Below the pieces are notes generated by a model. The model saw only the letters and a list, made by a program, of their open reading frames with translations, ran no database searches and was not told where the DNA came from. From assembly GCA_026708035.1 (NCBI GenBank), contig JAPOVQ010000001.1:1-64000 (forward strand): a stretch of DNA of 64,000 nucleotides, read 5' to 3'. The DNA is from Chloroflexota bacterium (GTDB lineage Bacteria; Chloroflexota; UBA11872). The first letter of the stretch is position 1; each line of letters opens with the position of its first letter. This document shows positions 1-64,000 of this stretch, piece after piece. The translations under genes and the position numbers were made by a program.

Positions 1-92
1 CCGCCTGGCGACGCCCCATGGTCCGCCCCGCCCCTGGGTTTATGCAAAGGTCTCCTGAGGGAGAGGGAGTCGGACGCCGGAATGACTGAGAG
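1..92. repeat. Intergenic stretch with fragments of the dispersed repeat family
   Basis: No gene is visible. The stretch holds the words GCAAAGGTCTCC, GGGAGAGGGAG and CCGGAATGAC, which recur in the gaps near 8.4, 43.5 and 61.4 kb. It lies downstream of the oxidoreductase gene and continues outside the window. Confidence 0.45.
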
Positions 93-1193
93 TCACGCAA
101 CGGTATCCAAGTGCGCCAGCACGATATCGCGTACCAGCGCCACGTGATCCACGGCCTCGCGGCCCGGCGTGAGCGGCTGCTCGCCCCGCCTGATGCAGGC
201 CGCGAAGTGCTCCAGCTCGAGCTTGAACGGGTTGGCCTGCCATGACCGGGTGGTCTTGGCGGGGTGGCCCTCGGCGTCGATCCACTGCACGGTGACGTCG
301 GTCGGAATCCCGCGGCTCCATCCCGTGGGGAACGACGCGATCACACGATCGCGCGAGCCGTAGACCGCGAGCGTTTCCTCGAAGCTGAACAGCTCCGGCA
401 GGTCGATCCAGTTGCACACGGCCCGCGCGCCGCCGGCGTACTCCAGCACTGTGGTCAGGGCGACGCCGCCGGACCAGATGTCGGTGCTCACCACGCGGCG
501 CGGGCTGCCGAACATGCCGTGCAGGTTGCCGATGTCGTGGATCATGCTGCCGTTGATTGCCCCGAAGGCGCTGAGCGTGGCGGCGTCGACCCGGTCGCGG
601 CCCAGCGCCTCGGCGACGAGCCGGTCCGACTCGGCGCGCCCGGTCTCGATCACCTCAGGCGGCAAGTCCGACGGCACGTGGTAGTCGAACGTCGCCAGGT
701 GCAGCGCGTTGTCGGGGTGCAGGTGGTTGACCTGGATGAAGCGCACGTCGTCGATCTGCGCCACCCGCCGCTGCGCGAATTGGTAGGCCGGGTCGTAGCG
801 CTTCATGTAGGCCGCCTGGTAGACGACGCCGGCGCGGTCGGCGGCGTCGGCCATCGCCTCCGCCTCGGCAACCGCGTAGCACACGGGCTTCTCGACCAGG
901 ATGTGCTTGCCGGCCTCGGCGGCCGCGATGGCCGGCGGCGCATGCGAGCCGGTCGTGCAAACGATCACCGCGTCGATGTCGGACCGCTCGACCAACTCTC
1001 GGTAGTCCACGTGTTGCCGCTCCGGCGGCACGCCGTAGGCGGCGCCGACGTGCGCCAGCAGCTCCCGCGAAAGATCACACAGCCCGGCGATCTCGAACTC
1101 GTCCCGCAGCTCAACCAGGTGCGGCAGATGCTGTATCTGCGCAATACCGCCGCAGCCGATGACGCCGATCCGAATCCTGCTCACGGTCCGCAC
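93..1193 (-). CDS. Gfo/Idh/MocA family oxidoreductase
   Basis: This is a 366-residue NAD(P)-dependent sugar or inositol-type dehydrogenase of the cytoplasm. The N-terminal Rossmann fold carries the glycine motif VIGCGGIA (residues 11-18), and the family signature EKP with the catalytic-loop lysine is at 101-103. A C-terminal alpha/beta substrate domain follows (about 130-366), including the GSMIHDIGNLH segment, where the family usually places active-site Asp/His residues. Length is normal for the family. The substrate cannot be read from sequence. The gene stands alone on the minus strand, 52 bases downstream of a binding-protein gene on the same strand, so co-transcription is possible. Confidence 0.92.
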   Translation of the reverse strand: MRTVSRIRIGVIGCGGIAQIQHLPHLVELRDEFEIAGLCDLSRELLAHVGAAYGVPPERQHVDYRELVERSDIDAVIVCTTGSHAPPAIAAAEAGKHILVEKPVCYAVAEAEAMADAADRAGVVYQAAYMKRYDPAYQFAQRRVAQIDDVRFIQVNHLHPDNALHLATFDYHVPSDLPPEVIETGRAESDRLVAEALGRDRVDAATLSAFGAINGSMIHDIGNLHGMFGSPRRVVSTDIWSGGVALTTVLEYAGGARAVCNWIDLPELFSFEETLAVYGSRDRVIASFPTGWSRGIPTDVTVQWIDAEGHPAKTTRSWQANPFKLELEHFAACIRRGEQPLTPGREAVDHVALVRDIVLAHLDTVA

Positions 1194-1245
1194 CGCCTGG
1201 AATCTGACACGGACACATGACCTGTCGACGCGGGGCTCACGTGGC

Positions 1246-2418
1246 CTAACCGCCGCTCAGGACCTTGTAGCCGTAGTTGTCCTTGGTGCGTTCGGCCACG
1301 GGGAGCACCTCGACCACGACGCGGGATAGCCCCACGACCTCGCCGTCGGCGTCGAAGCTGTAGTCGTCGCCGAGGGCGCCGCTCCAGGTGATGTCGTAGA
1401 GGCAGTCGCGGAATCCGTCGGCGTCCTGGTCGTCGCCGGTTTGGCTGAGGCACTCCGCCGCGATGTAGACGGTGTCGTAGGCGGAGCCGAGGTGCCAGGG
1501 GAGGGTGATGTAGTCGTAACGCTGCCGGAAGTCGGCGAGCACCGACTGCGCCTTGGCGTTGTTGGGGTCGGGCGCGGCGGTGATGGCTTTGACCCCGGTG
1601 GCCGCGTCGCCCGCGATTTCGAGCGAGGTGCTGCCCACGGTGATGGTTTCGCCGTAGATCGGGCCGGTGTAACCCAGCTCTCGCGCCTGCTTGATGATGG
1701 TGCCGGCCGCGAACTCGGCCTGCGGCGTGACGTGGAGCGCGTCCGGGTTGGCCTCGAAGAGCTTGGTGAGCTGCGACCGGAAGTCCGTGACGTCGGAGCC
1801 AAAGCGCTCCTCCGCGACGACGGCGCCGCCGTTCTCCTCGAACCGCGCAACGGTCGTGCGCCGGACGCCCTCGGCGTAGTCGGTTTCCTCGGTGATGGTG
1901 GCCAGGGTGCGGATGCCGTCGGCCCAGAGCACGTCGCCGGTGCGGATGCCGACCTCGATGTCGCTGATCTGGGTGCGGAAGATGTAGTCGCCGGCGTCGG
2001 CGATATCGGGGTTGCTGGCCAGTCCTGAGAACAGCACCACGCCGTCCGCCTCGGCCAGCGGCGCGACGCCGAGCATGGCCCCGCTGCACGATGTTCCGAG
2101 GATGATCTTCACGCCGTCGACGTCGGTGAGCTTGTTGTAGGCGTTGATTGCGTCCTGGGCGTTGCACTTCGAGTCCTCGACGACCAGCTCCAGCCGGCGC
2201 CCGTCGACGCCGCCCGCGGCATTGATCTCCTCGAGGGCCATGAGCTTGGCCTGATTGGCCACGGTGCCGTAGGTCTCGCCAGCGCCCGTGAGCGATTCCA
2301 TGACCCCAATGCGATAGGGAGTTGCGTCATCCGCATCCTCGCCGCAAGCCGCGAGGACCGACACGACACCAGCCAGGAGTCCTAGGGCGACAATTCGTTT
2401 CAATAATGAGAAGCGCAT
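1246..2418 (-). CDS. ABC transporter substrate-binding lipoprotein, branched-chain amino acid (LivJ/LivK) type
   Basis: This is a 390-residue solute-binding protein of the type I periplasmic-binding fold. Residues 1-24 form a lipoprotein signal ending in the lipobox LAAC, so the mature protein should be anchored outside the membrane by Cys24. The mature part starts with RIGVMESLTGAGETYG and the INAAGGVDGRRLEL block typical of Leu/Ile/Val and amide binding proteins. Permease and ATPase genes are not next to it, so the transporter partners must lie elsewhere. A decayed second copy of its N-terminal region sits about 0.7 kb upstream, beyond the kinase gene. The true ligand may be an amino acid, urea or an amide. 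Confidence 0.9.
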   Translation of the reverse strand: MRFSLLKRIVALGLLAGVVSVLAACGEDADDATPYRIGVMESLTGAGETYGTVANQAKLMALEEINAAGGVDGRRLELVVEDSKCNAQDAINAYNKLTDVDGVKIILGTSCSGAMLGVAPLAEADGVVLFSGLASNPDIADAGDYIFRTQISDIEVGIRTGDVLWADGIRTLATITEETDYAEGVRRTTVARFEENGGAVVAEERFGSDVTDFRSQLTKLFEANPDALHVTPQAEFAAGTIIKQARELGYTGPIYGETITVGSTSLEIAGDAATGVKAITAAPDPNNAKAQSVLADFRQRYDYITLPWHLGSAYDTVYIAAECLSQTGDDQDADGFRDCLYDITWSGALGDDYSFDADGEVVGLSRVVVEVLPVAERTKDNYGYKVLSGG

Positions 2419-2513
2419 GAAGTACTCCCGCAGAGCAAATTGGCCGGCGCCGAGCGCCGCCGATGCACACTGTGTGCGCAGTTTAGGGCCTCATCCCGCG
2501 AGCGCCGCCCGAG

Positions 2514-3041
2514 ATGGCAAAGGAACTAGCAAGACACCACCCCATGCTCTTGATCTTTGGCGGCCTGCCTGCCGCGGGGAAGACGGCAATTGCCACCGAG
2601 TTGGCGCGAGGCATTGGGGCGGTGCATTTGCGCATCGATTCCATCGAGCAGGCGCTGCGCAACTCCGGAGTGGAGATTTCGGGGCCCGAGGGCTACGTGG
2701 TCGCCTATGCGGTCGCGGAGGACAACCTGAGACTGGGCCGCACCCTAATCGCCGACTCGGTGAACCCCGTGGAGGTGACACGAGCCGCCTGGCGAAACGT
2801 CGCCCAGCGAGCAGGCACGCGCTGCGTCGAGATCGAGATCGTCTGTTCCGACCATGCCGAGCACCGGCGCAGGGTGGAGACACGGAAAGCCGACATCGCC
2901 GGCCACCGACTACCCACGTGGCGTCAGGTGTGCGACCGGAAGTATGAACCCTGGGACGCCAACGTCGTCGTCGACACAGCCGGACAGCAGGTTGAGGCCA
3001 GCGTCGCGGCACTGCGCGAGAGACTGGAAGGCCGTGCGTAG
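2514..3041 (+). CDS. Small P-loop kinase (AAA_33 / zeta-toxin-like)
   Basis: This is a 175-residue predicted ATP-dependent phosphotransferase. The Walker A loop GGLPAAGKT is at residues 16-24 and directly follows the first beta strand (MLLIFGG). An Asp-bearing segment, LRIDSIEQAL, follows, and an Arg-rich lid (HRRRVETRKADI) is near residues 122-135, as in small-molecule kinases of the chloramphenicol-phosphotransferase/zeta-toxin group. Translation may instead begin at Met11 (position 2544), which still keeps the P-loop. No antitoxin neighbours it, so a toxin role is unsupported. It separates the intact and decayed copies of the binding-protein gene, which are on the other strand. Confidence 0.8.
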   Translation: MAKELARHHPMLLIFGGLPAAGKTAIATELARGIGAVHLRIDSIEQALRNSGVEISGPEGYVVAYAVAEDNLRLGRTLIADSVNPVEVTRAAWRNVAQRAGTRCVEIEIVCSDHAEHRRRVETRKADIAGHRLPTWRQVCDRKYEPWDANVVVDTAGQQVEASVAALRERLEGRA

Positions 3042-3042
3042 G

Positions 3043-3178
3043 AACTCCAGCCTGAGGCCATTGACGCCGCCTGCGGCATTGATCGCATCCGTGGCCACGA
3101 TCGTGGTCAGATGAACCACGGCGCCGTAGGTCTCACACGCGCCCATCAGCGCATCCATGACGCCCATGCCAGACAGAG
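3043..3178 (-). pseudogene. Remnant of a second substrate-binding protein gene
   Basis: Read on the minus strand, this segment encodes about 43 residues that align without gaps to residues about 35-77 of the intact binding protein at 1246-2418. Shared blocks include GVM, ETYG, INAAGGV and RLE, and I count 23 of 43 identical. There is no signal peptide in front and no continuation behind; the segment ends at the kinase stop codon. It is therefore a relic of a duplicated gene whose remainder was deleted or replaced. Confidence 0.75.
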
Positions 3179-3212
3179 CCGCCTCGCCCGTGTTCTGGCC
3201 GAAGGGTGACCG

Positions 3213-3902
3213 GTGCTCGACTTCGACCGCTTCCAATGGGTCAGCTTCGACTGCTACGGCACCCTGATCGATTGGGAGACCGGCATTGCGGAGGCGGTCG
3301 CCCCGGTCCTCGCGTCCCACGGCATTCGCAAGTCGAGGGCTGAAGTCCTGGCGCTGTTCGCCGACGCGGAGCCCCGAGTGCAGTGCGCAGGCTACCTGGA
3401 GTACCGCCGCGTCTTGCGTCGCGTGATGGCCTTGATTGGCAGCGATCTCGGCTTTCAGCCCACCGAGTCCGAGCTGGCATGCCTGGCCGAAACCCTGCCA
3501 CGATGGCCGGTCTTCCCGGACACGTTGGACGCGCTGCGGGCGCTGCAATCGCGCTTCAAGCTCGCGGTCATTTCCAACGTGGACGACGACCTGTTCGCCG
3601 GGACGGCCGAGGTGCTGGACATCGACTTCGACGCCGTGGTCACGGCGCAGCAGATCCGGAGCTACAAGCCGAGTCTGCGCAACTTCCACGCCGCCGCGAC
3701 GCGCATGGCCGTCACCACGGACGCCTGGCTGCACGTCGCCGAGAGCCTCTACCACGACATCGCACCGGCAAACCGGCTGGGAATCGCCAGCGTCTGGGTG
3801 AACCGCGCGAATCGCGGCGGCGGCACGCGCCGCGTCGACGCCGTTCCCGACCTCGTGGCGCCCGATCTCGCCACCCTGGCGCGGATAATGTGCCTGCCGT
3901 GA
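3213..3902 (+). CDS. Haloacid dehalogenase type II (HAD superfamily hydrolase)
   Basis: This is a 229-residue cytoplasmic HAD hydrolase. Motif I, FDCYGTLID, has the nucleophile Asp13, and the DxYGTL form with Trp soon after is typical of the L-2-haloacid-dehalogenase branch. Motif II is VISNVDDD, the Lys motif is SYKPS, and motif III/IV lies in the segment containing ESLYHDIAPANRLG. Length fits the family. In type II dehalogenases the reaction is hydrolysis of 2-haloacids to 2-hydroxyacids, but many relatives act on phosphate esters, so substrate is uncertain. The start (GTG at 3213) lies just past the binding-protein relic. A VOC gene follows 57 bases downstream on the same strand. Confidence 0.88.
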   Translation: MLDFDRFQWVSFDCYGTLIDWETGIAEAVAPVLASHGIRKSRAEVLALFADAEPRVQCAGYLEYRRVLRRVMALIGSDLGFQPTESELACLAETLPRWPVFPDTLDALRALQSRFKLAVISNVDDDLFAGTAEVLDIDFDAVVTAQQIRSYKPSLRNFHAAATRMAVTTDAWLHVAESLYHDIAPANRLGIASVWVNRANRGGGTRRVDAVPDLVAPDLATLARIMCLP

Positions 3903-3959
3903 CCGGCGGCCGATCCTGCCACTGCAATCCGCGCTGACCACGAGAGAGGAGCGACTCGC

Positions 3960-4400
3960 GTGGCACCGAACAGGAGCATATTCGTAAACCTGGCGGTGAA
4001 GGACGTGGACAAGTCAGTCGCGTTCTTCACCGAGCTGGGGTTCGAGTTCAATCCCGCGTTCACCAACGATCAGGGCGCGTGCCTGATCATCAGCGAGAAC
4101 ATCTTGGTGATGCTGCTGGCGGAGCGCTTTTTCGGCAGCTTCATTCCCGGGCGGCGGATCGCCGACACCTCGGATACGACCGAGGCCTTGCTCGCGGTGT
4201 TCCTGGCCGAGAGGGAGAAAGTGGACGCCATGCTCGACAAGGCAGTTGAGGCGGGTGGAACGGCCTTCCGGGAACGGTCGGAGTTTCAAGGCATGTACGG
4301 CGGCGCATTCCAGGACCTGGACGGGCACATCTGGGAGATCGGTCACATGGGTCAAGCGGCGGCGGCGGACGTCCCGCAATCACCGGAGGACAGGCCGTGA
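3960..4400 (+). CDS. VOC-family (glyoxalase-fold) protein
   Basis: This is a 146-residue protein with two beta-alpha-beta-beta-beta halves of the vicinal oxygen chelate fold. It begins SIFVNLAVKDVDKSVAFF and ends FQDLDGHIWEIGHM, the usual first and last strands of small stand-alone VOC proteins (extradiol-dioxygenase-like). The start is GTG. It is followed without a gap by another VOC protein, and both may belong to one operon with the YdeI-like gene. Enzymes of this group include lyases, dioxygenases and antibiotic-binding proteins; none can be chosen here. Confidence 0.85.
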   Translation: MAPNRSIFVNLAVKDVDKSVAFFTELGFEFNPAFTNDQGACLIISENILVMLLAERFFGSFIPGRRIADTSDTTEALLAVFLAEREKVDAMLDKAVEAGGTAFRERSEFQGMYGGAFQDLDGHIWEIGHMGQAAAADVPQSPEDRP

Positions 4401-4861
4401 TGGCGACGACATCCAAGCTCAGCCCGTTTCTCTGGTTCGACGGTCGATCCGAGGAGGCCGCCGAGTTCTACGTCTCGGTGTTCCCGAACTCTCGGATTCT
4501 GAGTGTCTCGGTGATTTCGGAAGGCCCCGCCAAGGGCGAGGCGCTGGTGGAGTTCGAGCTCGACGGCCAGAAGTTCGGCGCCGTGGACGGCGGACCGATG
4601 TTCGACTTCACGCCGGCCGTTTCGTTCGTTGTTTCCTGCGACTCGCAGGAGGAGATCGACTACTACTGGGACCGGCTTTCGGAAGACGGCGAGCCGGGCC
4701 GCTGCGGCTGGCTCGAGGACAAGTTTGGCCTGTCGTGGCAGGTGACCCCGTCGATATTGCCCGCACTGATGGCGGGCAATACGTCGAAGCTGATGGAAGC
4801 GCTGCTCGCCATGGACAAACTTGACATCGAGGCGCTGCGCCGCGCGTCCGAGAGCGACTGA
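4400..4861 (+). CDS. VOC-family protein of the PhnB/YjdN type
   Basis: This is a 153-residue protein of the 3-demethylubiquinone-methyltransferase-like VOC group. The motif PFLWFDGRSEEAAEFY at the N-terminus and the paired WQVTP near residue 115 are hallmarks. The ATG at 4400 shares its first base with the TGA of the preceding VOC gene, so translation is probably coupled; a GTG three bases upstream is less likely. Despite the historical name, proteins of this group are not methyltransferases, and their biochemical role is mostly unknown. Confidence 0.88.
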   Translation: MATTSKLSPFLWFDGRSEEAAEFYVSVFPNSRILSVSVISEGPAKGEALVEFELDGQKFGAVDGGPMFDFTPAVSFVVSCDSQEEIDYYWDRLSEDGEPGRCGWLEDKFGLSWQVTPSILPALMAGNTSKLMEALLAMDKLDIEALRRASESD

Positions 4862-4869
4862 GCCCGCCA

Positions 4870-5499
4870 GTGATTGCTGAGCTTGGCGCCCACCCGAGCG
4901 ATGGACGGCTGCTGCTGCACGCGGAGACTCAGGCCGAGTGGCGGGCGTGGCTGGAGCAGAATCACCAAAGTGCGGACGGCGTGTGGCTCGTCTCGTGGAA
5001 GAAGGCCACGGGCAAGCCGTTCATTCCCTATCCCAACACTGTGGACGAAGCGCTGTGCTTCGGCTGGATTGACTCGCGGCCCAACCGGGTGGACGACGAA
5101 CGGGCGATGCGGCTATTCACGCCACGGAAACCGAAAAGCCTCTGGTCGCGCATCAACAGGGCGAAGGTGGCGCAACTCACGGAGCAGGGCCGGATGGCGC
5201 CGGCCGGCATGCGAATGGTCGAGACGGCGAAGGCAAACGGATGGTGGACGGTCGGCGACGAGATCGAGGACCTGGTGATCCCGCCCGACTTGGCTTCGGC
5301 CCTGGCGGCCAATGAGACGGCGAGGGACTGCTTCGAGCATTTCGCCGCCTCGGCAAAGAAGAGCATCCTGTGGTGGATCAAATCGGCGCGGAAACCCGAG
5401 ACCCGGGCCGGGCGCATCGCGCGGACCGTCGAGTTGGCCGCGGAGAATCGCATGGCCAACCATCCCAAGGGCCGGGACCAGGGGCCGAAACGGCGCTAA
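4870..5499 (+). CDS. YdeI/OmpD-associated family protein
   Basis: This is a 209-residue soluble protein with the family landmarks WKKATGK, DEALCFGWIDS (residues about 57-67), TPRKPKSLWSRIN and a C-terminal basic helix rich in Arg and Lys. Members have been linked to envelope or antimicrobial-peptide stress, but no reaction is known. GTG start at 4870, eight bases after the previous stop, so it is likely co-transcribed with the two VOC genes. The related small VOC and YdeI genes are often found together in soil and marine bacteria (recollection, not checked). Confidence 0.85.
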   Translation: MIAELGAHPSDGRLLLHAETQAEWRAWLEQNHQSADGVWLVSWKKATGKPFIPYPNTVDEALCFGWIDSRPNRVDDERAMRLFTPRKPKSLWSRINRAKVAQLTEQGRMAPAGMRMVETAKANGWWTVGDEIEDLVIPPDLASALAANETARDCFEHFAASAKKSILWWIKSARKPETRAGRIARTVELAAENRMANHPKGRDQGPKRR

Positions 5500-5531
5500 C
5501 GTTGGGTTGGCATGGCGATTCTGGAAGCGAC

Positions 5532-6746
5532 ATGATGGTTAGGGCGCTCGTCGTTGCCGCGCTGGCGGCCTCTGTGCTGTTTGCCTGCGGCGAGGACGCA
5601 TCCGAGACGGCCGAGCCTCAGGCGCCAGCGGTTTCGACCATCACCGTGCAGGCGTCCCCGGCGCCGGCGCAACCGGTGCCCACCGCAACCGCGTCGGCGG
5701 CTTCGGCGGCAACCACGGTGCCGTCCCCAGCCGCGACGGTGGCGGCGATTTCGCCAACAACAGCGCCCTCGCCCGCAGTCACGACGGCCGTACCGGCTCC
5801 TGGCGTTGCGGTCTCCGAAGCGCTTGGTGTCGTTGACGCCGCCAATGCATTCCTCGACGCGCTCACCGAGGACCAACGATCGGCGGCGCTGCTCGCCTTT
5901 AACTCGCCACTGCGCCCCAACTGGTCAAACCTGCCTCCGGGATTGACTCCCTTCGAGCACAACGGCGTCCGGATTGGCGATCTCGACGCAACGCACACCG
6001 AGCTTCTGCACGACTTTCTGCGGGCGGCTCTGAGTCCCGACGGCTACGTCAAGGTTGTCGGCATCGTGGGGGCCGAAGACGCGCTGGCCCTGACGTCCAG
6101 CCGGCAATTGAGCGCGGACAACTACTGGTTGGCCTTCTTTGGCGAGCCCTCCGCGGACCACCCCTGGGGCTGGCAGTTCGGCGGTCACCACCTGGCGGTG
6201 AACGTGACGGTCGTGGACGGGCGCTCGTATCTCTCGCCAACACTGGTGGCAATTCAACCGGCGTCCTACGAGGTCGACGGCGTCACCGTCGCGCCTCTGG
6301 CCGCCGAGGTGCAGGCCGGACTGGCACTGATGAATGCCCTGGATGAGAGCCAGCGGGAGGCGGCGCGGGTGCAGCGTCCCAGTGAGCTGTGGGCCGGCGC
6401 GGGCAAGGACGGCGTGCTGCCGCCGCTGGAAGGCTCAGCTGTGGCGGGGTGGAGTGAGTCCCAGCAAGACCTGCTGCTGGACGCGGTCGCGCAGTGGGTC
6501 GGCCTGCTGCCCGCCGCGAGCGCGAAGATCCGCATGGTCGAGATCGCGGACTACCTTGGCGATACCTATTTCGCCTGGCACGGCAACGTCGACGCCGGCC
6601 GGCCCATCTACTACCGCATCCAGGGACCGGCGCTCATCATCGAGTTCGCCACCCAAAGCCGCGCCGGCGGCGACCGCGCGCACTACCACTCGATCTATCG
6701 CGACCCGACAAACGAATACGGCGCCGCGGCGGTCGATGCCCGCTGA
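5532..6746 (+). CDS. DUF3500 lipoprotein
   Basis: This is a 404-residue exported lipoprotein. The ATG at 5532 gives a signal peptide (MMVRALVVAALAASVLFAC) with lipobox LFAC; the open frame upstream to 5370 is only an extension. A Pro/Ala/Thr-rich linker of about 70 residues follows, then a DUF3500-type domain. Its segments include GDLDATHTELLHDFLRAALS, DHPWGWQFGGHHLAVN and TYFAWHGN, and the C-terminal HYHSIYRDPTNEYG block. The WGWQFGGHH His pair looks like a possible metal or active site, but the function of DUF3500 is not known to me. Confidence 0.85.
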   Translation: MMVRALVVAALAASVLFACGEDASETAEPQAPAVSTITVQASPAPAQPVPTATASAASAATTVPSPAATVAAISPTTAPSPAVTTAVPAPGVAVSEALGVVDAANAFLDALTEDQRSAALLAFNSPLRPNWSNLPPGLTPFEHNGVRIGDLDATHTELLHDFLRAALSPDGYVKVVGIVGAEDALALTSSRQLSADNYWLAFFGEPSADHPWGWQFGGHHLAVNVTVVDGRSYLSPTLVAIQPASYEVDGVTVAPLAAEVQAGLALMNALDESQREAARVQRPSELWAGAGKDGVLPPLEGSAVAGWSESQQDLLLDAVAQWVGLLPAASAKIRMVEIADYLGDTYFAWHGNVDAGRPIYYRIQGPALIIEFATQSRAGGDRAHYHSIYRDPTNEYGAAAVDAR

Positions 6747-6903
6747 TCGCCTCGAGCGAGCTTCGAATTCTGATTCCCAGCGATGCCTGGGGCCGTAGTC
6801 AAGGTCCGGAATCCGCCGTTTCCAACTTGGGCTGCGGCGGCGAATCCGCCATAATGACTTCCCGTCAACATCGGTTGGATTCGCCTAGCGAGGCAGGACT
6901 TCC

Positions 6904-7962
6904 ATGACGATGACTTCCCCCGCCGTTGCGCAGGCGCCGCGGCTGACGACGGACCAGATTGCCCAGTTCAAGCGCGAAGGATTTCTCGTGCTGCCGGGCG
7001 TGGTCGATCCCGAGCTGTGCCGGCAGGCGCGCGATCAGATGTGGGACACGATCGCGCAGTACCGCCCCAGCATGCGGCGCGACGATCCCTCCACCTGGAC
7101 CCCGATCAGCGACGAGGAGAACGCCAGCTATACCCGCGAAGTGACGGGCGGCGACCCCTACTTCGGCGGTGGAGGGCACCGGTTCTACATCCGCAACGGG
7201 GCCGAGGATTTGCTGCTGGACATTGGCGCCCGCGTCGTGTGGGACGTCGCCGAGCAGCTGTTGGGCGAGGGCGAGGTGGTCTACCCCGCAGGCCTGGACG
7301 CCACCGGCCACACCACGGGGCCGTGCTACCTGACCGAGGGCGCGGTGAAGGGCATGGAGTCCCACCTGGGTGACAAGACGAGGGAATGGACCGGTCCGCC
7401 GACCAATAGGACCGGACCGCTGCGCCTGCCGAAGACCGGTCCCCACTGGGTGACGGGCCAGGGCACGCGCGGCATGTATTGCACGCTGCCAAACGGGTCC
7501 CCCCGCGGACCGAACTATCCCTCCGCCCATTCCGGCGAGGGCATGGGCTCCGAGAGCCGCTGGAAGGTGCAAACCGCGGTCTACTTCGACGACCTGCCGC
7601 TGGGCGCGGGCGGCCTGCACCTCTGGCCCGGCAGCCACGCCAGGGTCTGGGAGGCCTACCGCGAACTCAAGCAGAGCGGCTCGGGCGAGAATTATGACGG
7701 CTACAACCACCCCGTGGTGGCCGACATCAAGGCCGACACGGAGCCGGTGGATACCCACGGGCCAGCGGGCTCAGTGGTGCTGTGGCACTCGATCATGCTG
7801 CACATGGCCGGCGTCAACACTTCGAGCGACATCATCCGCCAGGCGACGCTTTACGCCTTCGCCAAGACGCCGGAGTCCATGCCGGACGAGAGCGTGGAGA
7901 ATGAGACCCTCGACGACATCTGGAAGGACTGGTCGGACGAGGTGCGGGCGGTGGCGGTCTAG
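6904..7962 (+). CDS. Phytanoyl-CoA dioxygenase (PhyH) family oxygenase
   Basis: This is a 352-residue predicted Fe(II)/2-oxoglutarate oxygenase. It opens with the typical LTTDQIAQFKREGFLVLPGVV (residues 14-34) and has the core segment AGGLHLWPGSH (about 235-245) and a distal-His segment VVLWHSIMLHMAG. The usual H-x-D iron pair is not obvious; the equivalent place reads AHSGEGMGSES (about 208-218), so the acidic ligand may be Glu212 or lost. The protein is longer than simple PhyH enzymes, with an insert at about 60-200. The substrate is unknown. A repeat-rich gap separates it from a second, convergent PhyH gene. Confidence 0.82.
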   Translation: MTMTSPAVAQAPRLTTDQIAQFKREGFLVLPGVVDPELCRQARDQMWDTIAQYRPSMRRDDPSTWTPISDEENASYTREVTGGDPYFGGGGHRFYIRNGAEDLLLDIGARVVWDVAEQLLGEGEVVYPAGLDATGHTTGPCYLTEGAVKGMESHLGDKTREWTGPPTNRTGPLRLPKTGPHWVTGQGTRGMYCTLPNGSPRGPNYPSAHSGEGMGSESRWKVQTAVYFDDLPLGAGGLHLWPGSHARVWEAYRELKQSGSGENYDGYNHPVVADIKADTEPVDTHGPAGSVVLWHSIMLHMAGVNTSSDIIRQATLYAFAKTPESMPDESVENETLDDIWKDWSDEVRAVAV

Positions 7963-8687
7963 GAGGTCTAGGAAGTCGGGCGGCACCCTCACCCCAACCC
8001 TCTCCCGTCAAGGGAGAGGGGGTCGGGCAGGCGGCGCCCTCAGGCTGACCCTCACTCCAGCCCTCTCCCTTCCAGGTGGAGGGGGCAGGAGTCGAGGGAG
8101 AGGGGGGCGGGCGGCGCCCTCAGGCTGACCCTCACCCCAGCCCTCTCCCTTCCAGGTGGAGGGGGCAGGAGTCGAGGGAGAGGGGGGCGGGCCGCGCCGG
8201 TGTTCATCCGGTGCGCTGAGGTCGTGCGCTCTAGATTCCTCGCTGCGCTCGGAATGACGGTCATTGGGGCTGTGGTCGGGCTGGTCCCGGCACCCACACT
8301 CCAGCCCTCTCCCACCAAGCGACCCCTGCAGAATCGGACGGGCTTGGGGATGACCGGGCGCACGGCGACCGCCCCCGGGTTCAATGAAGGGTGGATTCCC
8401 GCCCCGTATCGAGTACGGGGCAGGCTCTTCGCGGGAATGACGAAGTGTCACGCAAAGGTCTCCGATGGGAGACGCTGGCCGAGTCCCGGACGGGCGGGGC
8501 TGAGACCCGCCCCTACCCCGCGTTGTCAGTGCGCCTCCTGGCTCAGCCGGACTGGATTCCGGCTTTCGCCGGAATGACGGAGGGATACGCGAGGGTTCAA
8601 TCGAGCGGTAGCGGAGACGGGCGGGCGCCCCCTCACCCCGGCCCTCTCCGGTGGGAGAGGGAGCCGGACATCCGGGCTAGGTTCGCG
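7963..8687. repeat. Repeat-rich intergenic region, mosaic of dispersed elements
   Basis: This 725-base gap between two convergent PhyH genes has no credible gene. It contains several copies of paired blocks of the type CCCTCTCC...GGAGAGG, the words CGCGGGAATGACG and CGCTCGGAATGACGG, and a 16-base word (TCACGCAAAGGTCTCC) also seen near the window start. Similar pieces occur at 43.4, 61.4, 61.9 and 63.9 kb. The mosaic structure suggests accumulation of short non-autonomous repeats. Confidence 0.75.
8031..8190. repeat. 80-base tandem duplication
   Basis: Positions 8031-8110 and 8111-8190 are the same 80-base unit repeated head to tail. The only difference I find is T versus C at base 26 of the unit. 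Each unit starts GCGGCGCCCTCAGGCTGACC and contains a CCCTCTCCC / GGGAGAGGG pair. Two units only, no spacers, so not a CRISPR array. The near identity points to recent duplication. Confidence 0.9.
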
Positions 8688-9551
8688 CTAGCCGGCGGCG
8701 GCTTGCTGTCGTTCGGCGCGGACCTTGGCGGAGAGCGCGGCCAGGTGGCCGTCATTGGCGAGGCGCTGTTCCAGGTGCCGCATGCGCTCCGGCGAGGCGG
8801 TTTGGAGCATTATTTCGCCGTAGGCGCGTTCCATCTCGTGCCGTGACAGATTGGCCACCGACTTTCGAACGGGCTCCAAGTCGTCGTCGGGTTGCCGCGC
8901 TTGCATGTTGATGGTGAACATGCGCCGCCGCGTACCGCCCCCGAACGACGCGTGCTTGATCTCGTGATTGAATACCAGGACGTCGCCGGGTTCGGTTTCC
9001 AGCGCAACGGACGGCACCTCGGCCCCTGACAGGCCCCACGTCTTCTCGGGCAGCGCCCCGCGCTCGTCGAGCGGCGTGCGGTAGTAGTCGACGGCGCCCA
9101 ACATCCGCCAGAAGCGGCCGCCCTTGTGGTGGCTGCCTGGAATCACTCGCAGGCTGCCAGACGCGGCGTCCAGCGGATCCAGGTAGAACGCGGTCTTGAT
9201 GGGGAGCTTGGCTCCCCAGCTCGTGTCGGAATGCCAGGGCGTATCGCCGCTGTAGACGTTGCCGTCGCTGGTCATGTAGTTGAAGTCCTCGCCGCAGATC
9301 GAGGACCCGATGCCGAGGACTCGCGGGTCGTCGAGCAGCGAGCTCAGATACGGGTGCTGGTCGATGAACGGCACCACTACCGTCAGCCGCTCGTCCAGAT
9401 CATCCGACGCTCCGTCCAGCCCGCCGCCATTGGCCGTCCACACGTCGCGGAAGGCGTCGTTGAGCGCGTCGACCTCGTCGCGAAAGAGGCCCCGCAACGC
9501 CAGGTAGCCGAAGGTCTTGAAGAATCGCAGTTGTTGCTCGGTGAGTAGCAT
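8688..9551 (-). CDS. Phytanoyl-CoA dioxygenase (PhyH) family oxygenase
   Basis: This is a 287-residue predicted Fe(II)/2-oxoglutarate oxygenase, starting from the ATG at 9551 (MLLTEQQLRFFKTFGYLALRG) that has a GGAG upstream; the open frame extends to 9602. The iron-binding H-x-D is clear in DTPWHSDTSWG, followed by SGSLRVIPGSHHKGG. The distal His is in VFNHEIKHASFGG, and an Arg for 2-oxoglutarate is expected in TRRRMFTINM. It is thus better conserved than the PhyH paralogue at 6904. Substrate unknown. Confidence 0.88.
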   Translation of the reverse strand: MLLTEQQLRFFKTFGYLALRGLFRDEVDALNDAFRDVWTANGGGLDGASDDLDERLTVVVPFIDQHPYLSSLLDDPRVLGIGSSICGEDFNYMTSDGNVYSGDTPWHSDTSWGAKLPIKTAFYLDPLDAASGSLRVIPGSHHKGGRFWRMLGAVDYYRTPLDERGALPEKTWGLSGAEVPSVALETEPGDVLVFNHEIKHASFGGGTRRRMFTINMQARQPDDDLEPVRKSVANLSRHEMERAYGEIMLQTASPERMRHLEQRLANDGHLAALSAKVRAERQQAAAG

Positions 9552-9731
9552 GGCGCGCTCCGATCCGCTCGTGCTCACTGCCCGCCCCACGAATGCTGCC
9601 ACCTTCGCACCTGCCGCGCCAGCGGTGGGCGCGCTTGGCTTGGGGCGCGATCCGCCGGTGGCCCGAATAGCCCGCCCGGTAGTGGGTCGCTATGCTCAAG
9701 CGCCCGCCGAGTGCCATCCGGTGGACCGACC

Positions 9732-10292
9732 ATGCGCTATATCGGCCGAAATGAACTGTTTGGCTACGGATTCCTGACCGGTGTGGTGGTGGTGCTGTCG
9801 CTGCCCCTGTTTCCGTACCAGTGGCACGTGTTCATGCATATTGCCGGGGCGGTCGTCTTCCTGGGCAACATCATCGTCACGGGCGTGTGGATGCTGCTGG
9901 CGGAGCGAACGCGGAGCATCCCGGTAATCCACTTCTCGGCCAAGGCGGTGATCCGCGCGGACTTTCTGTTCACGCTGCCCGGCGTGCTGCTGCTCGTGAT
10001 CAACGGGGTGGTGATGGTGGTTGACCGGTGGGGCGGGTGGGACGCGTTTCATCAGATCTCGTGGGTCACCATTGCGCTGGGGCTGTTCATTGCGTCCGGC
10101 GTGATCTGGGTGGGCGCCCTGCTCCCCGCCCAACATCGCATGGCGGTGTTCTCGGACCCGTTGGCCTATCCGGATTCGCTGCCGCCCCGGTTTGTCTCGG
10201 CGATCCGTCAGTGGTATTTCTGGGGCGTGCTGGCGATTCTGCTCCCCGTCGCCTCGCTCTACCTGATGGTGCACAAGCCGGTCTTCGGCTAG
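9732..10292 (+). CDS. DUF2269-type integral membrane protein
   Basis: This protein has 186 residues from the ATG at 9732 (MRYIGRNELFGYGF); an upstream start at 9711 would add seven residues. About five hydrophobic helices are visible, around residues 12-30, 34-55, 70-95, 105-125 and 155-178, with conserved-looking HxxxG and GxW patterns (HIAGAVVFLGNIIVTGVW). This arrangement matches predicted DUF2269 membrane proteins. No function is assigned. It is divergent from the PhyH gene at 8688-9551. Confidence 0.75.
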   Translation: MRYIGRNELFGYGFLTGVVVVLSLPLFPYQWHVFMHIAGAVVFLGNIIVTGVWMLLAERTRSIPVIHFSAKAVIRADFLFTLPGVLLLVINGVVMVVDRWGGWDAFHQISWVTIALGLFIASGVIWVGALLPAQHRMAVFSDPLAYPDSLPPRFVSAIRQWYFWGVLAILLPVASLYLMVHKPVFG

Positions 10293-10371
10293 GCCATCCT
10301 CGTCGGCGCGCCGGGGTCCATGGCACATGTTGGCGCAGCACGGATTTCATTTAGAAGCAAGCGTCGTGATA

Positions 10372-10387
10372 TATTGCTTGGGCAATA
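10372..10387. promoter_or_regulatory. Inverted repeat upstream of carbonic anhydrase
   Basis: TATTGC-TTGG-GCAATA is a perfect six-base inverted repeat with a four-base loop, centred about 50 bases before the start codon. It overlaps an AT-rich TATATT that could be a -10 box. It may be an operator or a small hairpin; nothing in the window identifies a regulator. Confidence 0.3.
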
Positions 10388-10431
10388 CCGTCGCTTTATT
10401 TCTTGTTTTCCCTACATGAGAGGGGAACGAT

Positions 10432-10929
10432 TTGACTGAAATCGACGAGGTCTTGGCAAGCAGCGCCAGCTATGCGGCAAGCTTCGGCGCGGGGGATTTG
10501 ACAGCGTCGCCCGGGCGCAGCCTTGCGGTGGTGGCGTGCGCAGACGCGCGCATCGACGTGCACAGAATCCTGGGGCTCAAGGAAGGCGACGCTCACGTGA
10601 TTCGAAATGCGGGCGGCGTGATCACCGACGACGTGATCCGGTCGCTGATCATTTCCCAGCGCCTACTGGGCACCCGCGAGGTCATGCTCATCCAGCACAC
10701 TGACTGCGGCATGCTGAAATTTCGCGACGACGACTTCAAGGACGAGATTGAGGCCGATACGGGGATTCGTCCGGCGTTCGCGCTCGAAGCCTTCGCAGAT
10801 CTCGAGCAGAACGTGCGGCAGTCCATCGCCCGAATCCACGTCAGCCCGTTTATTCCACACAAAGATCAGATTCGGGGGTTCATCTACGATTGCGCCTCGG
10901 GCAAGATCACGGAGGTTGCAACGGAATAG
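10432..10929 (+). CDS. Beta-class carbonic anhydrase
   Basis: This is a 165-residue zinc enzyme converting CO2 and water to bicarbonate. The zinc ligands are visible: Cys36 and Asp38 in CADARID, with Arg40 forming the usual Asp-Arg dyad, and His89 and Cys92 in HTDC. The glycine-rich RNAGGVITDD segment lies between. It is a compact member, like the short actinobacterial type. The start codon is TTG at 10432, supported by GAGAGGGG seven bases upstream. The BicA-like SulP transporter gene follows on the same strand after about 350 bases, suggesting a joint role in inorganic carbon handling. Confidence 0.93.
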   Translation: MTEIDEVLASSASYAASFGAGDLTASPGRSLAVVACADARIDVHRILGLKEGDAHVIRNAGGVITDDVIRSLIISQRLLGTREVMLIQHTDCGMLKFRDDDFKDEIEADTGIRPAFALEAFADLEQNVRQSIARIHVSPFIPHKDQIRGFIYDCASGKITEVATE

Positions 10930-11278
10930 CTGAAAAGCATAGCTTGAAGCAAACTCTATCAATCACTAATCCTCAATTCATAATCGGCTGATAAGACACG
11001 CGCTATCGATTGGATATATCCATCGTTCCCATGATACTTCCAGAAGAATTGTCCGCATAGTTGGTTGGTGCTATAGTCTGGCATCGATTGGCTTGGCGGG
11101 ATCCGCGCGGCCCGTCACACGGCAGCGAGGGGGGCGCGTTGCTCATTGTGGCGACTGCTTGGCGTAGCGCAATGCTCCGGCCGCAATCGTCGAGCAACGG
11201 GTCGGCGGACCTCGTCGATTCGGACACAGCACGCGATCGGCGTCGCCGTCCGACCGCGGCCGGACGTGCGGCAGGCCC
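10930..11278. other. Gene-free spacer, AT-rich in its first half
   Basis: Bases 10930 to about 11075 are clearly richer in A+T than their surroundings and could carry a promoter for the SulP gene. I cannot point to a convincing -35/-10 pair or terminator. The second half returns to high G+C with no supported feature. Confidence 0.4.
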
Positions 11279-12892
11279 TTGGTCGTGAGCTACAACCTGC
11301 AGACCCTCCGCGGCGACCTTTTCGGCGGTGTCACGGCGGCCGTGGTCGGCCTGCCGGTGGCGCTGGCCTTCGGCGTCGCCTCGGGTCTTGGCCCAATCGC
11401 CGGCCTTTACGGCGCGATCGCCGTGGGGTTCTTCGCGGCGGTGTTCGGGGGGACGAAGTCGCAAATCTCCGGCCCCACCGGTCCCATGGCCGTGGCGATG
11501 GCGGTGGTGGTGGCCACCCACGCCGACAACCTGGCCCAAGCGTTCACCATCGTCATCATGGCGGGCCTCATCCAGCTGCTGCTGGGGGCCATCCGCGTCG
11601 GTCGTTTCATCGCCTACACGCCGTATTCCGTGATCTCCGGGTTCATGTCCGGCGTAGGCGTGATCATCATCCTGGTGCAGACGCTGCCGTTCGTGGGCGC
11701 TTCGGTCGCGGAGGGCGGCCCCGTGGGCACGGTGCGCGCCTGGCTGGACGTGCGCAACGACATCAACTACAGCGCCTTGGCCATAGCCGCGGTCACGCTG
11801 GCGGTGGGGATTGCGTGGCCGGGCCGGCTGCGCAAGTACCTGCCGCCGACGCTGGCGGCGCTGCTGGCCGGCACCCTGCTGAGCGTGCTGTGGCTGAGCG
11901 ATACGCCCCTCATCGGCGAAGTGCCAACGGGCCTGCCGGACCTGCAACTGCCGGACGTGTCCTTCGGCGCGTTGGCGGCCGCCGTGCAACCGGCGCTGAT
12001 CATTGCGCTGCTGGGATCCATCGACAGCCTGCTGACGTCGCTGGTGGCCGACTCGATGACCCGCACGCGGCACAACCCCAATCGGGAGTTGATCGGTCAG
12101 GGCATCGGCAACATGGCCGCCGGCTTCATCGGGGGCATGCCGGGCGCCGGGGCCACCCTCGGCACCGTAGTGAACCTCCGCGCCGGCGGCCGCACCCCGG
12201 TCTCGGGGGTGCTGCGCGCGGCCATCCTGCTGGCCTTGGTCTTGGGTCTGGGGCAATTCGTCGAGGCCATTCCCCACGCGGCGTTGGCCGGAATCTTGAT
12301 GAAGGTCGGCTGGGACATCATCGATTGGCGGTTCATCACCCGCATTCACCGGGTGCAGCGCGAACACCTGCTGGTGATGCTGATCACGATGGGACTCACG
12401 GTGTTCCTGGACCTGGTGACCGCCGTGGCCATCGGCCTGATTGCGGCCGGAATGGCGAGCGCGCGGCAGTTCGAGCGCCTGGAGATGGACAGCGTGGTTT
12501 CCACGCCGCTGCTCGACCAGAGCTTTCTTGCCGGCGCGGAGGGCGCAGACTCCTTCGCCGCGCGCGTCGGCCTGGTGTCGTTGCGGGGAAGCTTCTCGGT
12601 GGCCTCCGCGAACAAGCTGATCAACACCATCAGCGTCGACATTCGGGATCACGACGTTGTGATCCTCGATTTCTCCGACACGGTCTATATGGACGACAGC
12701 GCCGCGCTCGTGGTGGAGCAGATGATCGATACGGCCATTGCCGAAGACACGCAGTGCATCGTGATGGGTTTGGGAGGTCGGCCCGCCATCACGCTGCAGG
12801 CCCTCAACGTACTGCGACGCGTTCCAGCCGATCGCTTCGTCGCCACGCTGGACGACGCGCAGACTACCGCACGGCAATTGCTGGAGGACTAG
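11279..12892 (+). CDS. SulP-family anion transporter, BicA-like, with STAS domain
   Basis: This is a 537-residue inner-membrane anion transporter. The transmembrane core (about residues 1-420) begins LRGDLFGGVTAAVVGLPVAL and includes SGPTGPMAV, the VADSMTRTRHNPNRELIGQG segment and GAGATLGTVVN. All are very close to what I remember of the cyanobacterial bicarbonate transporter BicA. A cytoplasmic STAS domain follows (about 430-537) with VVILDFSDTVYMDDSAALV. The start is TTG at 11279 or GTG at 11285. The upstream carbonic anhydrase favours bicarbonate as substrate, but sulfate cannot be excluded. Confidence 0.88.
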   Translation: MVVSYNLQTLRGDLFGGVTAAVVGLPVALAFGVASGLGPIAGLYGAIAVGFFAAVFGGTKSQISGPTGPMAVAMAVVVATHADNLAQAFTIVIMAGLIQLLLGAIRVGRFIAYTPYSVISGFMSGVGVIIILVQTLPFVGASVAEGGPVGTVRAWLDVRNDINYSALAIAAVTLAVGIAWPGRLRKYLPPTLAALLAGTLLSVLWLSDTPLIGEVPTGLPDLQLPDVSFGALAAAVQPALIIALLGSIDSLLTSLVADSMTRTRHNPNRELIGQGIGNMAAGFIGGMPGAGATLGTVVNLRAGGRTPVSGVLRAAILLALVLGLGQFVEAIPHAALAGILMKVGWDIIDWRFITRIHRVQREHLLVMLITMGLTVFLDLVTAVAIGLIAAGMASARQFERLEMDSVVSTPLLDQSFLAGAEGADSFAARVGLVSLRGSFSVASANKLINTISVDIRDHDVVILDFSDTVYMDDSAALVVEQMIDTAIAEDTQCIVMGLGGRPAITLQALNVLRRVPADRFVATLDDAQTTARQLLED

Positions 12893-12949
12893 CCCAGCGA
12901 CAGGAACTGCCCCGGTGGCACGGTCACGGCCGGACGCACGGCGGGGGCA

Positions 12950-15706
12950 TCAACGGCGTCCTGGGCGTCGGCGTGCTCGCCGCAACATCGAGCAGCAACG
13001 GGAGAAGTCGACGCCGGTAGCCGTGAGGCTCGCCACCAGACCTCCGGCGGTGACGGCGGCTATGGCGATGCCGAGGTCATACCAGGGCTGCGGCGCGTAC
13101 TCGAAGGTTATCGCGGAGTCTTCGGAAACCGGCAGGAAATAGCCGTTCCAAAGGCCGTCGGCGAGCAGCGGGGCGAACGCTTCGCCGTCCACCCAGGCCA
13201 GCCAGGTGGGATCGTACGCCCGGCGGAGAACGACGAACGCCCAACCGCCGGCGCCGCGCGCGGTGGCTTCGATTCGCGTGGGCTCGCGCGTCGAGACTTC
13301 CAGACGCGGCTGGACCAATGCGGGTGAGGCCGGCGCGCTCGTGGGACGCCAGTCGGCGGGCGCGAGGGCCAGGGTGCTCACGGCTTCGAGCCCGGATCCG
13401 GCGGTCACGCCGATATCTCCATCCGCCGCGGCTCCGACGCGCATCCAGCGCCAGCCGGACGTCGGTGCAGTGGTGGTGAGGTGCGCGCTGGAGTTAGCGG
13501 TCGCAACGTCGAGCCAGGTCGAGCTAGGGCTGGTGAAGACGCGCAGCCAGACGGAGCGGTCGTGGTCGTCGGGAACGTGAATCCGCAGCGCGTCACGCTC
13601 GCCTCCCGGCGTGGCGAATGCCAGACCCAGGCCGTAGTCCGACGCCCAGTCGTGGAGCCCCTCCCGTCCAAGGCGCTTGAGCCAGGACTGTCGCTCATCC
13701 GCGTAGGCGCCGCCGCGGGTCCAACCGCCCCGTGTGCCGTCGAAGCCAAACCAGCCGGTGACGGGCATCAGCTCAACGTCGGCGGCGGCGGCGAAGATTG
13801 CGTCGGTGGTTGGCTGCGCGGGGGCGACCGAGTCAGGCAGCGGCGGACGCGCGCGGTGGTTAGCCAGGATGCGCGTGGCGCCGGCGTCGGCGTCGGCAGC
13901 CAGCCCGTCGCTCCAGGCCGCGCCGGTCGATTCGAGCACCGCCGCAGCGGCGCCGAGCCCGAACGCCATGGCGTTCGGGCCGGACGCAACGACCGAGGCG
14001 CGAGGCAGCGCGGCGAGGGCCGTGGCCAGCGCGTCACCGGCCGGTTGGTCGCGCATCACGACCACGTGGCTGAAACCCGCGCGTTCGGCGGCGGCGAGCG
14101 CCTCGGCAGGCTCGATGCCGTAGATGTACTCGATCCAGCGACCGGGGACGGGCGACGGCGGCGCCGGCGAACGCGTATCGCCGGTGAGGGATGGATTCGC
14201 CAGGCTCGCCGCCTCCATCAGGCGCAGGGTGCGCGCCGGGTCCCAGGGCGCGGGCCGGTCGTCGGAGGACACGACCAGGATTCGACCCTCCGGCCCGGCG
14301 GCCGCGTCCGCCGCCCGCAACACGTCGCGATAGTCCGCCGGCAGCGGTCGCGGGAGGTAGCCGGGTTGATCAGTGCTCCACAGCAGCGGCACGGCGGGAA
14401 TCGCGTGGACGCCGAGCGCGAGGGCGACATAGCCCGCCAGCAGTGAAGGACCGAGCGCGCTTCGCGTCCACCCGCCGGCCCCAACCCGGCTGAAGAGATC
14501 GGCGACGACGAATCCGGCGCCGAAGGCCTGCGCCAAGATGAGCAGACCGACCACCCGGTCCGGTTCACGAAAGACCCACAGGCCGGGAACGGCATTCACG
14601 GCTGCCTGATAGATGTCGGCCGTGAGCCCCCAGTTCGACGCGGCCGCGACCAGGGCCGCCGCGTATCCCCCGACGGCCAGATAGAGTGCGGGCGGTCCCC
14701 ACCGGCGTAGAGCAACGGCCGCCAGTGGCAGCGCCGCCACCGCCCATCCGGCGAACTCCCAGGGCAGCCGGCCGGCGCCCGAGGGAATCAAGACCCCATG
14801 CCAGTTGGCATTTGCGGCTCCCTGGAGCGTGGTCGGCAGGTCCTGGTGTCGCGCGAGCACCGTGCGCGTTTGGTCCATGAGCGTGTAGGCCGGGTCGGGG
14901 CTGCCTCCGTAGAGCTTGACTGCGACATACGGCGCGATCTGGTAGGCCAACAGCGGGATGAGCGCCGCCGACCACACGAGGCCGTCGGTCAACGCCCGCC
15001 GACGCTTGACCGGGCACTGCACCATCGTGCCGACGACCCACGCGGCAATCATGAGCGTGGTGAAGACCAGGTAGTGGGGCTGCGCGGCGCCCAAGAGCGC
15101 GAAGACGAGGGCGGACGCAACCGTCCAGCGCCGCTGCGTGGTTCGCGTGCCCTCGAGATAGAGCCCCAGGACAAGCGGCGCCGCCGCCCATTGGGCCAGC
15201 AGCCAGCTGTGCTCCAGTCGCGCGATCGTCCACGGATTGACCACCAATGCCACCGCCGCGACCATGGCGCCCATGGCTGCGGCGGTGCGAGGAATCTCAG
15301 TGCGCCAGCGGGCGAACAACGCAAATGCGGCGAATGCGCTGACGTATCCGACGCCCGCGATCCACAGCACGATCAGCCGGGCATACGTCGCGCCGTCCAG
15401 GCCGAGCGCTTTGGCAACGCCAACCAGAGTGAGTGTGATCGGCAGGCGTCCGGTGCCCGCGATGCTCAGCGTCTCGCGCGGCGACCACAGGGGATAGACG
15501 CTGTGCTCGACGACGCGATCCAGGAAGAGCGAGGGATAGAGATCACGCTGTTGCAAGTCGCCGGGGGTCGTGATGACGGCCCAGAACACGGCCACCACGA
15601 TCAGCGCGCCGGCGGCGAACGCCAGCGCCCAGGGGCTTGCCAGCCGTACGCCGAGCCGCCAGAGGGACGGCAGCGGCGAAGGGCTGCGACCTGGACGGCG
15701 AGTCAC
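12950..15706 (-). CDS. YfhO/GT-C-like giant membrane protein (copy 1)
   Basis: This is a 918-residue protein with about 12 hydrophobic segments in residues 24-460 and a large extracytoplasmic C-terminal region before a last helix near 890. The first outer loop holds an acidic site (Asp55 in GDLQQRDLYPS), as in GT-C glycosyltransferases. NPWTIARLEHSW and the FREPDRVVG motif follow at about 160 and 380, shared with the three other copies here. The end (YDPTWLAWVDGE...NGYF) resembles the C-terminal domain of YfhO-type proteins. The likely role is transfer of a lipid-linked sugar to a surface glycan; this is inference. The GTG start lies only five bases from the divergent partner gene. Confidence 0.75.
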   Translation of the reverse strand: MTRRPGRSPSPLPSLWRLGVRLASPWALAFAAGALIVVAVFWAVITTPGDLQQRDLYPSLFLDRVVEHSVYPLWSPRETLSIAGTGRLPITLTLVGVAKALGLDGATYARLIVLWIAGVGYVSAFAAFALFARWRTEIPRTAAAMGAMVAAVALVVNPWTIARLEHSWLLAQWAAAPLVLGLYLEGTRTTQRRWTVASALVFALLGAAQPHYLVFTTLMIAAWVVGTMVQCPVKRRRALTDGLVWSAALIPLLAYQIAPYVAVKLYGGSPDPAYTLMDQTRTVLARHQDLPTTLQGAANANWHGVLIPSGAGRLPWEFAGWAVAALPLAAVALRRWGPPALYLAVGGYAAALVAAASNWGLTADIYQAAVNAVPGLWVFREPDRVVGLLILAQAFGAGFVVADLFSRVGAGGWTRSALGPSLLAGYVALALGVHAIPAVPLLWSTDQPGYLPRPLPADYRDVLRAADAAAGPEGRILVVSSDDRPAPWDPARTLRLMEAASLANPSLTGDTRSPAPPSPVPGRWIEYIYGIEPAEALAAAERAGFSHVVVMRDQPAGDALATALAALPRASVVASGPNAMAFGLGAAAAVLESTGAAWSDGLAADADAGATRILANHRARPPLPDSVAPAQPTTDAIFAAAADVELMPVTGWFGFDGTRGGWTRGGAYADERQSWLKRLGREGLHDWASDYGLGLAFATPGGERDALRIHVPDDHDRSVWLRVFTSPSSTWLDVATANSSAHLTTTAPTSGWRWMRVGAAADGDIGVTAGSGLEAVSTLALAPADWRPTSAPASPALVQPRLEVSTREPTRIEATARGAGGWAFVVLRRAYDPTWLAWVDGEAFAPLLADGLWNGYFLPVSEDSAITFEYAPQPWYDLGIAIAAVTAGGLVASLTATGVDFSRCCSMLRRARRRPGRR

Positions 15707-15711
15707 TGCCG

Positions 15712-16461
15712 ATGACGTGGCGTCGATTGGGAATGGCGCGGGGTGTGCTGGCGGCTTTGAGTGTAGTCGCGGCTCTGGCGGCCGCCCTGGCGCTGGGAGG
15801 CGCGGAACGCCAGTGGCCGGCGTTCCCGACCTACGCGTTCAACCTGGACTTCGGGCCCGCCTTTGCCGGCGGCAGCCTGGAGCAGACGTTCGCGGCTCCG
15901 GCCACGCCGCTGCGCCGCATCGAGCTGCGTGCGGTGAGCCCCTGGCCCGAGACCGTCACGGTTCGGTTGCACGATGTCGGCGATCCGGCAGCGGTGGTGC
16001 TGGTCGAGTCCAGCGTTGGGATTGCCGCCGACGGCGCGATACGGCTAGACGTTCCGGGGACGGTGGATACCAGTGCACGGTTCCTGCAGATCCAGGTCAT
16101 CAATCCGCCCGATTCACCCATGCCCTTAGCGCTCCAGGCCAATCACACCGACCCCTATAGGGATGGACAAGCCGCCATCGGCAGCGACCCCGGTACGGGT
16201 TCGGTTGACCTGGTGCTACAGACCTGGCGGCGTGTCACGCCGACGGCGCTGGGGATGGAGGTGCTGCGCGCGAACGCGCTCGGCGCCCTCTTTGCGCTGG
16301 TGTCGCTCATCGCGCTCGCCGGTCTGGCGCTGGCCTGGTTCTGGCGTCGATTTGCCGACCGATCTCGATCGGTGATGGCGGCGGCTGGATTGCTGGGCGT
16401 CGCGGCGGGACTTGGACTTCTGCGCGTCGGCTTCGAAGTCCTCGCGCCCTGGGTGACCTGA
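15712..16461 (+). CDS. Partner protein of the YfhO-like module (copy 1, divergent)
   Basis: This 249-residue protein has an N-terminal helix (residues about 8-30), an extracytoplasmic region of about 150 residues predicted to be mostly beta strand, and two C-terminal helices (about 190-215 and 222-246). The layout matches the partner proteins at 18795, 26139 and 36110, although sequence similarity is low apart from FNLDFGPAFAGGSLEQTF versus related openings such as FGLGPIVGSITQSV. The chosen ATG is at 15712; an open frame extends to 15637 inside the divergent gene. Function unknown. Confidence 0.65.
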   Translation: MTWRRLGMARGVLAALSVVAALAAALALGGAERQWPAFPTYAFNLDFGPAFAGGSLEQTFAAPATPLRRIELRAVSPWPETVTVRLHDVGDPAAVVLVESSVGIAADGAIRLDVPGTVDTSARFLQIQVINPPDSPMPLALQANHTDPYRDGQAAIGSDPGTGSVDLVLQTWRRVTPTALGMEVLRANALGALFALVSLIALAGLALAWFWRRFADRSRSVMAAAGLLGVAAGLGLLRVGFEVLAPWVT

Positions 16462-16466
16462 CCGGG

Positions 16467-17483
16467 CTAGCCGCCCCACTCGGCGCGGCTGTGCGGCCGC
16501 GCCGCCCCCAGCAGGCGTCGCAGCGTCACCGTGCCGTAGACGACCAGCGTGATCCAGCACGCGGGCAGGTGGTAGAGCCAGGCGCGATCCCGCCGCCGCA
16601 GCCAGCCAATCGCCGCCTGGACCAGCAGGGGCGCCACGGTCAGCGTGGCGGCGGCGAATAGCAGGGCGCCGCGCCACGGCGGGGCGGTCGGCCCCGTCCG
16701 CATGCCGGCCGCGCTGAAGTAGAGAAAGTCTTGCGCCCGCCGGGTTTGCTTGCGGGCGAACTGTCGTAGGGATTGGGCGTAGTGGTGCGCGATGCCAAGG
16801 TGCAGCTTGGCGACGTGGACGAAGGACCCAGAAGTGCCCGAGTGGAGGATGTCGACATCGAAGAGATACCCGTCGCGCACGGCGGCGGCGGCAACCGACC
16901 GCCGGGTGAAGAAGCCGTTGGCCCCCACCGTCGGCAGGCGCTCGCGACGGAACCGAACCTTGCGGAAGGTGGGAGTCTCCTCATAGACCTCGTGATCCAC
17001 GCCGGTCCACTTGCCCGTGACGAGGCATTCGCGGTCGTAGGTCCCGAGAAAGAGGACGAAGGGATCGTTCATGCCGAGCAGCGCGAAGTAGCGGTCGAGC
17101 GCGGGCATCGTGTCCAGGGCGGTGAATCGGATGGGCTCGGCGCCGGCAACTTGTGGATCGCCCAAGGCGTCGACGACGGCCTCCAGGGTGGATGGCGACG
17201 GCAACTCGTTGTCCGAGTCGACAAAGCCCACGATCGCGTGGGTCGCCTGCGCCAGACCGGCGGCCTTGCCGGCTTCACCCGTGACCAGCGGGTTTTCGAC
17301 CACCGTGCAGCCCGACGATTCGGCGACGTTGCGCGTCGTGTCGGTTGAGCCGCCGTCGGCGACGATGACTTCCAGCCGATCCGCCGGATATCGCTGGGCG
17401 CGAATCGACCGGAGGGCGATTTCAAGACTCCGCGCGCAGTTGAGCGTGGGAATGACAATCGAGATTCCGGGGGCATCCGCCAT
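16467..17483 (-). CDS. Family 2 glycosyltransferase
   Basis: This is a 338-residue GT-A enzyme. The N-terminal ISIVIPTLNCARSLEIAL strand-helix, the EVIVADGGSTDTT nucleotide-binding segment and the D-x-D-like FVDSDNE metal site (around residue 96) are present. A C-terminal hydrophobic region with three or so helices (about 250-325) probably holds it at the membrane. Start chosen at the ATG 17483 just before the first beta strand. It is the last gene of a minus-strand run (YfhO-like, partner, GT4, GT2), 82 bases after the GT4 stop. Confidence 0.88.
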   Translation of the reverse strand: MADAPGISIVIPTLNCARSLEIALRSIRAQRYPADRLEVIVADGGSTDTTRNVAESSGCTVVENPLVTGEAGKAAGLAQATHAIVGFVDSDNELPSPSTLEAVVDALGDPQVAGAEPIRFTALDTMPALDRYFALLGMNDPFVLFLGTYDRECLVTGKWTGVDHEVYEETPTFRKVRFRRERLPTVGANGFFTRRSVAAAAVRDGYLFDVDILHSGTSGSFVHVAKLHLGIAHHYAQSLRQFARKQTRRAQDFLYFSAAGMRTGPTAPPWRGALLFAAATLTVAPLLVQAAIGWLRRRDRAWLYHLPACWITLVVYGTVTLRRLLGAARPHSRAEWGG

Positions 17484-17565
17484 GGCAGGCAGTATGCCGA
17501 AGCGTCCCCCTGAGCGGGTCGGCTCGACTCCGCCACCACGACGCGGTATTCGCGCGCGGCGACTC

Positions 17566-18798
17566 CTACGCGTCGTTGCCGGACGCGCCGCCGTTGTCGG
17601 CGTCGAAGCCATATTGCCGGACGATCACGTCCACGTTTCGCTCGGAGAACCGGCGCTCAGCCTCGGCGCGCGCTTGCTCGCGGAGCGCGTCCAGACCGGC
17701 GCGATCGGCCAGCATGTCCTGCAGTCCCGCCATGAACGCCTCGGCGCACGGCTCAACGAGCCGCCCGATTTCGGGAGTCACGGCTTCTCGCAGACCGCCG
17801 AGGTTGCTCGCGACGATTGGCGTGCCGGCCGCGCTGCCCTCGAGCACCACGATTCCCGCCGCTTCTTCGTACTGCGACGGCACCAGCAGCAGGTCAGCCG
17901 CGGCATACATCGAGGCGATGGTGTCGAGGCGTTCGGCTGGCGGGCCGGCAGGATCCTGCATGAGCGTCAAGTTTGGCAACGCCGTTGAAGCCTCCGCGAC
18001 CTCGGTTCCCATATCTCCTTCGGCGCCCAGCATCCGGAATTGCACGTTGGGCAGGCGCCGGGCGAGCTCGAGAACGATGCCCACGCCCTTCTTGCGCAGG
18101 AGTCGGCCAACAAAGAGGCAGGTGGGCGTCGACTTGGGCCAGCCGAGCCGCGGGCGGGCCTCGGCCTGACTGCGCGGCCGAAACACTTCGAGGTCGACCC
18201 AGTGCTGATGGGCGGTGACGCGAGCCGGGTCCAGGCCGATGGCGAGAAGCTCCTGCCGGGACGCCTCGCTCACGGTCAGCACCCGATCGGCGCGCCCGAG
18301 CAGGGAGCGCACGGCTTGCGCGAGCAGCCGGCGCTGCCGCAACTCGTAGATCGCGTGCATGCTGACGACGATCGGCTGCGGCGCACCGGTCCAGCGCATC
18401 CCCAAGGCCGCCACGGCGGCGGCCAACCCGTGCGCATGGATGACGTCGAAGCCGTCGCTATGGCGGATACGGTGTCGGACGGCGCCCACCAGCAGGCCGG
18501 GAACCAGGTAGGCAAACACCAGCGGCGCGTATGGTTCGATGCGCGGATGCCATCCGCGCCCAAACCACGGAATGCGGATGACTTCGCCGTTTGGGAGCGG
18601 TTCGCGCGACGGGGCCTTCACCGGGGCGACCAGCGGTTGGTGCGTGAGGAGCGTGACCCAGATGTCGCGCCGCGCGAGCGCGGCGATGAGGGCATCGATG
18701 TGCGTCTCGACGCCGCCACGATTGGGCGAGGCGAAGGGTGACAGCATGAGCACACGCCGACGGTCGCCGGAGTGCGAATCGCGCGCCGCCGGCGTCAT
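17566..18798 (-). CDS. Family 4 glycosyltransferase
   Basis: This is a 410-residue GT-B retaining glycosyltransferase. The N-terminal acceptor half starts RVLMLSPFASPNRGGVETHI. The C-terminal donor half contains LFVGRLLRKKGVGIVLELA and the E-x7-E motif in QYEEAAGIVVLEGSAAGTP. Its ATG overlaps the stop of the upstream partner gene by four bases, so translation is coupled to the YfhO-like module. It is not closely related to the three paralogous GT4s at 22.8, 32.3 and 34.4 kb. Confidence 0.92.
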   Translation of the reverse strand: MTPAARDSHSGDRRRVLMLSPFASPNRGGVETHIDALIAALARRDIWVTLLTHQPLVAPVKAPSREPLPNGEVIRIPWFGRGWHPRIEPYAPLVFAYLVPGLLVGAVRHRIRHSDGFDVIHAHGLAAAVAALGMRWTGAPQPIVVSMHAIYELRQRRLLAQAVRSLLGRADRVLTVSEASRQELLAIGLDPARVTAHQHWVDLEVFRPRSQAEARPRLGWPKSTPTCLFVGRLLRKKGVGIVLELARRLPNVQFRMLGAEGDMGTEVAEASTALPNLTLMQDPAGPPAERLDTIASMYAAADLLLVPSQYEEAAGIVVLEGSAAGTPIVASNLGGLREAVTPEIGRLVEPCAEAFMAGLQDMLADRAGLDALREQARAEAERRFSERNVDVIVRQYGFDADNGGASGNDA

Positions 18799-19517
18799 GT
18801 GATTGCGGCCGGCCCATGAAGCAGGCCGATAATGACGGCCGCCGCCACGCCACTGCCCACCGCCACAGCCGCCGAGCGTCCGAAGCGCCGAAGATGCAGC
18901 GAGGACTGCGCGGCGCTACCCATCACCATGCCCACCAGCAGCGCAACGGCGCCTCCGACCGCCAGGTAGAGCGGCGACTCGGTGGCCTGCACTCGCAGCC
19001 GCGTGAGCGGGCCTGCGTGGCCGGTGGCTGAAAAGGCCAGATCGACGTCAACCGGCGATCGGCCGAACTGATCGACGAGCTGCCCACCCGCATACGTATC
19101 GTTTCCCGTGGCCCCGACGTAGAGCTTCGCCGGACTGTCTTCGAGCGCCACGACCCGAATGGCAAGCAGTCCGGCTGGTAGGTCAACCGACGCCATCGCG
19201 ATTGACACCTCGCGAAGTTCAGCGCCCGGCGGCGCCTCGAAGCGAGCCGACCGGAGCGGCGGGCCATCGTCGGCACGCAGGAGGTGAACGTCCGCGTACG
19301 CCGCGGGACCGCCTTCGCTCCGCGCCCAGATAGTCACGGTGTCTATGGGGCCGCCGGCGAAGGCGACCGACTGCGTGATCGAGCCAACGATCGGTCCGAG
19401 CCCGAAGCTCGGCGCCACCGGATTCTTGGCGGTGGTCATCGGCTTCCACCCCAGGCCGACCGCGGCCCCGAGCATCAACGCCAGCACCGTGGCGAGGAGC
19501 CAGACGGCGATCCTCAT
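18795..19517 (-). CDS. Partner protein of the YfhO-like module (copy 2)
   Basis: This 240-residue protein has an N-terminal helix (residues 3-23), an extracytoplasmic region (about 30-180) and two C-terminal helices (about 185-205 and 215-235). It is a clear paralogue of the 240-residue protein at 36110-36832. Shared segments include FGLGPIVGSITQSV / FQFGPVLGSVTQTI, DGPPLRSARFEAP / DGPPLRSAVFEAP and DVDLAFSATG / DIDLAFSATG. ATG at 19517 overlaps the TGA of the giant membrane gene by four bases (19514-19517), so the two are made together. I do not recognise a named domain. Confidence 0.75.
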   Translation of the reverse strand: MRIAVWLLATVLALMLGAAVGLGWKPMTTAKNPVAPSFGLGPIVGSITQSVAFAGGPIDTVTIWARSEGGPAAYADVHLLRADDGPPLRSARFEAPPGAELREVSIAMASVDLPAGLLAIRVVALEDSPAKLYVGATGNDTYAGGQLVDQFGRSPVDVDLAFSATGHAGPLTRLRVQATESPLYLAVGGAVALLVGMVMGSAAQSSLHLRRFGRSAAVAVGSGVAAAVIIGLLHGPAAIT

Positions 19518-21589
19518 GGACGCGGACCACTTGGCCGCGGCCGGTGCGGCCACAGCGTCCAGACGGCCCACGCGAAGAGCCCCGCCCACGCTACGGCGTG
19601 GCCCACCAGCAACGCCTGGTGCAAGCGATATTCGAGGACCAGAGGGCCTGAGGCGCCGGCCTCCGTGCGCACGCGCAGCAGGTCTCGCTCGGACGCTTCG
19701 ACCGTCGCGGCATAGCCCGGCACGTCAGCGGTCCAGAGTGGGTCCCAATATTCCTGGGTGAAGATTTCGTGCGCATGCTCCCCGGCTGGCGGTAGGTCGA
19801 TGACAAGGCGATGCATGCCCTCGCGCCGCCACGGTAGCTCAATCGGTCCACGGGGACCTGTCACGTAGACCCACGGATACGCCGGCTCGACCGTGCGAAA
19901 CACCTCGTAATAGTCCGCGGTCAGCTCGAGCGCAAGACCGTCAGTCTGGCGCAGGGCCTGGGCAAGCTCCCGACCGCGGAGAGTGCCCGTTGGAACCAGC
20001 ACCCGGGACACGCCGTGGGCGCGGAGCGTGTCGGCGAGGTCCGACGGGCCGGCTTCGATTAGCGACACGAGGCGGTCGCCGACCAGCGAGTTTTCCGTCG
20101 CATAGGGCGTGGTGACGGCCAGCGTTTCGATGGCGTGCAAGACACGGTGATGCTGCGACCACTCCGGGGACCGCAAGGGCCACACGGCCAGAACCGTGCG
20201 GGAGCCGGCGGCGGCGTTGCGCCGGTCGATTTCCTCGGGCACCGTGCGGAACGAGGCCGGGAACCGCTCGGGCACCAGGCTCAGGGTCCGATCGTCCCAG
20301 AGCATGCGCTGGATCCCCGGCACCATAAAGGCCGCCAGCAATAGCCCGAGGACTGCTGCCTGGATGGTTCCGACGGCCGGCAGGCGGCGTGGGGCAATTC
20401 GGACGAGCGTCGCCGGTGCGAGGGCAAGTCCGGGCAGATAGGCCAGGGCCAGCGCGCCGGAGAGCTTGTCCGGTTCTCTGAGCGCCCAGCCGAACGGGGC
20501 ATGCGCGGCGACGGCCAGGTAGCCGGGGCGCAGCCCCTCGTGCCAGCTGGCAATCTGAATGAACGCCGTAGCTGCGCCGACGACGGCGGCGTATCCCAGC
20601 ACGCGGCGCTGACTGGGCTGGCGCCAAAACGCCAGTGCGAGCAAGGCGACCGGGATCAGGGCGGCCATGCGCCACCCCGGCAAAGCGGTGGCCGCGGGCT
20701 TCAGGCCCCCGCCGAAGAATGTGTGCCCCGTCAGGGTGAGGGTGTCGATGACGGATTGGCCGCTCTCGAGCACCGGCTGGACATCAGTTCCTTCGGCGTA
20801 CCTGGGTCCGGTGGGCGACCCGGCGGCTGCCGTGACCAGGAGCGGTATCAGGATGAATGCGGCGAATACGGCAGTGCCACCGAGGAACGCCACAGCGGCT
20901 GCGCCGATCGGGAGGCGGGGGCCGCGACTGGTGACGGCGGCGAAGGCGAACCATCCGAGGCCCACGAGCAGGCCAATCGCCATGTAGTGCGGCGAGGTGG
21001 CGACGGCAAATGCCAGCATGGCGGCCGCCGCCAGCGCGCGATGGATTCGAGCGCGAGAGTTCTGCGTGCGGGTCGCCGACACGACGAGACCGAGCACCAG
21101 CGGCAGCAGCACGCCGCTCACGTGGACGCCCAACTGCTCCCAGCGCGCCAGCGTCCAGGGATTGAGCGCCCAAAACAGGCCAGCCAGCACGAGGCCGAGG
21201 CGAATTGCGACAGGATGTTGGGCTCGAGTTTCTGGTCCCGTCACCAACCGGGCACCGAAATATCCGCCGAGGAATCCCAAGACGTGCCAACTCAGCCAGT
21301 GAAACTTGCCCGCCACTTCCGTGGTGAGGTCGAAGGCTTGAACGAGATAGCCCCAGGGCACATAGGTGTACGTGCGCATGACATTGACGAGCACGGTGCC
21401 GTAGGAGGTATCCCAGGCACTGGTGAAGCGACGAGTCCAGAACTCGTTGGCGAACGGATAGCCGAGATCGCCCTGAATGATTTCGCCCGGCGTCGCGACG
21501 ACCCGCCAGCCCGCGGCGAGGGTGAGCAACAGGCCGAGCGCAATCCACGCCGAATCGCGGGCCAGCAGCCGGGCGATGTGGGTGGTCAT
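19514..21589 (-). CDS. YfhO/GT-C-like giant membrane protein (copy 2)
   Basis: This is a 691-residue multi-pass protein. The first helix is at about 15-33, followed by an outer loop with an acidic site (Asp41 in GDLGYPF). NPWTLARWEQLGVHVSG and SPHYMAIGLLVG are in the core, and the REPDKLSGALALAYLPG motif is near 370-390. The C-terminal region (about 440-650) is extracytoplasmic and contains DYYEVFRT and EYWDPLW, resembling YfhO C-termini; a last helix follows. It is the closest relative of copy 4 (36829-38988). It heads an operon with a coupled partner, a GT4 and a GT2. A GT-C glycosyltransferase role is inferred. Confidence 0.78.
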   Translation of the reverse strand: MTTHIARLLARDSAWIALGLLLTLAAGWRVVATPGEIIQGDLGYPFANEFWTRRFTSAWDTSYGTVLVNVMRTYTYVPWGYLVQAFDLTTEVAGKFHWLSWHVLGFLGGYFGARLVTGPETRAQHPVAIRLGLVLAGLFWALNPWTLARWEQLGVHVSGVLLPLVLGLVVSATRTQNSRARIHRALAAAAMLAFAVATSPHYMAIGLLVGLGWFAFAAVTSRGPRLPIGAAAVAFLGGTAVFAAFILIPLLVTAAAGSPTGPRYAEGTDVQPVLESGQSVIDTLTLTGHTFFGGGLKPAATALPGWRMAALIPVALLALAFWRQPSQRRVLGYAAVVGAATAFIQIASWHEGLRPGYLAVAAHAPFGWALREPDKLSGALALAYLPGLALAPATLVRIAPRRLPAVGTIQAAVLGLLLAAFMVPGIQRMLWDDRTLSLVPERFPASFRTVPEEIDRRNAAAGSRTVLAVWPLRSPEWSQHHRVLHAIETLAVTTPYATENSLVGDRLVSLIEAGPSDLADTLRAHGVSRVLVPTGTLRGRELAQALRQTDGLALELTADYYEVFRTVEPAYPWVYVTGPRGPIELPWRREGMHRLVIDLPPAGEHAHEIFTQEYWDPLWTADVPGYAATVEASERDLLRVRTEAGASGPLVLEYRLHQALLVGHAVAWAGLFAWAVWTLWPHRPRPSGPRP

Positions 21590-21781
21590 TGAGACGACTT
21601 CGGCTGGTGGGCGAAGATTCGCGCCAGCGGCAATATGAGGCCAGGTGCGTTGAGTACTATTCCGACCACCAACCCGTCAGGGATCCAGCGCACTCACCGG
21701 CAACGAATGCACCGTCAGGCACCTTACATCGTGGTGTGGGAATCATGATGATCCGCCATCGGCCACGCGCCACCTGCATGC

Positions 21782-22675
21782 ATGCACCGCGCCGCTGACT
21801 CGGGGTCACCGCGGGCATCGTGGGAGCGGCTCGCCCACGTTTTGACCAATGTCGGAGATCTGTCCTATCGACGGCGGATCCAGTCCATTGCGGAGTATCT
21901 GGATCCCAAGCCAGAGCAGCGCATCCTCGACTTGGGGGCGGGCGAGGGCTTCGTGAGCCTGGCCCTGCGCGAGGCCTTTGGCTGCCGCATCGTGGCGCTG
22001 GACGCCGCGCCACCGATTCTGCACCAGGGCATTGATCGCGACGTTCACGGGTCCCGACACGTGTGGCTGCTGGGCGATGGCGCCCAACTGCCGTTTCGCG
22101 ACGGGAGCTTCGATGGGGTGGTGTGCTCGGAGGTGTTGGAGCACGTGGAGGACGACACCGCCGTGGTGCGTGAGATTGCGCGGGTGCTCAAGTCCGGTAG
22201 CGTAGCCGCGCTGACCGTGCCCTGTGCGAACTATCCGGCGTTGTGGGACCCGTTGAATTGGGTGCGTGAGCGGCTTGGGTTAGGCCACTTCAGCCCGGAT
22301 TCGGGTTTCTGGGGCGGGCTTTGGGCCATGCATCTGCGCCTCTATCGTCCGGATGAGTTTCGGCGGGCGGTCGCAAGCGACGAGCGCCTGGAAGTGACGC
22401 ACCTCGAGGGCCTGACCCGGTGGTGTCTGCCGTTCAACCACATGCTGCTGTGGACCGGCAAGCAGTTGTACGGGCGATTGCCGGAATCTTCAGCGGCCTA
22501 TCGTTCGATGGAGAAATTCGAGTACTCGCGCACGCCGCATCGGCGCCTCAGCCTGAACCCGATCACGTGGGGACTGCGACTGATGCAGGCGATCGATCGC
22601 CGCAACGACACGTTGCGGGATCCGTTGGGGCCGAGCACGAATCTGGCCATTCGCGCGGTGAGGAGATCTCCTTAG
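21782..22675 (+). CDS. Class I SAM-dependent methyltransferase
   Basis: This 297-residue protein has the SAM-binding motif ILDLGAGEGFV (about residues 48-58), an acidic end of strand 2 (VALDAAP) and the LPFRDGSFDGVVCSEVLEHVED block typical of Methyltransf_11 enzymes. The C-terminal extension (about 190-297) is unusual and may recognise the acceptor. Its place among glycosyltransferase genes suggests methylation of a sugar or lipid-linked glycan intermediate. It is divergent from copy 2 of the giant membrane protein, with 192 bases between the starts that must hold promoters for both. Confidence 0.88.
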   Translation: MHRAADSGSPRASWERLAHVLTNVGDLSYRRRIQSIAEYLDPKPEQRILDLGAGEGFVSLALREAFGCRIVALDAAPPILHQGIDRDVHGSRHVWLLGDGAQLPFRDGSFDGVVCSEVLEHVEDDTAVVREIARVLKSGSVAALTVPCANYPALWDPLNWVRERLGLGHFSPDSGFWGGLWAMHLRLYRPDEFRRAVASDERLEVTHLEGLTRWCLPFNHMLLWTGKQLYGRLPESSAAYRSMEKFEYSRTPHRRLSLNPITWGLRLMQAIDRRNDTLRDPLGPSTNLAIRAVRRSP

Positions 22676-22780
22676 CCATCAGCGGCGCAGGCGTCGTTGA
22701 CTCGCCGGCCCCGGCAGCTCGGGCGAACTGCGGCGGCACCACAGGGCGGAGGCATCCGCCGGTCTTGCGACGGGGGTCGG

Positions 22781-23929
22781 CTACGTCCGATGGTCCGCAA
22801 TCGCCGCGAGCTCGCGCTCGGCGATGTCGGCCCAGTCCAGCGAGCGCACGCGGGCCCGTCCTCGCTCGGCAAGGTCCCGGCGCCCGGCGTCGTCCGCCAG
22901 AAGCGACAAGATCTCGTCGGCAAACGCCAACGTGTCGCCCTTCGGAACGGCGCGGAAGGCCTCGCCCCAGACCTCTCTGAGCTCCGGCAGATCGAAGGCG
23001 ATCACGGGCATGCCCAGCGCCATCGCTTCACCGATCGCGATGGCCCAGTTCTCTTTGAACGACGGGTGCACGAAGAGCCGGGCGGTGCGAAGGGTGGTAA
23101 AGGCCTTGGTGGCATCGAGAATCAGCCCCAAGAAGTCGATGTTGCCGTCGAGTCCGAGCGCGCGAACTCGCGCTTGGGCGGCTTCTATGTCTATGCCGCC
23201 ACCGATGATCGCCAGCCTGGCGTTTGGCGCCGCCGCCACGACGAGCTTCCAGGCGTCGATGAGCGCGAATACTCCCTTTTCAGCCGAGACGCGCATGAAC
23301 GTCGCCGCGTCATACCTCCGTGCCTGCGTTGTTCGAGCGATGGCGTCCAGCGCGGTCAAGTCCACGCCGCAGGGAACGCCGACGACGCGGCTCTTTGGGA
23401 ACCCCAAGCCGTAGAGTTGTCGAGTCGTGGCGGGTGACACCGCGAGCACGCGGTTGGCTCCCGGCGCTGCCACGAGTAGCGATAGCCGCTCGGAAACGAG
23501 GAACGCCAGGGATTGGTACCAATGATGGCCCTCGCGTTGCCAGAACCTCCATGCCGGGATGTTGTGCGCCACAACTGCCCAGCGCACGCGCCTTCGGTAC
23601 CAGAGCTTGAGTATCAATCCGGGCAGGGTGTCGTAGAGCTGTTCGTTGGCGCTCACGATCACGTCCGGCCGCAGGCGCAGGAGCGACCGCGGGAGCCGGA
23701 GGCACACAGTCAGGGCACGCAGCATGAATGACCACCGGCTCTCGCCACCGTGCCAGGCAACAATGTGCGGCTGGACCGTGAGGCCACGCCTCTCGAACAA
23801 ATCAGTGCTCGCCACACTGCCCATGAGGTGAATCTCATGGCCGGCCTGGGCCCAATGCTTCGCGACTTCGATGATCCGAATGTCCCCGCCGGCCACGCCG
23901 ACGGCCTCTTGTCCGGCGATGCCGTTCAC
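22781..23929 (-). CDS. Family 4 glycosyltransferase, paralogue A, with unclear start
   Basis: This 382-residue GT-B enzyme is related to the two tandem GT4s at 32.3 and 34.4 kb. All share a DGG/AGG-x-x-RIIE opening, HEIHLMGS and RPDVIVSANEQLYD-like segments. The donor half has MRVSAEKGVFALIDAW and an E-x7-E-like SFKENWAIAIGEAMALG. The first usable start, GTG at 23929, falls inside the first beta strand. The homologous residues IRILLIV lie in frame just upstream (23930-23947) but have only ATA, ATT or CTG as possible starts before a TAG at 23963. Either a non-standard start is used or the N-terminus is damaged. Confidence 0.85.
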   Translation of the reverse strand: MNGIAGQEAVGVAGGDIRIIEVAKHWAQAGHEIHLMGSVASTDLFERRGLTVQPHIVAWHGGESRWSFMLRALTVCLRLPRSLLRLRPDVIVSANEQLYDTLPGLILKLWYRRRVRWAVVAHNIPAWRFWQREGHHWYQSLAFLVSERLSLLVAAPGANRVLAVSPATTRQLYGLGFPKSRVVGVPCGVDLTALDAIARTTQARRYDAATFMRVSAEKGVFALIDAWKLVVAAAPNARLAIIGGGIDIEAAQARVRALGLDGNIDFLGLILDATKAFTTLRTARLFVHPSFKENWAIAIGEAMALGMPVIAFDLPELREVWGEAFRAVPKGDTLAFADEILSLLADDAGRRDLAERGRARVRSLDWADIAERELAAIADHRT

Positions 23930-23965
23930 GATCAGGAGAATGCGTATGGTTCCGGGCCCTGCCTA

Positions 23966-24383
23966 TCCACGAAGCTCGTGAAGCTAGCAGAACGGCGGTG
24001 GGCGTCGTGGACGCCGACCGGTGCGACTGGCGGTCCTCCTACCCCTCGGCATAGGTGCTAGACGGGGCAGCGTTGGTACGATAACTGAAGGAACACCGCC
24101 GGCCGGGATGGCCTGACGCCGCCCGGCCATGGCCGCGTCTATCCAGGCGATGTGCAATTCACCAAATCCCAGGCATCGAGCGCCGCCGCATGCTGCGGGC
24201 ATGGCCGGCCCGTGGGCCGGGTCGGCGTTTGGGCCGTGACGGTGCACCCACGCTGACGGCTCGCTTGGGCACAGTGCCGCGACGGTCCAGGTCGCCGTCG
24301 CGACGCGCGATCCGGATCTCCGGCGGCGCTGCCGCACGGATGAGTGCTCGACGCGCGGTCGGCCCGGATCTGAATCGTCGCCA
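23966..24383. other. Gene-free spacer between divergent GT4 and carbamoyltransferase
   Basis: This is 418 bases of high-G+C sequence with several short inverted repeats (for example GGCCGGCCCGTGGGCCGG near 24206). The open frames here do not look like proteins. It should carry the promoters of two divergent genes, but I cannot identify them with confidence. Confidence 0.4.
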
Positions 24384-26183
24384 ATGACCAACACGCCAAT
24401 CATCACGCTTGGCATTCACGACGGAATGGTGGCCGCGGCCGCCCTCGTCGTCGATGGCGAACTCCGCGCGGCCTGCGCCGAAGAGCGCCTGACGCGCAAG
24501 AAGAACCAAGCAGGCATTCCGCTGCACGCAGTCGAAGCAGTGTTGGCGACGGCGGGCCACACGATCGATGACGTTGACCTGATCGCGATCAGCACCCAGG
24601 ACGGGATCATGCCGACCGTCGACGACGTGCCGGCGTCACAGGCGACACGGCGGTTCTATGACCTATACGGCGCTGGGTGGAGCCTGCTGGCGTCGATTGA
24701 GCGGCTCTGGCCAGCAAGCCGAGCCCTCACCCTGCCCTCCGATGCGGCCCGCCGGCTTGGCCGGTCAGTCCTCCAGCGCGCACGCGCCGCCGCGGTTGTC
24801 GACGCAACCGGGGCCGATGCCGAGCGGATGGTGTTCTACGACCACCACACCGCGCATGCCATGGCGTTGGCTCCGCTGATCGGCCCCGAGCCGACCCTGG
24901 CCTTCACCCTGGATGGCGAGGGCGACGGCTTGAGCGGAGCGGTCGCGTGGTACCGCAACGGCCAGCCGCCGGAGCGACTCGGCGCGGTGTCCCGCAATGC
25001 CTCGCTCGGTCACGTCTACGCCGGAGTGACCGGCCACCTGCGGATGACGCCGCACCAGGACGAATTCAAGGTCATGGGCATGGCGCCCTACGCGCACGCC
25101 GGCGCGCGCGACGCGTGTTATCAGCGCCTGCGATCCCTGCTCTGGGTGGCGAAGGACCGGTCTGGCGCGCCGACCATGGCGGCCTCGCGGGGCACGCGTC
25201 TAGTGCATCGATTCATTGGCGACTACCTGCGGGAGTTCAGGTTCGACGCACAGTGCGGGGCGGTGCAGCGCCTGTGCGAGGAGACCATTCTGGAATGGAT
25301 GTCGGCCTGGGTGCGGCATCTGGGTCTCGACCGCGAAGGCGTGGACATCGGGCTGGGCGGCGGGGTTTTCATGAACGTCAAGGCCAACATGCAGATCGCT
25401 CAACAGGACTGGGCCAACTCGGTCACGCCGATTCCCAGCTGTGGCGACGAGTCCTGCGCCGTCGGTGCGGCATTCCTCGGCTACATGGACGCCTGTACCG
25501 TGGCCGGGCGCCAACCGCAGTTTCAGCAGGCCAATCACCTCTACCTTGGGCCGGGCTGGAGCAACGCCGACATCAGGCCGACCGTCGATCGAGCCGCCGG
25601 CGAGCACGGGCTCCGCGTGGAGCGTCCCAAGGACATTGCCGACCGCACCGCGGCCTTGCTGGCGAAGGGCCACGTCGTCGCGCGCTTTCGCGGGCGCATG
25701 GAGTGGGGCGCCCGCGCTCTGGGCAATCGGTCCATCCTCGCCGATCCCTCGCGGCACGACAGCGTGCGCGAGATCAACAAGCGCATCAAGAGCCGCGACT
25801 TCTGGATGCCCTTTGCCGCCACGGTTCTCGACGAGGCGGCATCGACCTATCTGCAAACGCCGCCGGCCCCGACGTCGCCCCACATGATGCTCGCCTTCGA
25901 CACCGTGCCGGACCGCTGGCACGAGATCGCCGCCGGGACGCATCCCTACGACCGCTCCTGCCGGGCGCAGATTCTCGAGCGCCGAGCGAATCCGGAGTAT
26001 TACCGCCTGATTGAGCGCTTTCGCGATCGCACCGGGATCGGCGCCGTGCTCAATACCAGCCTGAACTTGCACGGCGACCCGATGGTGAACTCACCGGACG
26101 ACGCGCTGCGCACCCTCCTCGAGAGCGACCTCGCCTATCTAGCGCTCGAGGACTTCCTCATCAGCAAGCCGTCCGCCGCGTAG
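24384..26183 (+). CDS. Carbamoyltransferase (NodU/TobZ family)
   Basis: This 599-residue cytoplasmic enzyme transfers a carbamoyl group from carbamoyl phosphate, via carbamoyl-adenylate, to a hydroxyl of a sugar or natural product. The N-terminal domain begins TLGIHDGMVAAAALV and includes the metal and adenylate site DHHTAHA (around residue 155) and TLDGEGDG. GGGVFMNVKANMQ follows, and the C-terminal domain has GARALGNRSILADPS and RDFWMPFAATV. Length is normal. In this locus a surface sugar is the likely acceptor. Its 3' end overlaps the convergent partner gene at 26139 by 45 bases. Confidence 0.92.
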   Translation: MTNTPIITLGIHDGMVAAAALVVDGELRAACAEERLTRKKNQAGIPLHAVEAVLATAGHTIDDVDLIAISTQDGIMPTVDDVPASQATRRFYDLYGAGWSLLASIERLWPASRALTLPSDAARRLGRSVLQRARAAAVVDATGADAERMVFYDHHTAHAMALAPLIGPEPTLAFTLDGEGDGLSGAVAWYRNGQPPERLGAVSRNASLGHVYAGVTGHLRMTPHQDEFKVMGMAPYAHAGARDACYQRLRSLLWVAKDRSGAPTMAASRGTRLVHRFIGDYLREFRFDAQCGAVQRLCEETILEWMSAWVRHLGLDREGVDIGLGGGVFMNVKANMQIAQQDWANSVTPIPSCGDESCAVGAAFLGYMDACTVAGRQPQFQQANHLYLGPGWSNADIRPTVDRAAGEHGLRVERPKDIADRTAALLAKGHVVARFRGRMEWGARALGNRSILADPSRHDSVREINKRIKSRDFWMPFAATVLDEAASTYLQTPPAPTSPHMMLAFDTVPDRWHEIAAGTHPYDRSCRAQILERRANPEYYRLIERFRDRTGIGAVLNTSLNLHGDPMVNSPDDALRTLLESDLAYLALEDFLISKPSAA

Positions 26184-27257
26184 CCGGGAGGCGGCCGCCC
26201 GTGTCGCCGTGCCCAGTAGCGCCCAGGCGCCGGTCAGGAAGGCCAAGGCCGTCGCCACGTCATAGGCCTCCTGCGTGACGGCCGCAGCCGCCGCGCCCCC
26301 GAGAGGGATGGGAGCGAGATACCAATGTCGGATCGCGGCGACTGTTGCAAGCCACAAGCCCCGAGCGACACTGACGACGCTGGCGACGGCTGCCCGAGGC
26401 GCCGCGACGACGATGACGGTCAACCCAGCGATCACCACGATGGGAAACGCGAGCATGGCGGCGATGCCGGTCGGCGTCAGACCACTCAGGATTCCAATGT
26501 GAGTTCCCGTATTGAGCGGCACGCTGAGATGCGCCGTAGCCATGAAGAGCCACACCACCAGCGCGGCGAGGCCGGCGAGCGTCGTGGCAGCCGCCGCGAA
26601 TCGCCCGTACATGCTTGCGACGAGCATGGCCGCCGCCGCGCCGACCAATGCCGCCAGCACGGCGACACCGGCAGCAACGGCAAGCGCCCGCTGTTCCAAG
26701 GCCGCCACGATGGCCTCCAGATGGAGCGCGGGCGGCAGACGTTGAAACATCCGGTGGCCCAACGCAAGAAACCCCCGCAGCGGCTGACCCATGATGGTGA
26801 GTTGCGATCTTGCGTTTGGATCACCGATGTCGACGCCCCGCAGCACCACTCCGCCGCCGGGCGCGTCGAGTACGCGTACGGCCAATGTGTAGCCGTCACT
26901 CTCGGTTGGCACGGGGAACGTGGCCACATATTCCGCCATGCCCGAGCCGGTGAGGCGCAGCCGATCGGCCCACTCCACGGAGTCGCCACGCTCGAGCCGC
27001 ACTTCGAGCGTTGGCGGCGCCGCGACCGATGCGGTCGGGCGCGCCTGAAATCCCACAAACAGCTCCGGCCCACGCTCGGGGCTGATCGCCTGCCGCATGC
27101 TCCACCCCGGGAGCAACGGTCCAATCTCGAAAGGCTCACCGTCCACGCCACCGACGACCAGGGGTCCCGCCGGCCAGCCAACGGCGGCGGCCACGCTGAG
27201 GGCCACGGCCACGATCCAAACTGCCGGGACGACGGGCCGGCGTCGTCTCACAGTCAC
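26139..27257 (-). CDS. Partner protein of the YfhO-like module (copy 3, extended)
   Basis: This 372-residue protein starts from the GTG at 27257, which overlaps the TGA of the giant membrane gene by four bases. One N-terminal helix (about 12-32) is followed by an extracytoplasmic domain (about 35-180). There are then about six C-terminal helices instead of two, making it longer than the 240-residue copies. The opening FEIGPLLPGWSMRQAISPERG corresponds to the FGLGP...V...S/T region of the other partners. Function unknown. The coding end overlaps the convergent carbamoyltransferase gene. Confidence 0.7.
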   Translation of the reverse strand: MTVRRRRPVVPAVWIVAVALSVAAAVGWPAGPLVVGGVDGEPFEIGPLLPGWSMRQAISPERGPELFVGFQARPTASVAAPPTLEVRLERGDSVEWADRLRLTGSGMAEYVATFPVPTESDGYTLAVRVLDAPGGGVVLRGVDIGDPNARSQLTIMGQPLRGFLALGHRMFQRLPPALHLEAIVAALEQRALAVAAGVAVLAALVGAAAAMLVASMYGRFAAAATTLAGLAALVVWLFMATAHLSVPLNTGTHIGILSGLTPTGIAAMLAFPIVVIAGLTVIVVAAPRAAVASVVSVARGLWLATVAAIRHWYLAPIPLGGAAAAAVTQEAYDVATALAFLTGAWALLGTATRAAASRLRGGRLADEEVLER

Positions 27258-30200
27258 CGCCGCCACCACCGGCGCGGCATCGGCGCCCAACCGATGACCG
27301 GCATGCCGACGAGAAATCCAAGGTTCACCATCAGAATCCAGAAATAGCCGAAGTTCGGCGTGAACGTCGCCGTCACCACGTCCCCGGGCGCCAAGTCCAC
27401 GAACCAGCCATTGAAGTGCCCGTCGACGACGACGTGATGCTCGGGGCTGACCTCATCGTCGTTGACGTGGAGCACCCAGCGCGGATCGAAGCGCTCGTCG
27501 AACCGGACGAGTTGCTCACGCGGCTGGCCCTGGTATTCGGCGGATGCCCATCCCGCCCCTTCGCCCGTTAGGGCAAGCCCGCCCCCGGCGTGCGACCGCG
27601 ACTGCGGCGCATGCTCGAGGACGATGGACAGGCCATGCGGCAGCGGGGAGACCGCGACGTCGAGCAGCTCGAACTCCAGACCCGTCAGTCCTTCGCGCAG
27701 GTGTTGCACGTCAAGCGTGGCGACGGGAGACCCGGCATCCAGCGGCACCTCGACCTCCACGAACCTGTCGTGCCGATTGGCCAGCTCTTGGTGCATCGCA
27801 TGCGCGACGTAGGGGTATGCCTGGGCGCCGATCACATTGACGCCGTCGACGCCGGTGGTGACGCGTCCACTGATGGCAACGGTGCGTCCGTCGGACGGCA
27901 CCGTAACTTCCACGCGCACAGCCCCGGCGCATATGGCGGTGTCGCAGGGCTGATACTCCGTGGCCTCCGGGAGTCGGTGGCTCACGCGGACGACCGGCTC
28001 GGGCGGCGGCGGCGCCTGTAGCGTGAGACGGTGCGGACCAGCCTCGAGGTCCACGCTGCCTTCAAGGATGTCATAGCCCAACTCGGTGCTCGTGCGTGCC
28101 AGCGGCACCAGCGACCCGTCGATGCCGACCGTCGGCTGCAGGCCCGGCACAGCGGCGAGTCGCACGGTGTAGGGGCCCGACCGTGCCAGCCGGAACGTGC
28201 GGTCGCCGTCGGTGGTGCCGAGGTCTGGCAGCACCGTATAGACGGGAAGCCGGCCGAATGCCCGCTCCGCCGCGCGCTCGGCTGCCTGGATCTCCGACGA
28301 TGAGAGCAATCCCAACTTCGAAACGGCGTTGAGTCCGGGGCCATCGGTTCGCACCAGGACCTCATGCGAGCCAGCGCGGGTGGTCGGCGCCTCGACCCGC
28401 GTCCAGCGATACCCGTAGCCGTCCGCTTGCCGGGTCGGGATGCGCGCGACGGATTGCCCGTCCACGAAAATCTCGAGCGCGCCGCCCTCCGGGCTTACGA
28501 AATGTCGAATCCAGAGCTCGCTGGTCGCGCCGGCGGTGTTGACCGTAGCCGCGAAGGCCACGCCGTCGGCTCGGGTCAGCAGCCCGCGCGTCATGTCCGC
28601 GATCTCAGGATCGGCGTACCACCAGGCATTCTTGTACGGGGCTACCCACTCCCGCGTGGCGTCCGGGACCTCCGGCCAGAAGTTGTCCGCCGGGCTCACC
28701 AATGCCCCCTCGGGCAGATAATTGGCCGTCAGGTCCAGCGGATCAGCGCCTATCCAGATCTCCGTGGCGGCTCGGACGGCGCCGCCTGGGGCGCCGTCAA
28801 TTCCGCGCACACCCAGCTCGCCGCTGGCGATGGAAACTGCTCCTGCGTCGTCGAACATGTGCCAGGCGGTGACGAGCGGTCGGAGGGACGGAGAGCCGAC
28901 GATGATGCGCCCAGGAACTCCCAGCCGCGACGCGGGCGGCGTGGCTACCTCGTACAGCTCGACCTCGCCCACGGACAGGTCATCCAGGCGATCGAGACCC
29001 GGCTGAGCCGCCAGCGCGAGCCGCGGCCGCGGCCGACGTTCCTGCCACTCCAGCCACGGTTCGCCGGTGGGCACGATGAAGCCGGCATGCGTGCTCTCCC
29101 AATGCGGATCGAGCATGACGTTGCGAAAGCGGCCGTACGCCAAGAGCCGGTCCACGGGATACCGGTTGGGTCCATAGAGCCCCTGATTGAGGGTGGCCGT
29201 CCACGGGCCGTTGAGGGTGGAGGCCGCCGAGCCCCAGATAGATCGCTTGGGCGGCTGGACGACGGTGGGGGGATTCCCCTGGGTTGAGAATCGGCCGGTG
29301 CGGCTCTGATAGCTGCTCGGCCAAAACATCGGCAGATGAACCATGCGGTCGTTGTGCGGCAGCGCGCGCAGGTTGTCGATCACGGCGACGGTGTCGTCAT
29401 CAATCGTGTAGGGCGGCAGATGGCCCGCCAGGTTCCCGTTCCAGAAGGGGAGGGTGCTCACGGCCACCACGACACCCACGAGCATGCCGCCCGCGCTGCG
29501 CCACGCACTCGGCGGCCGGGCCACGAGGTGGGCGACGCTTTGCCCCACCAGGAAGGCCAGCAGCAGTCCCGCCCCGACGGTGAGATAGCGGATATTCCTG
29601 AAGATCGCGCCCACCACCGTGCCGTCGATCGAGTCCTGGATGACGGAGAACGGTTCGTTGAAGCCCTTCCCGATCAGCACCAGGGCAAGAAACCCGATCA
29701 CGCCCAGCAGGGCACGCTGTCGGGCTTGCCCGCGCAGCAGGATGGGCGCCACAAGGGCGAGGCCAGTCATCAGGCCGCGGGCAACGAGCTGGATGCCGCT
29801 GCCGGCGGCGAGCGGCCCTTCCGGATTCTGGGAATAGTTATAGGGCGTGCCGGTTAGAGTCAGCGCCTCGGCCAGAGTCGGCGCGGCGCCCTTGATCCAT
29901 TGGGCGGCGGCCTCCAGGCTCCAGGCCGACATGACCTGGTTTGCCGAGGGCACGACGATGAGCTGCCAGGAAATGAAGGCAATGGCCGGGTGCAGCAGGA
30001 TGACGCTGAGCCCCATGGCGGCGACCAGTCCGAGTCGGCGTAGCCGCAGGCCTCGCGTGCCCGGAGCGGTAAAGGCCCGAAAGAGCGCATAGAGGCCAAC
30101 CACAGCGGTGGTGATGAACGTCATGTGAATTGAGCTGGCCGCCAACCCGATCCAAAGGCTGCCGCGCACGAATCCACGAACGCCGGGGGCACGGTCGAAG

Positions 30201-30781
30201 GTCTCATGGGCGACCTGCAGCGCCTTGGGCAGCAGCGCCACGCTGATGAGCATGGCGGCATAGCCGGTGACGAAGGCATCGAGGAAGAACGGCGTGGTCA
30301 TGTAGACGACCGCCGCCGTGAAGGCGGCGGGCCTGCCAAACGCGAAGCGTTTGCCGGCCTGGTACATAAATACGCCGGCCAAAGCGAGAAATATGATGGA
30401 GACGCGCGAGGTCAGCCAGCCATCCACGCCTGGAATGAGCGCCAAGGCTCCCAGGGCAAGCTGGAGGTACTGGCTCATCGCCCGCTCTTCCTCGGACGAA
30501 CCGAAATAGTTCGTCTGCCAGGCCGAGAGCCGATCGACAGCGAAGTCGGTGTTCTGCCAGGCGGCAAACGGGGTGGTCCAGTCGTCGCGCAGCCCCAGGT
30601 AGCCCGAGTCGAAGATCAGGCCCCGATGCCACAGCACCACCAGCGCGAGGATGGCCAAGTAGGCAGACGCGTCCGGATGGCGCGCGATCAGCTGCCTGGC
30701 CCACGCGACGACACGGTGGAGCGTTTCCATCCCGGTCGACCGCCCGTGGCGCGCCACGGGCAGCGATGTCTGTAGGCTCAT
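27254..30781 (-). CDS. YfhO/GT-C-like giant membrane protein (copy 3, largest)
   Basis: This 1175-residue protein has a core of about 12 helices (residues 40-480), an extracytoplasmic region of roughly 650 residues and a final helix near 1145. The first outer loop contains Asp66-Asp67 (LRDDWTTPFAAW), where GT-C enzymes place catalytic acids. The FRNIRYLTVGAGLLLAFLVG stretch (about 390) matches the FREPDK-type motif of the other copies. The C-terminus has FDPRWVLHVNDDE and HFNGWF, as in YfhO-like tails. The outer part probably contains beta-sandwich, perhaps carbohydrate-binding, modules. Coupled to its partner gene by a GTGA overlap. Confidence 0.78.
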   Translation of the reverse strand: MSLQTSLPVARHGRSTGMETLHRVVAWARQLIARHPDASAYLAILALVVLWHRGLIFDSGYLGLRDDWTTPFAAWQNTDFAVDRLSAWQTNYFGSSEEERAMSQYLQLALGALALIPGVDGWLTSRVSIIFLALAGVFMYQAGKRFAFGRPAAFTAAVVYMTTPFFLDAFVTGYAAMLISVALLPKALQVAHETFDRAPGVRGFVRGSLWIGLAASSIHMTFITTAVVGLYALFRAFTAPGTRGLRLRRLGLVAAMGLSVILLHPAIAFISWQLIVVPSANQVMSAWSLEAAAQWIKGAAPTLAEALTLTGTPYNYSQNPEGPLAAGSGIQLVARGLMTGLALVAPILLRGQARQRALLGVIGFLALVLIGKGFNEPFSVIQDSIDGTVVGAIFRNIRYLTVGAGLLLAFLVGQSVAHLVARPPSAWRSAGGMLVGVVVAVSTLPFWNGNLAGHLPPYTIDDDTVAVIDNLRALPHNDRMVHLPMFWPSSYQSRTGRFSTQGNPPTVVQPPKRSIWGSAASTLNGPWTATLNQGLYGPNRYPVDRLLAYGRFRNVMLDPHWESTHAGFIVPTGEPWLEWQERRPRPRLALAAQPGLDRLDDLSVGEVELYEVATPPASRLGVPGRIIVGSPSLRPLVTAWHMFDDAGAVSIASGELGVRGIDGAPGGAVRAATEIWIGADPLDLTANYLPEGALVSPADNFWPEVPDATREWVAPYKNAWWYADPEIADMTRGLLTRADGVAFAATVNTAGATSELWIRHFVSPEGGALEIFVDGQSVARIPTRQADGYGYRWTRVEAPTTRAGSHEVLVRTDGPGLNAVSKLGLLSSSEIQAAERAAERAFGRLPVYTVLPDLGTTDGDRTFRLARSGPYTVRLAAVPGLQPTVGIDGSLVPLARTSTELGYDILEGSVDLEAGPHRLTLQAPPPPEPVVRVSHRLPEATEYQPCDTAICAGAVRVEVTVPSDGRTVAISGRVTTGVDGVNVIGAQAYPYVAHAMHQELANRHDRFVEVEVPLDAGSPVATLDVQHLREGLTGLEFELLDVAVSPLPHGLSIVLEHAPQSRSHAGGGLALTGEGAGWASAEYQGQPREQLVRFDERFDPRWVLHVNDDEVSPEHHVVVDGHFNGWFVDLAPGDVVTATFTPNFGYFWILMVNLGFLVGMPVIGWAPMPRRWWRR

Positions 30782-30903
30782 GCGGGAGGCGCGCTCACTT
30801 CACGGCCGTCACGTGGCATGTCGCCGGACAGCGTCAACCACCTGCCGGCAGCCGCGGCGTATCGTCAGCCCGGACGCGCGTGTCCGGATTCCAGGCTCGC
30901 CGA

Positions 30904-32133
30904 CTACGGCGTCGCAATGGCACGGTCCCGCCGGAGCACCCAGACGGCCCAGCCGAGCAACGCGAGCACCCCGGCGCCTAGGAAGGCGTCGAGCGTCCAC
31001 GCCACGGCTGTCAGGGACTCGTGATGCAACCACAACGTGACGGTGCACGCGATGCACAGCGGGACAAGCACAACCCATACGCGAAGCGTACCGGCCCCGA
31101 TGTGGAAGTAGGTGAGCATGGTCACGAGCGCAAGGAGCGATCCGGCAAGGGTATAGGCCCAGACGAGCTGTGGGACCGGCACGTAGCGGTCGGCGAAGAT
31201 GATCTGGAAGACCAGCTCGGGCAGCGCGACGATGATCAGCGCTGCGCCGCCGCCGATCAGGACGGTGAACGCGGCAGTTACCGCGAAGGTGCGAGTCAGC
31301 GGCTCGCCGGCGGCTACGTGCCGAATGATGTGCGGGAGCACCACCTGCGCCGCAGGTAACGATGCGAAAAGGACGATTCGCCCAACGAGGGCAGAGGCCG
31401 CGTACAACGACGCGCTGGCATCGTCGAAAAAGTGCCGCACGACCAATACGTCCACGTTCGTCAGGATGGCCAGCGAGAGAGCGAGCAACCCAACCCGCAC
31501 GTGTGCCGACACTCCGGTCGCATCCGGGACAGCACCAACCGGCGCCTCCGTCGTCGCCCGCGCGATGTATGGCGCGGCGAGCACCACGACCGCGACCCCC
31601 ACAAGTCCAGCAAGCGCAGAGGCGGCCATGCCTCCGGCCACGCCAAAGCCAAGCGCAACCAGGCCAACCCCGATCGAGGCGCGCATCACGCCGTCCACCA
31701 GGTTCGAGGCCCCGAGCAGGAGAAACGCGCGCAAGCCGGTGAGCAGCGCCTTGGTGAACGGGACGACAAAGCCGATGGCAACCGCACCGCCCAGCCAGAC
31801 AATTGCGGGACGGTTGTCGGTCCCAATCAAGAGCTCGATGGCACCGCTGGTTGCCACGACGACGAGCCACGCGATCAAGCCAATCAGCGCACTCCGGATG
31901 AGCGACCGCCGTAAGACCTCGAGAGCGGCCGCGCGCCCCTGCCCCACGACGGCCAGGCTTGTGATGCGGGTGCCGATCGGCAGCAGCAACTGCGACGGCA
32001 CCGAGAGCACGGCGAACAGCGCCAGCACCGCGAACAGGTCCGCATAGTCGCCTGGCGCCAGCAGGCGCGCCATGGCCCACTGAAACCCAAAGGACGTCAG
32101 GCTGGCGAGAAAGCTGAGGCCGCCAAGCACCAC
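30904..32133 (-). CDS. Polysaccharide flippase (Wzx/MOP-like)
   Basis: This 409-residue integral membrane protein has about 12 helices spread over its full length, an N-terminal GFQWAMARLLAPGDYADLFA segment and a paired ARxLxPxxYG-like spacing typical of polysaccharide and O-antigen exporters. Its expected role is to move a lipid-linked oligosaccharide across the membrane. The first start codon in frame is GTG at 32133 (a second GTG is at 32130); the open frame runs on upstream without another standard start. A truncated, frameshifted copy of its 5' end is found at 34005-34251. Confidence 0.85.
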   Translation of the reverse strand: MVLGGLSFLASLTSFGFQWAMARLLAPGDYADLFAVLALFAVLSVPSQLLLPIGTRITSLAVVGQGRAAALEVLRRSLIRSALIGLIAWLVVVATSGAIELLIGTDNRPAIVWLGGAVAIGFVVPFTKALLTGLRAFLLLGASNLVDGVMRASIGVGLVALGFGVAGGMAASALAGLVGVAVVVLAAPYIARATTEAPVGAVPDATGVSAHVRVGLLALSLAILTNVDVLVVRHFFDDASASLYAASALVGRIVLFASLPAAQVVLPHIIRHVAAGEPLTRTFAVTAAFTVLIGGGAALIIVALPELVFQIIFADRYVPVPQLVWAYTLAGSLLALVTMLTYFHIGAGTLRVWVVLVPLCIACTVTLWLHHESLTAVAWTLDAFLGAGVLALLGWAVWVLRRDRAIATP

Positions 32134-33995
32134 CGTGTCGCGGGCAACGACGCGCGGCCCCGAGGATCCAGGCCCGGCGGCGCTGGACGCCGCGGCCGGC
32201 CCGTCCGGGGCGCTTCGTCCGTCGACGCCATCGGGAGCTGTTGCGGCTTGGCGCGCCTCAGACTGCGATTGGCTCAGCGGTCTGCCACACGCGCGTGTCC
32301 GGAGCGATCGGCTTCCGGGACAAACACTTAGTTGGTCGCGATCGTCGGAGGCCTGGAGTGCGGCACGCGGGCGGCCGCGCGCGAGTCAGGCGATGCCACC
32401 AACCAAGGGTCCGCGCCGAGCGAATCGTCATCAGCAAGGTCTCCCATGAGTAGCTGAAGCTCGCGCTCGGCGATCACCGACCAATCGAGCTCGCTCACGC
32501 GGGCCGAGCCCCGCCCGGCAAGCTCGCGACGACCACTTTCGTCGTCCAACAGCGACAGAATAGCGCCAGCAAGCGCCGAAATGTCGCCCTCGGAAACGGC
32601 GCGGTAGGCATCCCCCCAGACTTCAAGGAGTTCAGGCAGGTCGTAGGCGACCACCGGAGTGCCAAGGGCCATGGCCTCGCCCATCGCAATCGACCAGCTC
32701 TCCTCATGCGACGGGAGCGTGAACAGACGACAGTCACTGACACACTGGTTCTTCTCGTCGGAATCGATCGCGCCGAGCAGGTCAACGTTGCCCGAAAGGC
32801 CAAGGCGTCGCACTCGCTCCCGCACCAGGTCCTGGTCGGGTCCGTCGCCGATGATCGCGAGCTTGGCGTCCGGCTTCTGCACGGCGACCAGCGCCCACGC
32901 ATCCACGAGGTCAAAGACACCCTTGGCGGCCGCCAGTCGGCCAACCGACACGGCGTCGTATTTCGGTGACTGCGGGCTCGGGGTAACACCGCGGAGGCCC
33001 GGCAAATCCACACCGCAAGCAACTGCGGTGACACGGCCCATCGGAAATCCGCTGCGACGAAGCTGGCGAGCGGTCGCGCGGGCCACGGCGATCGTGCGGT
33101 CCGCGAGCAGCGCCGCAAGGAGCAAGGAGAAGCGTTGGGCGAACAGGAAGGCCAGCGCGTTGTACCAAGGCGGCCCTCGGCGGCGCCAAAACCGCCAGAC
33201 CGGCATCATGGGCACCGAGACGGCCAGGCGCGCGCGCCGCCAGCGCCGGAGCTTGAGCATGACGCCGGGCAAGACATCGTAGGGCTGATCATGCGACGTC
33301 ACGATGAGGTCGGGGCGGAGGCGCCACAGCGATGGCGGAAGAAACAGGCATACGGTGATCGAGTGCAAGGCCAGCCACCAGCGGCTGTGACCGCCTCGCC
33401 AGCGGCTGGTGTGCAGCGTCGGTTCGAGCCCCCATTGGCGGCATGAGGCGCCGGCCTGGAGGCTGCCCATCAGATGAATGTCATGGCCGGAACGCTGCCA
33501 CTGCTTGGCGATCTCGATGATCCTGACGCACCCGCCGTCGACTTGCTCGCGAACCAAACCGTTCATGATCAGCAAGATTCGCAACGGCGTCGGCACCAGG
33601 GCAGCGAGCGCGGGATGCTACCACCGACGCCGCTCCGTTGCCAGAATCCGCCGAGCCAATGCCAGTGCAATTTTCGCGATTGGCGGAAAAACGAGCACCA
33701 TCAATCCACACTAAAGTTGACGCTTCCTTTGCGCAGGTATTCGCGGGAACACAGAATGCCATTTGCAACTTGCACCATCGTATCCTTCGCGCATATCCGG
33801 TCAAGCTCCAGTCGCGTCTGGGTTTCAGTGGTTCTCGAATTCCGATAGATTACACAAAAATCAACGGTGTGATTACACCCGAGTGTATTCCCGGAGCTAT
33901 ACCGTGATGTTCTGCTGATCGACATTGACTATCTTCTAACATTCGTTTGCCAGCATCGAATGCAGAACGGGCCCGGGGGCATGCTGACCGGACTG
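31965..33995. repeat. Tandem duplication, unit 1 (flippase 5' end, GT4, upstream region)
   Basis: This segment is homologous in order and orientation to unit 2 at about 34005-36030. The same landmarks recur at a constant offset of about 2040 bases: flippase start (32131 and 34171), GT4 start (33596 and 35636) and the AT-rich GT4 leader (33600-33990 and 35640-36030). Boundaries are judged by eye. Confidence 0.8.
32328..33596 (-). CDS. Family 4 glycosyltransferase, paralogue B
   Basis: This 422-residue GT-B enzyme begins PLRILLIMNGLVREQVDGG and contains IHLMGSLQAG, RPDLIVTSHDQPYDV, a donor half with VGRLAAAKGVFDLVDAW, and the E-x7-E motif in EESWSIAMGEAMALG. It is nearly collinear with paralogue C (34365), from which it differs mainly in the region 220-290 and at the C-terminus. 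GTG start. It lies downstream of an AT-rich leader and upstream of the flippase gene, which it could be transcribed with (about 195 bases between them). Confidence 0.92.
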   Translation of the reverse strand: MPTPLRILLIMNGLVREQVDGGCVRIIEIAKQWQRSGHDIHLMGSLQAGASCRQWGLEPTLHTSRWRGGHSRWWLALHSITVCLFLPPSLWRLRPDLIVTSHDQPYDVLPGVMLKLRRWRRARLAVSVPMMPVWRFWRRRGPPWYNALAFLFAQRFSLLLAALLADRTIAVARATARQLRRSGFPMGRVTAVACGVDLPGLRGVTPSPQSPKYDAVSVGRLAAAKGVFDLVDAWALVAVQKPDAKLAIIGDGPDQDLVRERVRRLGLSGNVDLLGAIDSDEKNQCVSDCRLFTLPSHEESWSIAMGEAMALGTPVVAYDLPELLEVWGDAYRAVSEGDISALAGAILSLLDDESGRRELAGRGSARVSELDWSVIAERELQLLMGDLADDDSLGADPWLVASPDSRAAARVPHSRPPTIATN

Positions 33996-34004
33996 CAACT
34001 AACT
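33597..34004 (-). promoter_or_regulatory. AT-rich leader of GT4 paralogue B
   Basis: About 400 bases upstream of the GT4 start, clearly richer in A+T than the coding DNA, closely resemble the leader of paralogue C at 35640-36030. Conserved words include ATGCTACCACCGACGCCG, CAGAATCCGCCGAG and GCCATTTGCAACTTG / GACATTTGCAACTTG. It probably carries promoter or regulatory signals, but I cannot fix a -35/-10 pair. Confidence 0.5.
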
Positions 34005-34251
34005 CGCGTGCCTATCGGCTGCAGCAGCCTCGGCGAGGGCACGGAGAGCACGGCAAGCAGCGCCGGCACCGCGAAGAGGTCGGCATGCCACCCGGCGCGA
34101 GCAGGCGCGCCATGGCCCACTGAAACCCAAAGGACGTCAGGCTGGCGAGCAGATTGAGGCCGCCAAGCACCACGGTGTCACGGGCAACGACGCGCCGCCA
34201 GGACGATCCGGGCCCAGACGCAATCTGCGGCGCGGTCGAGCGCGTATGCAC
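34005..34251 (-). pseudogene. Truncated, frameshifted copy of the flippase gene
   Basis: On the minus strand, positions from 34251 encode RVVARDTVVLGGLNLLASL and FGFQWAMARLLAPG, matching the start of the flippase at 30904-32133. Near 34090 one base is missing relative to the intact gene, so the following ADLFAVPALLAVLSVPS is in another frame. Homology stops after IGTR (about 34005), leaving roughly 75 codons of about 410. It is the junction of the tandem duplication and cannot encode a transporter. Confidence 0.85.
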
Positions 34252-34364
34252 ACCGCCAGCATCGGCACCGTTGGGCGCTACTGGGGCCTAGCGCACCTCA
34301 GGCGTTTGCTTGCTCAGCGCCGTGCCATGTGTGCGTTCGCGGGGCTTTCGTGAGGGACGAATAT

Positions 34365-35639
34365 CTAGCCGGGCGTGACAGTCGGCGGCCCGGACTGCGA
34401 CGCGTCACCCGACGCGCGCGACTCCGGCGACGCCACCAGCCAGGGGTCGGCACCGAGCGGATCTACGTCAGCGACGTTTCCCAGGATCAGCTCAAGCTCG
34501 CGCTCGGCGATCACTGACCAGTCAAGCTCACTCACTCGGGCCAAGCCGCGCTCGGCAAGCCCGTGACGCACCGGTGCGTCCGTCAAGAGGAACGAAACAG
34601 CCGCTCCAAAGGCCGCGATGTCCCCTCCGGGAACCGCGTGAAAGGCATCGCCCCAGACCTCAAGAAGCTCCGGCAGGTCGTAGGCGACCACAGGGACACC
34701 AAGGGCCATGGCTTCGGCCATGGCGATCGACCAACTCTCTTCGTGCGACGGAAGTGCGAACAGCCTGGAAGCACCAATCCACCTGAACTTTTCCGCGGTA
34801 TCGAGAATCGGGCCGAGGAAATCGACATGGCCTTCGAGGCCGTGGATCCGGATCCGATCCTTCATTGCCTCGCCGTCCGGGCCGTCACCAATAACTGCGA
34901 GTTTGGCGTCTCGCTTCCCCGCGACGACGATCTGCCACGCATCAATGAGATCCAACGCCCCCTTGGAGGCGGCCAAGCGTCCAACCAGCACCGCGTCGTA
35001 CTGCACCGCCGGCGGGCTTGGCACGGCTGCACGGATTCCAGCCAGGTCGACGCCAGCTGCAACCGCGGCAGCCCGCCGCATCGGGAATCCGGTTCCCCGA
35101 AGCTGGCGGGCGGTGGCCAGGCCCAACGCAAGCGTTCGGTCCGCGAAGACTGCCGCGAACACCAGGGATAGGCGCTGGGCGACCAAGAAGGCGAGGGCGT
35201 TGTACCAGCGAGGCCCTTGGCGACGCCAGAACCGCCAACGCATCATCATGGGAACCGAGACTGCCAGGCGCACTCCCCGCCAGCGTTGCAGCTTGAGCAT
35301 GACGCCAGGCAAAACGTCGTAGGGCTGATCATGCGACGTCACGATCAGATCCGGACGCAGGCGCCACAGCGAAAGCGGAAGAAAGAGGCACACAGTGATG
35401 GAGTGCAGCGCCAGCCACCAGCGGCCCTGGCCTCCGCGCCAGCGGCTGGTGTGCAGAGTCGGCTCGAGCCCCCACTGCCGACACGAAATCCCGGCTTGTT
35501 CGCTGCCCATCAGGTGAATCTCATGGCCGGCGCGCTGCCACTGCTTCGCGATCTCGATGATCCTGACGCACCCACCATCGATCTGCTCGCGAACCAAACC
35601 GTTCATGATCAGCAGGATTCGCAACGGCGTCGGCACCAC
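34365..35639 (-). CDS. Family 4 glycosyltransferase, paralogue C
   Basis: This 424-residue GT-B enzyme is duplicated from paralogue B. It keeps the whole framework (MNGLVREQIDGGCVRIIEIA, HEIHLMGSEQAG, RPDLIVTSHDQPYDV) and the E-x7-E motif (EESWSIAMAEAMALG). The donor half differs more, with FLGPILDTAEKFRWIGASRL in place of LLGAIDSDEKNQCVSDCRL, so donor specificity may have shifted. Start is one of two adjacent GTG codons (35639 or 35636; the latter matches paralogue B). Confidence 0.92.
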   Translation of the reverse strand: MVPTPLRILLIMNGLVREQIDGGCVRIIEIAKQWQRAGHEIHLMGSEQAGISCRQWGLEPTLHTSRWRGGQGRWWLALHSITVCLFLPLSLWRLRPDLIVTSHDQPYDVLPGVMLKLQRWRGVRLAVSVPMMMRWRFWRRQGPRWYNALAFLVAQRLSLVFAAVFADRTLALGLATARQLRGTGFPMRRAAAVAAGVDLAGIRAAVPSPPAVQYDAVLVGRLAASKGALDLIDAWQIVVAGKRDAKLAVIGDGPDGEAMKDRIRIHGLEGHVDFLGPILDTAEKFRWIGASRLFALPSHEESWSIAMAEAMALGVPVVAYDLPELLEVWGDAFHAVPGGDIAAFGAAVSFLLTDAPVRHGLAERGLARVSELDWSVIAERELELILGNVADVDPLGADPWLVASPESRASGDASQSGPPTVTPG

Positions 35640-36109
35640 GGCAGCGAGCGCAGGATGCTACCACCGACGCCGATCCGTTGCCAGAATCCGCCGAGGCAAC
35701 GCCAGTGCAATTTCAGCGATTGGCGGACAGACAAGCACCATCAATCTACGCTAGCGTTGACGCCTCTTATACGCAGGTATCCCCAGGAATATAGGATGAC
35801 ATTTGCAACTTGAACCATCGTGTCACTTTCACATAAATCGTCATGTCTCAGTTGCATCGCAGTTGCACATGGTTCTCGAATATCAATAGATACCATCAAT
35901 GCCATCGGTGTGATCTGCCTCGAGTACAAACCTAGAGTGAAACCCTGCTCTCATACTAACGTACCTTACCAATGTTCTAGTGCTAGCCTGCCACAATCGG
36001 ATGCAAGAAGCACCAGGGGCATTCTGATCGGACCACCGTTGATTGGTGTGGCGCAGTGCGAGGTTGAGCCGAATGGGTTGGCGGAGTCCTATTGCAGGCG
36101 CGGCCACCT
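35640..36109 (-). promoter_or_regulatory. AT-rich leader of GT4 paralogue C
   Basis: This is a 470-base gene-free stretch between the GT4 and the upstream partner gene. The first 390 bases are homologous to the leader of paralogue B. Similarity over non-coding DNA suggests it was duplicated with the gene and may be retained for expression. The last part (about 36030-36109) shows nothing identifiable. Confidence 0.5.
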
Positions 36110-36832
36110 TCAAAGGAACGCGATCGGCCCAAGCAGCGGGCCCATCGCCGTTGCCGCGGCAGCACCAGCGCCGACGGTCACCGCGGCCATCCGGCCTATG
36201 GGTCCGTTTTCGAGCGACGACCATGCCACCCGGCCGGCCACAGCGCCCGCCAGGAGGGCCAAGGTCAGCCCAACCGCCAGGTGAAACGGGGCTTCGCTGG
36301 CTTGTGTTCGCCAACGGGTGAGCGCGCCCGCAGAGCCGGTGGCCGAAAACGCTAAATCGATGTCGATCGGTGAATCGCCCAGGCGGTCGGTGAGCTGCCC
36401 GTCCGGGTAGACATTGCCCAGCGTCGCCCCGACGAATAGCGCCGCCGCGCTGCCCTCGGACGTCCCAATGCGCAGGAGCAGGGTGCCAGGCGACAGATCG
36501 ATCGGCGCAAACGGGATGCGCGTCGCCTGCAGATCAGCACCCACCGGCGCCTCGAATACCGCCGAACGGAGGGGCGGACCATCCGGCGACCGGAGCAGGT
36601 GAGCCTCGGCCGCAGCCGGGTGCGCGCCGTTGCTGCGCGTCCAGACAACCATGGTCTCCAACGAGCCGCGTGGCATCTCGATTGTTTGCGTGACCGATCC
36701 CAGGACTGGGCCGAACTGAAAGTGCGGCAGCCTCGGATCTTTGGGGGTGGCGAGCGGCAGGCGCTCCAGTCCAACCACCGCTGCCAGTAAGAGCGCTACG
36801 ACCGTGCCAGCCAGCCAGGCCGCGGTTTTCAC
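36110..36832 (-). CDS. Partner protein of the YfhO-like module (copy 4)
   Basis: This protein has 240 residues from the GTG at 36832, overlapping the TGA of the giant gene by four bases (GTGA). It has the same length and layout as the copy at 18795-19517: N-terminal helix (about 3-22), extracytoplasmic region, two C-terminal helices. Conserved blocks are FQFGPVLGSVTQTI, DGPPLRSAVFEAP, LFVGATLGNVYPDGQL and DIDLAFSATG. Upstream in-frame codons to 37051 belong to the overlapping giant gene and are not part of it. Function unknown. Confidence 0.75.
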   Translation of the reverse strand: MKTAAWLAGTVVALLLAAVVGLERLPLATPKDPRLPHFQFGPVLGSVTQTIEMPRGSLETMVVWTRSNGAHPAAAEAHLLRSPDGPPLRSAVFEAPVGADLQATRIPFAPIDLSPGTLLLRIGTSEGSAAALFVGATLGNVYPDGQLTDRLGDSPIDIDLAFSATGSAGALTRWRTQASEAPFHLAVGLTLALLAGAVAGRVAWSSLENGPIGRMAAVTVGAGAAAATAMGPLLGPIAFL

Positions 36833-38988
36833 GGGCGCCCCCGCGATCGTCGCGGCCGTCGCGGCCACAGCGTCCACCCGGCCCACGCGATGAGCCCGGT
36901 CCATGTGACGGCGTGACCCGCCACCAGGGCGCGCTGCAGGGCGTAGTCCAGGACTAGCCGGCCATGGGCGCCCGGCGCCAGCCGCACGCTCAGCGACCCC
37001 TGCGCGGAGCGTTCCAGGGAGGTTGCGTGGTCCGGCAGATGAGCGACCCAAAGCGGATCCCAGAATTCCTGGACGACGATCTCGCGCGGCGCCTCTGGGC
37101 CGGGCGGCACGTCGATGACGAGCCGGTGCATGCCTTCACGCCGCCACGAAAGCTCGACCGGTCCCCCGGGATTCACTTCGTACACCCACGGGTGCGGGGG
37201 ATCGGCCGTCCGGAAAACCTCGAAGTAACCCTCCGAGAATTCGAGCTCCAGCCCGTCGGTCTCATGCAGCTGCTCGGCTAAAGCGCGACCAGCGGGCGTT
37301 CCGGTGGGCACCAGCGCTCGGGCAACGCTGTGCCGGCGGAGGGCGGCAACCAGCTCCGGAGATTCGCTGCGCACGAGGTCTTGCAGTCTTGCGTGCAGAA
37401 GGGTCGTATGCGCCACGATAGGGGTCGTGATCGCCGTGTGTTCGGGATGGTGAATGACCGGAGCATCCGACCATTCGGGGTAGCGGCTCGCCGTGAGGAT
37501 TGCCAGGAAGGTGCGCGACATCCCGGCGGCGTTGCGCCGGTCGAGCTCCGCCGGCGCGGTGCTGAATGAAGACGGAAAGCGTACAGGCACGTTTTGCGCC
37601 GACTCGTCGAACAGGGTCCAATTGAGCGCGGGCAGCACGTAGACCAGAAGTCCGACGCCAATCGCGACGGTCTGAACGCCGCCAAGAATCGGGAAGCGGC
37701 GAGGTGCGTCGCGCGTGAACACGACGGGCGCAAGGGCAATTCCCGGGAGAAAAGCGAGCGCCAACGAGCCCGAGAGCTTGCCCGGTTCGGTGACGACCCA
37801 ACCGAACGATGCGTCGGCCATCAGCTCCAAATATGTTGGGCGGGTGACGTCGTCGAAGGTGGCAATCTGAAGCAGCGCCGTGACGCCGCCGAAAACGACC
37901 GCATAGCCCAGCACCTGCCGGTGATCCGGCAGGCGGCAAAGCGCCAGCAACAGCAGTGCCGCGGGAATCATGGCTGCCAGGCGCCAGCCCGGCAGCGCAC
38001 CTGGAACCGATGGCTTCAAGATCGGATCTCCGGATCTCTCACCGGTGAGGGAGAGGGTGTTGTCGACCGACTTGAGGGGATAGGCCACCGGCAGGCGCTT
38101 GCCGGTCTCGAGATACGCAGGCCCGGTCGGCGATCCGGCGACGGTGGCGGTGACGTAAGGAACGAGGATGAATGCCGCAAGTACCAAGTAGCCGCTCACG
38201 AATACCGCGGCGGTGACCATGATCTGGCGCCGACGGCGAGGCGTGGTGACCAAGGCAACGACCAGCCAGCCGATTCCCGCGAGGACGCCAACCGCCATGT
38301 AGTGCGGCGAGACCGAAATGGTGAACGCGAGAATCGCCGATGCCGCCAGCGCTCGCTGCACCCTGGCGCGCGGCATTTGCGTTCGCGTCGCCGATACGAG
38401 CAAGCCGAGGAGCAGCGGGAGCATCAGCGCGCTCACCCACACGTGCAACTGCTCCGAACGCGCCAGGATCCAAGGATTGAGAGCCCAAAAGAGGCCTGCA
38501 AGCAAGAGGCCCGCACGGGCCGCGACTGGATGCGCGGCGCGCGTTTTCGGTCCAACGAGCAAGCGCGCGCCGAAATACCCGGCCAGAAACCCCAGCAGGT
38601 GCCAGCTCATCCAGTGGAACTTGCCCGCCACCTCGGTCGAGAGCCCAAATATCCAAACGATTAGCCCCCAGGGAGCGTCCGCATAGGTGCGCGATATGTT
38701 GATGAGGCTGCTGCCGCTCGACGTGTCCCACGCGCTGAGGAACTTTCGGAGCCATAATTCTGCGGCAAACGGGTACTCCCGATCCCCAATAGTGAGTTCG
38801 CCCGGCGTCGCCACCACGCGCCACGCCACCGCGAAAGCAATCAGCAGCCCAAGCGCGATCCAGACCGCATCGTGGGCCAAGACGCGCTGCGCTAGTGCGG
38901 CAAATGTCGCTGCCCCAGACGCCCTGACGTGCAGTCGGGGGGGCATTCTGGTCAAGCGCCCCGTCCGTTCAGGCAGGCTGGCGCTCAT
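36829..38988 (-). CDS. YfhO/GT-C-like giant membrane protein (copy 4)
   Basis: This 719-residue multi-pass protein is closely related to copy 2. Acidic loop site Asp69 (TIGDREYPFAAELW), NPWILARSEQLHVWVSA, SPHYMAVGVLAG and the EPGKLSGSLALAFLPG motif are all present; the FRE part of the motif reads VTE. The extracytoplasmic C-terminal region includes GYFEVFRT and EFWDPLW and is followed by a final helix. The N-terminus is about 28 residues longer than copy 2 and may really start further in. It heads a minus-strand run with its coupled partner and GT4 paralogue C. Confidence 0.78.
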   Translation of the reverse strand: MSASLPERTGRLTRMPPRLHVRASGAATFAALAQRVLAHDAVWIALGLLIAFAVAWRVVATPGELTIGDREYPFAAELWLRKFLSAWDTSSGSSLINISRTYADAPWGLIVWIFGLSTEVAGKFHWMSWHLLGFLAGYFGARLLVGPKTRAAHPVAARAGLLLAGLFWALNPWILARSEQLHVWVSALMLPLLLGLLVSATRTQMPRARVQRALAASAILAFTISVSPHYMAVGVLAGIGWLVVALVTTPRRRRQIMVTAAVFVSGYLVLAAFILVPYVTATVAGSPTGPAYLETGKRLPVAYPLKSVDNTLSLTGERSGDPILKPSVPGALPGWRLAAMIPAALLLLALCRLPDHRQVLGYAVVFGGVTALLQIATFDDVTRPTYLELMADASFGWVVTEPGKLSGSLALAFLPGIALAPVVFTRDAPRRFPILGGVQTVAIGVGLLVYVLPALNWTLFDESAQNVPVRFPSSFSTAPAELDRRNAAGMSRTFLAILTASRYPEWSDAPVIHHPEHTAITTPIVAHTTLLHARLQDLVRSESPELVAALRRHSVARALVPTGTPAGRALAEQLHETDGLELEFSEGYFEVFRTADPPHPWVYEVNPGGPVELSWRREGMHRLVIDVPPGPEAPREIVVQEFWDPLWVAHLPDHATSLERSAQGSLSVRLAPGAHGRLVLDYALQRALVAGHAVTWTGLIAWAGWTLWPRRPRRSRGRP

Positions 38989-39045
38989 CGGTGAGTTTGC
39001 GTTGGGTCTACGGCAGCCGGAGACCTAGCCACCGCACATGGAAGC

Positions 39046-40770
39046 CTAGCCTCCGGCGATCGCCGGCGCGGCTTCGGGCGCCGAAGGCTCGAGCAGGCTT
39101 GCGTCGATCGGCGCGGTTGACCCGCCGGCGGTGAATAGCCTGGCGGGAAGCTCGGCGACGCCGGTGTCGACCGGTGCGGCACCGGTTTCGCCCGCGTCAA
39201 GTTGGCCCTTCCGAAAGTCGAGCATGTGGCCCACGATGTAGCGCGACCCGCGCACCACGTAGTAGAGGAAGTGGTCGCGGCTCTTGCCCGCATGCAGCAG
39301 CTTGCGGGTCACGTAGCGCGGGGTGAGGAAGCTGGTGTAGAGCGACTGCACCAGGCCCATGATTTCCGCCGTCGGAATTGGCGAGCGCAGCACAGGTTCG
39401 CGCATGTCGTAGCGTTCCCAGTGCTCCGGGCCGTCGAAGCGGAGCCAGTCGTGCTCGCGCGCCTGGGCGTAGAGCTGGGTGCCCGGGTAGGGAATGACGA
39501 TGGTGCCTTGCAGGGTATTGATCCAGCCGCGGTCGAAGGTCTCGCGCGTGAAGTCGATGGTCCGCTTCGCCTCGTCGAACGTCTCCCACGGGTAGCCGAC
39601 CATGCAGGTCACGTGGGGTTCCAGCCCGGCTTCGCTGGCCCACTTCACCGATTCCCATTGCTGGCGAACCGTCGTGCCCTTGTTGAGCAGATCGAGAGAG
39701 CGTTGATTGGCCGACTCGATGCCGTAGAGGATGAAGCGAAAATTGCTGGCTCCCAGCATGTCGTATTCGGCCTGGGACAGGGCATCGGCCCGCATGTTGC
39801 AGCCCATCATCAGGACCTGATGCAGACCACGCTCGCGGAACCCGGTGCAAAAGTCCGTCAGCCAGCGTCCCGCGGGGAAGGTGCCCGTGTCGTCGAACAC
39901 TTCCTCGACGCCGAGATCGACGAGTTGCTCCAGCTCGTCCAGATAGTCGTCAACGGGCCTGACCGACCACGTCGGAAGCATGCTGGTCCAGGAGCAGAAG
40001 GTGCACCCCCCGCCACCGCGCCGCGGGCCGCCGGGCACCCGCCGCCGCCACCAGCAGTCGGCACTGCTCGCCCCGGTGGCCCAGCCATAGGTGCCCTTCT
40101 TCAGAAAGTTGCCGTTGCGATAGGCATAGAGCTCCCACTTGGCCAGCCGGCGGTCGATGTGCGGCCGGACCGCTTCCCGGACCGGCGGGTCGGGCTCTTC
40201 GCCGGAGTTGACGATCTCGGTCTCGTCATGGCGCCAGAACACGCCGCCTCCAAGGTCGTCTCGACCTTCCAGGAAATCGGCAAGATTCAAGATGGCGAAA
40301 TCGAACTGGCCGCCCCGGATCACATAGTCGACCGGGCAAAAGAGAAACGGCTCTTCGGGAAACGCGGTGACATGGTCGCCCACCAGCGCGATGGTCATGG
40401 ACGGAAATCGCGACTTGAGGTCGCCGATCGCTTGGTAGAGCGGTGGCGCGCTGGGCGTCTTGGTTTCGATCATCATCAGGTCGGGACGCGCCAGCTCGAT
40501 CTCTCGGCAGTAGGCTTCCCAGTCCCAGCCTTCGGCAATCCCGTCCAGCCAGACGGCCTCGTGGCCATGCCGTTGCAGCAGCGTGGCCGCCAGCGCCGGC
40601 AGCACGGGAAAGATGACCGTCGCGTTGTCGCCGACGAACCGGTTCAGCGCGCCCACGAGCCCGCTGCCCTCGCTGCGGCCCGTCGAAAAGACCTGATATT
40701 GCCGGTTTTGACTGAGAAGCGGGATGCCCTTGGCGCTCTCGAACGGCGGAAAGCTGATGGCAACTCTCAC
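39046..40770 (-). CDS. B12-binding domain / radical SAM protein with unusual Cys spacing
   Basis: This 574-residue protein has an N-terminal cobalamin-binding-like Rossmann domain (about 1-160, with HGHEAVWLDG near residue 70) and then a radical SAM barrel. The iron-sulfur Cys set appears to be Cys239, Cys256 and Cys259 (DCWW...GGCTFCSW), giving C-x16-C-x2-C in place of the common C-x3-C-x2-C. An Arg/Gly-rich insert lies between. SAM-domain features such as NMRADALS, ILYGIESANQRSLDLLNKG and MVGYPWET are normal. The chemistry (methyl transfer or rearrangement) cannot be deduced. Its position at the end of the glycan locus suggests modification of a sugar or lipid. Confidence 0.85.
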   Translation of the reverse strand: MRVAISFPPFESAKGIPLLSQNRQYQVFSTGRSEGSGLVGALNRFVGDNATVIFPVLPALAATLLQRHGHEAVWLDGIAEGWDWEAYCREIELARPDLMMIETKTPSAPPLYQAIGDLKSRFPSMTIALVGDHVTAFPEEPFLFCPVDYVIRGGQFDFAILNLADFLEGRDDLGGGVFWRHDETEIVNSGEEPDPPVREAVRPHIDRRLAKWELYAYRNGNFLKKGTYGWATGASSADCWWRRRVPGGPRRGGGGCTFCSWTSMLPTWSVRPVDDYLDELEQLVDLGVEEVFDDTGTFPAGRWLTDFCTGFRERGLHQVLMMGCNMRADALSQAEYDMLGASNFRFILYGIESANQRSLDLLNKGTTVRQQWESVKWASEAGLEPHVTCMVGYPWETFDEAKRTIDFTRETFDRGWINTLQGTIVIPYPGTQLYAQAREHDWLRFDGPEHWERYDMREPVLRSPIPTAEIMGLVQSLYTSFLTPRYVTRKLLHAGKSRDHFLYYVVRGSRYIVGHMLDFRKGQLDAGETGAAPVDTGVAELPARLFTAGGSTAPIDASLLEPSAPEAAPAIAGG

Positions 40771-40871
40771 GCGGGTTTATCGTTCCAAGGGTGGTGAAGC
40801 GGCAGCATCAATGGACTGGCGTCAGGCTTGTTCCGCCGCGCAACACGTCGGCTTTATGATTCTAGAACACC

Positions 40872-41912
40872 ATGGGTGACTTCGAACCCCCGCCCAAAGC
40901 GCCAATTACAGACGGTCACGGACGCCAGGCGCCGCCTGCGTCAGCATTCGTGGACGTGTCGATCATCATCGTCGCGGCGCGCCAGACGGCTTACCTCGAC
41001 GAGGCGCTGTCGGCAATCGCGCGCCTGAAACGTCCGCCTCGGGAGACGATCGTCGTCCTCGACGAGGAGCCGCCGGGTGATCTGGGGTCAGTCCGGTGCA
41101 TCGTTAGTGGTCCGACGGGTCCGGCGCAAAAGCGAGACATGGCTGCGGCGGCCGCCGACGGCGCGTGGGTGACGTTTCTCGATGACGACGCGTATCCCGC
41201 CCCCGGCTGGCTCGAAGCATCGGCGCCCCACTTCGAGAATCCAGCCGTGTCGGCGGTCGGCGGTCCGGGCGTCACCCCGCCAAACGACGGATTCCGCGCG
41301 CAGGTCTCCGGGTGGACCTACGCCTCATGGATCGTGTCCGGTCCCACGCGTTTCCGCTATGTGCCGGGTCGGCGCCGCGCCGTGGACGACTATCCGTCGA
41401 TGAATCTCATGGTCCGCCGCTCGGCGTTCGAGGCCGTTGGCGGGTTCGACAGCGCCTTTTATCCCGGGGAGGACACCAAGTTGTGCCTGGAGATCGTTCG
41501 CCGCGGCGGCGGCATCGTGTATGAGCCCGGCGCGCTCGTCTATCACCATCGACGGCCGGTGATGCGAGGGCACCTGCGGCAGATCGCGCACTACGGGCGG
41601 CATCGCGGCTATTTCGCCCGCGTGTTTCCGGAAACCTCGCGCCGGCTTCAATACTTCATTCCCAGCCTGTGGCTGCTGTGGCTGGTCATCGCCGCGCTGG
41701 CGTCAGTTTGGGTTGAGCCGATTCGGTGGGTGTTGCTTGGCAGCCTGGCGCTCTATGGCCTTGCGGTAGGTGGAAGCGCGATTCACGCGATGCACGGATC
41801 GGGCAGCGTGGGGATCGGAGCGGCGGTGATCCCCACGATCGTCGCCAGCCACCTGTGCTACGGCTGGCACTTCTTGGGCGGTTTGGTGCGGCCGCGTCCT
41901 CCGTCGTCCTAG
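40872..41912 (+). CDS. Family 2 glycosyltransferase with C-terminal membrane segments
   Basis: This 346-residue GT-A enzyme has the D-x-D-like site TFLDDDAYPAPGW (around residue 100), the GGPGVTPP loop, and the acceptor/catalytic block GGFDSAFYPGEDTKLCLEI (about 195-213) typical of mycofactocin- and rhamnosyl-type GT2 enzymes. Three hydrophobic helices (about 265-335) anchor it in the membrane. It is divergent from the radical SAM gene (101 bases between starts), the last gene of the glycan locus on this side. Confidence 0.88.
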   Translation: MGDFEPPPKAPITDGHGRQAPPASAFVDVSIIIVAARQTAYLDEALSAIARLKRPPRETIVVLDEEPPGDLGSVRCIVSGPTGPAQKRDMAAAAADGAWVTFLDDDAYPAPGWLEASAPHFENPAVSAVGGPGVTPPNDGFRAQVSGWTYASWIVSGPTRFRYVPGRRRAVDDYPSMNLMVRRSAFEAVGGFDSAFYPGEDTKLCLEIVRRGGGIVYEPGALVYHHRRPVMRGHLRQIAHYGRHRGYFARVFPETSRRLQYFIPSLWLLWLVIAALASVWVEPIRWVLLGSLALYGLAVGGSAIHAMHGSGSVGIGAAVIPTIVASHLCYGWHFLGGLVRPRPPSS

Positions 41913-42011
41913 CCCGTTTTCCAATTGGTGACATAGGGCGAACCATGCGGCGCATCGCACCTGCAACGCCTAAAGGAGCGGTTCGCCGGCGGGCGCCGCT
42001 GCGACCTCAGA

Positions 42012-43178
42012 TCACGCGCCCACGCTCGCGCGAGTTTCGGTGAGCACCAGATCGACGACGCGGCGCAGCGCTTCCTCGCGCGTATCCCCTTCCAGCCGCC
42101 GGAGTCGATACAGATCGAGTTGCCGGTCGGCGCCGGTCCCTTCGCGGATGATGGTGGGCGCGTGGCGCAACTCTGCCTCGCAGCCGAGCGCGCGGGCGTC
42201 GTCGGCCAGGTCCTCGACCAGCTCGTCCGTCAAGTCGCTGATGTCCTTCCGCCCGCCGCCGCGCTCGTCCCCAAAGAAGGCGAGAACGCCGTAGCGCTGG
42301 GCCAGCCAGCGATTCTCGGCAATGATTTCGGTCGGCGGCTCCGGCGGCAGCGCGCCGTCCCGGTGCTGGCGAAGCAAGCGTCGGACGAGCGACGCGTAGA
42401 TGGCCACAATGCACATGGCGTCGTCGATGCGCGTGCAGACATCGCAGATGCGCATCTCGATCGTCGGATGGGCATGGGAAGGGCGAATATCCCACCACAG
42501 CTCGCTGCCGTCGGCGATGAACTCCATGCGCTGGTAGTCGGCCACCAGCCGGTCATAGTCGGCGCGCGACCACAGGGGCCCGGGCAGGCTGGTCCGCGGC
42601 AGGTTGCCCGCCAGATTCAAACGGTAGGACTTGAAGCCGGTGTCGTGGCCTCCGTTGAACGGCGAGTTGGTTGAGAGCGCGTGGAGCAGCGGCAGGTAGC
42701 GCCGCATGGCGGTCATCACCCGAATGCGCTCATCCGGGTCGCCGAATCCCGCGTGGATGTGCATGCCGCCGATCAGAAACCGGCGAACGCTCTCCTGATA
42801 CGTCGTGGCGAAGCGTTCATAGCGTTCGCGCGGGGTGGTGGCCTGCGCCCGCCATGCCGCGAAGGGATGGGTCGAGGCCGCCATCACCGCAGCCCCATAG
42901 GTCTCAGCCGCTTGGGTGACGATGCGGCGGGTCTCCAGCAGCGCGGCGCGAATCTCGGCCACCGATGCGCAAACCCGGGAGATCGCCTCGATCTGGGTGC
43001 GCAGCAGCTCGCGTGAAACCTCGTGCGGCCCACTGCCCGCCGCAGCAGTTTCGAAAATGCGAACGTCAGGGTCGGCAAGCAGGTCGCGCGACGCGGGATC
43101 GACGAGAAAGAACTCCTCCTCGATTCCAAGTGTGATCGCCAGGCCGTCTTGGGCCTCGCTGCCCGTCTGCGACTGCAT
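42012..43178 (-). CDS. GCS2-type carboxylate-amine ligase (YbdK-like)
   Basis: This 388-residue ATP-dependent ligase is of the glutamate-cysteine-ligase 2 family. The N-terminal IEEEFFLVDPASRDL holds the metal-binding glutamates, and HIHAGFGDPDERI (about 140), FKSYRLN and the WWDIRPS-HPTIEMRICD block (about 235-255) form the active site. Known members make gamma-glutamyl or related amides; YbdK itself has weak glutamate-cysteine ligase activity. The nearby cysteine-regulated cysE operon makes a thiol-related role attractive, but that is inference. Confidence 0.88.
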   Translation of the reverse strand: MQSQTGSEAQDGLAITLGIEEEFFLVDPASRDLLADPDVRIFETAAAGSGPHEVSRELLRTQIEAISRVCASVAEIRAALLETRRIVTQAAETYGAAVMAASTHPFAAWRAQATTPRERYERFATTYQESVRRFLIGGMHIHAGFGDPDERIRVMTAMRRYLPLLHALSTNSPFNGGHDTGFKSYRLNLAGNLPRTSLPGPLWSRADYDRLVADYQRMEFIADGSELWWDIRPSHAHPTIEMRICDVCTRIDDAMCIVAIYASLVRRLLRQHRDGALPPEPPTEIIAENRWLAQRYGVLAFFGDERGGGRKDISDLTDELVEDLADDARALGCEAELRHAPTIIREGTGADRQLDLYRLRRLEGDTREEALRRVVDLVLTETRASVGA

Positions 43179-43597
43179 CGTTTACCCGGTCCTTCCGTCG
43201 CTGGCACTGACGCCAGCATAGCCAGCAGCTTCAGAACTACCGCGTGGCGACGGCGGCGGTCAGAACGTCGCGGGTCCTTGCAGAATCCCGGCGGACGAAG
43301 GATGGCCGTGCGAATCCCGTGCGCTCCCAGGCTGAGTGACCGGTGGCTCCCCGCATTCAGAGACCGTTGCAACAGTGGCCGACATGCCAGGCCCAAGTGT
43401 CCGATCGCCCTCACCCAACCCTCTTCCATCAAGGCAGAGGGGACCGGACCTGCTCTCTACTCTGCACGGAAGAGATCACGCAAGGGTCTCCCTTCGCGGG
43501 AATGACAAGGGAGGCACGGGCGTCGCGGCAGGGATCCCCATCCCAGCCTTCCCCTCGCGGGGAAACGAGCCGGAGCCGGACCGGAGCGCTCGCCGAA
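43179..43597. repeat. Gene-free spacer with dispersed repeat fragments
   Basis: This is 419 bases without a gene. From about 43405 to 43580 it contains CCCTCACCCAACCCTC, CAAGGCAGAGGGG, CACGCAAGGGTCTCCC and CGCGGGAATGACAAGGG, members of the repeat family also found at 8.0-8.7, 61.4, 61.9 and 63.9 kb. The part 43179-43400 shows nothing identifiable. Confidence 0.6.
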
Positions 43598-44368
43598 CTA
43601 CTCGGGATTGAACCGGCGCAGGCGGCTCGCCACCATCAGCGTCTCGACGAACATTGTGGCGACGGTTGTCGGTCGGATCGTGCTGGGATACCGGTCACGC
43701 ACGATCACGGGCGCCTCGACGATGGTGCGGAACCCAAGCCGAATTGCCAGCGCCAACGCCTCGATGTCAAAGGCAAAGCCGGACGTGCGCACGTGAGGAA
43801 ACACCCGCTCGACGACCGGCGCCGCATAGATCTTCAGCCCGACCTGCGTGTCGCGCACGGCCAGACCGAAGAGCAAGCGCGTAAGTTGCCGGTATCCCCA
43901 GCTATAGACGCGACGCGCCAGCGGATACTCGACCACGGACTGGGCGTGCAGCTTCGATCCGACCACGATGTCCGCCCCCGACTCCACGTGGAGCCGATAG
44001 GCCTCCACGAGGCAGTGCGGGGGAATGTCTCCGCCACCGTCGAGAAAGGCCCGCGAGCGCCCGGCAACCGCCAGCAGCCCGCGTCGCACGGCCTCGCCCT
44101 TGCCCGCGTTCCGCTCATGCACCGCGACGCGCAACCGATCGTGCTCGGTTTTCGCGAGCGCGTCCGACGTGCCGTCCTCATCGCCATCGACAACGACCAG
44201 CACCTCGTAGTCGCAGCCAAGGCCGTCCAGCGCCCGAAGAACTTCGCCGACCTGGTGGCCGATGACGTCGGACTGACGATAGGTCGGTATGACGACCGAG
44301 AGGTCGGGGAGCTCTTCGATTGGCGTGTCAACCTGCTCGAACGGTTCGAGGGGTGCGTCGGCCGTCAT
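43598..44368 (-). CDS. Polyprenyl-phosphate glycosyltransferase (DPM1-like GT2)
   Basis: This protein has 256 residues from the ATG at 44368, which has AGGAG five bases upstream; an in-frame GTG lies at 44374. It opens LSVVIPTYRQSDVIG and has EVLVVVDGDEDGT, NAGKGEAVRRGLL and FLDGGGDIPP, the sequence order of dolichol/undecaprenyl-phosphate mannose- or glucose-type synthases. GLKIYAAPVVERVFP and IPVIVRDR-like tail segments fit too. The DxD-type site reads DGGGD rather than DADLQ, a small deviation. The predicted product, a polyprenyl-phosphate sugar, is the donor type used by GT-C enzymes, which links it to the giant membrane proteins of the locus. Confidence 0.85.
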   Translation of the reverse strand: MTADAPLEPFEQVDTPIEELPDLSVVIPTYRQSDVIGHQVGEVLRALDGLGCDYEVLVVVDGDEDGTSDALAKTEHDRLRVAVHERNAGKGEAVRRGLLAVAGRSRAFLDGGGDIPPHCLVEAYRLHVESGADIVVGSKLHAQSVVEYPLARRVYSWGYRQLTRLLFGLAVRDTQVGLKIYAAPVVERVFPHVRTSGFAFDIEALALAIRLGFRTIVEAPVIVRDRYPSTIRPTTVATMFVETLMVASRLRRFNPE

Positions 44369-44535
44369 CACCACTCCTGGCTCGGCCGGGGCATCCAGTT
44401 CAGCGCTGGAGGGTTCTCAACCATATCGCTTGCCCAGAGCCCGAATGCCGACTCCGATTCGACGGATGATACGCAACGGCCTCCGCAGTGCTGGGGCATG
44501 ACCGTCGATTTCCCGCCCATGGCCGATCCCGGCCG

Positions 44536-45873
44536 CTACGGCCCTGTCTGGCCGTTGGGTGACCGATAGCGCCACAGGATGCCGCCGGCGTTGTGCATGA
44601 CGAGCCGGTCGTCGTCGATGACGTCGGCCGGGGCCGCTTCGATCTCGCGTGCCACCTGATCCGGGTCCTCATAGCCCACGTCGAGGGCGCGGCACTCATC
44701 CGGCGGAATGGCGGTGGCCAGGCGGACGTCAATGCGCGGCGTTTCACGCCCGTCGATCATGGGCGCGTCACCTTTGATCAAGACTCCCAGGGTGAGCGAC
44801 AAGGGGCTGACGCCATGAGGCTGCCAGGCCTCGGGATGGGCCAGCAGGTATGGCCACCCGTGGAGTCCGACCCGGCTTATGGCGGGGCCGTGGTTGGCGG
44901 ATATCTCCCGCACGCCGGGGGCGTACAGGACAAGCTCGCCGCCGTCGGCCACCGTGTCGTCGCCCCGAAATACGCCCTTGGCGCCGGTCCAAAGCTCGGG
45001 ATACATCCACGTGCCGTCGGGCATGCGCGGCGTGGCGGCCACCGCGCGCGAAACACGGCGAGTGGTGTAACGGATGTTGACGTCGGCACTCAACGCCGCC
45101 GCCGCGCGGGTGACCTCGCGCCACCCGTCGGGCTGCACGAATACGCCGCGCGTGGACCCCGAGGCGTCGTCGACCACCAGGGCAATGGTGGTGAGGGGAA
45201 CCGGAACTTTGCTGGTCATGTCGTCGATCAGCTCACGCACGGGGTTGTCGAGCACGCCCTGAATGGCCCGCGCGCCGCGCAGGCTGCCGATGGTGTGGAG
45301 GAGATTGATCATCTCGGGACCCGAGACGCCGGGAAAGATCTGCTTGGCGCCTCCCGCGAATCCCGCGCCCTCGTGCGGCTGGACGCGCGTGATCAGGATC
45401 ACGCGGTCATAGTCGAGCAGCCGGCGGTTGATCCGCACCGGCATGTCGCGGTCGAACCCCAGCCCGGGCGCGAGGTCCCCGTAGACGCCGAATCGCGCCT
45501 GCTGCTCGGCCAGCGGCACGGAACCGATTTCGACCAGGGCGTCGGGGCGCGCCCATTCGTGGTCGTGGATGGGGACTGAGGGATAGGCGTCGGCGCCGAA
45601 GACCCACCGCCGCTTGGCGGCTTCGGGCATCGACGCGTGGGTGCCCTGCGCGATCATGACGTCCACCGAGGCGGCGCGCCCCTGGAGCGCCTGCCAGACA
45701 GCCTTGAACGTCTGGCTAACCGGAACCTTGCGAGTGTCGTCGGGCGCCAGCACCAGCACGCGGGACGCATCGAGCGGGAGCTCGGACAGCGCATCGGCGA
45801 TCACGGCCGCGGCGTCTGGGGCCGTGACGGCGGGCGACGCCTCGGCCTGGAGCACCTGGGATCGGACGTTCAT
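44536..45873 (-). CDS. larA: Lactate racemase-like protein (LarA/DUF2088 family)
   Basis: This 445-residue protein belongs to the nickel-pincer cofactor family. Key residues line up with lactate racemase: GTHASMP (His79), the IHDH pair (His103/His105, counterpart of His108), then QPHEGAGFAGGAK with His167 and Lys177 ten residues apart, and His193 sixteen further on. These are the spacings of His174, Lys184 (cofactor lysine) and His200 in the characterised enzyme. The enzyme may racemise lactate or another 2-hydroxyacid. No larB/larC/larE cofactor genes are in the window. ATG overlaps the pepF stop by four bases. Confidence 0.82.
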   Translation of the reverse strand: MNVRSQVLQAEASPAVTAPDAAAVIADALSELPLDASRVLVLAPDDTRKVPVSQTFKAVWQALQGRAASVDVMIAQGTHASMPEAAKRRWVFGADAYPSVPIHDHEWARPDALVEIGSVPLAEQQARFGVYGDLAPGLGFDRDMPVRINRRLLDYDRVILITRVQPHEGAGFAGGAKQIFPGVSGPEMINLLHTIGSLRGARAIQGVLDNPVRELIDDMTSKVPVPLTTIALVVDDASGSTRGVFVQPDGWREVTRAAAALSADVNIRYTTRRVSRAVAATPRMPDGTWMYPELWTGAKGVFRGDDTVADGGELVLYAPGVREISANHGPAISRVGLHGWPYLLAHPEAWQPHGVSPLSLTLGVLIKGDAPMIDGRETPRIDVRLATAIPPDECRALDVGYEDPDQVAREIEAAPADVIDDDRLVMHNAGGILWRYRSPNGQTGP

Positions 45874-47675
45874 GCGTCTCGGGAGGCCAGCGCCTCGGCC
45901 TGAGCCACCATGTCGCCCAATATTGCCACTCCACCGGACCAGAAGCCTGGGTCGTTGAGATCGATGCCCATTGGGCGGACCAGTGCCTCGGGCGAGACCG
46001 AGCCACCGCGGCTCAGCATCTCGGTATATGCCGGCGCGAAGGCGTCGCCCCGCGCGTCATAGACCTGGAGCAGCGCCAGGACGAGCAGCTCGCCGAACGC
46101 GTAGGCGTAGACGTAGAACGGCGAGTGCACGAAGTGCGGGATATAGCTCCACCAGGTGCGATAGTCGTCGGTGAGAGTCACGGCGTCGCCGTGCATCGGC
46201 GCGTTGGCCGCGATCCACAGCTCGCTCAGGCGCTCCGCCGGCAACTCTCCCTCGGCGCGGCGGGCTGCGTGGGCGGACTCCTCGAAGCGGTGCATGACGA
46301 TCTGCCGGAACACGGTGGCGAAGCTGTCCTCGATCTTGCTCGCCAGCAACGACAGGCGCGCCTGGTCGGACGGCTGGGCCTCCAGCAGACGGCGAAATAC
46401 CAGCATTTCCCCGAACACCGAGGCAGTCTCCGCGGTGGTCAAGGGCGTGTGCGCTTGCAGGTAGCCCACCCCGCGCGACAAGAACTGGTGTGCGGCATGA
46501 CCCAATTCGTGGGCGACGGTCATGACGTCACGGATGCGGTCGGTGTAGTTGCAGAGCACGTAGGGGTGGGTCTGGGTGGTCGATCCGGCGCTGAACGCTC
46601 CGCCGCGTTTGCCGAGGCGCAGCTCCGCGTCGATCCAGCGCTCCTCGAACGCCCGCGACGCGATGCCGCCGAGCGTTTCCGAGAAGGCCGCATAGCTATC
46701 GACCACGATCTCGCGGCAGCGGTCCCACGAGTACACGGTGTCATCGGCCTTGATCGGCGCGTAGCGGTCATAGTCGAACAGCTCATCCAGGCCGAGCAGG
46801 CGCCGCTTGAGGCGGTAGTACCGCTGCACGATGCCGAACCCAGCCTCGCAGGCGGCCACCAGCGCCTCAACGGCGGCCGGCTCGATCTCGTTGGCCAGGT
46901 TGCGGGCCGCGATGGGCGTCGGGTAGTGCCGCAGCCGGTCGTCGATGGCGTGATCCTGCAGGCAGACGTTGAAGAGGTAGGTGAGCGAATGCTGATGGGC
47001 CGCGAGCGCGGCGGTGAGGCCGGCCGCGGCGCTGCGGCGGGTGTCGCGGTTGGGGTTGTACAGCTGGGCCAGGGTTTCGGCTTCGGTCAGGGTGCGCCGC
47101 TCCCCGTCGAGTTCTACCTCGCAGGTGATTCGGCTGGTGATTTCGTCGAACAGGCGCGACCACGAGCGCGCGCCGGTGTTGGCCTTCTCATCCATCACCT
47201 GCTCTTCGCCTTCGGCCAGCCGATGCGGCTTGGTGCGGCGCTCGCGCTCCAGCAGATAGGCGAATTCGGCCAGCCGCGGGTCCGCCATCAACTCGGCGGC
47301 GCGGTCGTCATCGAGGTGCACCCATTCCAAGTCGAAGAAGATGAGGTGCTTCCGAATCTCGGTGCTGCGCGCCTGGGTGCTGTTGAGCAGTCGCCCGGCA
47401 GCCGGGTCGTCACTGTGGGCGGCGTGCCGCAGATGCGCGAAGATCACCGGCGCGTCCATGAGTTCGTAGATGTCTTCAAGCTCCTGGAGGGCCTCGCGAA
47501 GGCCGGACGCGGATAACTCCCCGAGCCGCCCCCGATAGCGCGTGCCGAAGTCCTGAGCGCGGGAGTCGGCGGCGTCCTGGTCGCGCTCAATGCAAGGATC
47601 GTCGAGCCCGCCATAGAGCGCGGACAGATCCCAAACGACGCCGTCGGCGGAACTGGATGGCGCGGCGGTCGTCAC
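45870..47675 (-). CDS. pepF: Oligoendopeptidase F family metallopeptidase (M3)
   Basis: This 601-residue zinc peptidase has the HExxH motif in AHELGHAAH (His389, Glu390, His393), with the third ligand expected in TASVFGEML about 30 residues later. The N-terminal helical region, EIRKHLIFFDLEW and the C-terminal PHFVHSPFYVYAYAFG are typical of M3B enzymes. It degrades short peptides in the cytoplasm. It lies between proS (53 bases upstream) and the overlapping larA gene, so all may be on one transcript. Confidence 0.93.
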   Translation of the reverse strand: MTTAAPSSSADGVVWDLSALYGGLDDPCIERDQDAADSRAQDFGTRYRGRLGELSASGLREALQELEDIYELMDAPVIFAHLRHAAHSDDPAAGRLLNSTQARSTEIRKHLIFFDLEWVHLDDDRAAELMADPRLAEFAYLLERERRTKPHRLAEGEEQVMDEKANTGARSWSRLFDEITSRITCEVELDGERRTLTEAETLAQLYNPNRDTRRSAAAGLTAALAAHQHSLTYLFNVCLQDHAIDDRLRHYPTPIAARNLANEIEPAAVEALVAACEAGFGIVQRYYRLKRRLLGLDELFDYDRYAPIKADDTVYSWDRCREIVVDSYAAFSETLGGIASRAFEERWIDAELRLGKRGGAFSAGSTTQTHPYVLCNYTDRIRDVMTVAHELGHAAHQFLSRGVGYLQAHTPLTTAETASVFGEMLVFRRLLEAQPSDQARLSLLASKIEDSFATVFRQIVMHRFEESAHAARRAEGELPAERLSELWIAANAPMHGDAVTLTDDYRTWWSYIPHFVHSPFYVYAYAFGELLVLALLQVYDARGDAFAPAYTEMLSRGGSVSPEALVRPMGIDLNDPGFWSGGVAILGDMVAQAEALASRDA

Positions 47676-47728
47676 GGGCCCATCAACCGGTCGTGCGAAT
47701 TGGCCATAGCTGCTGTCGCCTCCCGAGG

Positions 47729-49480
47729 CTATCCGAGCGGGGCATCCGGGCTAAGTGCGGCCAGCAGCGCATCGCGCTCCGCCACGACCCTGGCGACCGC
47801 CTCCGCGGATGCCGCCTGCTCTCGCTCATCCCGGTGCCGGAGCTTGATCTCGACGGCGTCGGCCCGCACCGTGCGGCGGCTGACCGTGCATCGAATGGGG
47901 ATCCCCAGGAGGTCGGCATCGTTGAATTTGACCCCCGCGCTCTCGTCACGGTCGTCCACCAGCACCGTGAGGCCGGCCGCTTCGAGATCGTGGGCGAGAC
48001 GCTCCGCGGCCTCCTGCATCTCGGCCTGTCCCAGCTGCACCACGTGCACGTCATAGGGCGCCACGCTGGCGGGCCAGATGATCCCGTCTTCGTCGTGATG
48101 CAGCTCCACGACGGCCGCAGCCAGTCGCGTGATCCCGATGCCATATGAGCCCATCACAATGGGCTGTGGCGATCCGCCTTCGGAAAGGTACATGGCGTCG
48201 AGCTTGTCGCTGTAGTAGGCGCCGAACTTGAAGGTATTGCCAATTTCGATGCCCGTGCGGAGCTCGAGGGCCGCGCCGCACTTGGGGCAAGGATCTCCGG
48301 CAGCGACGTCGGCGATATCCGCGACGATATCCGCGGCGAAGTCGCGCGGGAAGTTTACGTTCAACAGATGCACGCCGGGCATATTGGCCCCGGCGACCAA
48401 GTTGGCCGCGGACTCCACCGAGCGATCCACGACGACCAGGACCTGCTCGAGCCCCACCGGCGATGCGTAGCCCGGCACGAGGCCGGCGGCGGTCAATTCT
48501 TGGTCGGCCGCGAGACGAATGTCGGGCGCGCCCAGGGCCCGGCGCAGCTTGGCCTCGTTGACGTCCAGATCGCCGCGAATGGCCACAAACGCAATCTGCT
48601 CGCCCGTCCAATAGAACACGGCTTTGAGCGTGCGGCGGGTCGGGATGCCCAGATAGCCCGCCACGGCGGCGATGGTTTCCTGCCCGGGGGTCTCGACCTT
48701 CTCCATGGGGAGCGGCTCGGCGTCGTCGAGCTCGGGCGGCTGCGTGGTCGCCACTTCCTGGTTGGCCCCGTAGTCGCAGGTGGGGCACACCACGATCGTG
48801 TCTTCGCCCGCGGAGGTCAGAGCGTGAAACTCGTCCGCGTCCGAACCGCCCATCGCGCCGGCGTCGGACTCGACGACCAGCGGTTCGATCCCACAGCGGC
48901 GGAACGCGCGCACGTAGGCCGTGACGAACTGCCGGTAGGTCGCGTCCAGGCTCTCCGGCGACGGGTCGAAGGTGTAGGCGTCCTTCATGGTGAACTCGCG
49001 GGTCCGCAGCAGGCCGCCACGCGGACGAGGCTCGTCGCGGAACTTCGTTTGAAAGTGGTACACGCTGACAGGGAGCTGGCGGTAGGAGCCCACGACTCGC
49101 GCGGCGAGGTCGAGGGCGATCTCCTCATGGGTGAGGGCCAGCACCATGTTGCGTTCGGCGCGATCCTTGAATCGCACCAGCTCGGGTCCGAGCGAGGCGA
49201 AGCGGCCGGTGCGTTCCCAAAGCGTCGACGGATGCACCACGGGCATCAGGAGCTCTTGGCAGCCGACGGCGTCCATTTCTTCGCGAACGACCTGCTCGAT
49301 TCGTCGCAAGGTGCGCCAGCCCAACGGCAGATAGCTGAAAATTCCCGCGCCGAGCGGACGTATGAAGGCGCCGCGCACCATGAGTCGGTGGGACGCGATG
49401 GTGGCGTCGGCGGGGTCTTCACGCAGGGTGCGACCGAAGAGCGCGGACAAACGTTGCACGGACGGCCTCACGGCGACCAC
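47729..49480 (-). CDS. proS: Prolyl-tRNA synthetase (bacterial type, with editing insert)
   Basis: This 583-residue class II synthetase charges tRNA-Pro. Motif 2 region (FRDEPRPRGGLLRTREFTMKD, about 140-160), motif 3 (GSYGIGITRLAAAVVE) and MPVVHPSTLWERTGRF are present. Residues about 220-390 form the YbaK-like insert of bacterial ProRS that removes mischarged alanine. The anticodon-binding domain ends the protein. The GTG start is 27 bases after the cysE stop on the same strand, placing it in the transcription unit governed by the cysteine T-box leader. Confidence 0.95.
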   Translation of the reverse strand: MVAVRPSVQRLSALFGRTLREDPADATIASHRLMVRGAFIRPLGAGIFSYLPLGWRTLRRIEQVVREEMDAVGCQELLMPVVHPSTLWERTGRFASLGPELVRFKDRAERNMVLALTHEEIALDLAARVVGSYRQLPVSVYHFQTKFRDEPRPRGGLLRTREFTMKDAYTFDPSPESLDATYRQFVTAYVRAFRRCGIEPLVVESDAGAMGGSDADEFHALTSAGEDTIVVCPTCDYGANQEVATTQPPELDDAEPLPMEKVETPGQETIAAVAGYLGIPTRRTLKAVFYWTGEQIAFVAIRGDLDVNEAKLRRALGAPDIRLAADQELTAAGLVPGYASPVGLEQVLVVVDRSVESAANLVAGANMPGVHLLNVNFPRDFAADIVADIADVAAGDPCPKCGAALELRTGIEIGNTFKFGAYYSDKLDAMYLSEGGSPQPIVMGSYGIGITRLAAAVVELHHDEDGIIWPASVAPYDVHVVQLGQAEMQEAAERLAHDLEAAGLTVLVDDRDESAGVKFNDADLLGIPIRCTVSRRTVRADAVEIKLRHRDEREQAASAEAVARVVAERDALLAALSPDAPLG

Positions 49481-49507
49481 AAGCCGCCGGTCAGTGTATC
49501 GGCCAGC

Positions 49508-50128
49508 TCAGATCACGTAGTCGGGCGGGTCGCGCCGCTCGCCAAGCTGGCGGATCGGTTGCCGTCGAACCGGCTCGCCGCGACGCTCCACGTAGCTAGC
49601 GCGAGGCCCGACGACCGTGGAGCCGGGGGGCACGTCTTCGGTGACGATCGCCAATGCGCCAATGCGGCTGCCGGCGCCGATGGTGACCGGGCCAAGGATG
49701 CTGGCCCCGACGCCGATGGTCACGCCGTCCTCGACGATCGGGTGCCGCCGCTTGCCGCCGACGCCATCGTCACGCCACCACCCGGTGGCGCCCAAGGTCA
49801 CCTGGTGGTACAGCATGACGTCGTCACCCACGCGCGCGGTCTCTCCGATCACCACGCCTGAGCCGTGGTCGATAAAGAAGCGGCGACCAATGACCGCGCC
49901 CGGATGAATCTCGATGCCGCCGGTGGCAAGTCGCGCGAACTGACTGACGGCGCGGGGCAGCACGGGAACGCCGCGCACATAGAGCCAATGGGCGATCCGA
50001 TGGAAGAAGAGCGCGTGCACGCTGGGATAGAGCAACACCTCGAGCACGTTCTTGGCGGCTGGATCCTTGTCGAGCACGACGCGCATCCACTCCGGCCCAC
50101 GGCGTTTCCCTGCCGCGGCTTCCGGCAT
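49508..50128 (-). CDS. cysE: Serine O-acetyltransferase
   Basis: This 206-residue enzyme makes O-acetylserine, the first step of cysteine synthesis. The signature [25 protein letters not shown] opens the protein (split here only by reading), followed by the left-handed beta-helix with [33 protein letters not shown] and [15 protein letters not shown]. The catalytic His in HPG and the acetyl-CoA residues are conserved. The ATG at 50128 is preferred; ATG at 50086 is also possible, and the open frame further upstream is the T-box leader. Compact, like the Bacillus enzyme, and expressed from a Cys T-box with proS downstream. Confidence 0.93.
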
Positions 50129-50183
50129 TTCGGACGCGCCGCCATTCCTTGGGTCGATTCTCCAATCCCCCTCAAACGTGCGA

Positions 50184-50213
50184 GGAGCGCCCATCCCGAA
50201 GGACGGGCGCTCC
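50184..50213 (-). terminator. T-box terminator-side hairpin
   Basis: On the minus strand, GGAGCGCCC (50205-50213) pairs perfectly with GGGCGCTCC (50184-50192) across a 12-base loop. It shares bases with the antiterminator at 50199-50227, so only one of the two can form. The usual U-run is missing after it (TCGCACGTTTGAGG), so attenuation may act by a weak terminator or by hiding the ribosome-binding region. Confidence 0.8.
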
Positions 50214-50430
50214 CGTGATTCCACCTTCCTGCGCTGCGGCCTCGCGGCACGCAACCTCAGCGGGTGCCAAGGCACCCAAGCCCGCTACCGGAGGCCAACC
50301 GGCTCGGCCTACCCACGCCGTTGCTTCGGCCGAGCGGCTCACGAGGGCAATTCGCCGTCCGACGCGCACCGGCCTCGCACCGCCGCCGGCTCGCTGTCCG
50401 CGTGAAGGACGGCTACTGGTCTCGCTCAGC
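50184..50430 (-). promoter_or_regulatory. Cysteine-specific T-box riboswitch upstream of cysE
   Basis: Minus-strand leader. Stem I: GAGCG (50423-50427) pairs with CGCTC (50332-50336), and GCCGTCC (50407-50413) with GGACGGC (50354-50360). The specifier loop has AGTA (50414-50417) opposite GAA (50351-50353), one base, then the specifier TGC (50347-50349), a Cys codon. A 7-bp hairpin GGGTGCC/GGCACCC fits stem III. Antiterminator (50199-50227): AAGG pairs CCTT, the seven-base bulge TGGAATC, then ACGGG-AGCG-CCCGT. The bulge TGGA is complementary to the UCCA end of tRNA-Cys (discriminator U73). Uncharged tRNA-Cys should therefore favour expression of cysE, and of proS downstream. Confidence 0.9.
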
Positions 50431-50453
50431 GCCGCACACTTACTTGTTCCCCG

Positions 50454-50482
50454 TACTTACGCCGCGAAGGCGCGGCTGTCAA
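50454..50482 (-). promoter_or_regulatory. Promoter of the T-box/cysE unit
   Basis: On the minus strand TTGACA (50477-50482), a 17-base spacer and TAAGTA (50454-50459) make a strong sigma-70-type promoter. Transcription would begin near 50447, about 20 bases before stem I of the T-box, which is exactly where a leader start is expected. Confidence 0.8.
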
Positions 50483-50555
50483 CCGCGAGGCCGCCAAACT
50501 CCGCGAATGGGCTGCGTAGAATGCTCGACATGGGCAGCTTGGCGCCGACGCAGCT

Positions 50556-51299
50556 ATGACGGCCAACGACCCGAGCGGGCGAGCCCCGGCCCCCCACTCG
50601 GCCTCCGGCGACGCGGAGCCGCCGAATGCCCCCGGATCGATTGAACGGCTTGCCGACATAGATGCCGGCGCGCCCGAGGCGTCGGGCTCGACGGCTGCTT
50701 CACGAGACCTCGATCGTCCGCTGACCCTGGCGGAGACTTGGAGCGATTTCTCGCGGTGGCTGCGCCGCACGCGTTGGCAACGGCCCATTGCCGCCGTGGC
50801 GCTCGTCATCGCGAGCGCCCTGGCGTGGGCCGTGATCTCCGCACTCGTGCCCTGGCCGGAGGGAATCCCAGGGACCGTGCAGCGCGTGCTGGCCATGGAC
50901 ATCGGCTGGGCGCCGCTGCCGACTCCGGACGACCCGCGGCTCGCCGCCGATCTGAGCCTCATGACCGCAGCCTGGGTGGGCGCGCCGTTGATCTTGAGCG
51001 CGTTCTGGTTCGCGGCGGCCTATCACCTGGATCGCGAGAGTCGCCGGGCGTTCGGCGTCAGCCGCATTCCCGGCGTGCGGCATTCCACCGGCTACACGGC
51101 AATGGCCGTGCTGCTCGTGTTTCCGTTGATGGTGCTCGGCCTCGCCAGCGGCGCCTGGGGCGTGTTCATGCTCGGAACTTGGGCTTTCGCATTCGGAGCC
51201 TGGGGACCTGCCGGATTCCTGGTGGGGCTGCTGGCGATCTTCGGGCTGGTGGTGCGGCTGGCCAATGCAGCGCTTGACCGCCGGGCGGGGGTGTCATAG
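50556..51299 (+). CDS. Membrane protein of unknown function
   Basis: This 247-residue protein has a Pro/Ala-rich hydrophilic N-terminus (about 1-70) and four hydrophobic helices (about 78-100, 140-158, 183-205 and 210-240). No domain is recognised. It is divergent from the T-box/cysE unit with which it shares the region 50430-50555. The first helix follows the basic WLRRTRWQRP, which suggests the N-terminus is cytoplasmic. Confidence 0.65.
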   Translation: MTANDPSGRAPAPHSASGDAEPPNAPGSIERLADIDAGAPEASGSTAASRDLDRPLTLAETWSDFSRWLRRTRWQRPIAAVALVIASALAWAVISALVPWPEGIPGTVQRVLAMDIGWAPLPTPDDPRLAADLSLMTAAWVGAPLILSAFWFAAAYHLDRESRRAFGVSRIPGVRHSTGYTAMAVLLVFPLMVLGLASGAWGVFMLGTWAFAFGAWGPAGFLVGLLAIFGLVVRLANAALDRRAGVS

Positions 51300-51324
51300 C
51301 CGGGCGGAGGTTCGGTGCGGCTTG

Positions 51325-51531
51325 CTACCCCTCGATGGTCGGTCCGAGGACTAGGCGATCGCTTTCGGGATCTTCGACGAGCAAGAACTCAACCGTGGTA
51401 TCGCGCGTCACCATGAGCCGAAGCCGGTCTCTGACGCGCTCGCACCCCACGGCCTCTTCGGGCGTGACATCGACGCGACGACATGCATCGGCATATAGGT
51501 CGCTGAGTGATACCCGACGTCGTGTGGCCAA
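51325..51531 (-). CDS. Small hypothetical protein
   Basis: This 68-residue open frame has a balanced composition: a basic start, SLSDLYADACRRV, then DRLRLMVTRDTTVEFLLVEDPESDRLVLGPTIEG, which reads like a small alpha/beta protein. It is convergent with the membrane protein gene. It could be a fortuitous frame; there is no recognised homologue or clear ribosome-binding site. Confidence 0.35.
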   Translation of the reverse strand: MATRRRVSLSDLYADACRRVDVTPEEAVGCERVRDRLRLMVTRDTTVEFLLVEDPESDRLVLGPTIEG

Positions 51532-51798
51532 AAGCTCGCTCCCCCCTGCAAGGTGTTTGGACGCGCGCCTGGCGCCCGTCCCCTATTCTGCCCAACCATA
51601 CGCCGCGGAGGCGGCCCACTCACAACGTTGGGTCGCGGGACCATGCACATCGCCGGGCCAAGCTGCTACAGTATCGCGCGGCTCCGGGCACGTGTAGAAT
51701 GTCGGCAGCGTTCAGCCGACGTCAGACGTACGTGCCCACCGGGCGTGCGGGGTCGCTGGACGCGGGGGGGCGCTGGGATAGCATTCGCTTGCCCATGA

Positions 51799-53076
51799 AT
51801 GGGGGCCTCCTTGAACAGCTTGCGTAGATATCGGCTGTTCCTCACGTTGCTTGTTGGACCGGCGCTTGTCATCGCCATCATCGTGGTTCTGATCATCACC
51901 TTGTTCGGCGGCGACGGCGAGACGGATTCCACGGCCGAAACCACTACGCCAGCCGTCACTGCCTCGCCAGGAACCGGTGGCGGCGTGCCGCCCGCAAGGA
52001 CCTCCCCGCCAACGCTGCAGGTGCGGCCCACCCAGACTCCGGTCATCGTGGACACGCCGACGCCGACGGTGCCGGCCGAGCCAACCGCGACGCCAACACC
52101 CACCGCGACGCCGACGCCCACCGGCCCCATCGAGCACACGGTCCAGGCCGATGAAACGCTGTCGGGCATTGCCGATGCTTATGGCGTTGCCTTGGACGAC
52201 ATCGTGGCCTTCAACGGCTTTGCCAACGCGGAAGTGATCATCTTTGTCGGACAGATCATCGAGATTCCGACGGATCCGAGCCAGCTCGCCGAGCGGCTCG
52301 ATGCGATTCCCGTCGCGTTGACGGGAGTCGTGATTCCGAGCGATGGCCTGAATGTTCGCGACCAGCCCAACACCGCCACCAGCACGGTGCAGTACGTCGC
52401 GCGCGCCGGATCGCAGCTCAACCTGACGGGCGTCTTCGAGGACATTGACGGCATCCGCTGGCACGAGGTCGAGGACGGCAACTGGGTGCAGAGCCAATAC
52501 CTGGAGCTGGGCGCCACGGCAGCCCCCCTCCCGGACGCGCCTGCCACCGGCACAGGTACCGGCACGGGCGCGGCGCTGACGGGGGTGGTGATACCCGACG
52601 ACGGGCTGAACGTTCGCAACGAGCCCAACACCACTACCAGCACCGTGCAGTACGTCGCGGGGGGCGGGACGCAACTCAACTTGACGGGCGAGGTTCAGGA
52701 GATCAACGGCATCCGCTGGCATCAGGTGGATGACGGCAACTGGGTGCAGGGCCAGTACCTTGAATTGGGAGGGACGGCTGCTCCCGCCCCGGCGACCACA
52801 CCGGCGCCGGCGGGGACCGCCGCCCCCACGCCAACCGCCGCCGCGACGGCGGCTGCCACCGAGCCGCCGAGCGATGAGGAGCTCACCGCCGTGGTCGTGC
52901 CTGAAGGCGGACTGAACGTGCGCCCGGAACCGAGTGCCACCGCCACTCCCGCGAATGTCGCACCGGCCGGATCACGGTTGCAACTGACCGGCGAGAACAC
53001 GGTCGTCGACGGCGTGACGTGGTGGGAGCTCGAGGACGGGAACTGGGTCCAAGGCCAGTTTCTACGCTTCGGCTAG
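51799..53076 (+). CDS. Membrane-anchored LysM protein with three SH3-type repeats
   Basis: This 425-residue protein has an N-terminal helix (about 14-36) anchoring it outside, then a Thr/Pro-rich linker. A LysM domain follows (about 113-157: HTVQADETLSGIADAYGVAL...GQIIEIP), then three bacterial SH3 domains near 175-235, 257-322 and 360-425. The repeats share GLNVRDQPN/GLNVRNEPN/GLNVRPEPS and end EDGNWVQSQYLELG / DDGNWVQGQYLELG / EDGNWVQGQFLRFG. LysM and SH3b modules bind peptidoglycan, so a cell-wall adhesion or sensing role is likely. Repeats 1 and 2 are similar at the DNA level. No catalytic domain. Confidence 0.85.
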   Translation: MGASLNSLRRYRLFLTLLVGPALVIAIIVVLIITLFGGDGETDSTAETTTPAVTASPGTGGGVPPARTSPPTLQVRPTQTPVIVDTPTPTVPAEPTATPTPTATPTPTGPIEHTVQADETLSGIADAYGVALDDIVAFNGFANAEVIIFVGQIIEIPTDPSQLAERLDAIPVALTGVVIPSDGLNVRDQPNTATSTVQYVARAGSQLNLTGVFEDIDGIRWHEVEDGNWVQSQYLELGATAAPLPDAPATGTGTGTGAALTGVVIPDDGLNVRNEPNTTTSTVQYVAGGGTQLNLTGEVQEINGIRWHQVDDGNWVQGQYLELGGTAAPAPATTPAPAGTAAPTPTAAATAAATEPPSDEELTAVVVPEGGLNVRPEPSATATPANVAPAGSRLQLTGENTVVDGVTWWELEDGNWVQGQFLRFG

Positions 53077-53168
53077 CCCCTCGAGCACCGACGGCACGCA
53101 GGGCGTCGCGCTGACGTCAGGCTTCGCCTAGCGTCCGACGCCGCAACACGGGTCCCGTGCGCGGTAGC

Positions 53169-54185
53169 TCACCGCGCGCGCAACCATCGATCCATGAATT
53201 CGAGGGGGGCCTCGGGCAGGAATTCGTGGCCCCCGTCGAACTCGTCGCGGGCGAGGCGTTCACTCGCACCGGCTGCCGCGTAGATGTCCGCAAGATGGGC
53301 GTGGGCCTGCCGCGACGCCTCGATGGCAAAGCCGCGATCGGACCGTCCCGCCTGAATGAGCAGCGGCCTCGGGGCGATGCAGCCGTGGATATCGGGCACG
53401 TCGGCCACGGCATAGATGCCGGGGAGAAACTGGGAGCCGCAGAAATTTCCGGCGTCGAGGGCATAGGAGCGGAATGTCGTGAGGTAGCCGCTCACCACCA
53501 CGGCCGCCGGGCGGTCGTCGAGCGCCGCCAGATACATCGCGCGGGTGCCGCCGAATGACAGACCGGCAACGCCGATGCGGCTGGCGTCCACCTCGGGCCG
53601 GGCCTGGAGGACATCCAGCGCGCGCTGGTCGTCCCAAAGGGCGAGCGCCATCATGTTGCGCCCGAAGAGGGCCAGCTTGAGAAAGTTGATGTTGCAGCCG
53701 TCGCGACCGCCGTAGCGGCGGAATCCTTGGGCACGCTCGCCGAAGCCCGGCGCGTCGGGGGCCAGCACCACGTAGCCGCGCTGCGCGAAGCGCTTGGCAT
53801 TGGCATGGTAGATGCCCGGCGTGACGAGGTCGCCCTTGCCCCCGCCGTGGCCGTGCAAGGCGAGGATTGCCGGCGCCGGATGGTCGGCATCGACGCCGTC
53901 GGGCACGAGCAGAAGGGCCGGCAGGTCAACATCGGATGCGGTGCGGAAGACGAGCCGGGTCTGCGCGTAGCCGCTGCCGAGCGTGCGTTCCAGCTCCACG
54001 GGCTCGGGATCGACCGGGGTCGGCAAGGGGCCGCGCAGGGCCGCGATGGCGTCCCGCAGGCTGCGGCGCCATGTCGCGAAGTCAATGCCGGGTCGGAAGG
54101 CGTGGCTGGGCCGGTGCGCGGCATCCAGCCGCGCGACCTGGTCGTCAAACGCGAATTCCCAGGTCCGCGGCGCCGGCGCACTCAA
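53169..54185 (-). CDS. Alpha/beta hydrolase (acetyl-xylan-esterase/dienelactone-hydrolase-like)
   Basis: This 338-residue hydrolase has the nucleophile Ser in GLSFGG, the preceding LALHGHGGGKGD oxyanion region, Asp in QAGRSDRGF and His in GGHEF near the C-terminus. Family members deacetylate sugars or cleave esters and lactones. The TTG start at 54185 overlaps the TGA of the TIM-barrel gene by four bases (TTGA), so the two are translated together and may act on the same sugar-derived compound. No signal peptide is visible. Confidence 0.85.
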   Translation of the reverse strand: MSAPAPRTWEFAFDDQVARLDAAHRPSHAFRPGIDFATWRRSLRDAIAALRGPLPTPVDPEPVELERTLGSGYAQTRLVFRTASDVDLPALLLVPDGVDADHPAPAILALHGHGGGKGDLVTPGIYHANAKRFAQRGYVVLAPDAPGFGERAQGFRRYGGRDGCNINFLKLALFGRNMMALALWDDQRALDVLQARPEVDASRIGVAGLSFGGTRAMYLAALDDRPAAVVVSGYLTTFRSYALDAGNFCGSQFLPGIYAVADVPDIHGCIAPRPLLIQAGRSDRGFAIEASRQAHAHLADIYAAAGASERLARDEFDGGHEFLPEAPLEFMDRWLRAR

Positions 54186-54964
54186 CGGCGGAAGTGGGTG
54201 CGAAGGTAGGCCAGCGCCTGCGGCGCCTGGCGGCTGTAGCAGTCAAACCGCTTGCCGTTGTCTTCAATGCTGACGCGGCCGGAGTAGTTCACAGCGGTGA
54301 GCGCCCGAAGAAACTCCGGCAGGCCGGCGTCGGTGGACTGCGGCGGGGAACCGGGAAGCGGCGGGACCGGCACATGGACGTGACGCAGTCGATCGCGCGA
54401 CTCGGCCAGGTTGGTCAGCGGCTCATGCTCGCGCGCCATGTGCCACCAGTCGGCCAACGCCGCCACGCGCGAGCTTCCGGATTGGCGGGCCACGACCGCC
54501 GCCTCGAGGACGGTGTTGATGTTGTCGCAGACCTCGCGCCAGAGCGGCTCGATGACGATGTCCAGGTCGTAGGGCGCGGCGGCGTTCGCGGCGAGCGCCA
54601 GGAACTCGAGGATTTCACCCGGCACGAGGTGCCGGTCGTAGCCGGACGGCGTGGTGCGCGCCGGTCCGCTGCCAAAGATCACCGAGCGGGCTCCCAACTC
54701 GGCCATGCGTCCCATGGCGGTGTCCACGTAGGCGCGCAGCGCCGCGAGGTCGCGCTTGGGCCCGACCACCGGGTGGTGCGCCGGCACGAACACATTGAAA
54801 GCCTCGGCCGGCAATCCGGCATCCTGGATTCGTCGACGGATCGGCGCGTAGACCGTCTCGTCGTCGTCGGGAACCAGGTCCACCACGCGAGGCTCGACGT
54901 AGGCGAAGCCCGCATCTCGCGCCGCGTCCAGCACGTCAAGCGACGCGCAGCATCCAATCCGCAT
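54182..54964 (-). CDS. Sugar-phosphate isomerase/epimerase-like TIM barrel
   Basis: This 260-residue protein is of the AP-endonuclease-2/xylose-isomerase-like superfamily. It begins MRIGCCASLDVLDAARDAGF and has metal-ligand segments typical of the fold: YVEPRVVDL, DIVIEPLW, ALADWWHM, HVHVP and VSIEDNG. Such proteins isomerise or epimerise sugars or polyols. It precedes and is coupled to the esterase gene. A second, unrelated-locus member of the superfamily is at 60598. Confidence 0.85.
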   Translation of the reverse strand: MRIGCCASLDVLDAARDAGFAYVEPRVVDLVPDDDETVYAPIRRRIQDAGLPAEAFNVFVPAHHPVVGPKRDLAALRAYVDTAMGRMAELGARSVIFGSGPARTTPSGYDRHLVPGEILEFLALAANAAAPYDLDIVIEPLWREVCDNINTVLEAAVVARQSGSSRVAALADWWHMAREHEPLTNLAESRDRLRHVHVPVPPLPGSPPQSTDAGLPEFLRALTAVNYSGRVSIEDNGKRFDCYSRQAPQALAYLRTHFRR

Positions 54965-55056
54965 GCCACCACCGCCTCACGCCGCCGCGGACGTTTCCGG
55001 TTCGCAAACGCTAGAGTGCCACGAGCCCCACGGCCCTTGCCGCCCGGAGTTTCCGC

Positions 55057-55758
55057 ATGGCGTCGAATCCCGCGTCCGACGCGTCGGAGGACGCCGAGCA
55101 GCTCGCGGTGACCCGTCCCGATGGGACACCGACTGGTGAGGTCAAGTCGCGCGCCGCCATACACGCGGACGGCGACTGGCACCGCACGCGCACCGTGTGG
55201 GCGCTGCTGCCCGCGGCGGGCGACGCGGGGCCAATGATGGTGCTGCAACGGCGCGGGCCGTTCAAGGCATCCTGGCCGAACCGTCTCGACGCGAGCTCGG
55301 CCGGTCACTTGCGGGTTGGCGATCCCGACCCATGGCGCGAGGCCGAGGAGGAGCTCGGTCGGCGACCGGCGGCGGGCGAGGTGCTGTCGCTGGGCGAGCG
55401 GCAGAGCGGGGCACGGCTCCCAAACGGACAGATTGACCTCGAGGTCCAAGAGCTATGGCTCTGGCGCTGCCCCTACGACCTGCTCGAGCTTCGCCCGCCC
55501 TATCCCGAGGTGGCGGCGCTGCTGGCCGTCGACTCGGACGCCCTGCGGCGACTCGCCGGCGGCGAGGCACGGCGCATTCCGGCGCTGGTTCGGCGACCCG
55601 GCGCGTCCCGAGTGGAGACCGGATACGCCGCCGCGCACCAGCTGATTCCGGGCGAAGAGCACTACATCGAGCAGGTGGCCGAGATTACGCTGCGCCTCTT
55701 GGCGGGCCAAGACTGGTCGCCGCTGGCGGTGGATCCGGAGACGGAGTTCGAGGTGTAA
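55057..55758 (+). CDS. NUDIX hydrolase with shortened Nudix box
   Basis: This 233-residue protein begins like isopentenyl-diphosphate-isomerase-type NUDIX proteins: VTRPDGTPTGEVKSR, then HRTRTVWALL. The Nudix box reads GHLRVGDPDPWREAEEELG: the R-E-x2-E-E-x-G part is intact, but the first segment is about four residues shorter than G-x5-E-x7-R-E. Asp also replaces the first Glu. Activity may be altered. A C-terminal extension of about 90 residues follows. The substrate is unknown. Divergent from the TIM-barrel gene with 92 bases between starts. Confidence 0.78.
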   Translation: MASNPASDASEDAEQLAVTRPDGTPTGEVKSRAAIHADGDWHRTRTVWALLPAAGDAGPMMVLQRRGPFKASWPNRLDASSAGHLRVGDPDPWREAEEELGRRPAAGEVLSLGERQSGARLPNGQIDLEVQELWLWRCPYDLLELRPPYPEVAALLAVDSDALRRLAGGEARRIPALVRRPGASRVETGYAAAHQLIPGEEHYIEQVAEITLRLLAGQDWSPLAVDPETEFEV

Positions 55759-55801
55759 CGGAGCCGCCGTGGATCCCGCAGGCGTTCGCCAAGGCGCGTG
55801 G

Positions 55802-56344
55802 TCAGCGGCGCCTGATGATGAGGAATGCGCCGAAGGCGATCAGGATCACCGGCCACAGCCGCCACGCATCGAACTGCGCGAGAAGCCCCAGCGAATCCAG
55901 CAGCGCGAGCACGCCGATGACGACCAATGCGAGCCCGACGAATGCCGCACCGCCCATGGAGCTGCTCCGACTGCCCGACGGCCGTTCGGGCGCATAGGGC
56001 TGATACGTTTGCGCGGCGCCGGGAGCCGCGGTCTCGGATGCCTGCCGGGTCGCGCCTTCCCCACCCGCGGGCTCGTCGCCCGGCCCTGGTCCGTCGCCGG
56101 CTGGGGCGGGTTCGTCATCCGCGCCAACCGCACCGGGTTCGCTTCCCGGCGCGGGAACAGAGCCCGTGGGCACGACGACCACCATGACGAAATAGATGAT
56201 GATGGCGACCCCGCCGGTGAATATCGCCAGGAGCACCCAGAGCAGGCGCATGAGCGTGGGGTCGACGTCGAAGTAGTCCGCCATGCCACCCGAGAGTCCC
56301 GTGAGCAGGCGATCCTGCTCGCTGCGATACAGGCGACGCTGCAT
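55802..56344 (-). CDS. PspC-domain membrane protein
   Basis: This 180-residue protein has an N-terminal PspC domain (about 1-62) with LYRSEQDRLLTGLSGGMADYF and DPTLMRLLWVLLAIFTGGVA, whose end is a membrane helix. A Gly/Pro/Ala-rich linker follows (about 65-130), then two short helices (about 133-150 and 160-175) ending in a basic IIRRR, a pattern also seen in LiaF-like proteins. Probably an envelope-stress sensor or modulator. Neighbours show no other psp genes. Confidence 0.85.
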   Translation of the reverse strand: MQRRLYRSEQDRLLTGLSGGMADYFDVDPTLMRLLWVLLAIFTGGVAIIIYFVMVVVVPTGSVPAPGSEPGAVGADDEPAPAGDGPGPGDEPAGGEGATRQASETAAPGAAQTYQPYAPERPSGSRSSSMGGAAFVGLALVVIGVLALLDSLGLLAQFDAWRLWPVILIAFGAFLIIRRR

Positions 56345-56401
56345 AACGAGGTCCTCCGCGCGCGTATGCTCCGCAGGTCACTCTAAATCCGGAGACGGCG
56401 T

Positions 56402-57178
56402 TTGTCATCGCGCACCAGCCACACGCCAGCGTCCGACGCCGATCGCGACGGACGACAAGACAGCCGCGGCTTGCGGTTGCAAGTGTTTCTCGCGCGAGCG
56501 GGGCGCGGGTCGCGGCGAACGATGGAGCAGGCGATCCGCGGCGGGCGGGTGGCTGTTGACGGCCAAACCGTGACGACGCTCGGAGTTCGGGTTGATCCTG
56601 AGACGCAGGAGATTCGGTTGGACGGGAAGCTCGTCCAACCGAAGCGACAACCGGGGATAGTCATCGCGCTGCACAAGCCGCCGCGAGTTCTCACCACCAC
56701 CCACGATCCGCACGGCCGCCCGACGGTGCTGCATTTGCTGCCCTCGGCGCTGCGGCGCGAGCGTCTCTATCCGGTCGGTCGGCTCGACTTCGCCTCCGAG
56801 GGCCTGGTGCTGTTGACCAACGACGGCGACCTGGCGTTTCAGCTCATGCACCCGCGCTTCGGCCACGAGCGCGAATACGTGGTGACGGTCCGCGGACCCG
56901 AACCGCCCGGCCTTGCCCAGCGGCTCACCGAGGGCGTCGATATCGGCGACCGGCGGCCGGCCCGCGCCCTACGTGCCCGTCGCGTGAGCCAGGGCTGGCA
57001 GCTGGTGCTAGTCGAGGGCCGCAAGCGCCAGGTGCGGCGAATGTTCGAGGCGGTGGGGATGCGCGTCACCCGGCTGCAGCGCGTGCGCATCGGCTCGGTG
57101 GTGCTTGGAGACTTGGCGCCTGGCGCGGCGCGGGAACTCGGCGCTGCCGAAATCGCCACTCTACGACTGCAAAACTAG
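56402..57178 (+). CDS. Pseudouridine synthase of the RsuA/RluB/RluE group
   Basis: This 258-residue RNA-modifying enzyme has an N-terminal S4 RNA-binding domain (about 17-70: LQVFLARAGRGSRRTMEQAI) and a catalytic domain with the active-site Asp in VGRLDFASEGLVLLTNDG (around residue 125). KRQVRRMFEAVG follows, a group signature. It most likely modifies 23S or 16S rRNA. The start is TTG at 56402, with GGAG about eight bases upstream. Divergent from the PspC gene (57 bases). Confidence 0.92.
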   Translation: MSSRTSHTPASDADRDGRQDSRGLRLQVFLARAGRGSRRTMEQAIRGGRVAVDGQTVTTLGVRVDPETQEIRLDGKLVQPKRQPGIVIALHKPPRVLTTTHDPHGRPTVLHLLPSALRRERLYPVGRLDFASEGLVLLTNDGDLAFQLMHPRFGHEREYVVTVRGPEPPGLAQRLTEGVDIGDRRPARALRARRVSQGWQLVLVEGRKRQVRRMFEAVGMRVTRLQRVRIGSVVLGDLAPGAARELGAAEIATLRLQN

Positions 57179-57206
57179 CCAGCTATGCTCAGCGCTCATC
57201 GGCGCT

Positions 57207-57758
57207 CTAGTCTATTACGAAACTACCCAGGGCAGCATCGAAGAGGTCGTCATAGCTCTCCCAAGTTGATCGCAGTGCCGTCGCTGTGATCACGAACATA
57301 CTGTCATCGTTAGAGACGAACATCTGTAGGTTTTGCAGATCGTATTCGACTTGGCGGAATGTTGACATCAAGAAATGGGCAGAGCGTCCATTGACTGACG
57401 ACGCATATTCGTTTATCACCTCGTATTCATTTAGCACCAAGGGAAGCTGCTGTTTTGATATATCAACATAACTTTTCAGAGTGATTCCGGGGGCGTGTTC
57501 TTCAAGGATATTAATGTTGGCTTGGAAGGTCAGATCTTCCACATCCGGACTTCTAAAGTAGACAATTCCAGATACCTTGCCGACCTCCCAACCATATGGC
57601 GGCTGTATCTTGTATCCCTCTCCTAAATAATATTCATCAAGCTCTTGATTCCCAGGCGTAGCGTCAAGCTTCCGACTCTCAGGCGTGGAACCGCAGGCAA
57701 AGGCAACCAGGAGTACAAGAATGCTTGCCGCCCTCGCGAACAGGCCGCTAATCTTCAC
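57207..57758 (-). CDS. PsbP/DcrB-like lipoprotein in an AT-rich segment
   Basis: This 183-residue lipoprotein has the signal MKISGLFARAASILVLLVAFAC with lipobox AFAC. The mature part, with YKIQPPYGWEV, FRSPDVEDLTFQANINIL and TLKSYVDISKQQLP, has the pattern of small PsbP-like/DUF1795 proteins, which bind lipids or act in envelope homeostasis. Its base composition is clearly lower in G+C than all its neighbours, with AT-rich codons (ATT, AAA, TAT), suggesting recent transfer or relaxed codon use. Convergent with the pseudouridine synthase. Confidence 0.75.
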   Translation of the reverse strand: MKISGLFARAASILVLLVAFACGSTPESRKLDATPGNQELDEYYLGEGYKIQPPYGWEVGKVSGIVYFRSPDVEDLTFQANINILEEHAPGITLKSYVDISKQQLPLVLNEYEVINEYASSVNGRSAHFLMSTFRQVEYDLQNLQMFVSNDDSMFVITATALRSTWESYDDLFDAALGSFVID

Positions 57759-57812
57759 GATGTCCAGCCTCGTCTTCGATTGCCGCGGCTTGGCCGACCC
57801 GGATCAGCACAG

Positions 57813-58232
57813 CTAGCCACTCTCTGCGGGGCGCACGTTGGAGCGCCTCCGCTGGACGAGGACGGTGACGCCCAGCACGAGCCAGGCCGGGAGCGAGAGG
57901 ACCAGCGGGTAGAGCACGATGCCAACCGGTCCGAACAGCCCGCCGATCACCGCGCCATAGACCGTCAGCGGCGCCAGCACGACGCCGCACACGTAGGCCA
58001 AGGCTCGCACCCTCCGATGCAAGGAGATTACGGCCAGCGTTAGCGGGAACGCGGCAATCCAGGCGAACAACACCATGAGCGCGATCGTCGCGACCGCGCC
58101 CGGAATCCCGCCCACTTCATCACCCGGCGAGAGACTGGCGAAGCGGATGGCCGTCACGACCAGGATGGCCAGCGGAAGCCAGAGCGGAAAAATCAGCAGC
58201 CAAAGTCTGGGTCGAACCGGTGACCAGCGCAT
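57813..58232 (-). CDS. Small four-helix membrane protein
   Basis: This 139-residue protein has four hydrophobic helices at about 10-30, 45-70, 78-98 and 103-127, and a basic tail (QRRRSNVRPAESG). No family is recognised. It is 54 bases upstream of the AT-rich lipoprotein gene on the same strand, so the two may be co-transcribed. Confidence 0.6.
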   Translation of the reverse strand: MRWSPVRPRLWLLIFPLWLPLAILVVTAIRFASLSPGDEVGGIPGAVATIALMVLFAWIAAFPLTLAVISLHRRVRALAYVCGVVLAPLTVYGAVIGGLFGPVGIVLYPLVLSLPAWLVLGVTVLVQRRRSNVRPAESG

Positions 58233-58438
58233 GTGCTCGCCAGCGTGCCACGCCTGGGGATCATTCTATCGCCCGCTTCGCGTAGCTCGGCCGCGGGGTT
58301 TTTTGCGTAAGCGTCGGCGCCCGGCGCGGGGCAGCCCGGCAGGGTATGCGTCGGCACATGCGCTCCGGCATGTAGGCTAGGCCGCCGAGACATCCGCCGT
58401 GCATTCGCGGCGGCGAGGGTGCAGGGCGAGGAGTCCGC

Positions 58439-59236
58439 GTGGAGACGCAGACGGAGTACGTAGCCGCTCTGGGACAGATCATTCTGTTCGACCTGATCCT
58501 CAGCGGCGACAACGCCGTGGTGATCGGGGTGGTGGCCAGCCGGCTGCGGGGACGGCAGCGGCGACTGGCCATTCTGTTCGGCGCGGGCGGTGCCGTGGTA
58601 TTGCGGATCGCGTTCGCGTCCATCGCGACGCTGCTGCTGCAGTTGCCGATTATCTCGCTGGTCGGCGGGTTGGCACTGTTCTGGGTCGGCTGGCGCCTGC
58701 TCGCTCCTCACGGCGACGATGAGCACCACGAAGCGGCCGCGACCTTCTGGCAGGCGCTGCGGCTGATCATCCTGGCGGACGTGGTGATGAGTCTGGACAA
58801 CGTGCTGACCATCGCCGGCGCAGCCCACGGGGACATCTCGCTGCTGGTGATCGGGCTGGCGCTCTCTATTCCGCTGCTGTTCGTGGGCGCGGGTCTGATC
58901 GCGTTCGCCACCGAGCGGCTGCCGCTGATCATCTACGTGGGAAGCGCGCTGATCTTCCGCATCGCGCTGGTTCTGATTCTCGAGGACTCGGCCTGGCATG
59001 GGGGGATCGATGTGGACTCGACCGGGCAACAGATCGTCCTGACCTGGGATGAGGCCATGCATGGTCACTTGGCGCCCAATGCGGTGCTCGAACATGTGGC
59101 TCCGTGGCTGGTCGCGCTGGCCGGTCCGGCGCTCTATGTGCTCCTGGCGCGGTGGCGGCGACGGCCCGTGATGCCGCTTTGGGCCCGCTCGTCAGGGAAG
59201 ACCGAGCCGCCGGACGCACCAACGCACGAGGCGTGA
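58439..59236 (+). CDS. TerC-family integral membrane protein
   Basis: This 265-residue protein has about seven helices and the two diagnostic acidic repeats: DLILSGDNAVVIGVVASRL (about 19-37) and DVVMSLDNVLTIAG (about 117-130). TerC relatives (YjbE/YkoY group) are linked to manganese export or protein metalation rather than tellurite resistance alone. GTG start at 58439 supported by GAGGAG six bases upstream. The C-terminal tail after residue 190 is longer than usual and includes a further helix. Confidence 0.9.
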   Translation: METQTEYVAALGQIILFDLILSGDNAVVIGVVASRLRGRQRRLAILFGAGGAVVLRIAFASIATLLLQLPIISLVGGLALFWVGWRLLAPHGDDEHHEAAATFWQALRLIILADVVMSLDNVLTIAGAAHGDISLLVIGLALSIPLLFVGAGLIAFATERLPLIIYVGSALIFRIALVLILEDSAWHGGIDVDSTGQQIVLTWDEAMHGHLAPNAVLEHVAPWLVALAGPALYVLLARWRRRPVMPLWARSSGKTEPPDAPTHEA

Positions 59237-59269
59237 GACTATGAACCGGCGCTGCGTGAGGAGATCTTA

Positions 59270-59656
59270 ATGATGGCTCAACTGCTGCACACGCGCATCC
59301 GCGTCAGCGACCTTGAACGTTCGATTCGCTTCTACGAGGAATTCCTAGGTTTTCGAGTCATCAGTCGGACGGACCGATCGCCCTCCGGCAATCACATCGT
59401 GCACCTGGAGTTGCCGGGCAATGCGCATACGATTGAGTTCACATGGTCCGAGGACTATGAACTCAATGTCCCCGAAGACCTGATGCACTTCGCCATCGGC
59501 GTGCCCGACCTGATCGCGTTTTGCGACGACCTGGAGCGCCGTGGGATCGAGATTTGGCCCGACGGCTGGCGAGAGAAGTTTCCGCTCGGACGAAAAATGG
59601 CATTCATCGACGATCCGGACGGGTACGAGATCGAGTTGCTGGAGCGCGCGGAATGA
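59270..59656 (+). CDS. Glyoxalase I-like VOC protein
   Basis: This 128-residue VOC protein resembles lactoylglutathione lyase. The start LLHTRIRVSDLERSIRFYEEFLGF with His6 (counting the first Met), an NHIVHLELPG segment, MHFAIGVPD and the end FIDDPDGYEIELLE give the four expected metal-ligand positions (His, Glu, His, Glu). GAGGAG lies seven bases before the ATG at 59270. It overlaps the downstream MBL-fold gene by four bases, a natural pairing since glyoxalase II enzymes are MBL proteins. Confidence 0.88.
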   Translation: MMAQLLHTRIRVSDLERSIRFYEEFLGFRVISRTDRSPSGNHIVHLELPGNAHTIEFTWSEDYELNVPEDLMHFAIGVPDLIAFCDDLERRGIEIWPDGWREKFPLGRKMAFIDDPDGYEIELLERAE

Positions 59657-60513
59657 GCGACGCGGGGATGACGACGATTCCGCTGGAGGACGAGTTCGGC
59701 GACGTCATGGGCAAGGCGCGCCGCGGGCTCGGCCTAGAACCGGTGGAACTCGCCCGGCGTGCGGATCTGGACGAGGCCACCGTGCAGAGCATGGAGGACT
59801 ACGAGCGCCAGCCGACGCGCGCCGAAAGCGACCGTCTGGCAGCCGCGCTGGAACTTCACGGGCCGAGTCTCTGGGACGTCGCCACGGAGGCGTGGCGACC
59901 GCAGGCGCAGTCGGCCACGCTGGCCGGCGGCCTGCAGGTGCGCATGATTCCGCACCCGCCCATGCGCGTGACGATGTACATCGTCGGCGACCCGGCGACC
60001 GGCGATGCGCTGGTAGTCGATCCCGGCGCGCTGCCGGAGACGGTGCTGGAAACGGTGAGCGAGGCCGGCTGGCGCGTGACGGCCTACCTGATCACGCATG
60101 GCGATGCCGACCACATCGACGCGTTGGCCGCGGTCTACGCCCAGGCGCCTGCCCCGGTGTGGGTGCACGAGGGCGCACAGTCACTCGTCCACGGCGTCAA
60201 CGACTCGGACCTGAACGTCGTGACCGGCGACGGGCCGTTCACGGTGGGGCCCTTTGCGCTCGAAGCGCTGGAAACGCCCGGTCACGCCCCCGGCCACACG
60301 GCCTACGCACTGCGCGACGGGGTGCTGGTGGGCGACACGGTCTTTGCCGGATCGATTGGCGGCACGCGCACGGGCAATCTCGGGTATGCCGGACAGCTGG
60401 CGGCCATCCGCGCCAAGCTGATGACCCGCGACGACGAGACGAAGTTTTTTCCCGGACACGGTCCGCCGACAACCGTGGGCGAGGAGAAGCTCCACAACCC
60501 ATTCTTGGCCTGA
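59653..60513 (+). CDS. MBL-fold hydrolase fused to an N-terminal HTH domain
   Basis: This 286-residue protein starts at the ATG 59653 (ATGA overlap with the VOC gene). Residues about 14-75 form a Cro/CI-like HTH (MGKARRGLGLEPVELARRADLDEATVQSMED). Residues about 90-286 form a glyoxalase-II-like metallo-beta-lactamase domain. The metal motif is THGDADHID (His149, Asp151, Asp153, His154): the second His of H-x-H-x-D-H is Asp. The remaining ligands are in PGHAPGHT (His211/215), GDTVF (Asp228) and PGHG (His269). With the neighbouring VOC gene it may form a detoxification pair, perhaps self-regulating. Confidence 0.85.
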   Translation: MSDAGMTTIPLEDEFGDVMGKARRGLGLEPVELARRADLDEATVQSMEDYERQPTRAESDRLAAALELHGPSLWDVATEAWRPQAQSATLAGGLQVRMIPHPPMRVTMYIVGDPATGDALVVDPGALPETVLETVSEAGWRVTAYLITHGDADHIDALAAVYAQAPAPVWVHEGAQSLVHGVNDSDLNVVTGDGPFTVGPFALEALETPGHAPGHTAYALRDGVLVGDTVFAGSIGGTRTGNLGYAGQLAAIRAKLMTRDDETKFFPGHGPPTTVGEEKLHNPFLA

Positions 60514-60597
60514 GGACCGGCCTGTAGGCCAATCTGGGCGGATGCGCGACAATAGGGTGGTAGCCTGCCGCTCCGGCGCGCCTCGCAACGGGAATCG

Positions 60598-61350
60598 ATG
60601 TTCGTCTACGACATTTCCACCCGACTCGCGTGCTCGACGCTCTTGTTCCGCGCGCAGTCGCTGGATCGCGCGTTGGACGGGGTGAAGGCGGCGGGCATCG
60701 ATCACGTCGATCTATGGGCGGCGCCGACGGTGCTGGACCACGTGGACCCGGCGGCGGAAAGCGCGGCGGATGTCCAAGCGAGCCTCGAAGCGCGCGGGCT
60801 GCGCGCGTCGTCAGTGACGGCCATTGCCACATCCGGCGACGACATGCTGCAGCGCATCGGCTTTGCCGCGGAACTGGGCGCGCGCGTGGTCATCGCCACG
60901 GCGCCGCCGCGCGACTACGACCGGCGCGAGGCCGCCGACGACGTCCGCGCCTACGGGCGCACGGCGCAAGAGGCGGGCGTCACCCTCTGCCTGGCGCACC
61001 AGGCGGAGACCTGGATGGACACGGCCGAAGAGGTGGCGTCGTTCCTGGACGACGTGGGCCATCCCCGCGTGCAGCTGAGCCTCGATCCGGCGCAGGCCGC
61101 GCGCGACGGGCTGACGTTCGAGGCGCTGGCCGACGCCGCCGGCGCCCGCATCGGCCACGTACACCTCGCCGGCGCCGATCCCGACAACTCGGACGCCCTC
61201 GGCGCCATGCTCGACCAGCTCGAGGAGCGCAACTACTACGGCATGTTCACCTTCAGCTGGGACGGCACGGCCGACCTTCCGCCCGAGCAGGTGGAGGCCG
61301 GCGTGCGCGAGGCGCGGGCGCACGTGCTGGAGGTCTCGAAGGCCGGGTAG
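60598..61350 (+). CDS. Sugar-phosphate isomerase/epimerase-like TIM barrel
   Basis: This 250-residue cytoplasmic protein is of the AP-endonuclease-2-like superfamily. It opens YDISTRLACSTLLF and includes GIDHVDLWAAP, LCLAHQAETWMDT, QLSLDPAQAARDG and IGHVHLAGADPDN, the metal-coordinating loops of the barrel. Probable isomerase or epimerase of unknown substrate. The same strand carries the VOC and MBL genes upstream and DUF503 downstream, but gaps of 84 and 230 bases make a shared operon uncertain. Confidence 0.85.
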   Translation: MFVYDISTRLACSTLLFRAQSLDRALDGVKAAGIDHVDLWAAPTVLDHVDPAAESAADVQASLEARGLRASSVTAIATSGDDMLQRIGFAAELGARVVIATAPPRDYDRREAADDVRAYGRTAQEAGVTLCLAHQAETWMDTAEEVASFLDDVGHPRVQLSLDPAQAARDGLTFEALADAAGARIGHVHLAGADPDNSDALGAMLDQLEERNYYGMFTFSWDGTADLPPEQVEAGVREARAHVLEVSKAG

Positions 61351-61580
61351 CGCCGAGCGCCTCATCGCATCCTTCCCGCATCCAAGTCCGTCACTCCCGC
61401 GGAGGGAGACGTTTGCGTAATCCCTGCCGCGGAGATTGGAGAGCGGGTCCGGTCCCCTCTCGCTTGATGGGAGAAGGTGAGGGTGATCGGTGGCTGGGCG
61501 TGGTTCGACAGAGCCTGCCGAAGGGCTCGCCACGAACGAAGCTGGACTTCCCGCGGTGACCGGCCACCTACACTGCCGAC
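61351..61580. repeat. Spacer with dispersed repeat fragments
   Basis: Between two genes, bases about 61385-61500 contain CACTCCCGCGGAGGGAG, CGTTTGCGTAATCC and CCCCTCTCGCTTGATGGGAG, the same family as at 8.0-8.7 and 43.4 kb, in part in inverted orientation. No gene seen. Confidence 0.55.
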
Positions 61581-61871
61581 GTGCACGTGGGAACCCTGGA
61601 GCTGGTGCTGCGCATCCACGGCGCGGACTCCCTCAAGGATCGGCGCCGCGTGGTGCGGGCGCTCACGGCCCGGCTGCGCAACAAGTTCAACGCGGCGGTG
61701 GCCGACCTGGAGCACGACCCGGCGCCGCACACGGCCCGCGTGGGCGTGGCCTGCGTGTCCAACGACAGCCGCTACGTGGACGGCCAGCTCACCGCCATCG
61801 TGAACTTCGTCGAGGCCCTGCACCTGCCGCTGGAAGTGGTGAGCGACGCCCGCGAGATCGTGCGGCTCTAG
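61581..61871 (+). CDS. DUF503 family protein (YlxP-like)
   Basis: This 96-residue protein begins HVGTLELVLRIHGADSLKDRRRVVRALTARL and ends with SDAREIVRL. The SLKxKRRVV-type segment and AAVADLEHDP...RVGVACVSND are signatures of DUF503, a small conserved ferredoxin-like-fold protein often near ribosome-maturation genes. The GTG start gives the expected length. Function unknown. Confidence 0.88.
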   Translation: MHVGTLELVLRIHGADSLKDRRRVVRALTARLRNKFNAAVADLEHDPAPHTARVGVACVSNDSRYVDGQLTAIVNFVEALHLPLEVVSDAREIVRL

Positions 61872-62187
61872 CCGGAGCCGATCCCAAGTCGGGCGCCGGC
61901 TCGGCCCCCTCTCCCTCGATGGGAGAGGGTTGGGGTGAGGGTGATCCGAGGCTTGGACGTGGGACTTTGCGGTCCATGCAAGGATCGACACCAGGGGAGA
62001 AGGGACCGGACGCGTCCGCCCCGCATACCCCGCGCTCCAATCCACGATCTCCGCTCACCCGTAGCCATTTCCCCACGCGCCACGGTCGATGCTCCGCTAC
62101 ACTGCGCGCCGAATAGCGGCGAAGGGGGGTGGAGTTGCAGCGGTGGCCGTAGTTGCTCACCCGGGAAACCGAGGGAGCGTAGGAGGC
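61872..62187. repeat. Spacer with dispersed repeat fragment
   Basis: This is 316 bases without a supported gene. At about 61900-61950 lies CCCCTCTCCCTCGATGGGAGAGGGTTGGGGTGAGGGT, written here in part only: two arms CCCTCTCCC and GGGAGAGGG pair around CTCGAT. The rest shows nothing identifiable. Confidence 0.55.
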
Positions 62188-62283
62188 ATGCCGTTGGCAG
62201 TCGAAGCCATTCTTGGTCTAGTAGCCTTTCTAGGCCTCTTCCTGATGTGGGCCGTAGTTCCGGCCCAAATCCGAAAGCGATAG
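62188..62283 (+). CDS. Very small membrane protein
   Basis: This 31-residue frame starts at the ATG 62188: MPLAVEAILGLVAFLGLF then LMWAVVPAQIRKR. It is a single membrane helix with a basic C-terminal tail, the look of a real small membrane protein. GGGAG lies ten bases upstream, and GGAGG immediately before the ATG is too close to be useful. Function unknown. Confidence 0.45.
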   Translation: MPLAVEAILGLVAFLGLFLMWAVVPAQIRKR

Positions 62284-62445
62284 CCGAACCGGGCACTTCC
62301 CCGTAGAAGCAGGCGCCGCACTGACGCGCGTTGGGCAAAGCTTGCCCAAGCCAGCTCGATGGCACAGAGCCTGGTGGTCGCCCCGCGACTCCACGCCCCC
62401 GCCGCATTCAAAGCCCCGGACGACAAGCCCGGCGCCGTTTGTGCG

Positions 62446-62763
62446 TCAGCGCTCGGCCGTTACGTGCAGCCGGACGCCTTCGTGTCGCTGGATCTGGTTG
62501 ATGACCTCGAAGAGGTTGCGGGCCTGCGGGTTGCCGGAGGGACCGAACATGCGCATCAGGCTCTTGGATGATTTGCCGGTGAGACGGCCCAATTCATCGA
62601 ACCCGACCGTAGCGTTGATGTAGTCGCGCAGCAGAGCCTTGCCAACATCCACCTCACCGTTCAGCAGCGCCCCGATTCCTTCGTTCAACAGCCCTTCCCG
62701 GAATTCCGGATCGCGCCGCGCGCGGGCCATCACCGTTTCTCTGAAGTCGCGCGTGAGCGGCAT
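62446..62763 (-). CDS. Antitoxin with HTH domain (HigA-like addiction module antidote)
   Basis: This 105-residue DNA-binding protein begins LTRDFRETVMARARRDPEF and has GEVDVGKALLRDYINATVGF, LTGKSSKSLMRMFGPSGNPQARNLFEVI. This is the sequence pattern of the XRE-type antidotes that accompany RelE/ParE-like toxins of the COG3657 kind. The toxin gene lies directly upstream on the same strand (3-base gap), the usual toxin-first order for HigBA-like systems. Confidence 0.88.
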   Translation of the reverse strand: MPLTRDFRETVMARARRDPEFREGLLNEGIGALLNGEVDVGKALLRDYINATVGFDELGRLTGKSSKSLMRMFGPSGNPQARNLFEVINQIQRHEGVRLHVTAER

Positions 62764-62766
62764 TCC

Positions 62767-63114
62767 CTAGCTCTCCTCGCGCTTGCGCCGTAGGTAGTCC
62801 GCCCAACGATGCCGGGCGGCCGCAATATCCGCCGACTGGCGCCGCTTGGTTCCTCCGCCGAGCAGAATGATCACGGTGTCGCCATCTCGTCCGAAGTAGA
62901 TCCGGTAGCCGGGTCCTGAGTGCATGCGGTACTCCAGCACTCCGCCGCCGACAGCTTTGATGCCTGACAGATACCCGGCCCCAATGCGCTCAACGACCAG
63001 TCGCACCCTGGCCGCGACCCGACCGTCGAGTCGATTGAACCAGTCGGCAAACGGGCTGCGGCCCCTGTGATCGATGTACTCGTGGACCTCGATCTCGAGC
63101 AGTTAGTAACACAT
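62767..63114 (-). pseudogene. RelE/ParE-superfamily toxin gene with interrupted 5' end
   Basis: From 63102 the frame encodes LLEIEVHEYIDHRGRSP, FADWFNRLDGRVAARVRL and then VGGGVLEYRMHSGPGYRIYF and ILLGGGTKRRQSADI, a complete HigB/RelE-type mRNA-cleaving toxin (about 111 residues). The only in-frame ATG (63112-63114) is followed by TGT TAC and then a TAA stop (63103-63105). A start is otherwise possible only at CTG 63102 or at GTG 63006, which would drop 32 N-terminal residues. The rest is intact. The toxin may be silenced by this nonsense codon or use a CTG start. Confidence 0.75.
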
Positions 63115-63197
63115 ATGGCACCATCAGGCAAGTGCATGGTTTTTCCCCCGCCTACGCGTCCGCGCGAGTCAAGGGGGCGTTACGAGAATCAGGGCGT

Positions 63198-63788
63198 CTA
63201 ATCGCCGCTGGTCTCCGCGTCCGGTTCATCCGGGGCATTTGCAGCAGCCTCCACGGCGCCCCATCGGCGGTCGGCGAGGAGGGCGCCGGCGAGGGCCAGG
63301 ACGGCGATGACGGCGCCGATGGGGGCGGTGAGGAGGACGACGGCGGCGACGATGCCGCTGGTGAGGTCGGCGTAGGCGCCGAGGACGAGGCGACCGAAGC
63401 CGAGCATGCGCCATTGCAGGCGGCGGCGCAGGTGGAGGCGCAGGCCGTGGATGGCGGCAGCGGCCACGGCGCCGAGCACGAGCCCGCCGATGATCGCGGC
63501 CGGGTGGTCCGGCATGACCGCGGCGCCGGCCAAGCCGCCGGCCACGGGCCGGAGCACCCAGCCCACGCGGTCCATGAGGCCGCCGCTGCCGGGGAACTTG
63601 TCGGCGAAGAGGTCGATTGGCAGGAGCAGGAGGGCAATCAGGAACACGGCGCTGGTGCCGACGAACTCGAATGCGGGGTTGGGTGTGACGAAGTCGGAGC
63701 GCCAGGCGAAGAGCGCGGTGAGCGCCACGGTGACGTAAGGGTTGAGGCCGGCGGCGACGCCGAGGACGGGCGCTTGGAGGAACTCCAC
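63198..63788 (-). CDS. DUF4126 membrane protein
   Basis: This 196-residue protein has about five hydrophobic helices. It begins LQAPVLGVAAGLNPYVTVAL and includes LPIDLFADKFPGSGGLMDRVGWVLRPVAGG (given here as two joined parts), which matches the D-K-x-P-x-x-D pattern of DUF4126 proteins. An acidic tail ends it. Function unknown. It lies next to the toxin-antitoxin pair on the same strand. Confidence 0.82.
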   Translation of the reverse strand: MEFLQAPVLGVAAGLNPYVTVALTALFAWRSDFVTPNPAFEFVGTSAVFLIALLLLPIDLFADKFPGSGGLMDRVGWVLRPVAGGLAGAAVMPDHPAAIIGGLVLGAVAAAAIHGLRLHLRRRLQWRMLGFGRLVLGAYADLTSGIVAAVVLLTAPIGAVIAVLALAGALLADRRWGAVEAAANAPDEPDAETSGD

Positions 63789-63831
63789 CTAGGGGGTCCT
63801 ACTGCCGATGCGGCGTCGGGTGCCGCCGGTG

Positions 63832-64000
63832 GTGCGGCCAGCGCGGTGCCTGTTGACCCTCTCCCTAGCCCTCTCCCTCGGTGGGGAGAGGGGACCGGAC
63901 CGCGGATGCGGGGTCGTTGTGGCGTGGAGCCGGTCGGCGGGGATGAACTCCCGCCTCCGCGGGGATGACGGAGGTCGGGTCGTGCGGCCAGCGCGGTGCC
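63832..64000. repeat. Repeat-rich end with 19-base direct repeat
   Basis: GTGCGGCCAGCGCGGTGCC occurs at 63832-63850 and again at 63982-64000, where the window ends. Between them are CCCTCTCC/GGGGAGAGGGG arms and CGCGGGGATGACGG words of the dispersed family. The 150-base spacing suggests a tandem unit that continues outside the window. Confidence 0.7.

Follow-up and report, generated by a model that had tools for sequence, protein, structure and literature searches.

The 64,000-nucleotide stretch of Chloroflexota DNA analysed here (the window) contains four modules, each combining a large polytopic membrane protein with a small membrane-anchored partner. Each module is probably a two-protein extracytoplasmic glycosyltransferase for surface polysaccharide, in which a GT-C enzyme is associated with a non-catalytic partner. 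The role of the partner as an accessory subunit or module of extracytoplasmic GT-C enzymes is well supported by pairing, coupling, co-duplication and fusions. The components of the modules are the following:

12950..15706, minus strand: G1, type A large GT-C-like membrane protein (open reading frame of 918 amino acids)
15712..16461, plus strand: p1, type A partner (249 amino acids), divergent from G1; partner profile E = 2.3e-78
18795..19517, minus strand: p2, type B partner (240 amino acids); AF2 model matching jelly-rolls in Foldseek
19514..19517, minus strand: ATGA stop/start overlap of G2 with p2
19514..21589, minus strand: G2, type B large protein (691 amino acids), assigned to GT-C by AF2 model and Foldseek
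26139..27257, minus strand: p3, type C partner (372 amino acids), with extra C-terminal transmembrane (TM) helices
27254..27257, minus strand: GTGA stop/start overlap of G3 with p3
27254..30781, minus strand: G3, type C large GT-C-like protein (1175 amino acids), with extra outer domains
36110..36832, minus strand: p4, type B partner (240 amino acids), 52% identical to p2
36829..36832, minus strand: GTGA stop/start overlap of G4 with p4
36829..38988, minus strand: G4, type B large protein, predicted GT-C (719 amino acids), 56% identical to G2

These genes had been located correctly in an earlier note on this DNA, and the large open reading frames are all on the minus strand. Profile searches find these four partner-family members in the window and no more; p3 is recovered at E = 1.7e-7 even by a profile built without it. 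The start codons of p2, p3 and p4 lie on the stop codon of their own large gene, and the overlap is in each case exactly four base pairs, as had been noticed. Such an overlap suggests translational coupling, rather than showing obligate co-translation as the earlier note had it; moreover, module 1 is divergent, so G1 and p1 are not co-translated. They are arranged head-to-head, with their called starts 5 bp apart. These nearly abutting starts (window positions 15706-15712) are kept in relatives and, with almost no gap between them, imply that the promoters lie within the neighbouring genes or that the true starts are further in.

The large proteins have 9-12 TM segments each, judged by hydropathy, and fall into three types. 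G2 and G4 together form type B. G1 (type A) aligns with type B in hhalign at E = 5e-37 over 520 columns, while G3 (type C) aligns with type A at E = 1.7e-6 over 404 columns, with type B at E = 4.5e-4 and with a YfhO sequence from the same genome at E = 1.1e-5 over 223 columns. A direct similarity of G3 to G1, G2 and G4 had to be rejected, there being no BLAST-level match over the membrane part; profiles alone connect them. The partners sort into the same three types: the type A and B partners are related at E = 2e-11 in profile comparison, and the type C partner aligns with the outer domain at 94% in hhalign (E = 1.4e-7). The resemblance of p2 to p4, already remarked upon, reflects their common type. 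In a tree the G2/p2 and G4/p4 lineages split together, so the type B module was duplicated as a unit. What had been called four copies are indeed four modules, but they are better described as three old types, A, B and C, of which B has been duplicated. Likewise, the motifs proposed to be common to the large proteins are present in G1 and G2, altered in G4 (TEPGK for REPDK) and missing from G3, which reads DDWTTPF where the others have D..YPF and contains neither NPWxxAR nor FREPDK.

In the AF2 model of p2, an N-terminal TM helix (residues 2-23) leads into an outer jelly-roll of about 140 residues (residues 26-167, pLDDT mostly near or above 90), which is followed by an amphipathic helix (residues 170-180) and two TM helices (residues 182-206 and 213-233). 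The model agrees with the hydropathy of the partners, and both agree with the layout first described for them, an N-terminal TM helix, an outer domain and C-terminal TM helices. Conserved in the partners are GP..G..Q, close to where the domain begins, and D.Y..G / DL, close to where it ends. Compared with the PDB by Foldseek, the p2 model matches jelly-rolls, with phage proteins and Pgp3 first. CBM6, CBM35 and a CBM-bearing cycloisomaltooligosaccharide glucanotransferase are also among the matches (E of about 2e-4 to 3e-3); the jelly-rolls of phage proteins, of Pgp3 and of TNF-like proteins resemble the p2 domain as closely as these CBMs do, or more closely. Aromatic residues of the partners are conserved within types and not across types, without a family-wide aromatic platform; the jelly-roll fold is therefore compatible with sugar binding without demonstrating it. 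No Pfam match was found among 16 partners, no NCBIfam model matches them, and PHROGs and PDB sequences yielded no useful match for them either. A protocadherin match of the partner profile (PDB sequences, E = 0.003) was judged to be chance beta-sandwich similarity, and the partner is not taken for a flippase of the GtrA type, a known small polytopic companion of GT-C enzymes that has no outer domain, in view of its outer jelly-roll and the lack of a GtrA Pfam hit.

Binding of the acceptor by the partner is plausible, given its predicted jelly-roll fold. A realistic but doubtful alternative is a stabilising or assembly subunit like PIG-X/Pbn1, which would pack on the enzyme without recognising sugar. 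The accessory protein of GPI mannosyltransferase I, which binds its GT-C enzyme through an outer beta-sheet lobe together with a TM helix (PMC12653191, PMC9306709), offers a precedent, and the extra TM helices of p3 suggest packing in the membrane; nor is an aromatic sugar-binding platform common to the whole partner family. The presence of carbohydrate-binding modules among the jelly-roll matches argues the other way. Acceptor binding is rated slightly above stabilisation because the partner domain also occurs in cis (see below), like the CBMs of AftD, EmbC and GT136, yet a stabiliser could equally occur in cis. Since G3 and the larger types bring additional outer domains of their own, the partner is not simply a substitute for a missing CBM. 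Thus, of the two roles suggested in the earlier note, subunit or acceptor-binding cofactor, the first is well supported by pairing and fusions, while the second is suggested by the jelly-roll.

Among genomes of the same order, a partner lies beside 29 of 32 type A-C large genes (9/9 loci for type A, 12/13 for type B and 8/10 for type C), and module presence, order and orientation are kept in relatives. In the type B exception the partner has shrunk to a remnant of 101 amino acids, and both type C exceptions are tandem duplicates. At locus L052, a tandem type B large gene (15682-17841) with the remnant at 15434-15739 may be a natural case of two enzymes sharing one partner. In every B or C pair that retains the partner, the large gene stops within an NTGA; for L059, the most remote C pair, this reads TTGA and the start is uncertain. 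Partner type strictly matches enzyme type. Pairwise identities of large genes and partners correlate with r 0.97-0.99, a value that shared descent alone would also give. No recognisable partner lies beside two remote type A-like large genes of small-genome relatives (L060 and L061), nor beside L044, the ordinary YfhO gene in the window's own genome.

Many more partners were found with a broader profile in 400 Chloroflexota genomes, in a search that scored few candidates per genome and from which absence counts are weak. A scan with two strict peptide patterns matched Chloroflexota only, the patterns being too strict to show restriction to the phylum. Standalone partner genes, most encoding about 240-280 amino acids, adjoin large polytopic proteins in 58/72 cases, or 57/68 once four double-counted places are dropped and a giant truncated at a contig end is included, compared with 55/311 for the other similarly sized genes there; the loci come from related genomes and are not independent events. 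One of the neighbours is a protein of 666 amino acids with 14 TM segments and an 8-bp overlap, another is AftB-like (NF041481, E = 1.7e-6) and a third is weakly DUF2142-like (E = 1.3e-4); others are without family. The expectation that partners would be found beside GT-C genes elsewhere is thus borne out within the order and extends to other GT-C-like neighbours.

The partner domain is also found fused to larger proteins. In other Chloroflexota classes it is N-terminally fused in proteins of 808-858 amino acids, three of which match DUF6541, and C-terminally fused to a clear DUF2142 protein (E = 1e-35). These fusions were recovered by a profile of the outer domain only, from which the TM helices were left out, at iE values from 1e-10 to 8e-4, the best reversed decoy for this profile being at 0.01. 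From their Pfam clans, we take DUF2142 and DUF6541 proteins to be GT-C-like. Paired and fused proteins could not be interpreted as split and fused forms of one enzyme type: the 666-residue protein aligns with the DUF6541 fusions over only 70 columns (E = 0.0013), and the alignment of the DUF2142-like paired proteins with the fused DUF2142 protein is poor. The cis/trans argument therefore has the shared partner domain, and not the enzymes, as its basis. Furthermore, the partner domain is present at the end of 7-TM proteins of about 470 amino acids that do not look like GT-C proteins, and is therefore not exclusive to GT-C enzymes.

Two of these proteins of about 470 residues, with about seven TM segments and a C-terminal partner domain, are encoded in tandem at locus L043 (8479-9894 and 10078-11502), and this type of fusion is widespread in the family. 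Contig 14 of the same genome as the window (locus L042) has an orphan type A-like partner gene (15372-16058) beside a gene for an LRR/cadherin-repeat protein. Another partner copy on this contig (9401-10101) is apparently split by a frameshift, and its neighbour is a 7-TM protein with a C-terminal partner domain.

The partner may be a portable accessory module for the whole class of extracytoplasmic GT-C enzymes, serving, in some cases as a translationally coupled subunit and in others as a fused part, several sequence-unrelated families (AftD/YfhO-like, AftB-like, DUF2142, DUF6541 and others); we put this forward tentatively, with confidence a little short of even. If true, bacterial GT-C enzymes would have in the partner their first general family of non-catalytic subunits. 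It is improbable that the partner is a mere polysaccharide-operon gene, adjacent to the large gene through co-regulation and making no contact with its product. Against this reading, the domain is fused to GT-C-like proteins elsewhere in Chloroflexota, it is paired with polytopic proteins of several unrelated types, each enzyme type strictly has its own partner type, and enzyme and partner have been duplicated together. In its favour, 4-bp overlaps are frequent in dense operons, p1 and G1 are divergent, and one partner-like gene stands alone. We infer that enzyme and partner are in physical contact.

The AF2 model of G2 (pLDDT 81, pTM 0.85) has AftD (PDB entry 6w98) as its best Foldseek match in the PDB (E = 1.3e-9). 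Yeast STT3 (E = 1.5e-5), archaeal AglB (E = 1.9e-4) and bacterial PglB (E = 3e-3) are further matches, while MFS transporters only appear at E > 0.03, with TM-scores near 0.1. The likeness to AftD is one of fold only, sequence-level similarity being absent when a profile of 20 large proteins is compared with PDB sequences. No useful match for the large proteins was found in Pfam, NCBIfam, PHROGs or PDB sequences, and none of G1-G4 has a hit to YfhO (PF09586) in Pfam at E <= 1, leaving them below the gathering cut-off. Through intermediate sequences, links do exist: the large-protein profile matches the C-termini of proteins of the phylum assigned to YfhO by Pfam, and its membrane part matches a protein that Pfam calls STT3/PMT_2. 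The YfhO/GT-C label first given to these proteins is upheld by these alignments, and its GT-C part by the proximity of the G2 model to AftD and the oligosaccharyltransferases.

Types A and B share an invariant Asp in their first outer loop (D41 of G2), and type C has an invariant Asp in the corresponding loop (D67 of G3); residues 40-68 of G2, which form this loop, are of low confidence in the AF2 model. GT-C enzymes are known to use acidic residues in this loop (PMC8035078). With the predicted fold, identification of the large proteins as GT-C glycosyltransferases is close to settled, and it is very likely that they build surface sugars outside the cell. That they are instead transporters or flippases is very unlikely, for although the lack of a Pfam, NCBIfam or PDB-sequence match would allow it, AftD and oligosaccharyltransferases rank first in the fold search (E from 1e-9 to 1e-3), ahead of any MFS protein, and the Asp of the first outer loop is invariant.

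In the mechanism that we propose, the large protein, as a GT-C enzyme of the AftD/YfhO-like group, would take a sugar from a polyprenyl-phosphate carrier at the outer face of the membrane, probably using the invariant Asp for the transfer, and would pass it to a surface polysaccharide, the product of the cluster in which the modules lie; we infer both the donor and the catalytic Asp. The partner would be located beside the enzyme, where it would either keep the acceptor glycan in place for the active site or stabilise the outer face of the enzyme. The four modules may add different residues or may act at different positions of the polymer.

The region is a surface-polysaccharide cluster, containing GT2 and GT4 genes and genes for a methyltransferase, a carbamoyltransferase and a radical SAM protein. 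Two genes adjoin the modules:

16467..17483, minus strand: GT2 glycosyltransferase with a C-terminal hydrophobic segment, adjoining module 1 (Pfam Glycos_transf_2, E = 4.9e-18)
30904..32133, minus strand: polytopic protein adjoining G3, without a Pfam match

The position of the GT2 gene is kept in relatives, and its product is a possible candidate for the synthase of the lipid-linked donor. At the position of the polytopic protein, relatives have a gene of similar size encoding 11-13 TM segments; this protein is a possible candidate flippase. Three related GT4 glycosyltransferase genes (window positions 32328-33596, 34365-35639 and 22781-23929), two of which are close copies, suggest repeated duplication in the cluster alongside the type B modules. 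The carbamoyltransferase gene (24384-26183) is convergent with p3 and overlaps its 3' end by 45 bp. The radical SAM protein (39046-40770) has a weak B12-binding domain and is encoded beside a B module in relatives too. The relatives in the genome collection are Chloroflexota MAGs, and the bin names of several of them (COS, RHO) suggest that they come from a study of sponges in which Coscinoderma and Rhopaloeides were sampled (PMC8163846).

These findings bear on how extracytoplasmic bacterial GT-C enzymes recognise polymer acceptors. A concrete helper family with a predicted fold can now be named, natural trans and cis versions are available for comparison, and matched pairs from one genome allow specificity swap tests. 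Proteins missed by every Pfam and NCBIfam model also gain a label, in Chloroflexota whose relatives appear to include lineages associated with sponges. The helper family appears to be undescribed, no description having been found in family libraries or in the literature searched, which was mostly open-access; heterodimeric GT-C enzymes as such are already known from eukaryotes.

AftD of Mycobacteria is, like G2, a large GT-C enzyme with outer beta domains, but carries its CBMs in its own chain, as EmbC does (PMC3044687), whereas here the jelly-roll is a separate protein. YfhO (PF09586) enzymes, which glycosylate LTA and WTA, have the C-terminal outer segment and last TM helix in common with the large proteins, although the latter fall below Pfam recognition. 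The GT136 ribofuranosyltransferase (PMC11127046) also combines a GT-C part with an outer domain that binds carbohydrate, and serves to decorate a polymer at a late stage; it belongs to a different family and has the CBM fused in one chain. In PIG-M/Gpi14 with PIG-X/Pbn1 (PMC9306709, PMC12653191), a GT-C catalytic subunit is likewise accompanied by a non-catalytic, TM-anchored, beta-rich partner; however, this is a single fixed pair of eukaryotes, Pbn1 has a single C-terminal TM helix, and the likeness does not imply homology. Bacterial counterparts are the mycobacterial LpqZ-AftA and FecB-Rv3035-AftB complexes (PMC12802301), reported in 2025, in which the GT-C enzymes AftA and AftB are bound by outer accessory proteins proposed to be CBM-like. 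Those helpers have unrelated folds (substrate-binding-protein folds and a beta-propeller) and are lipoproteins or lipoprotein-like, while the partners described here are TM-anchored, with a predicted jelly-roll, and are encoded beside their own enzyme. In a 2021 review, the authors speculated that GT-C enzymes of smaller size may depend on a second protein for binding of the acceptor polymer (PMC8035078); no candidate family is named where this suggestion is made, and the partners described here supply one.
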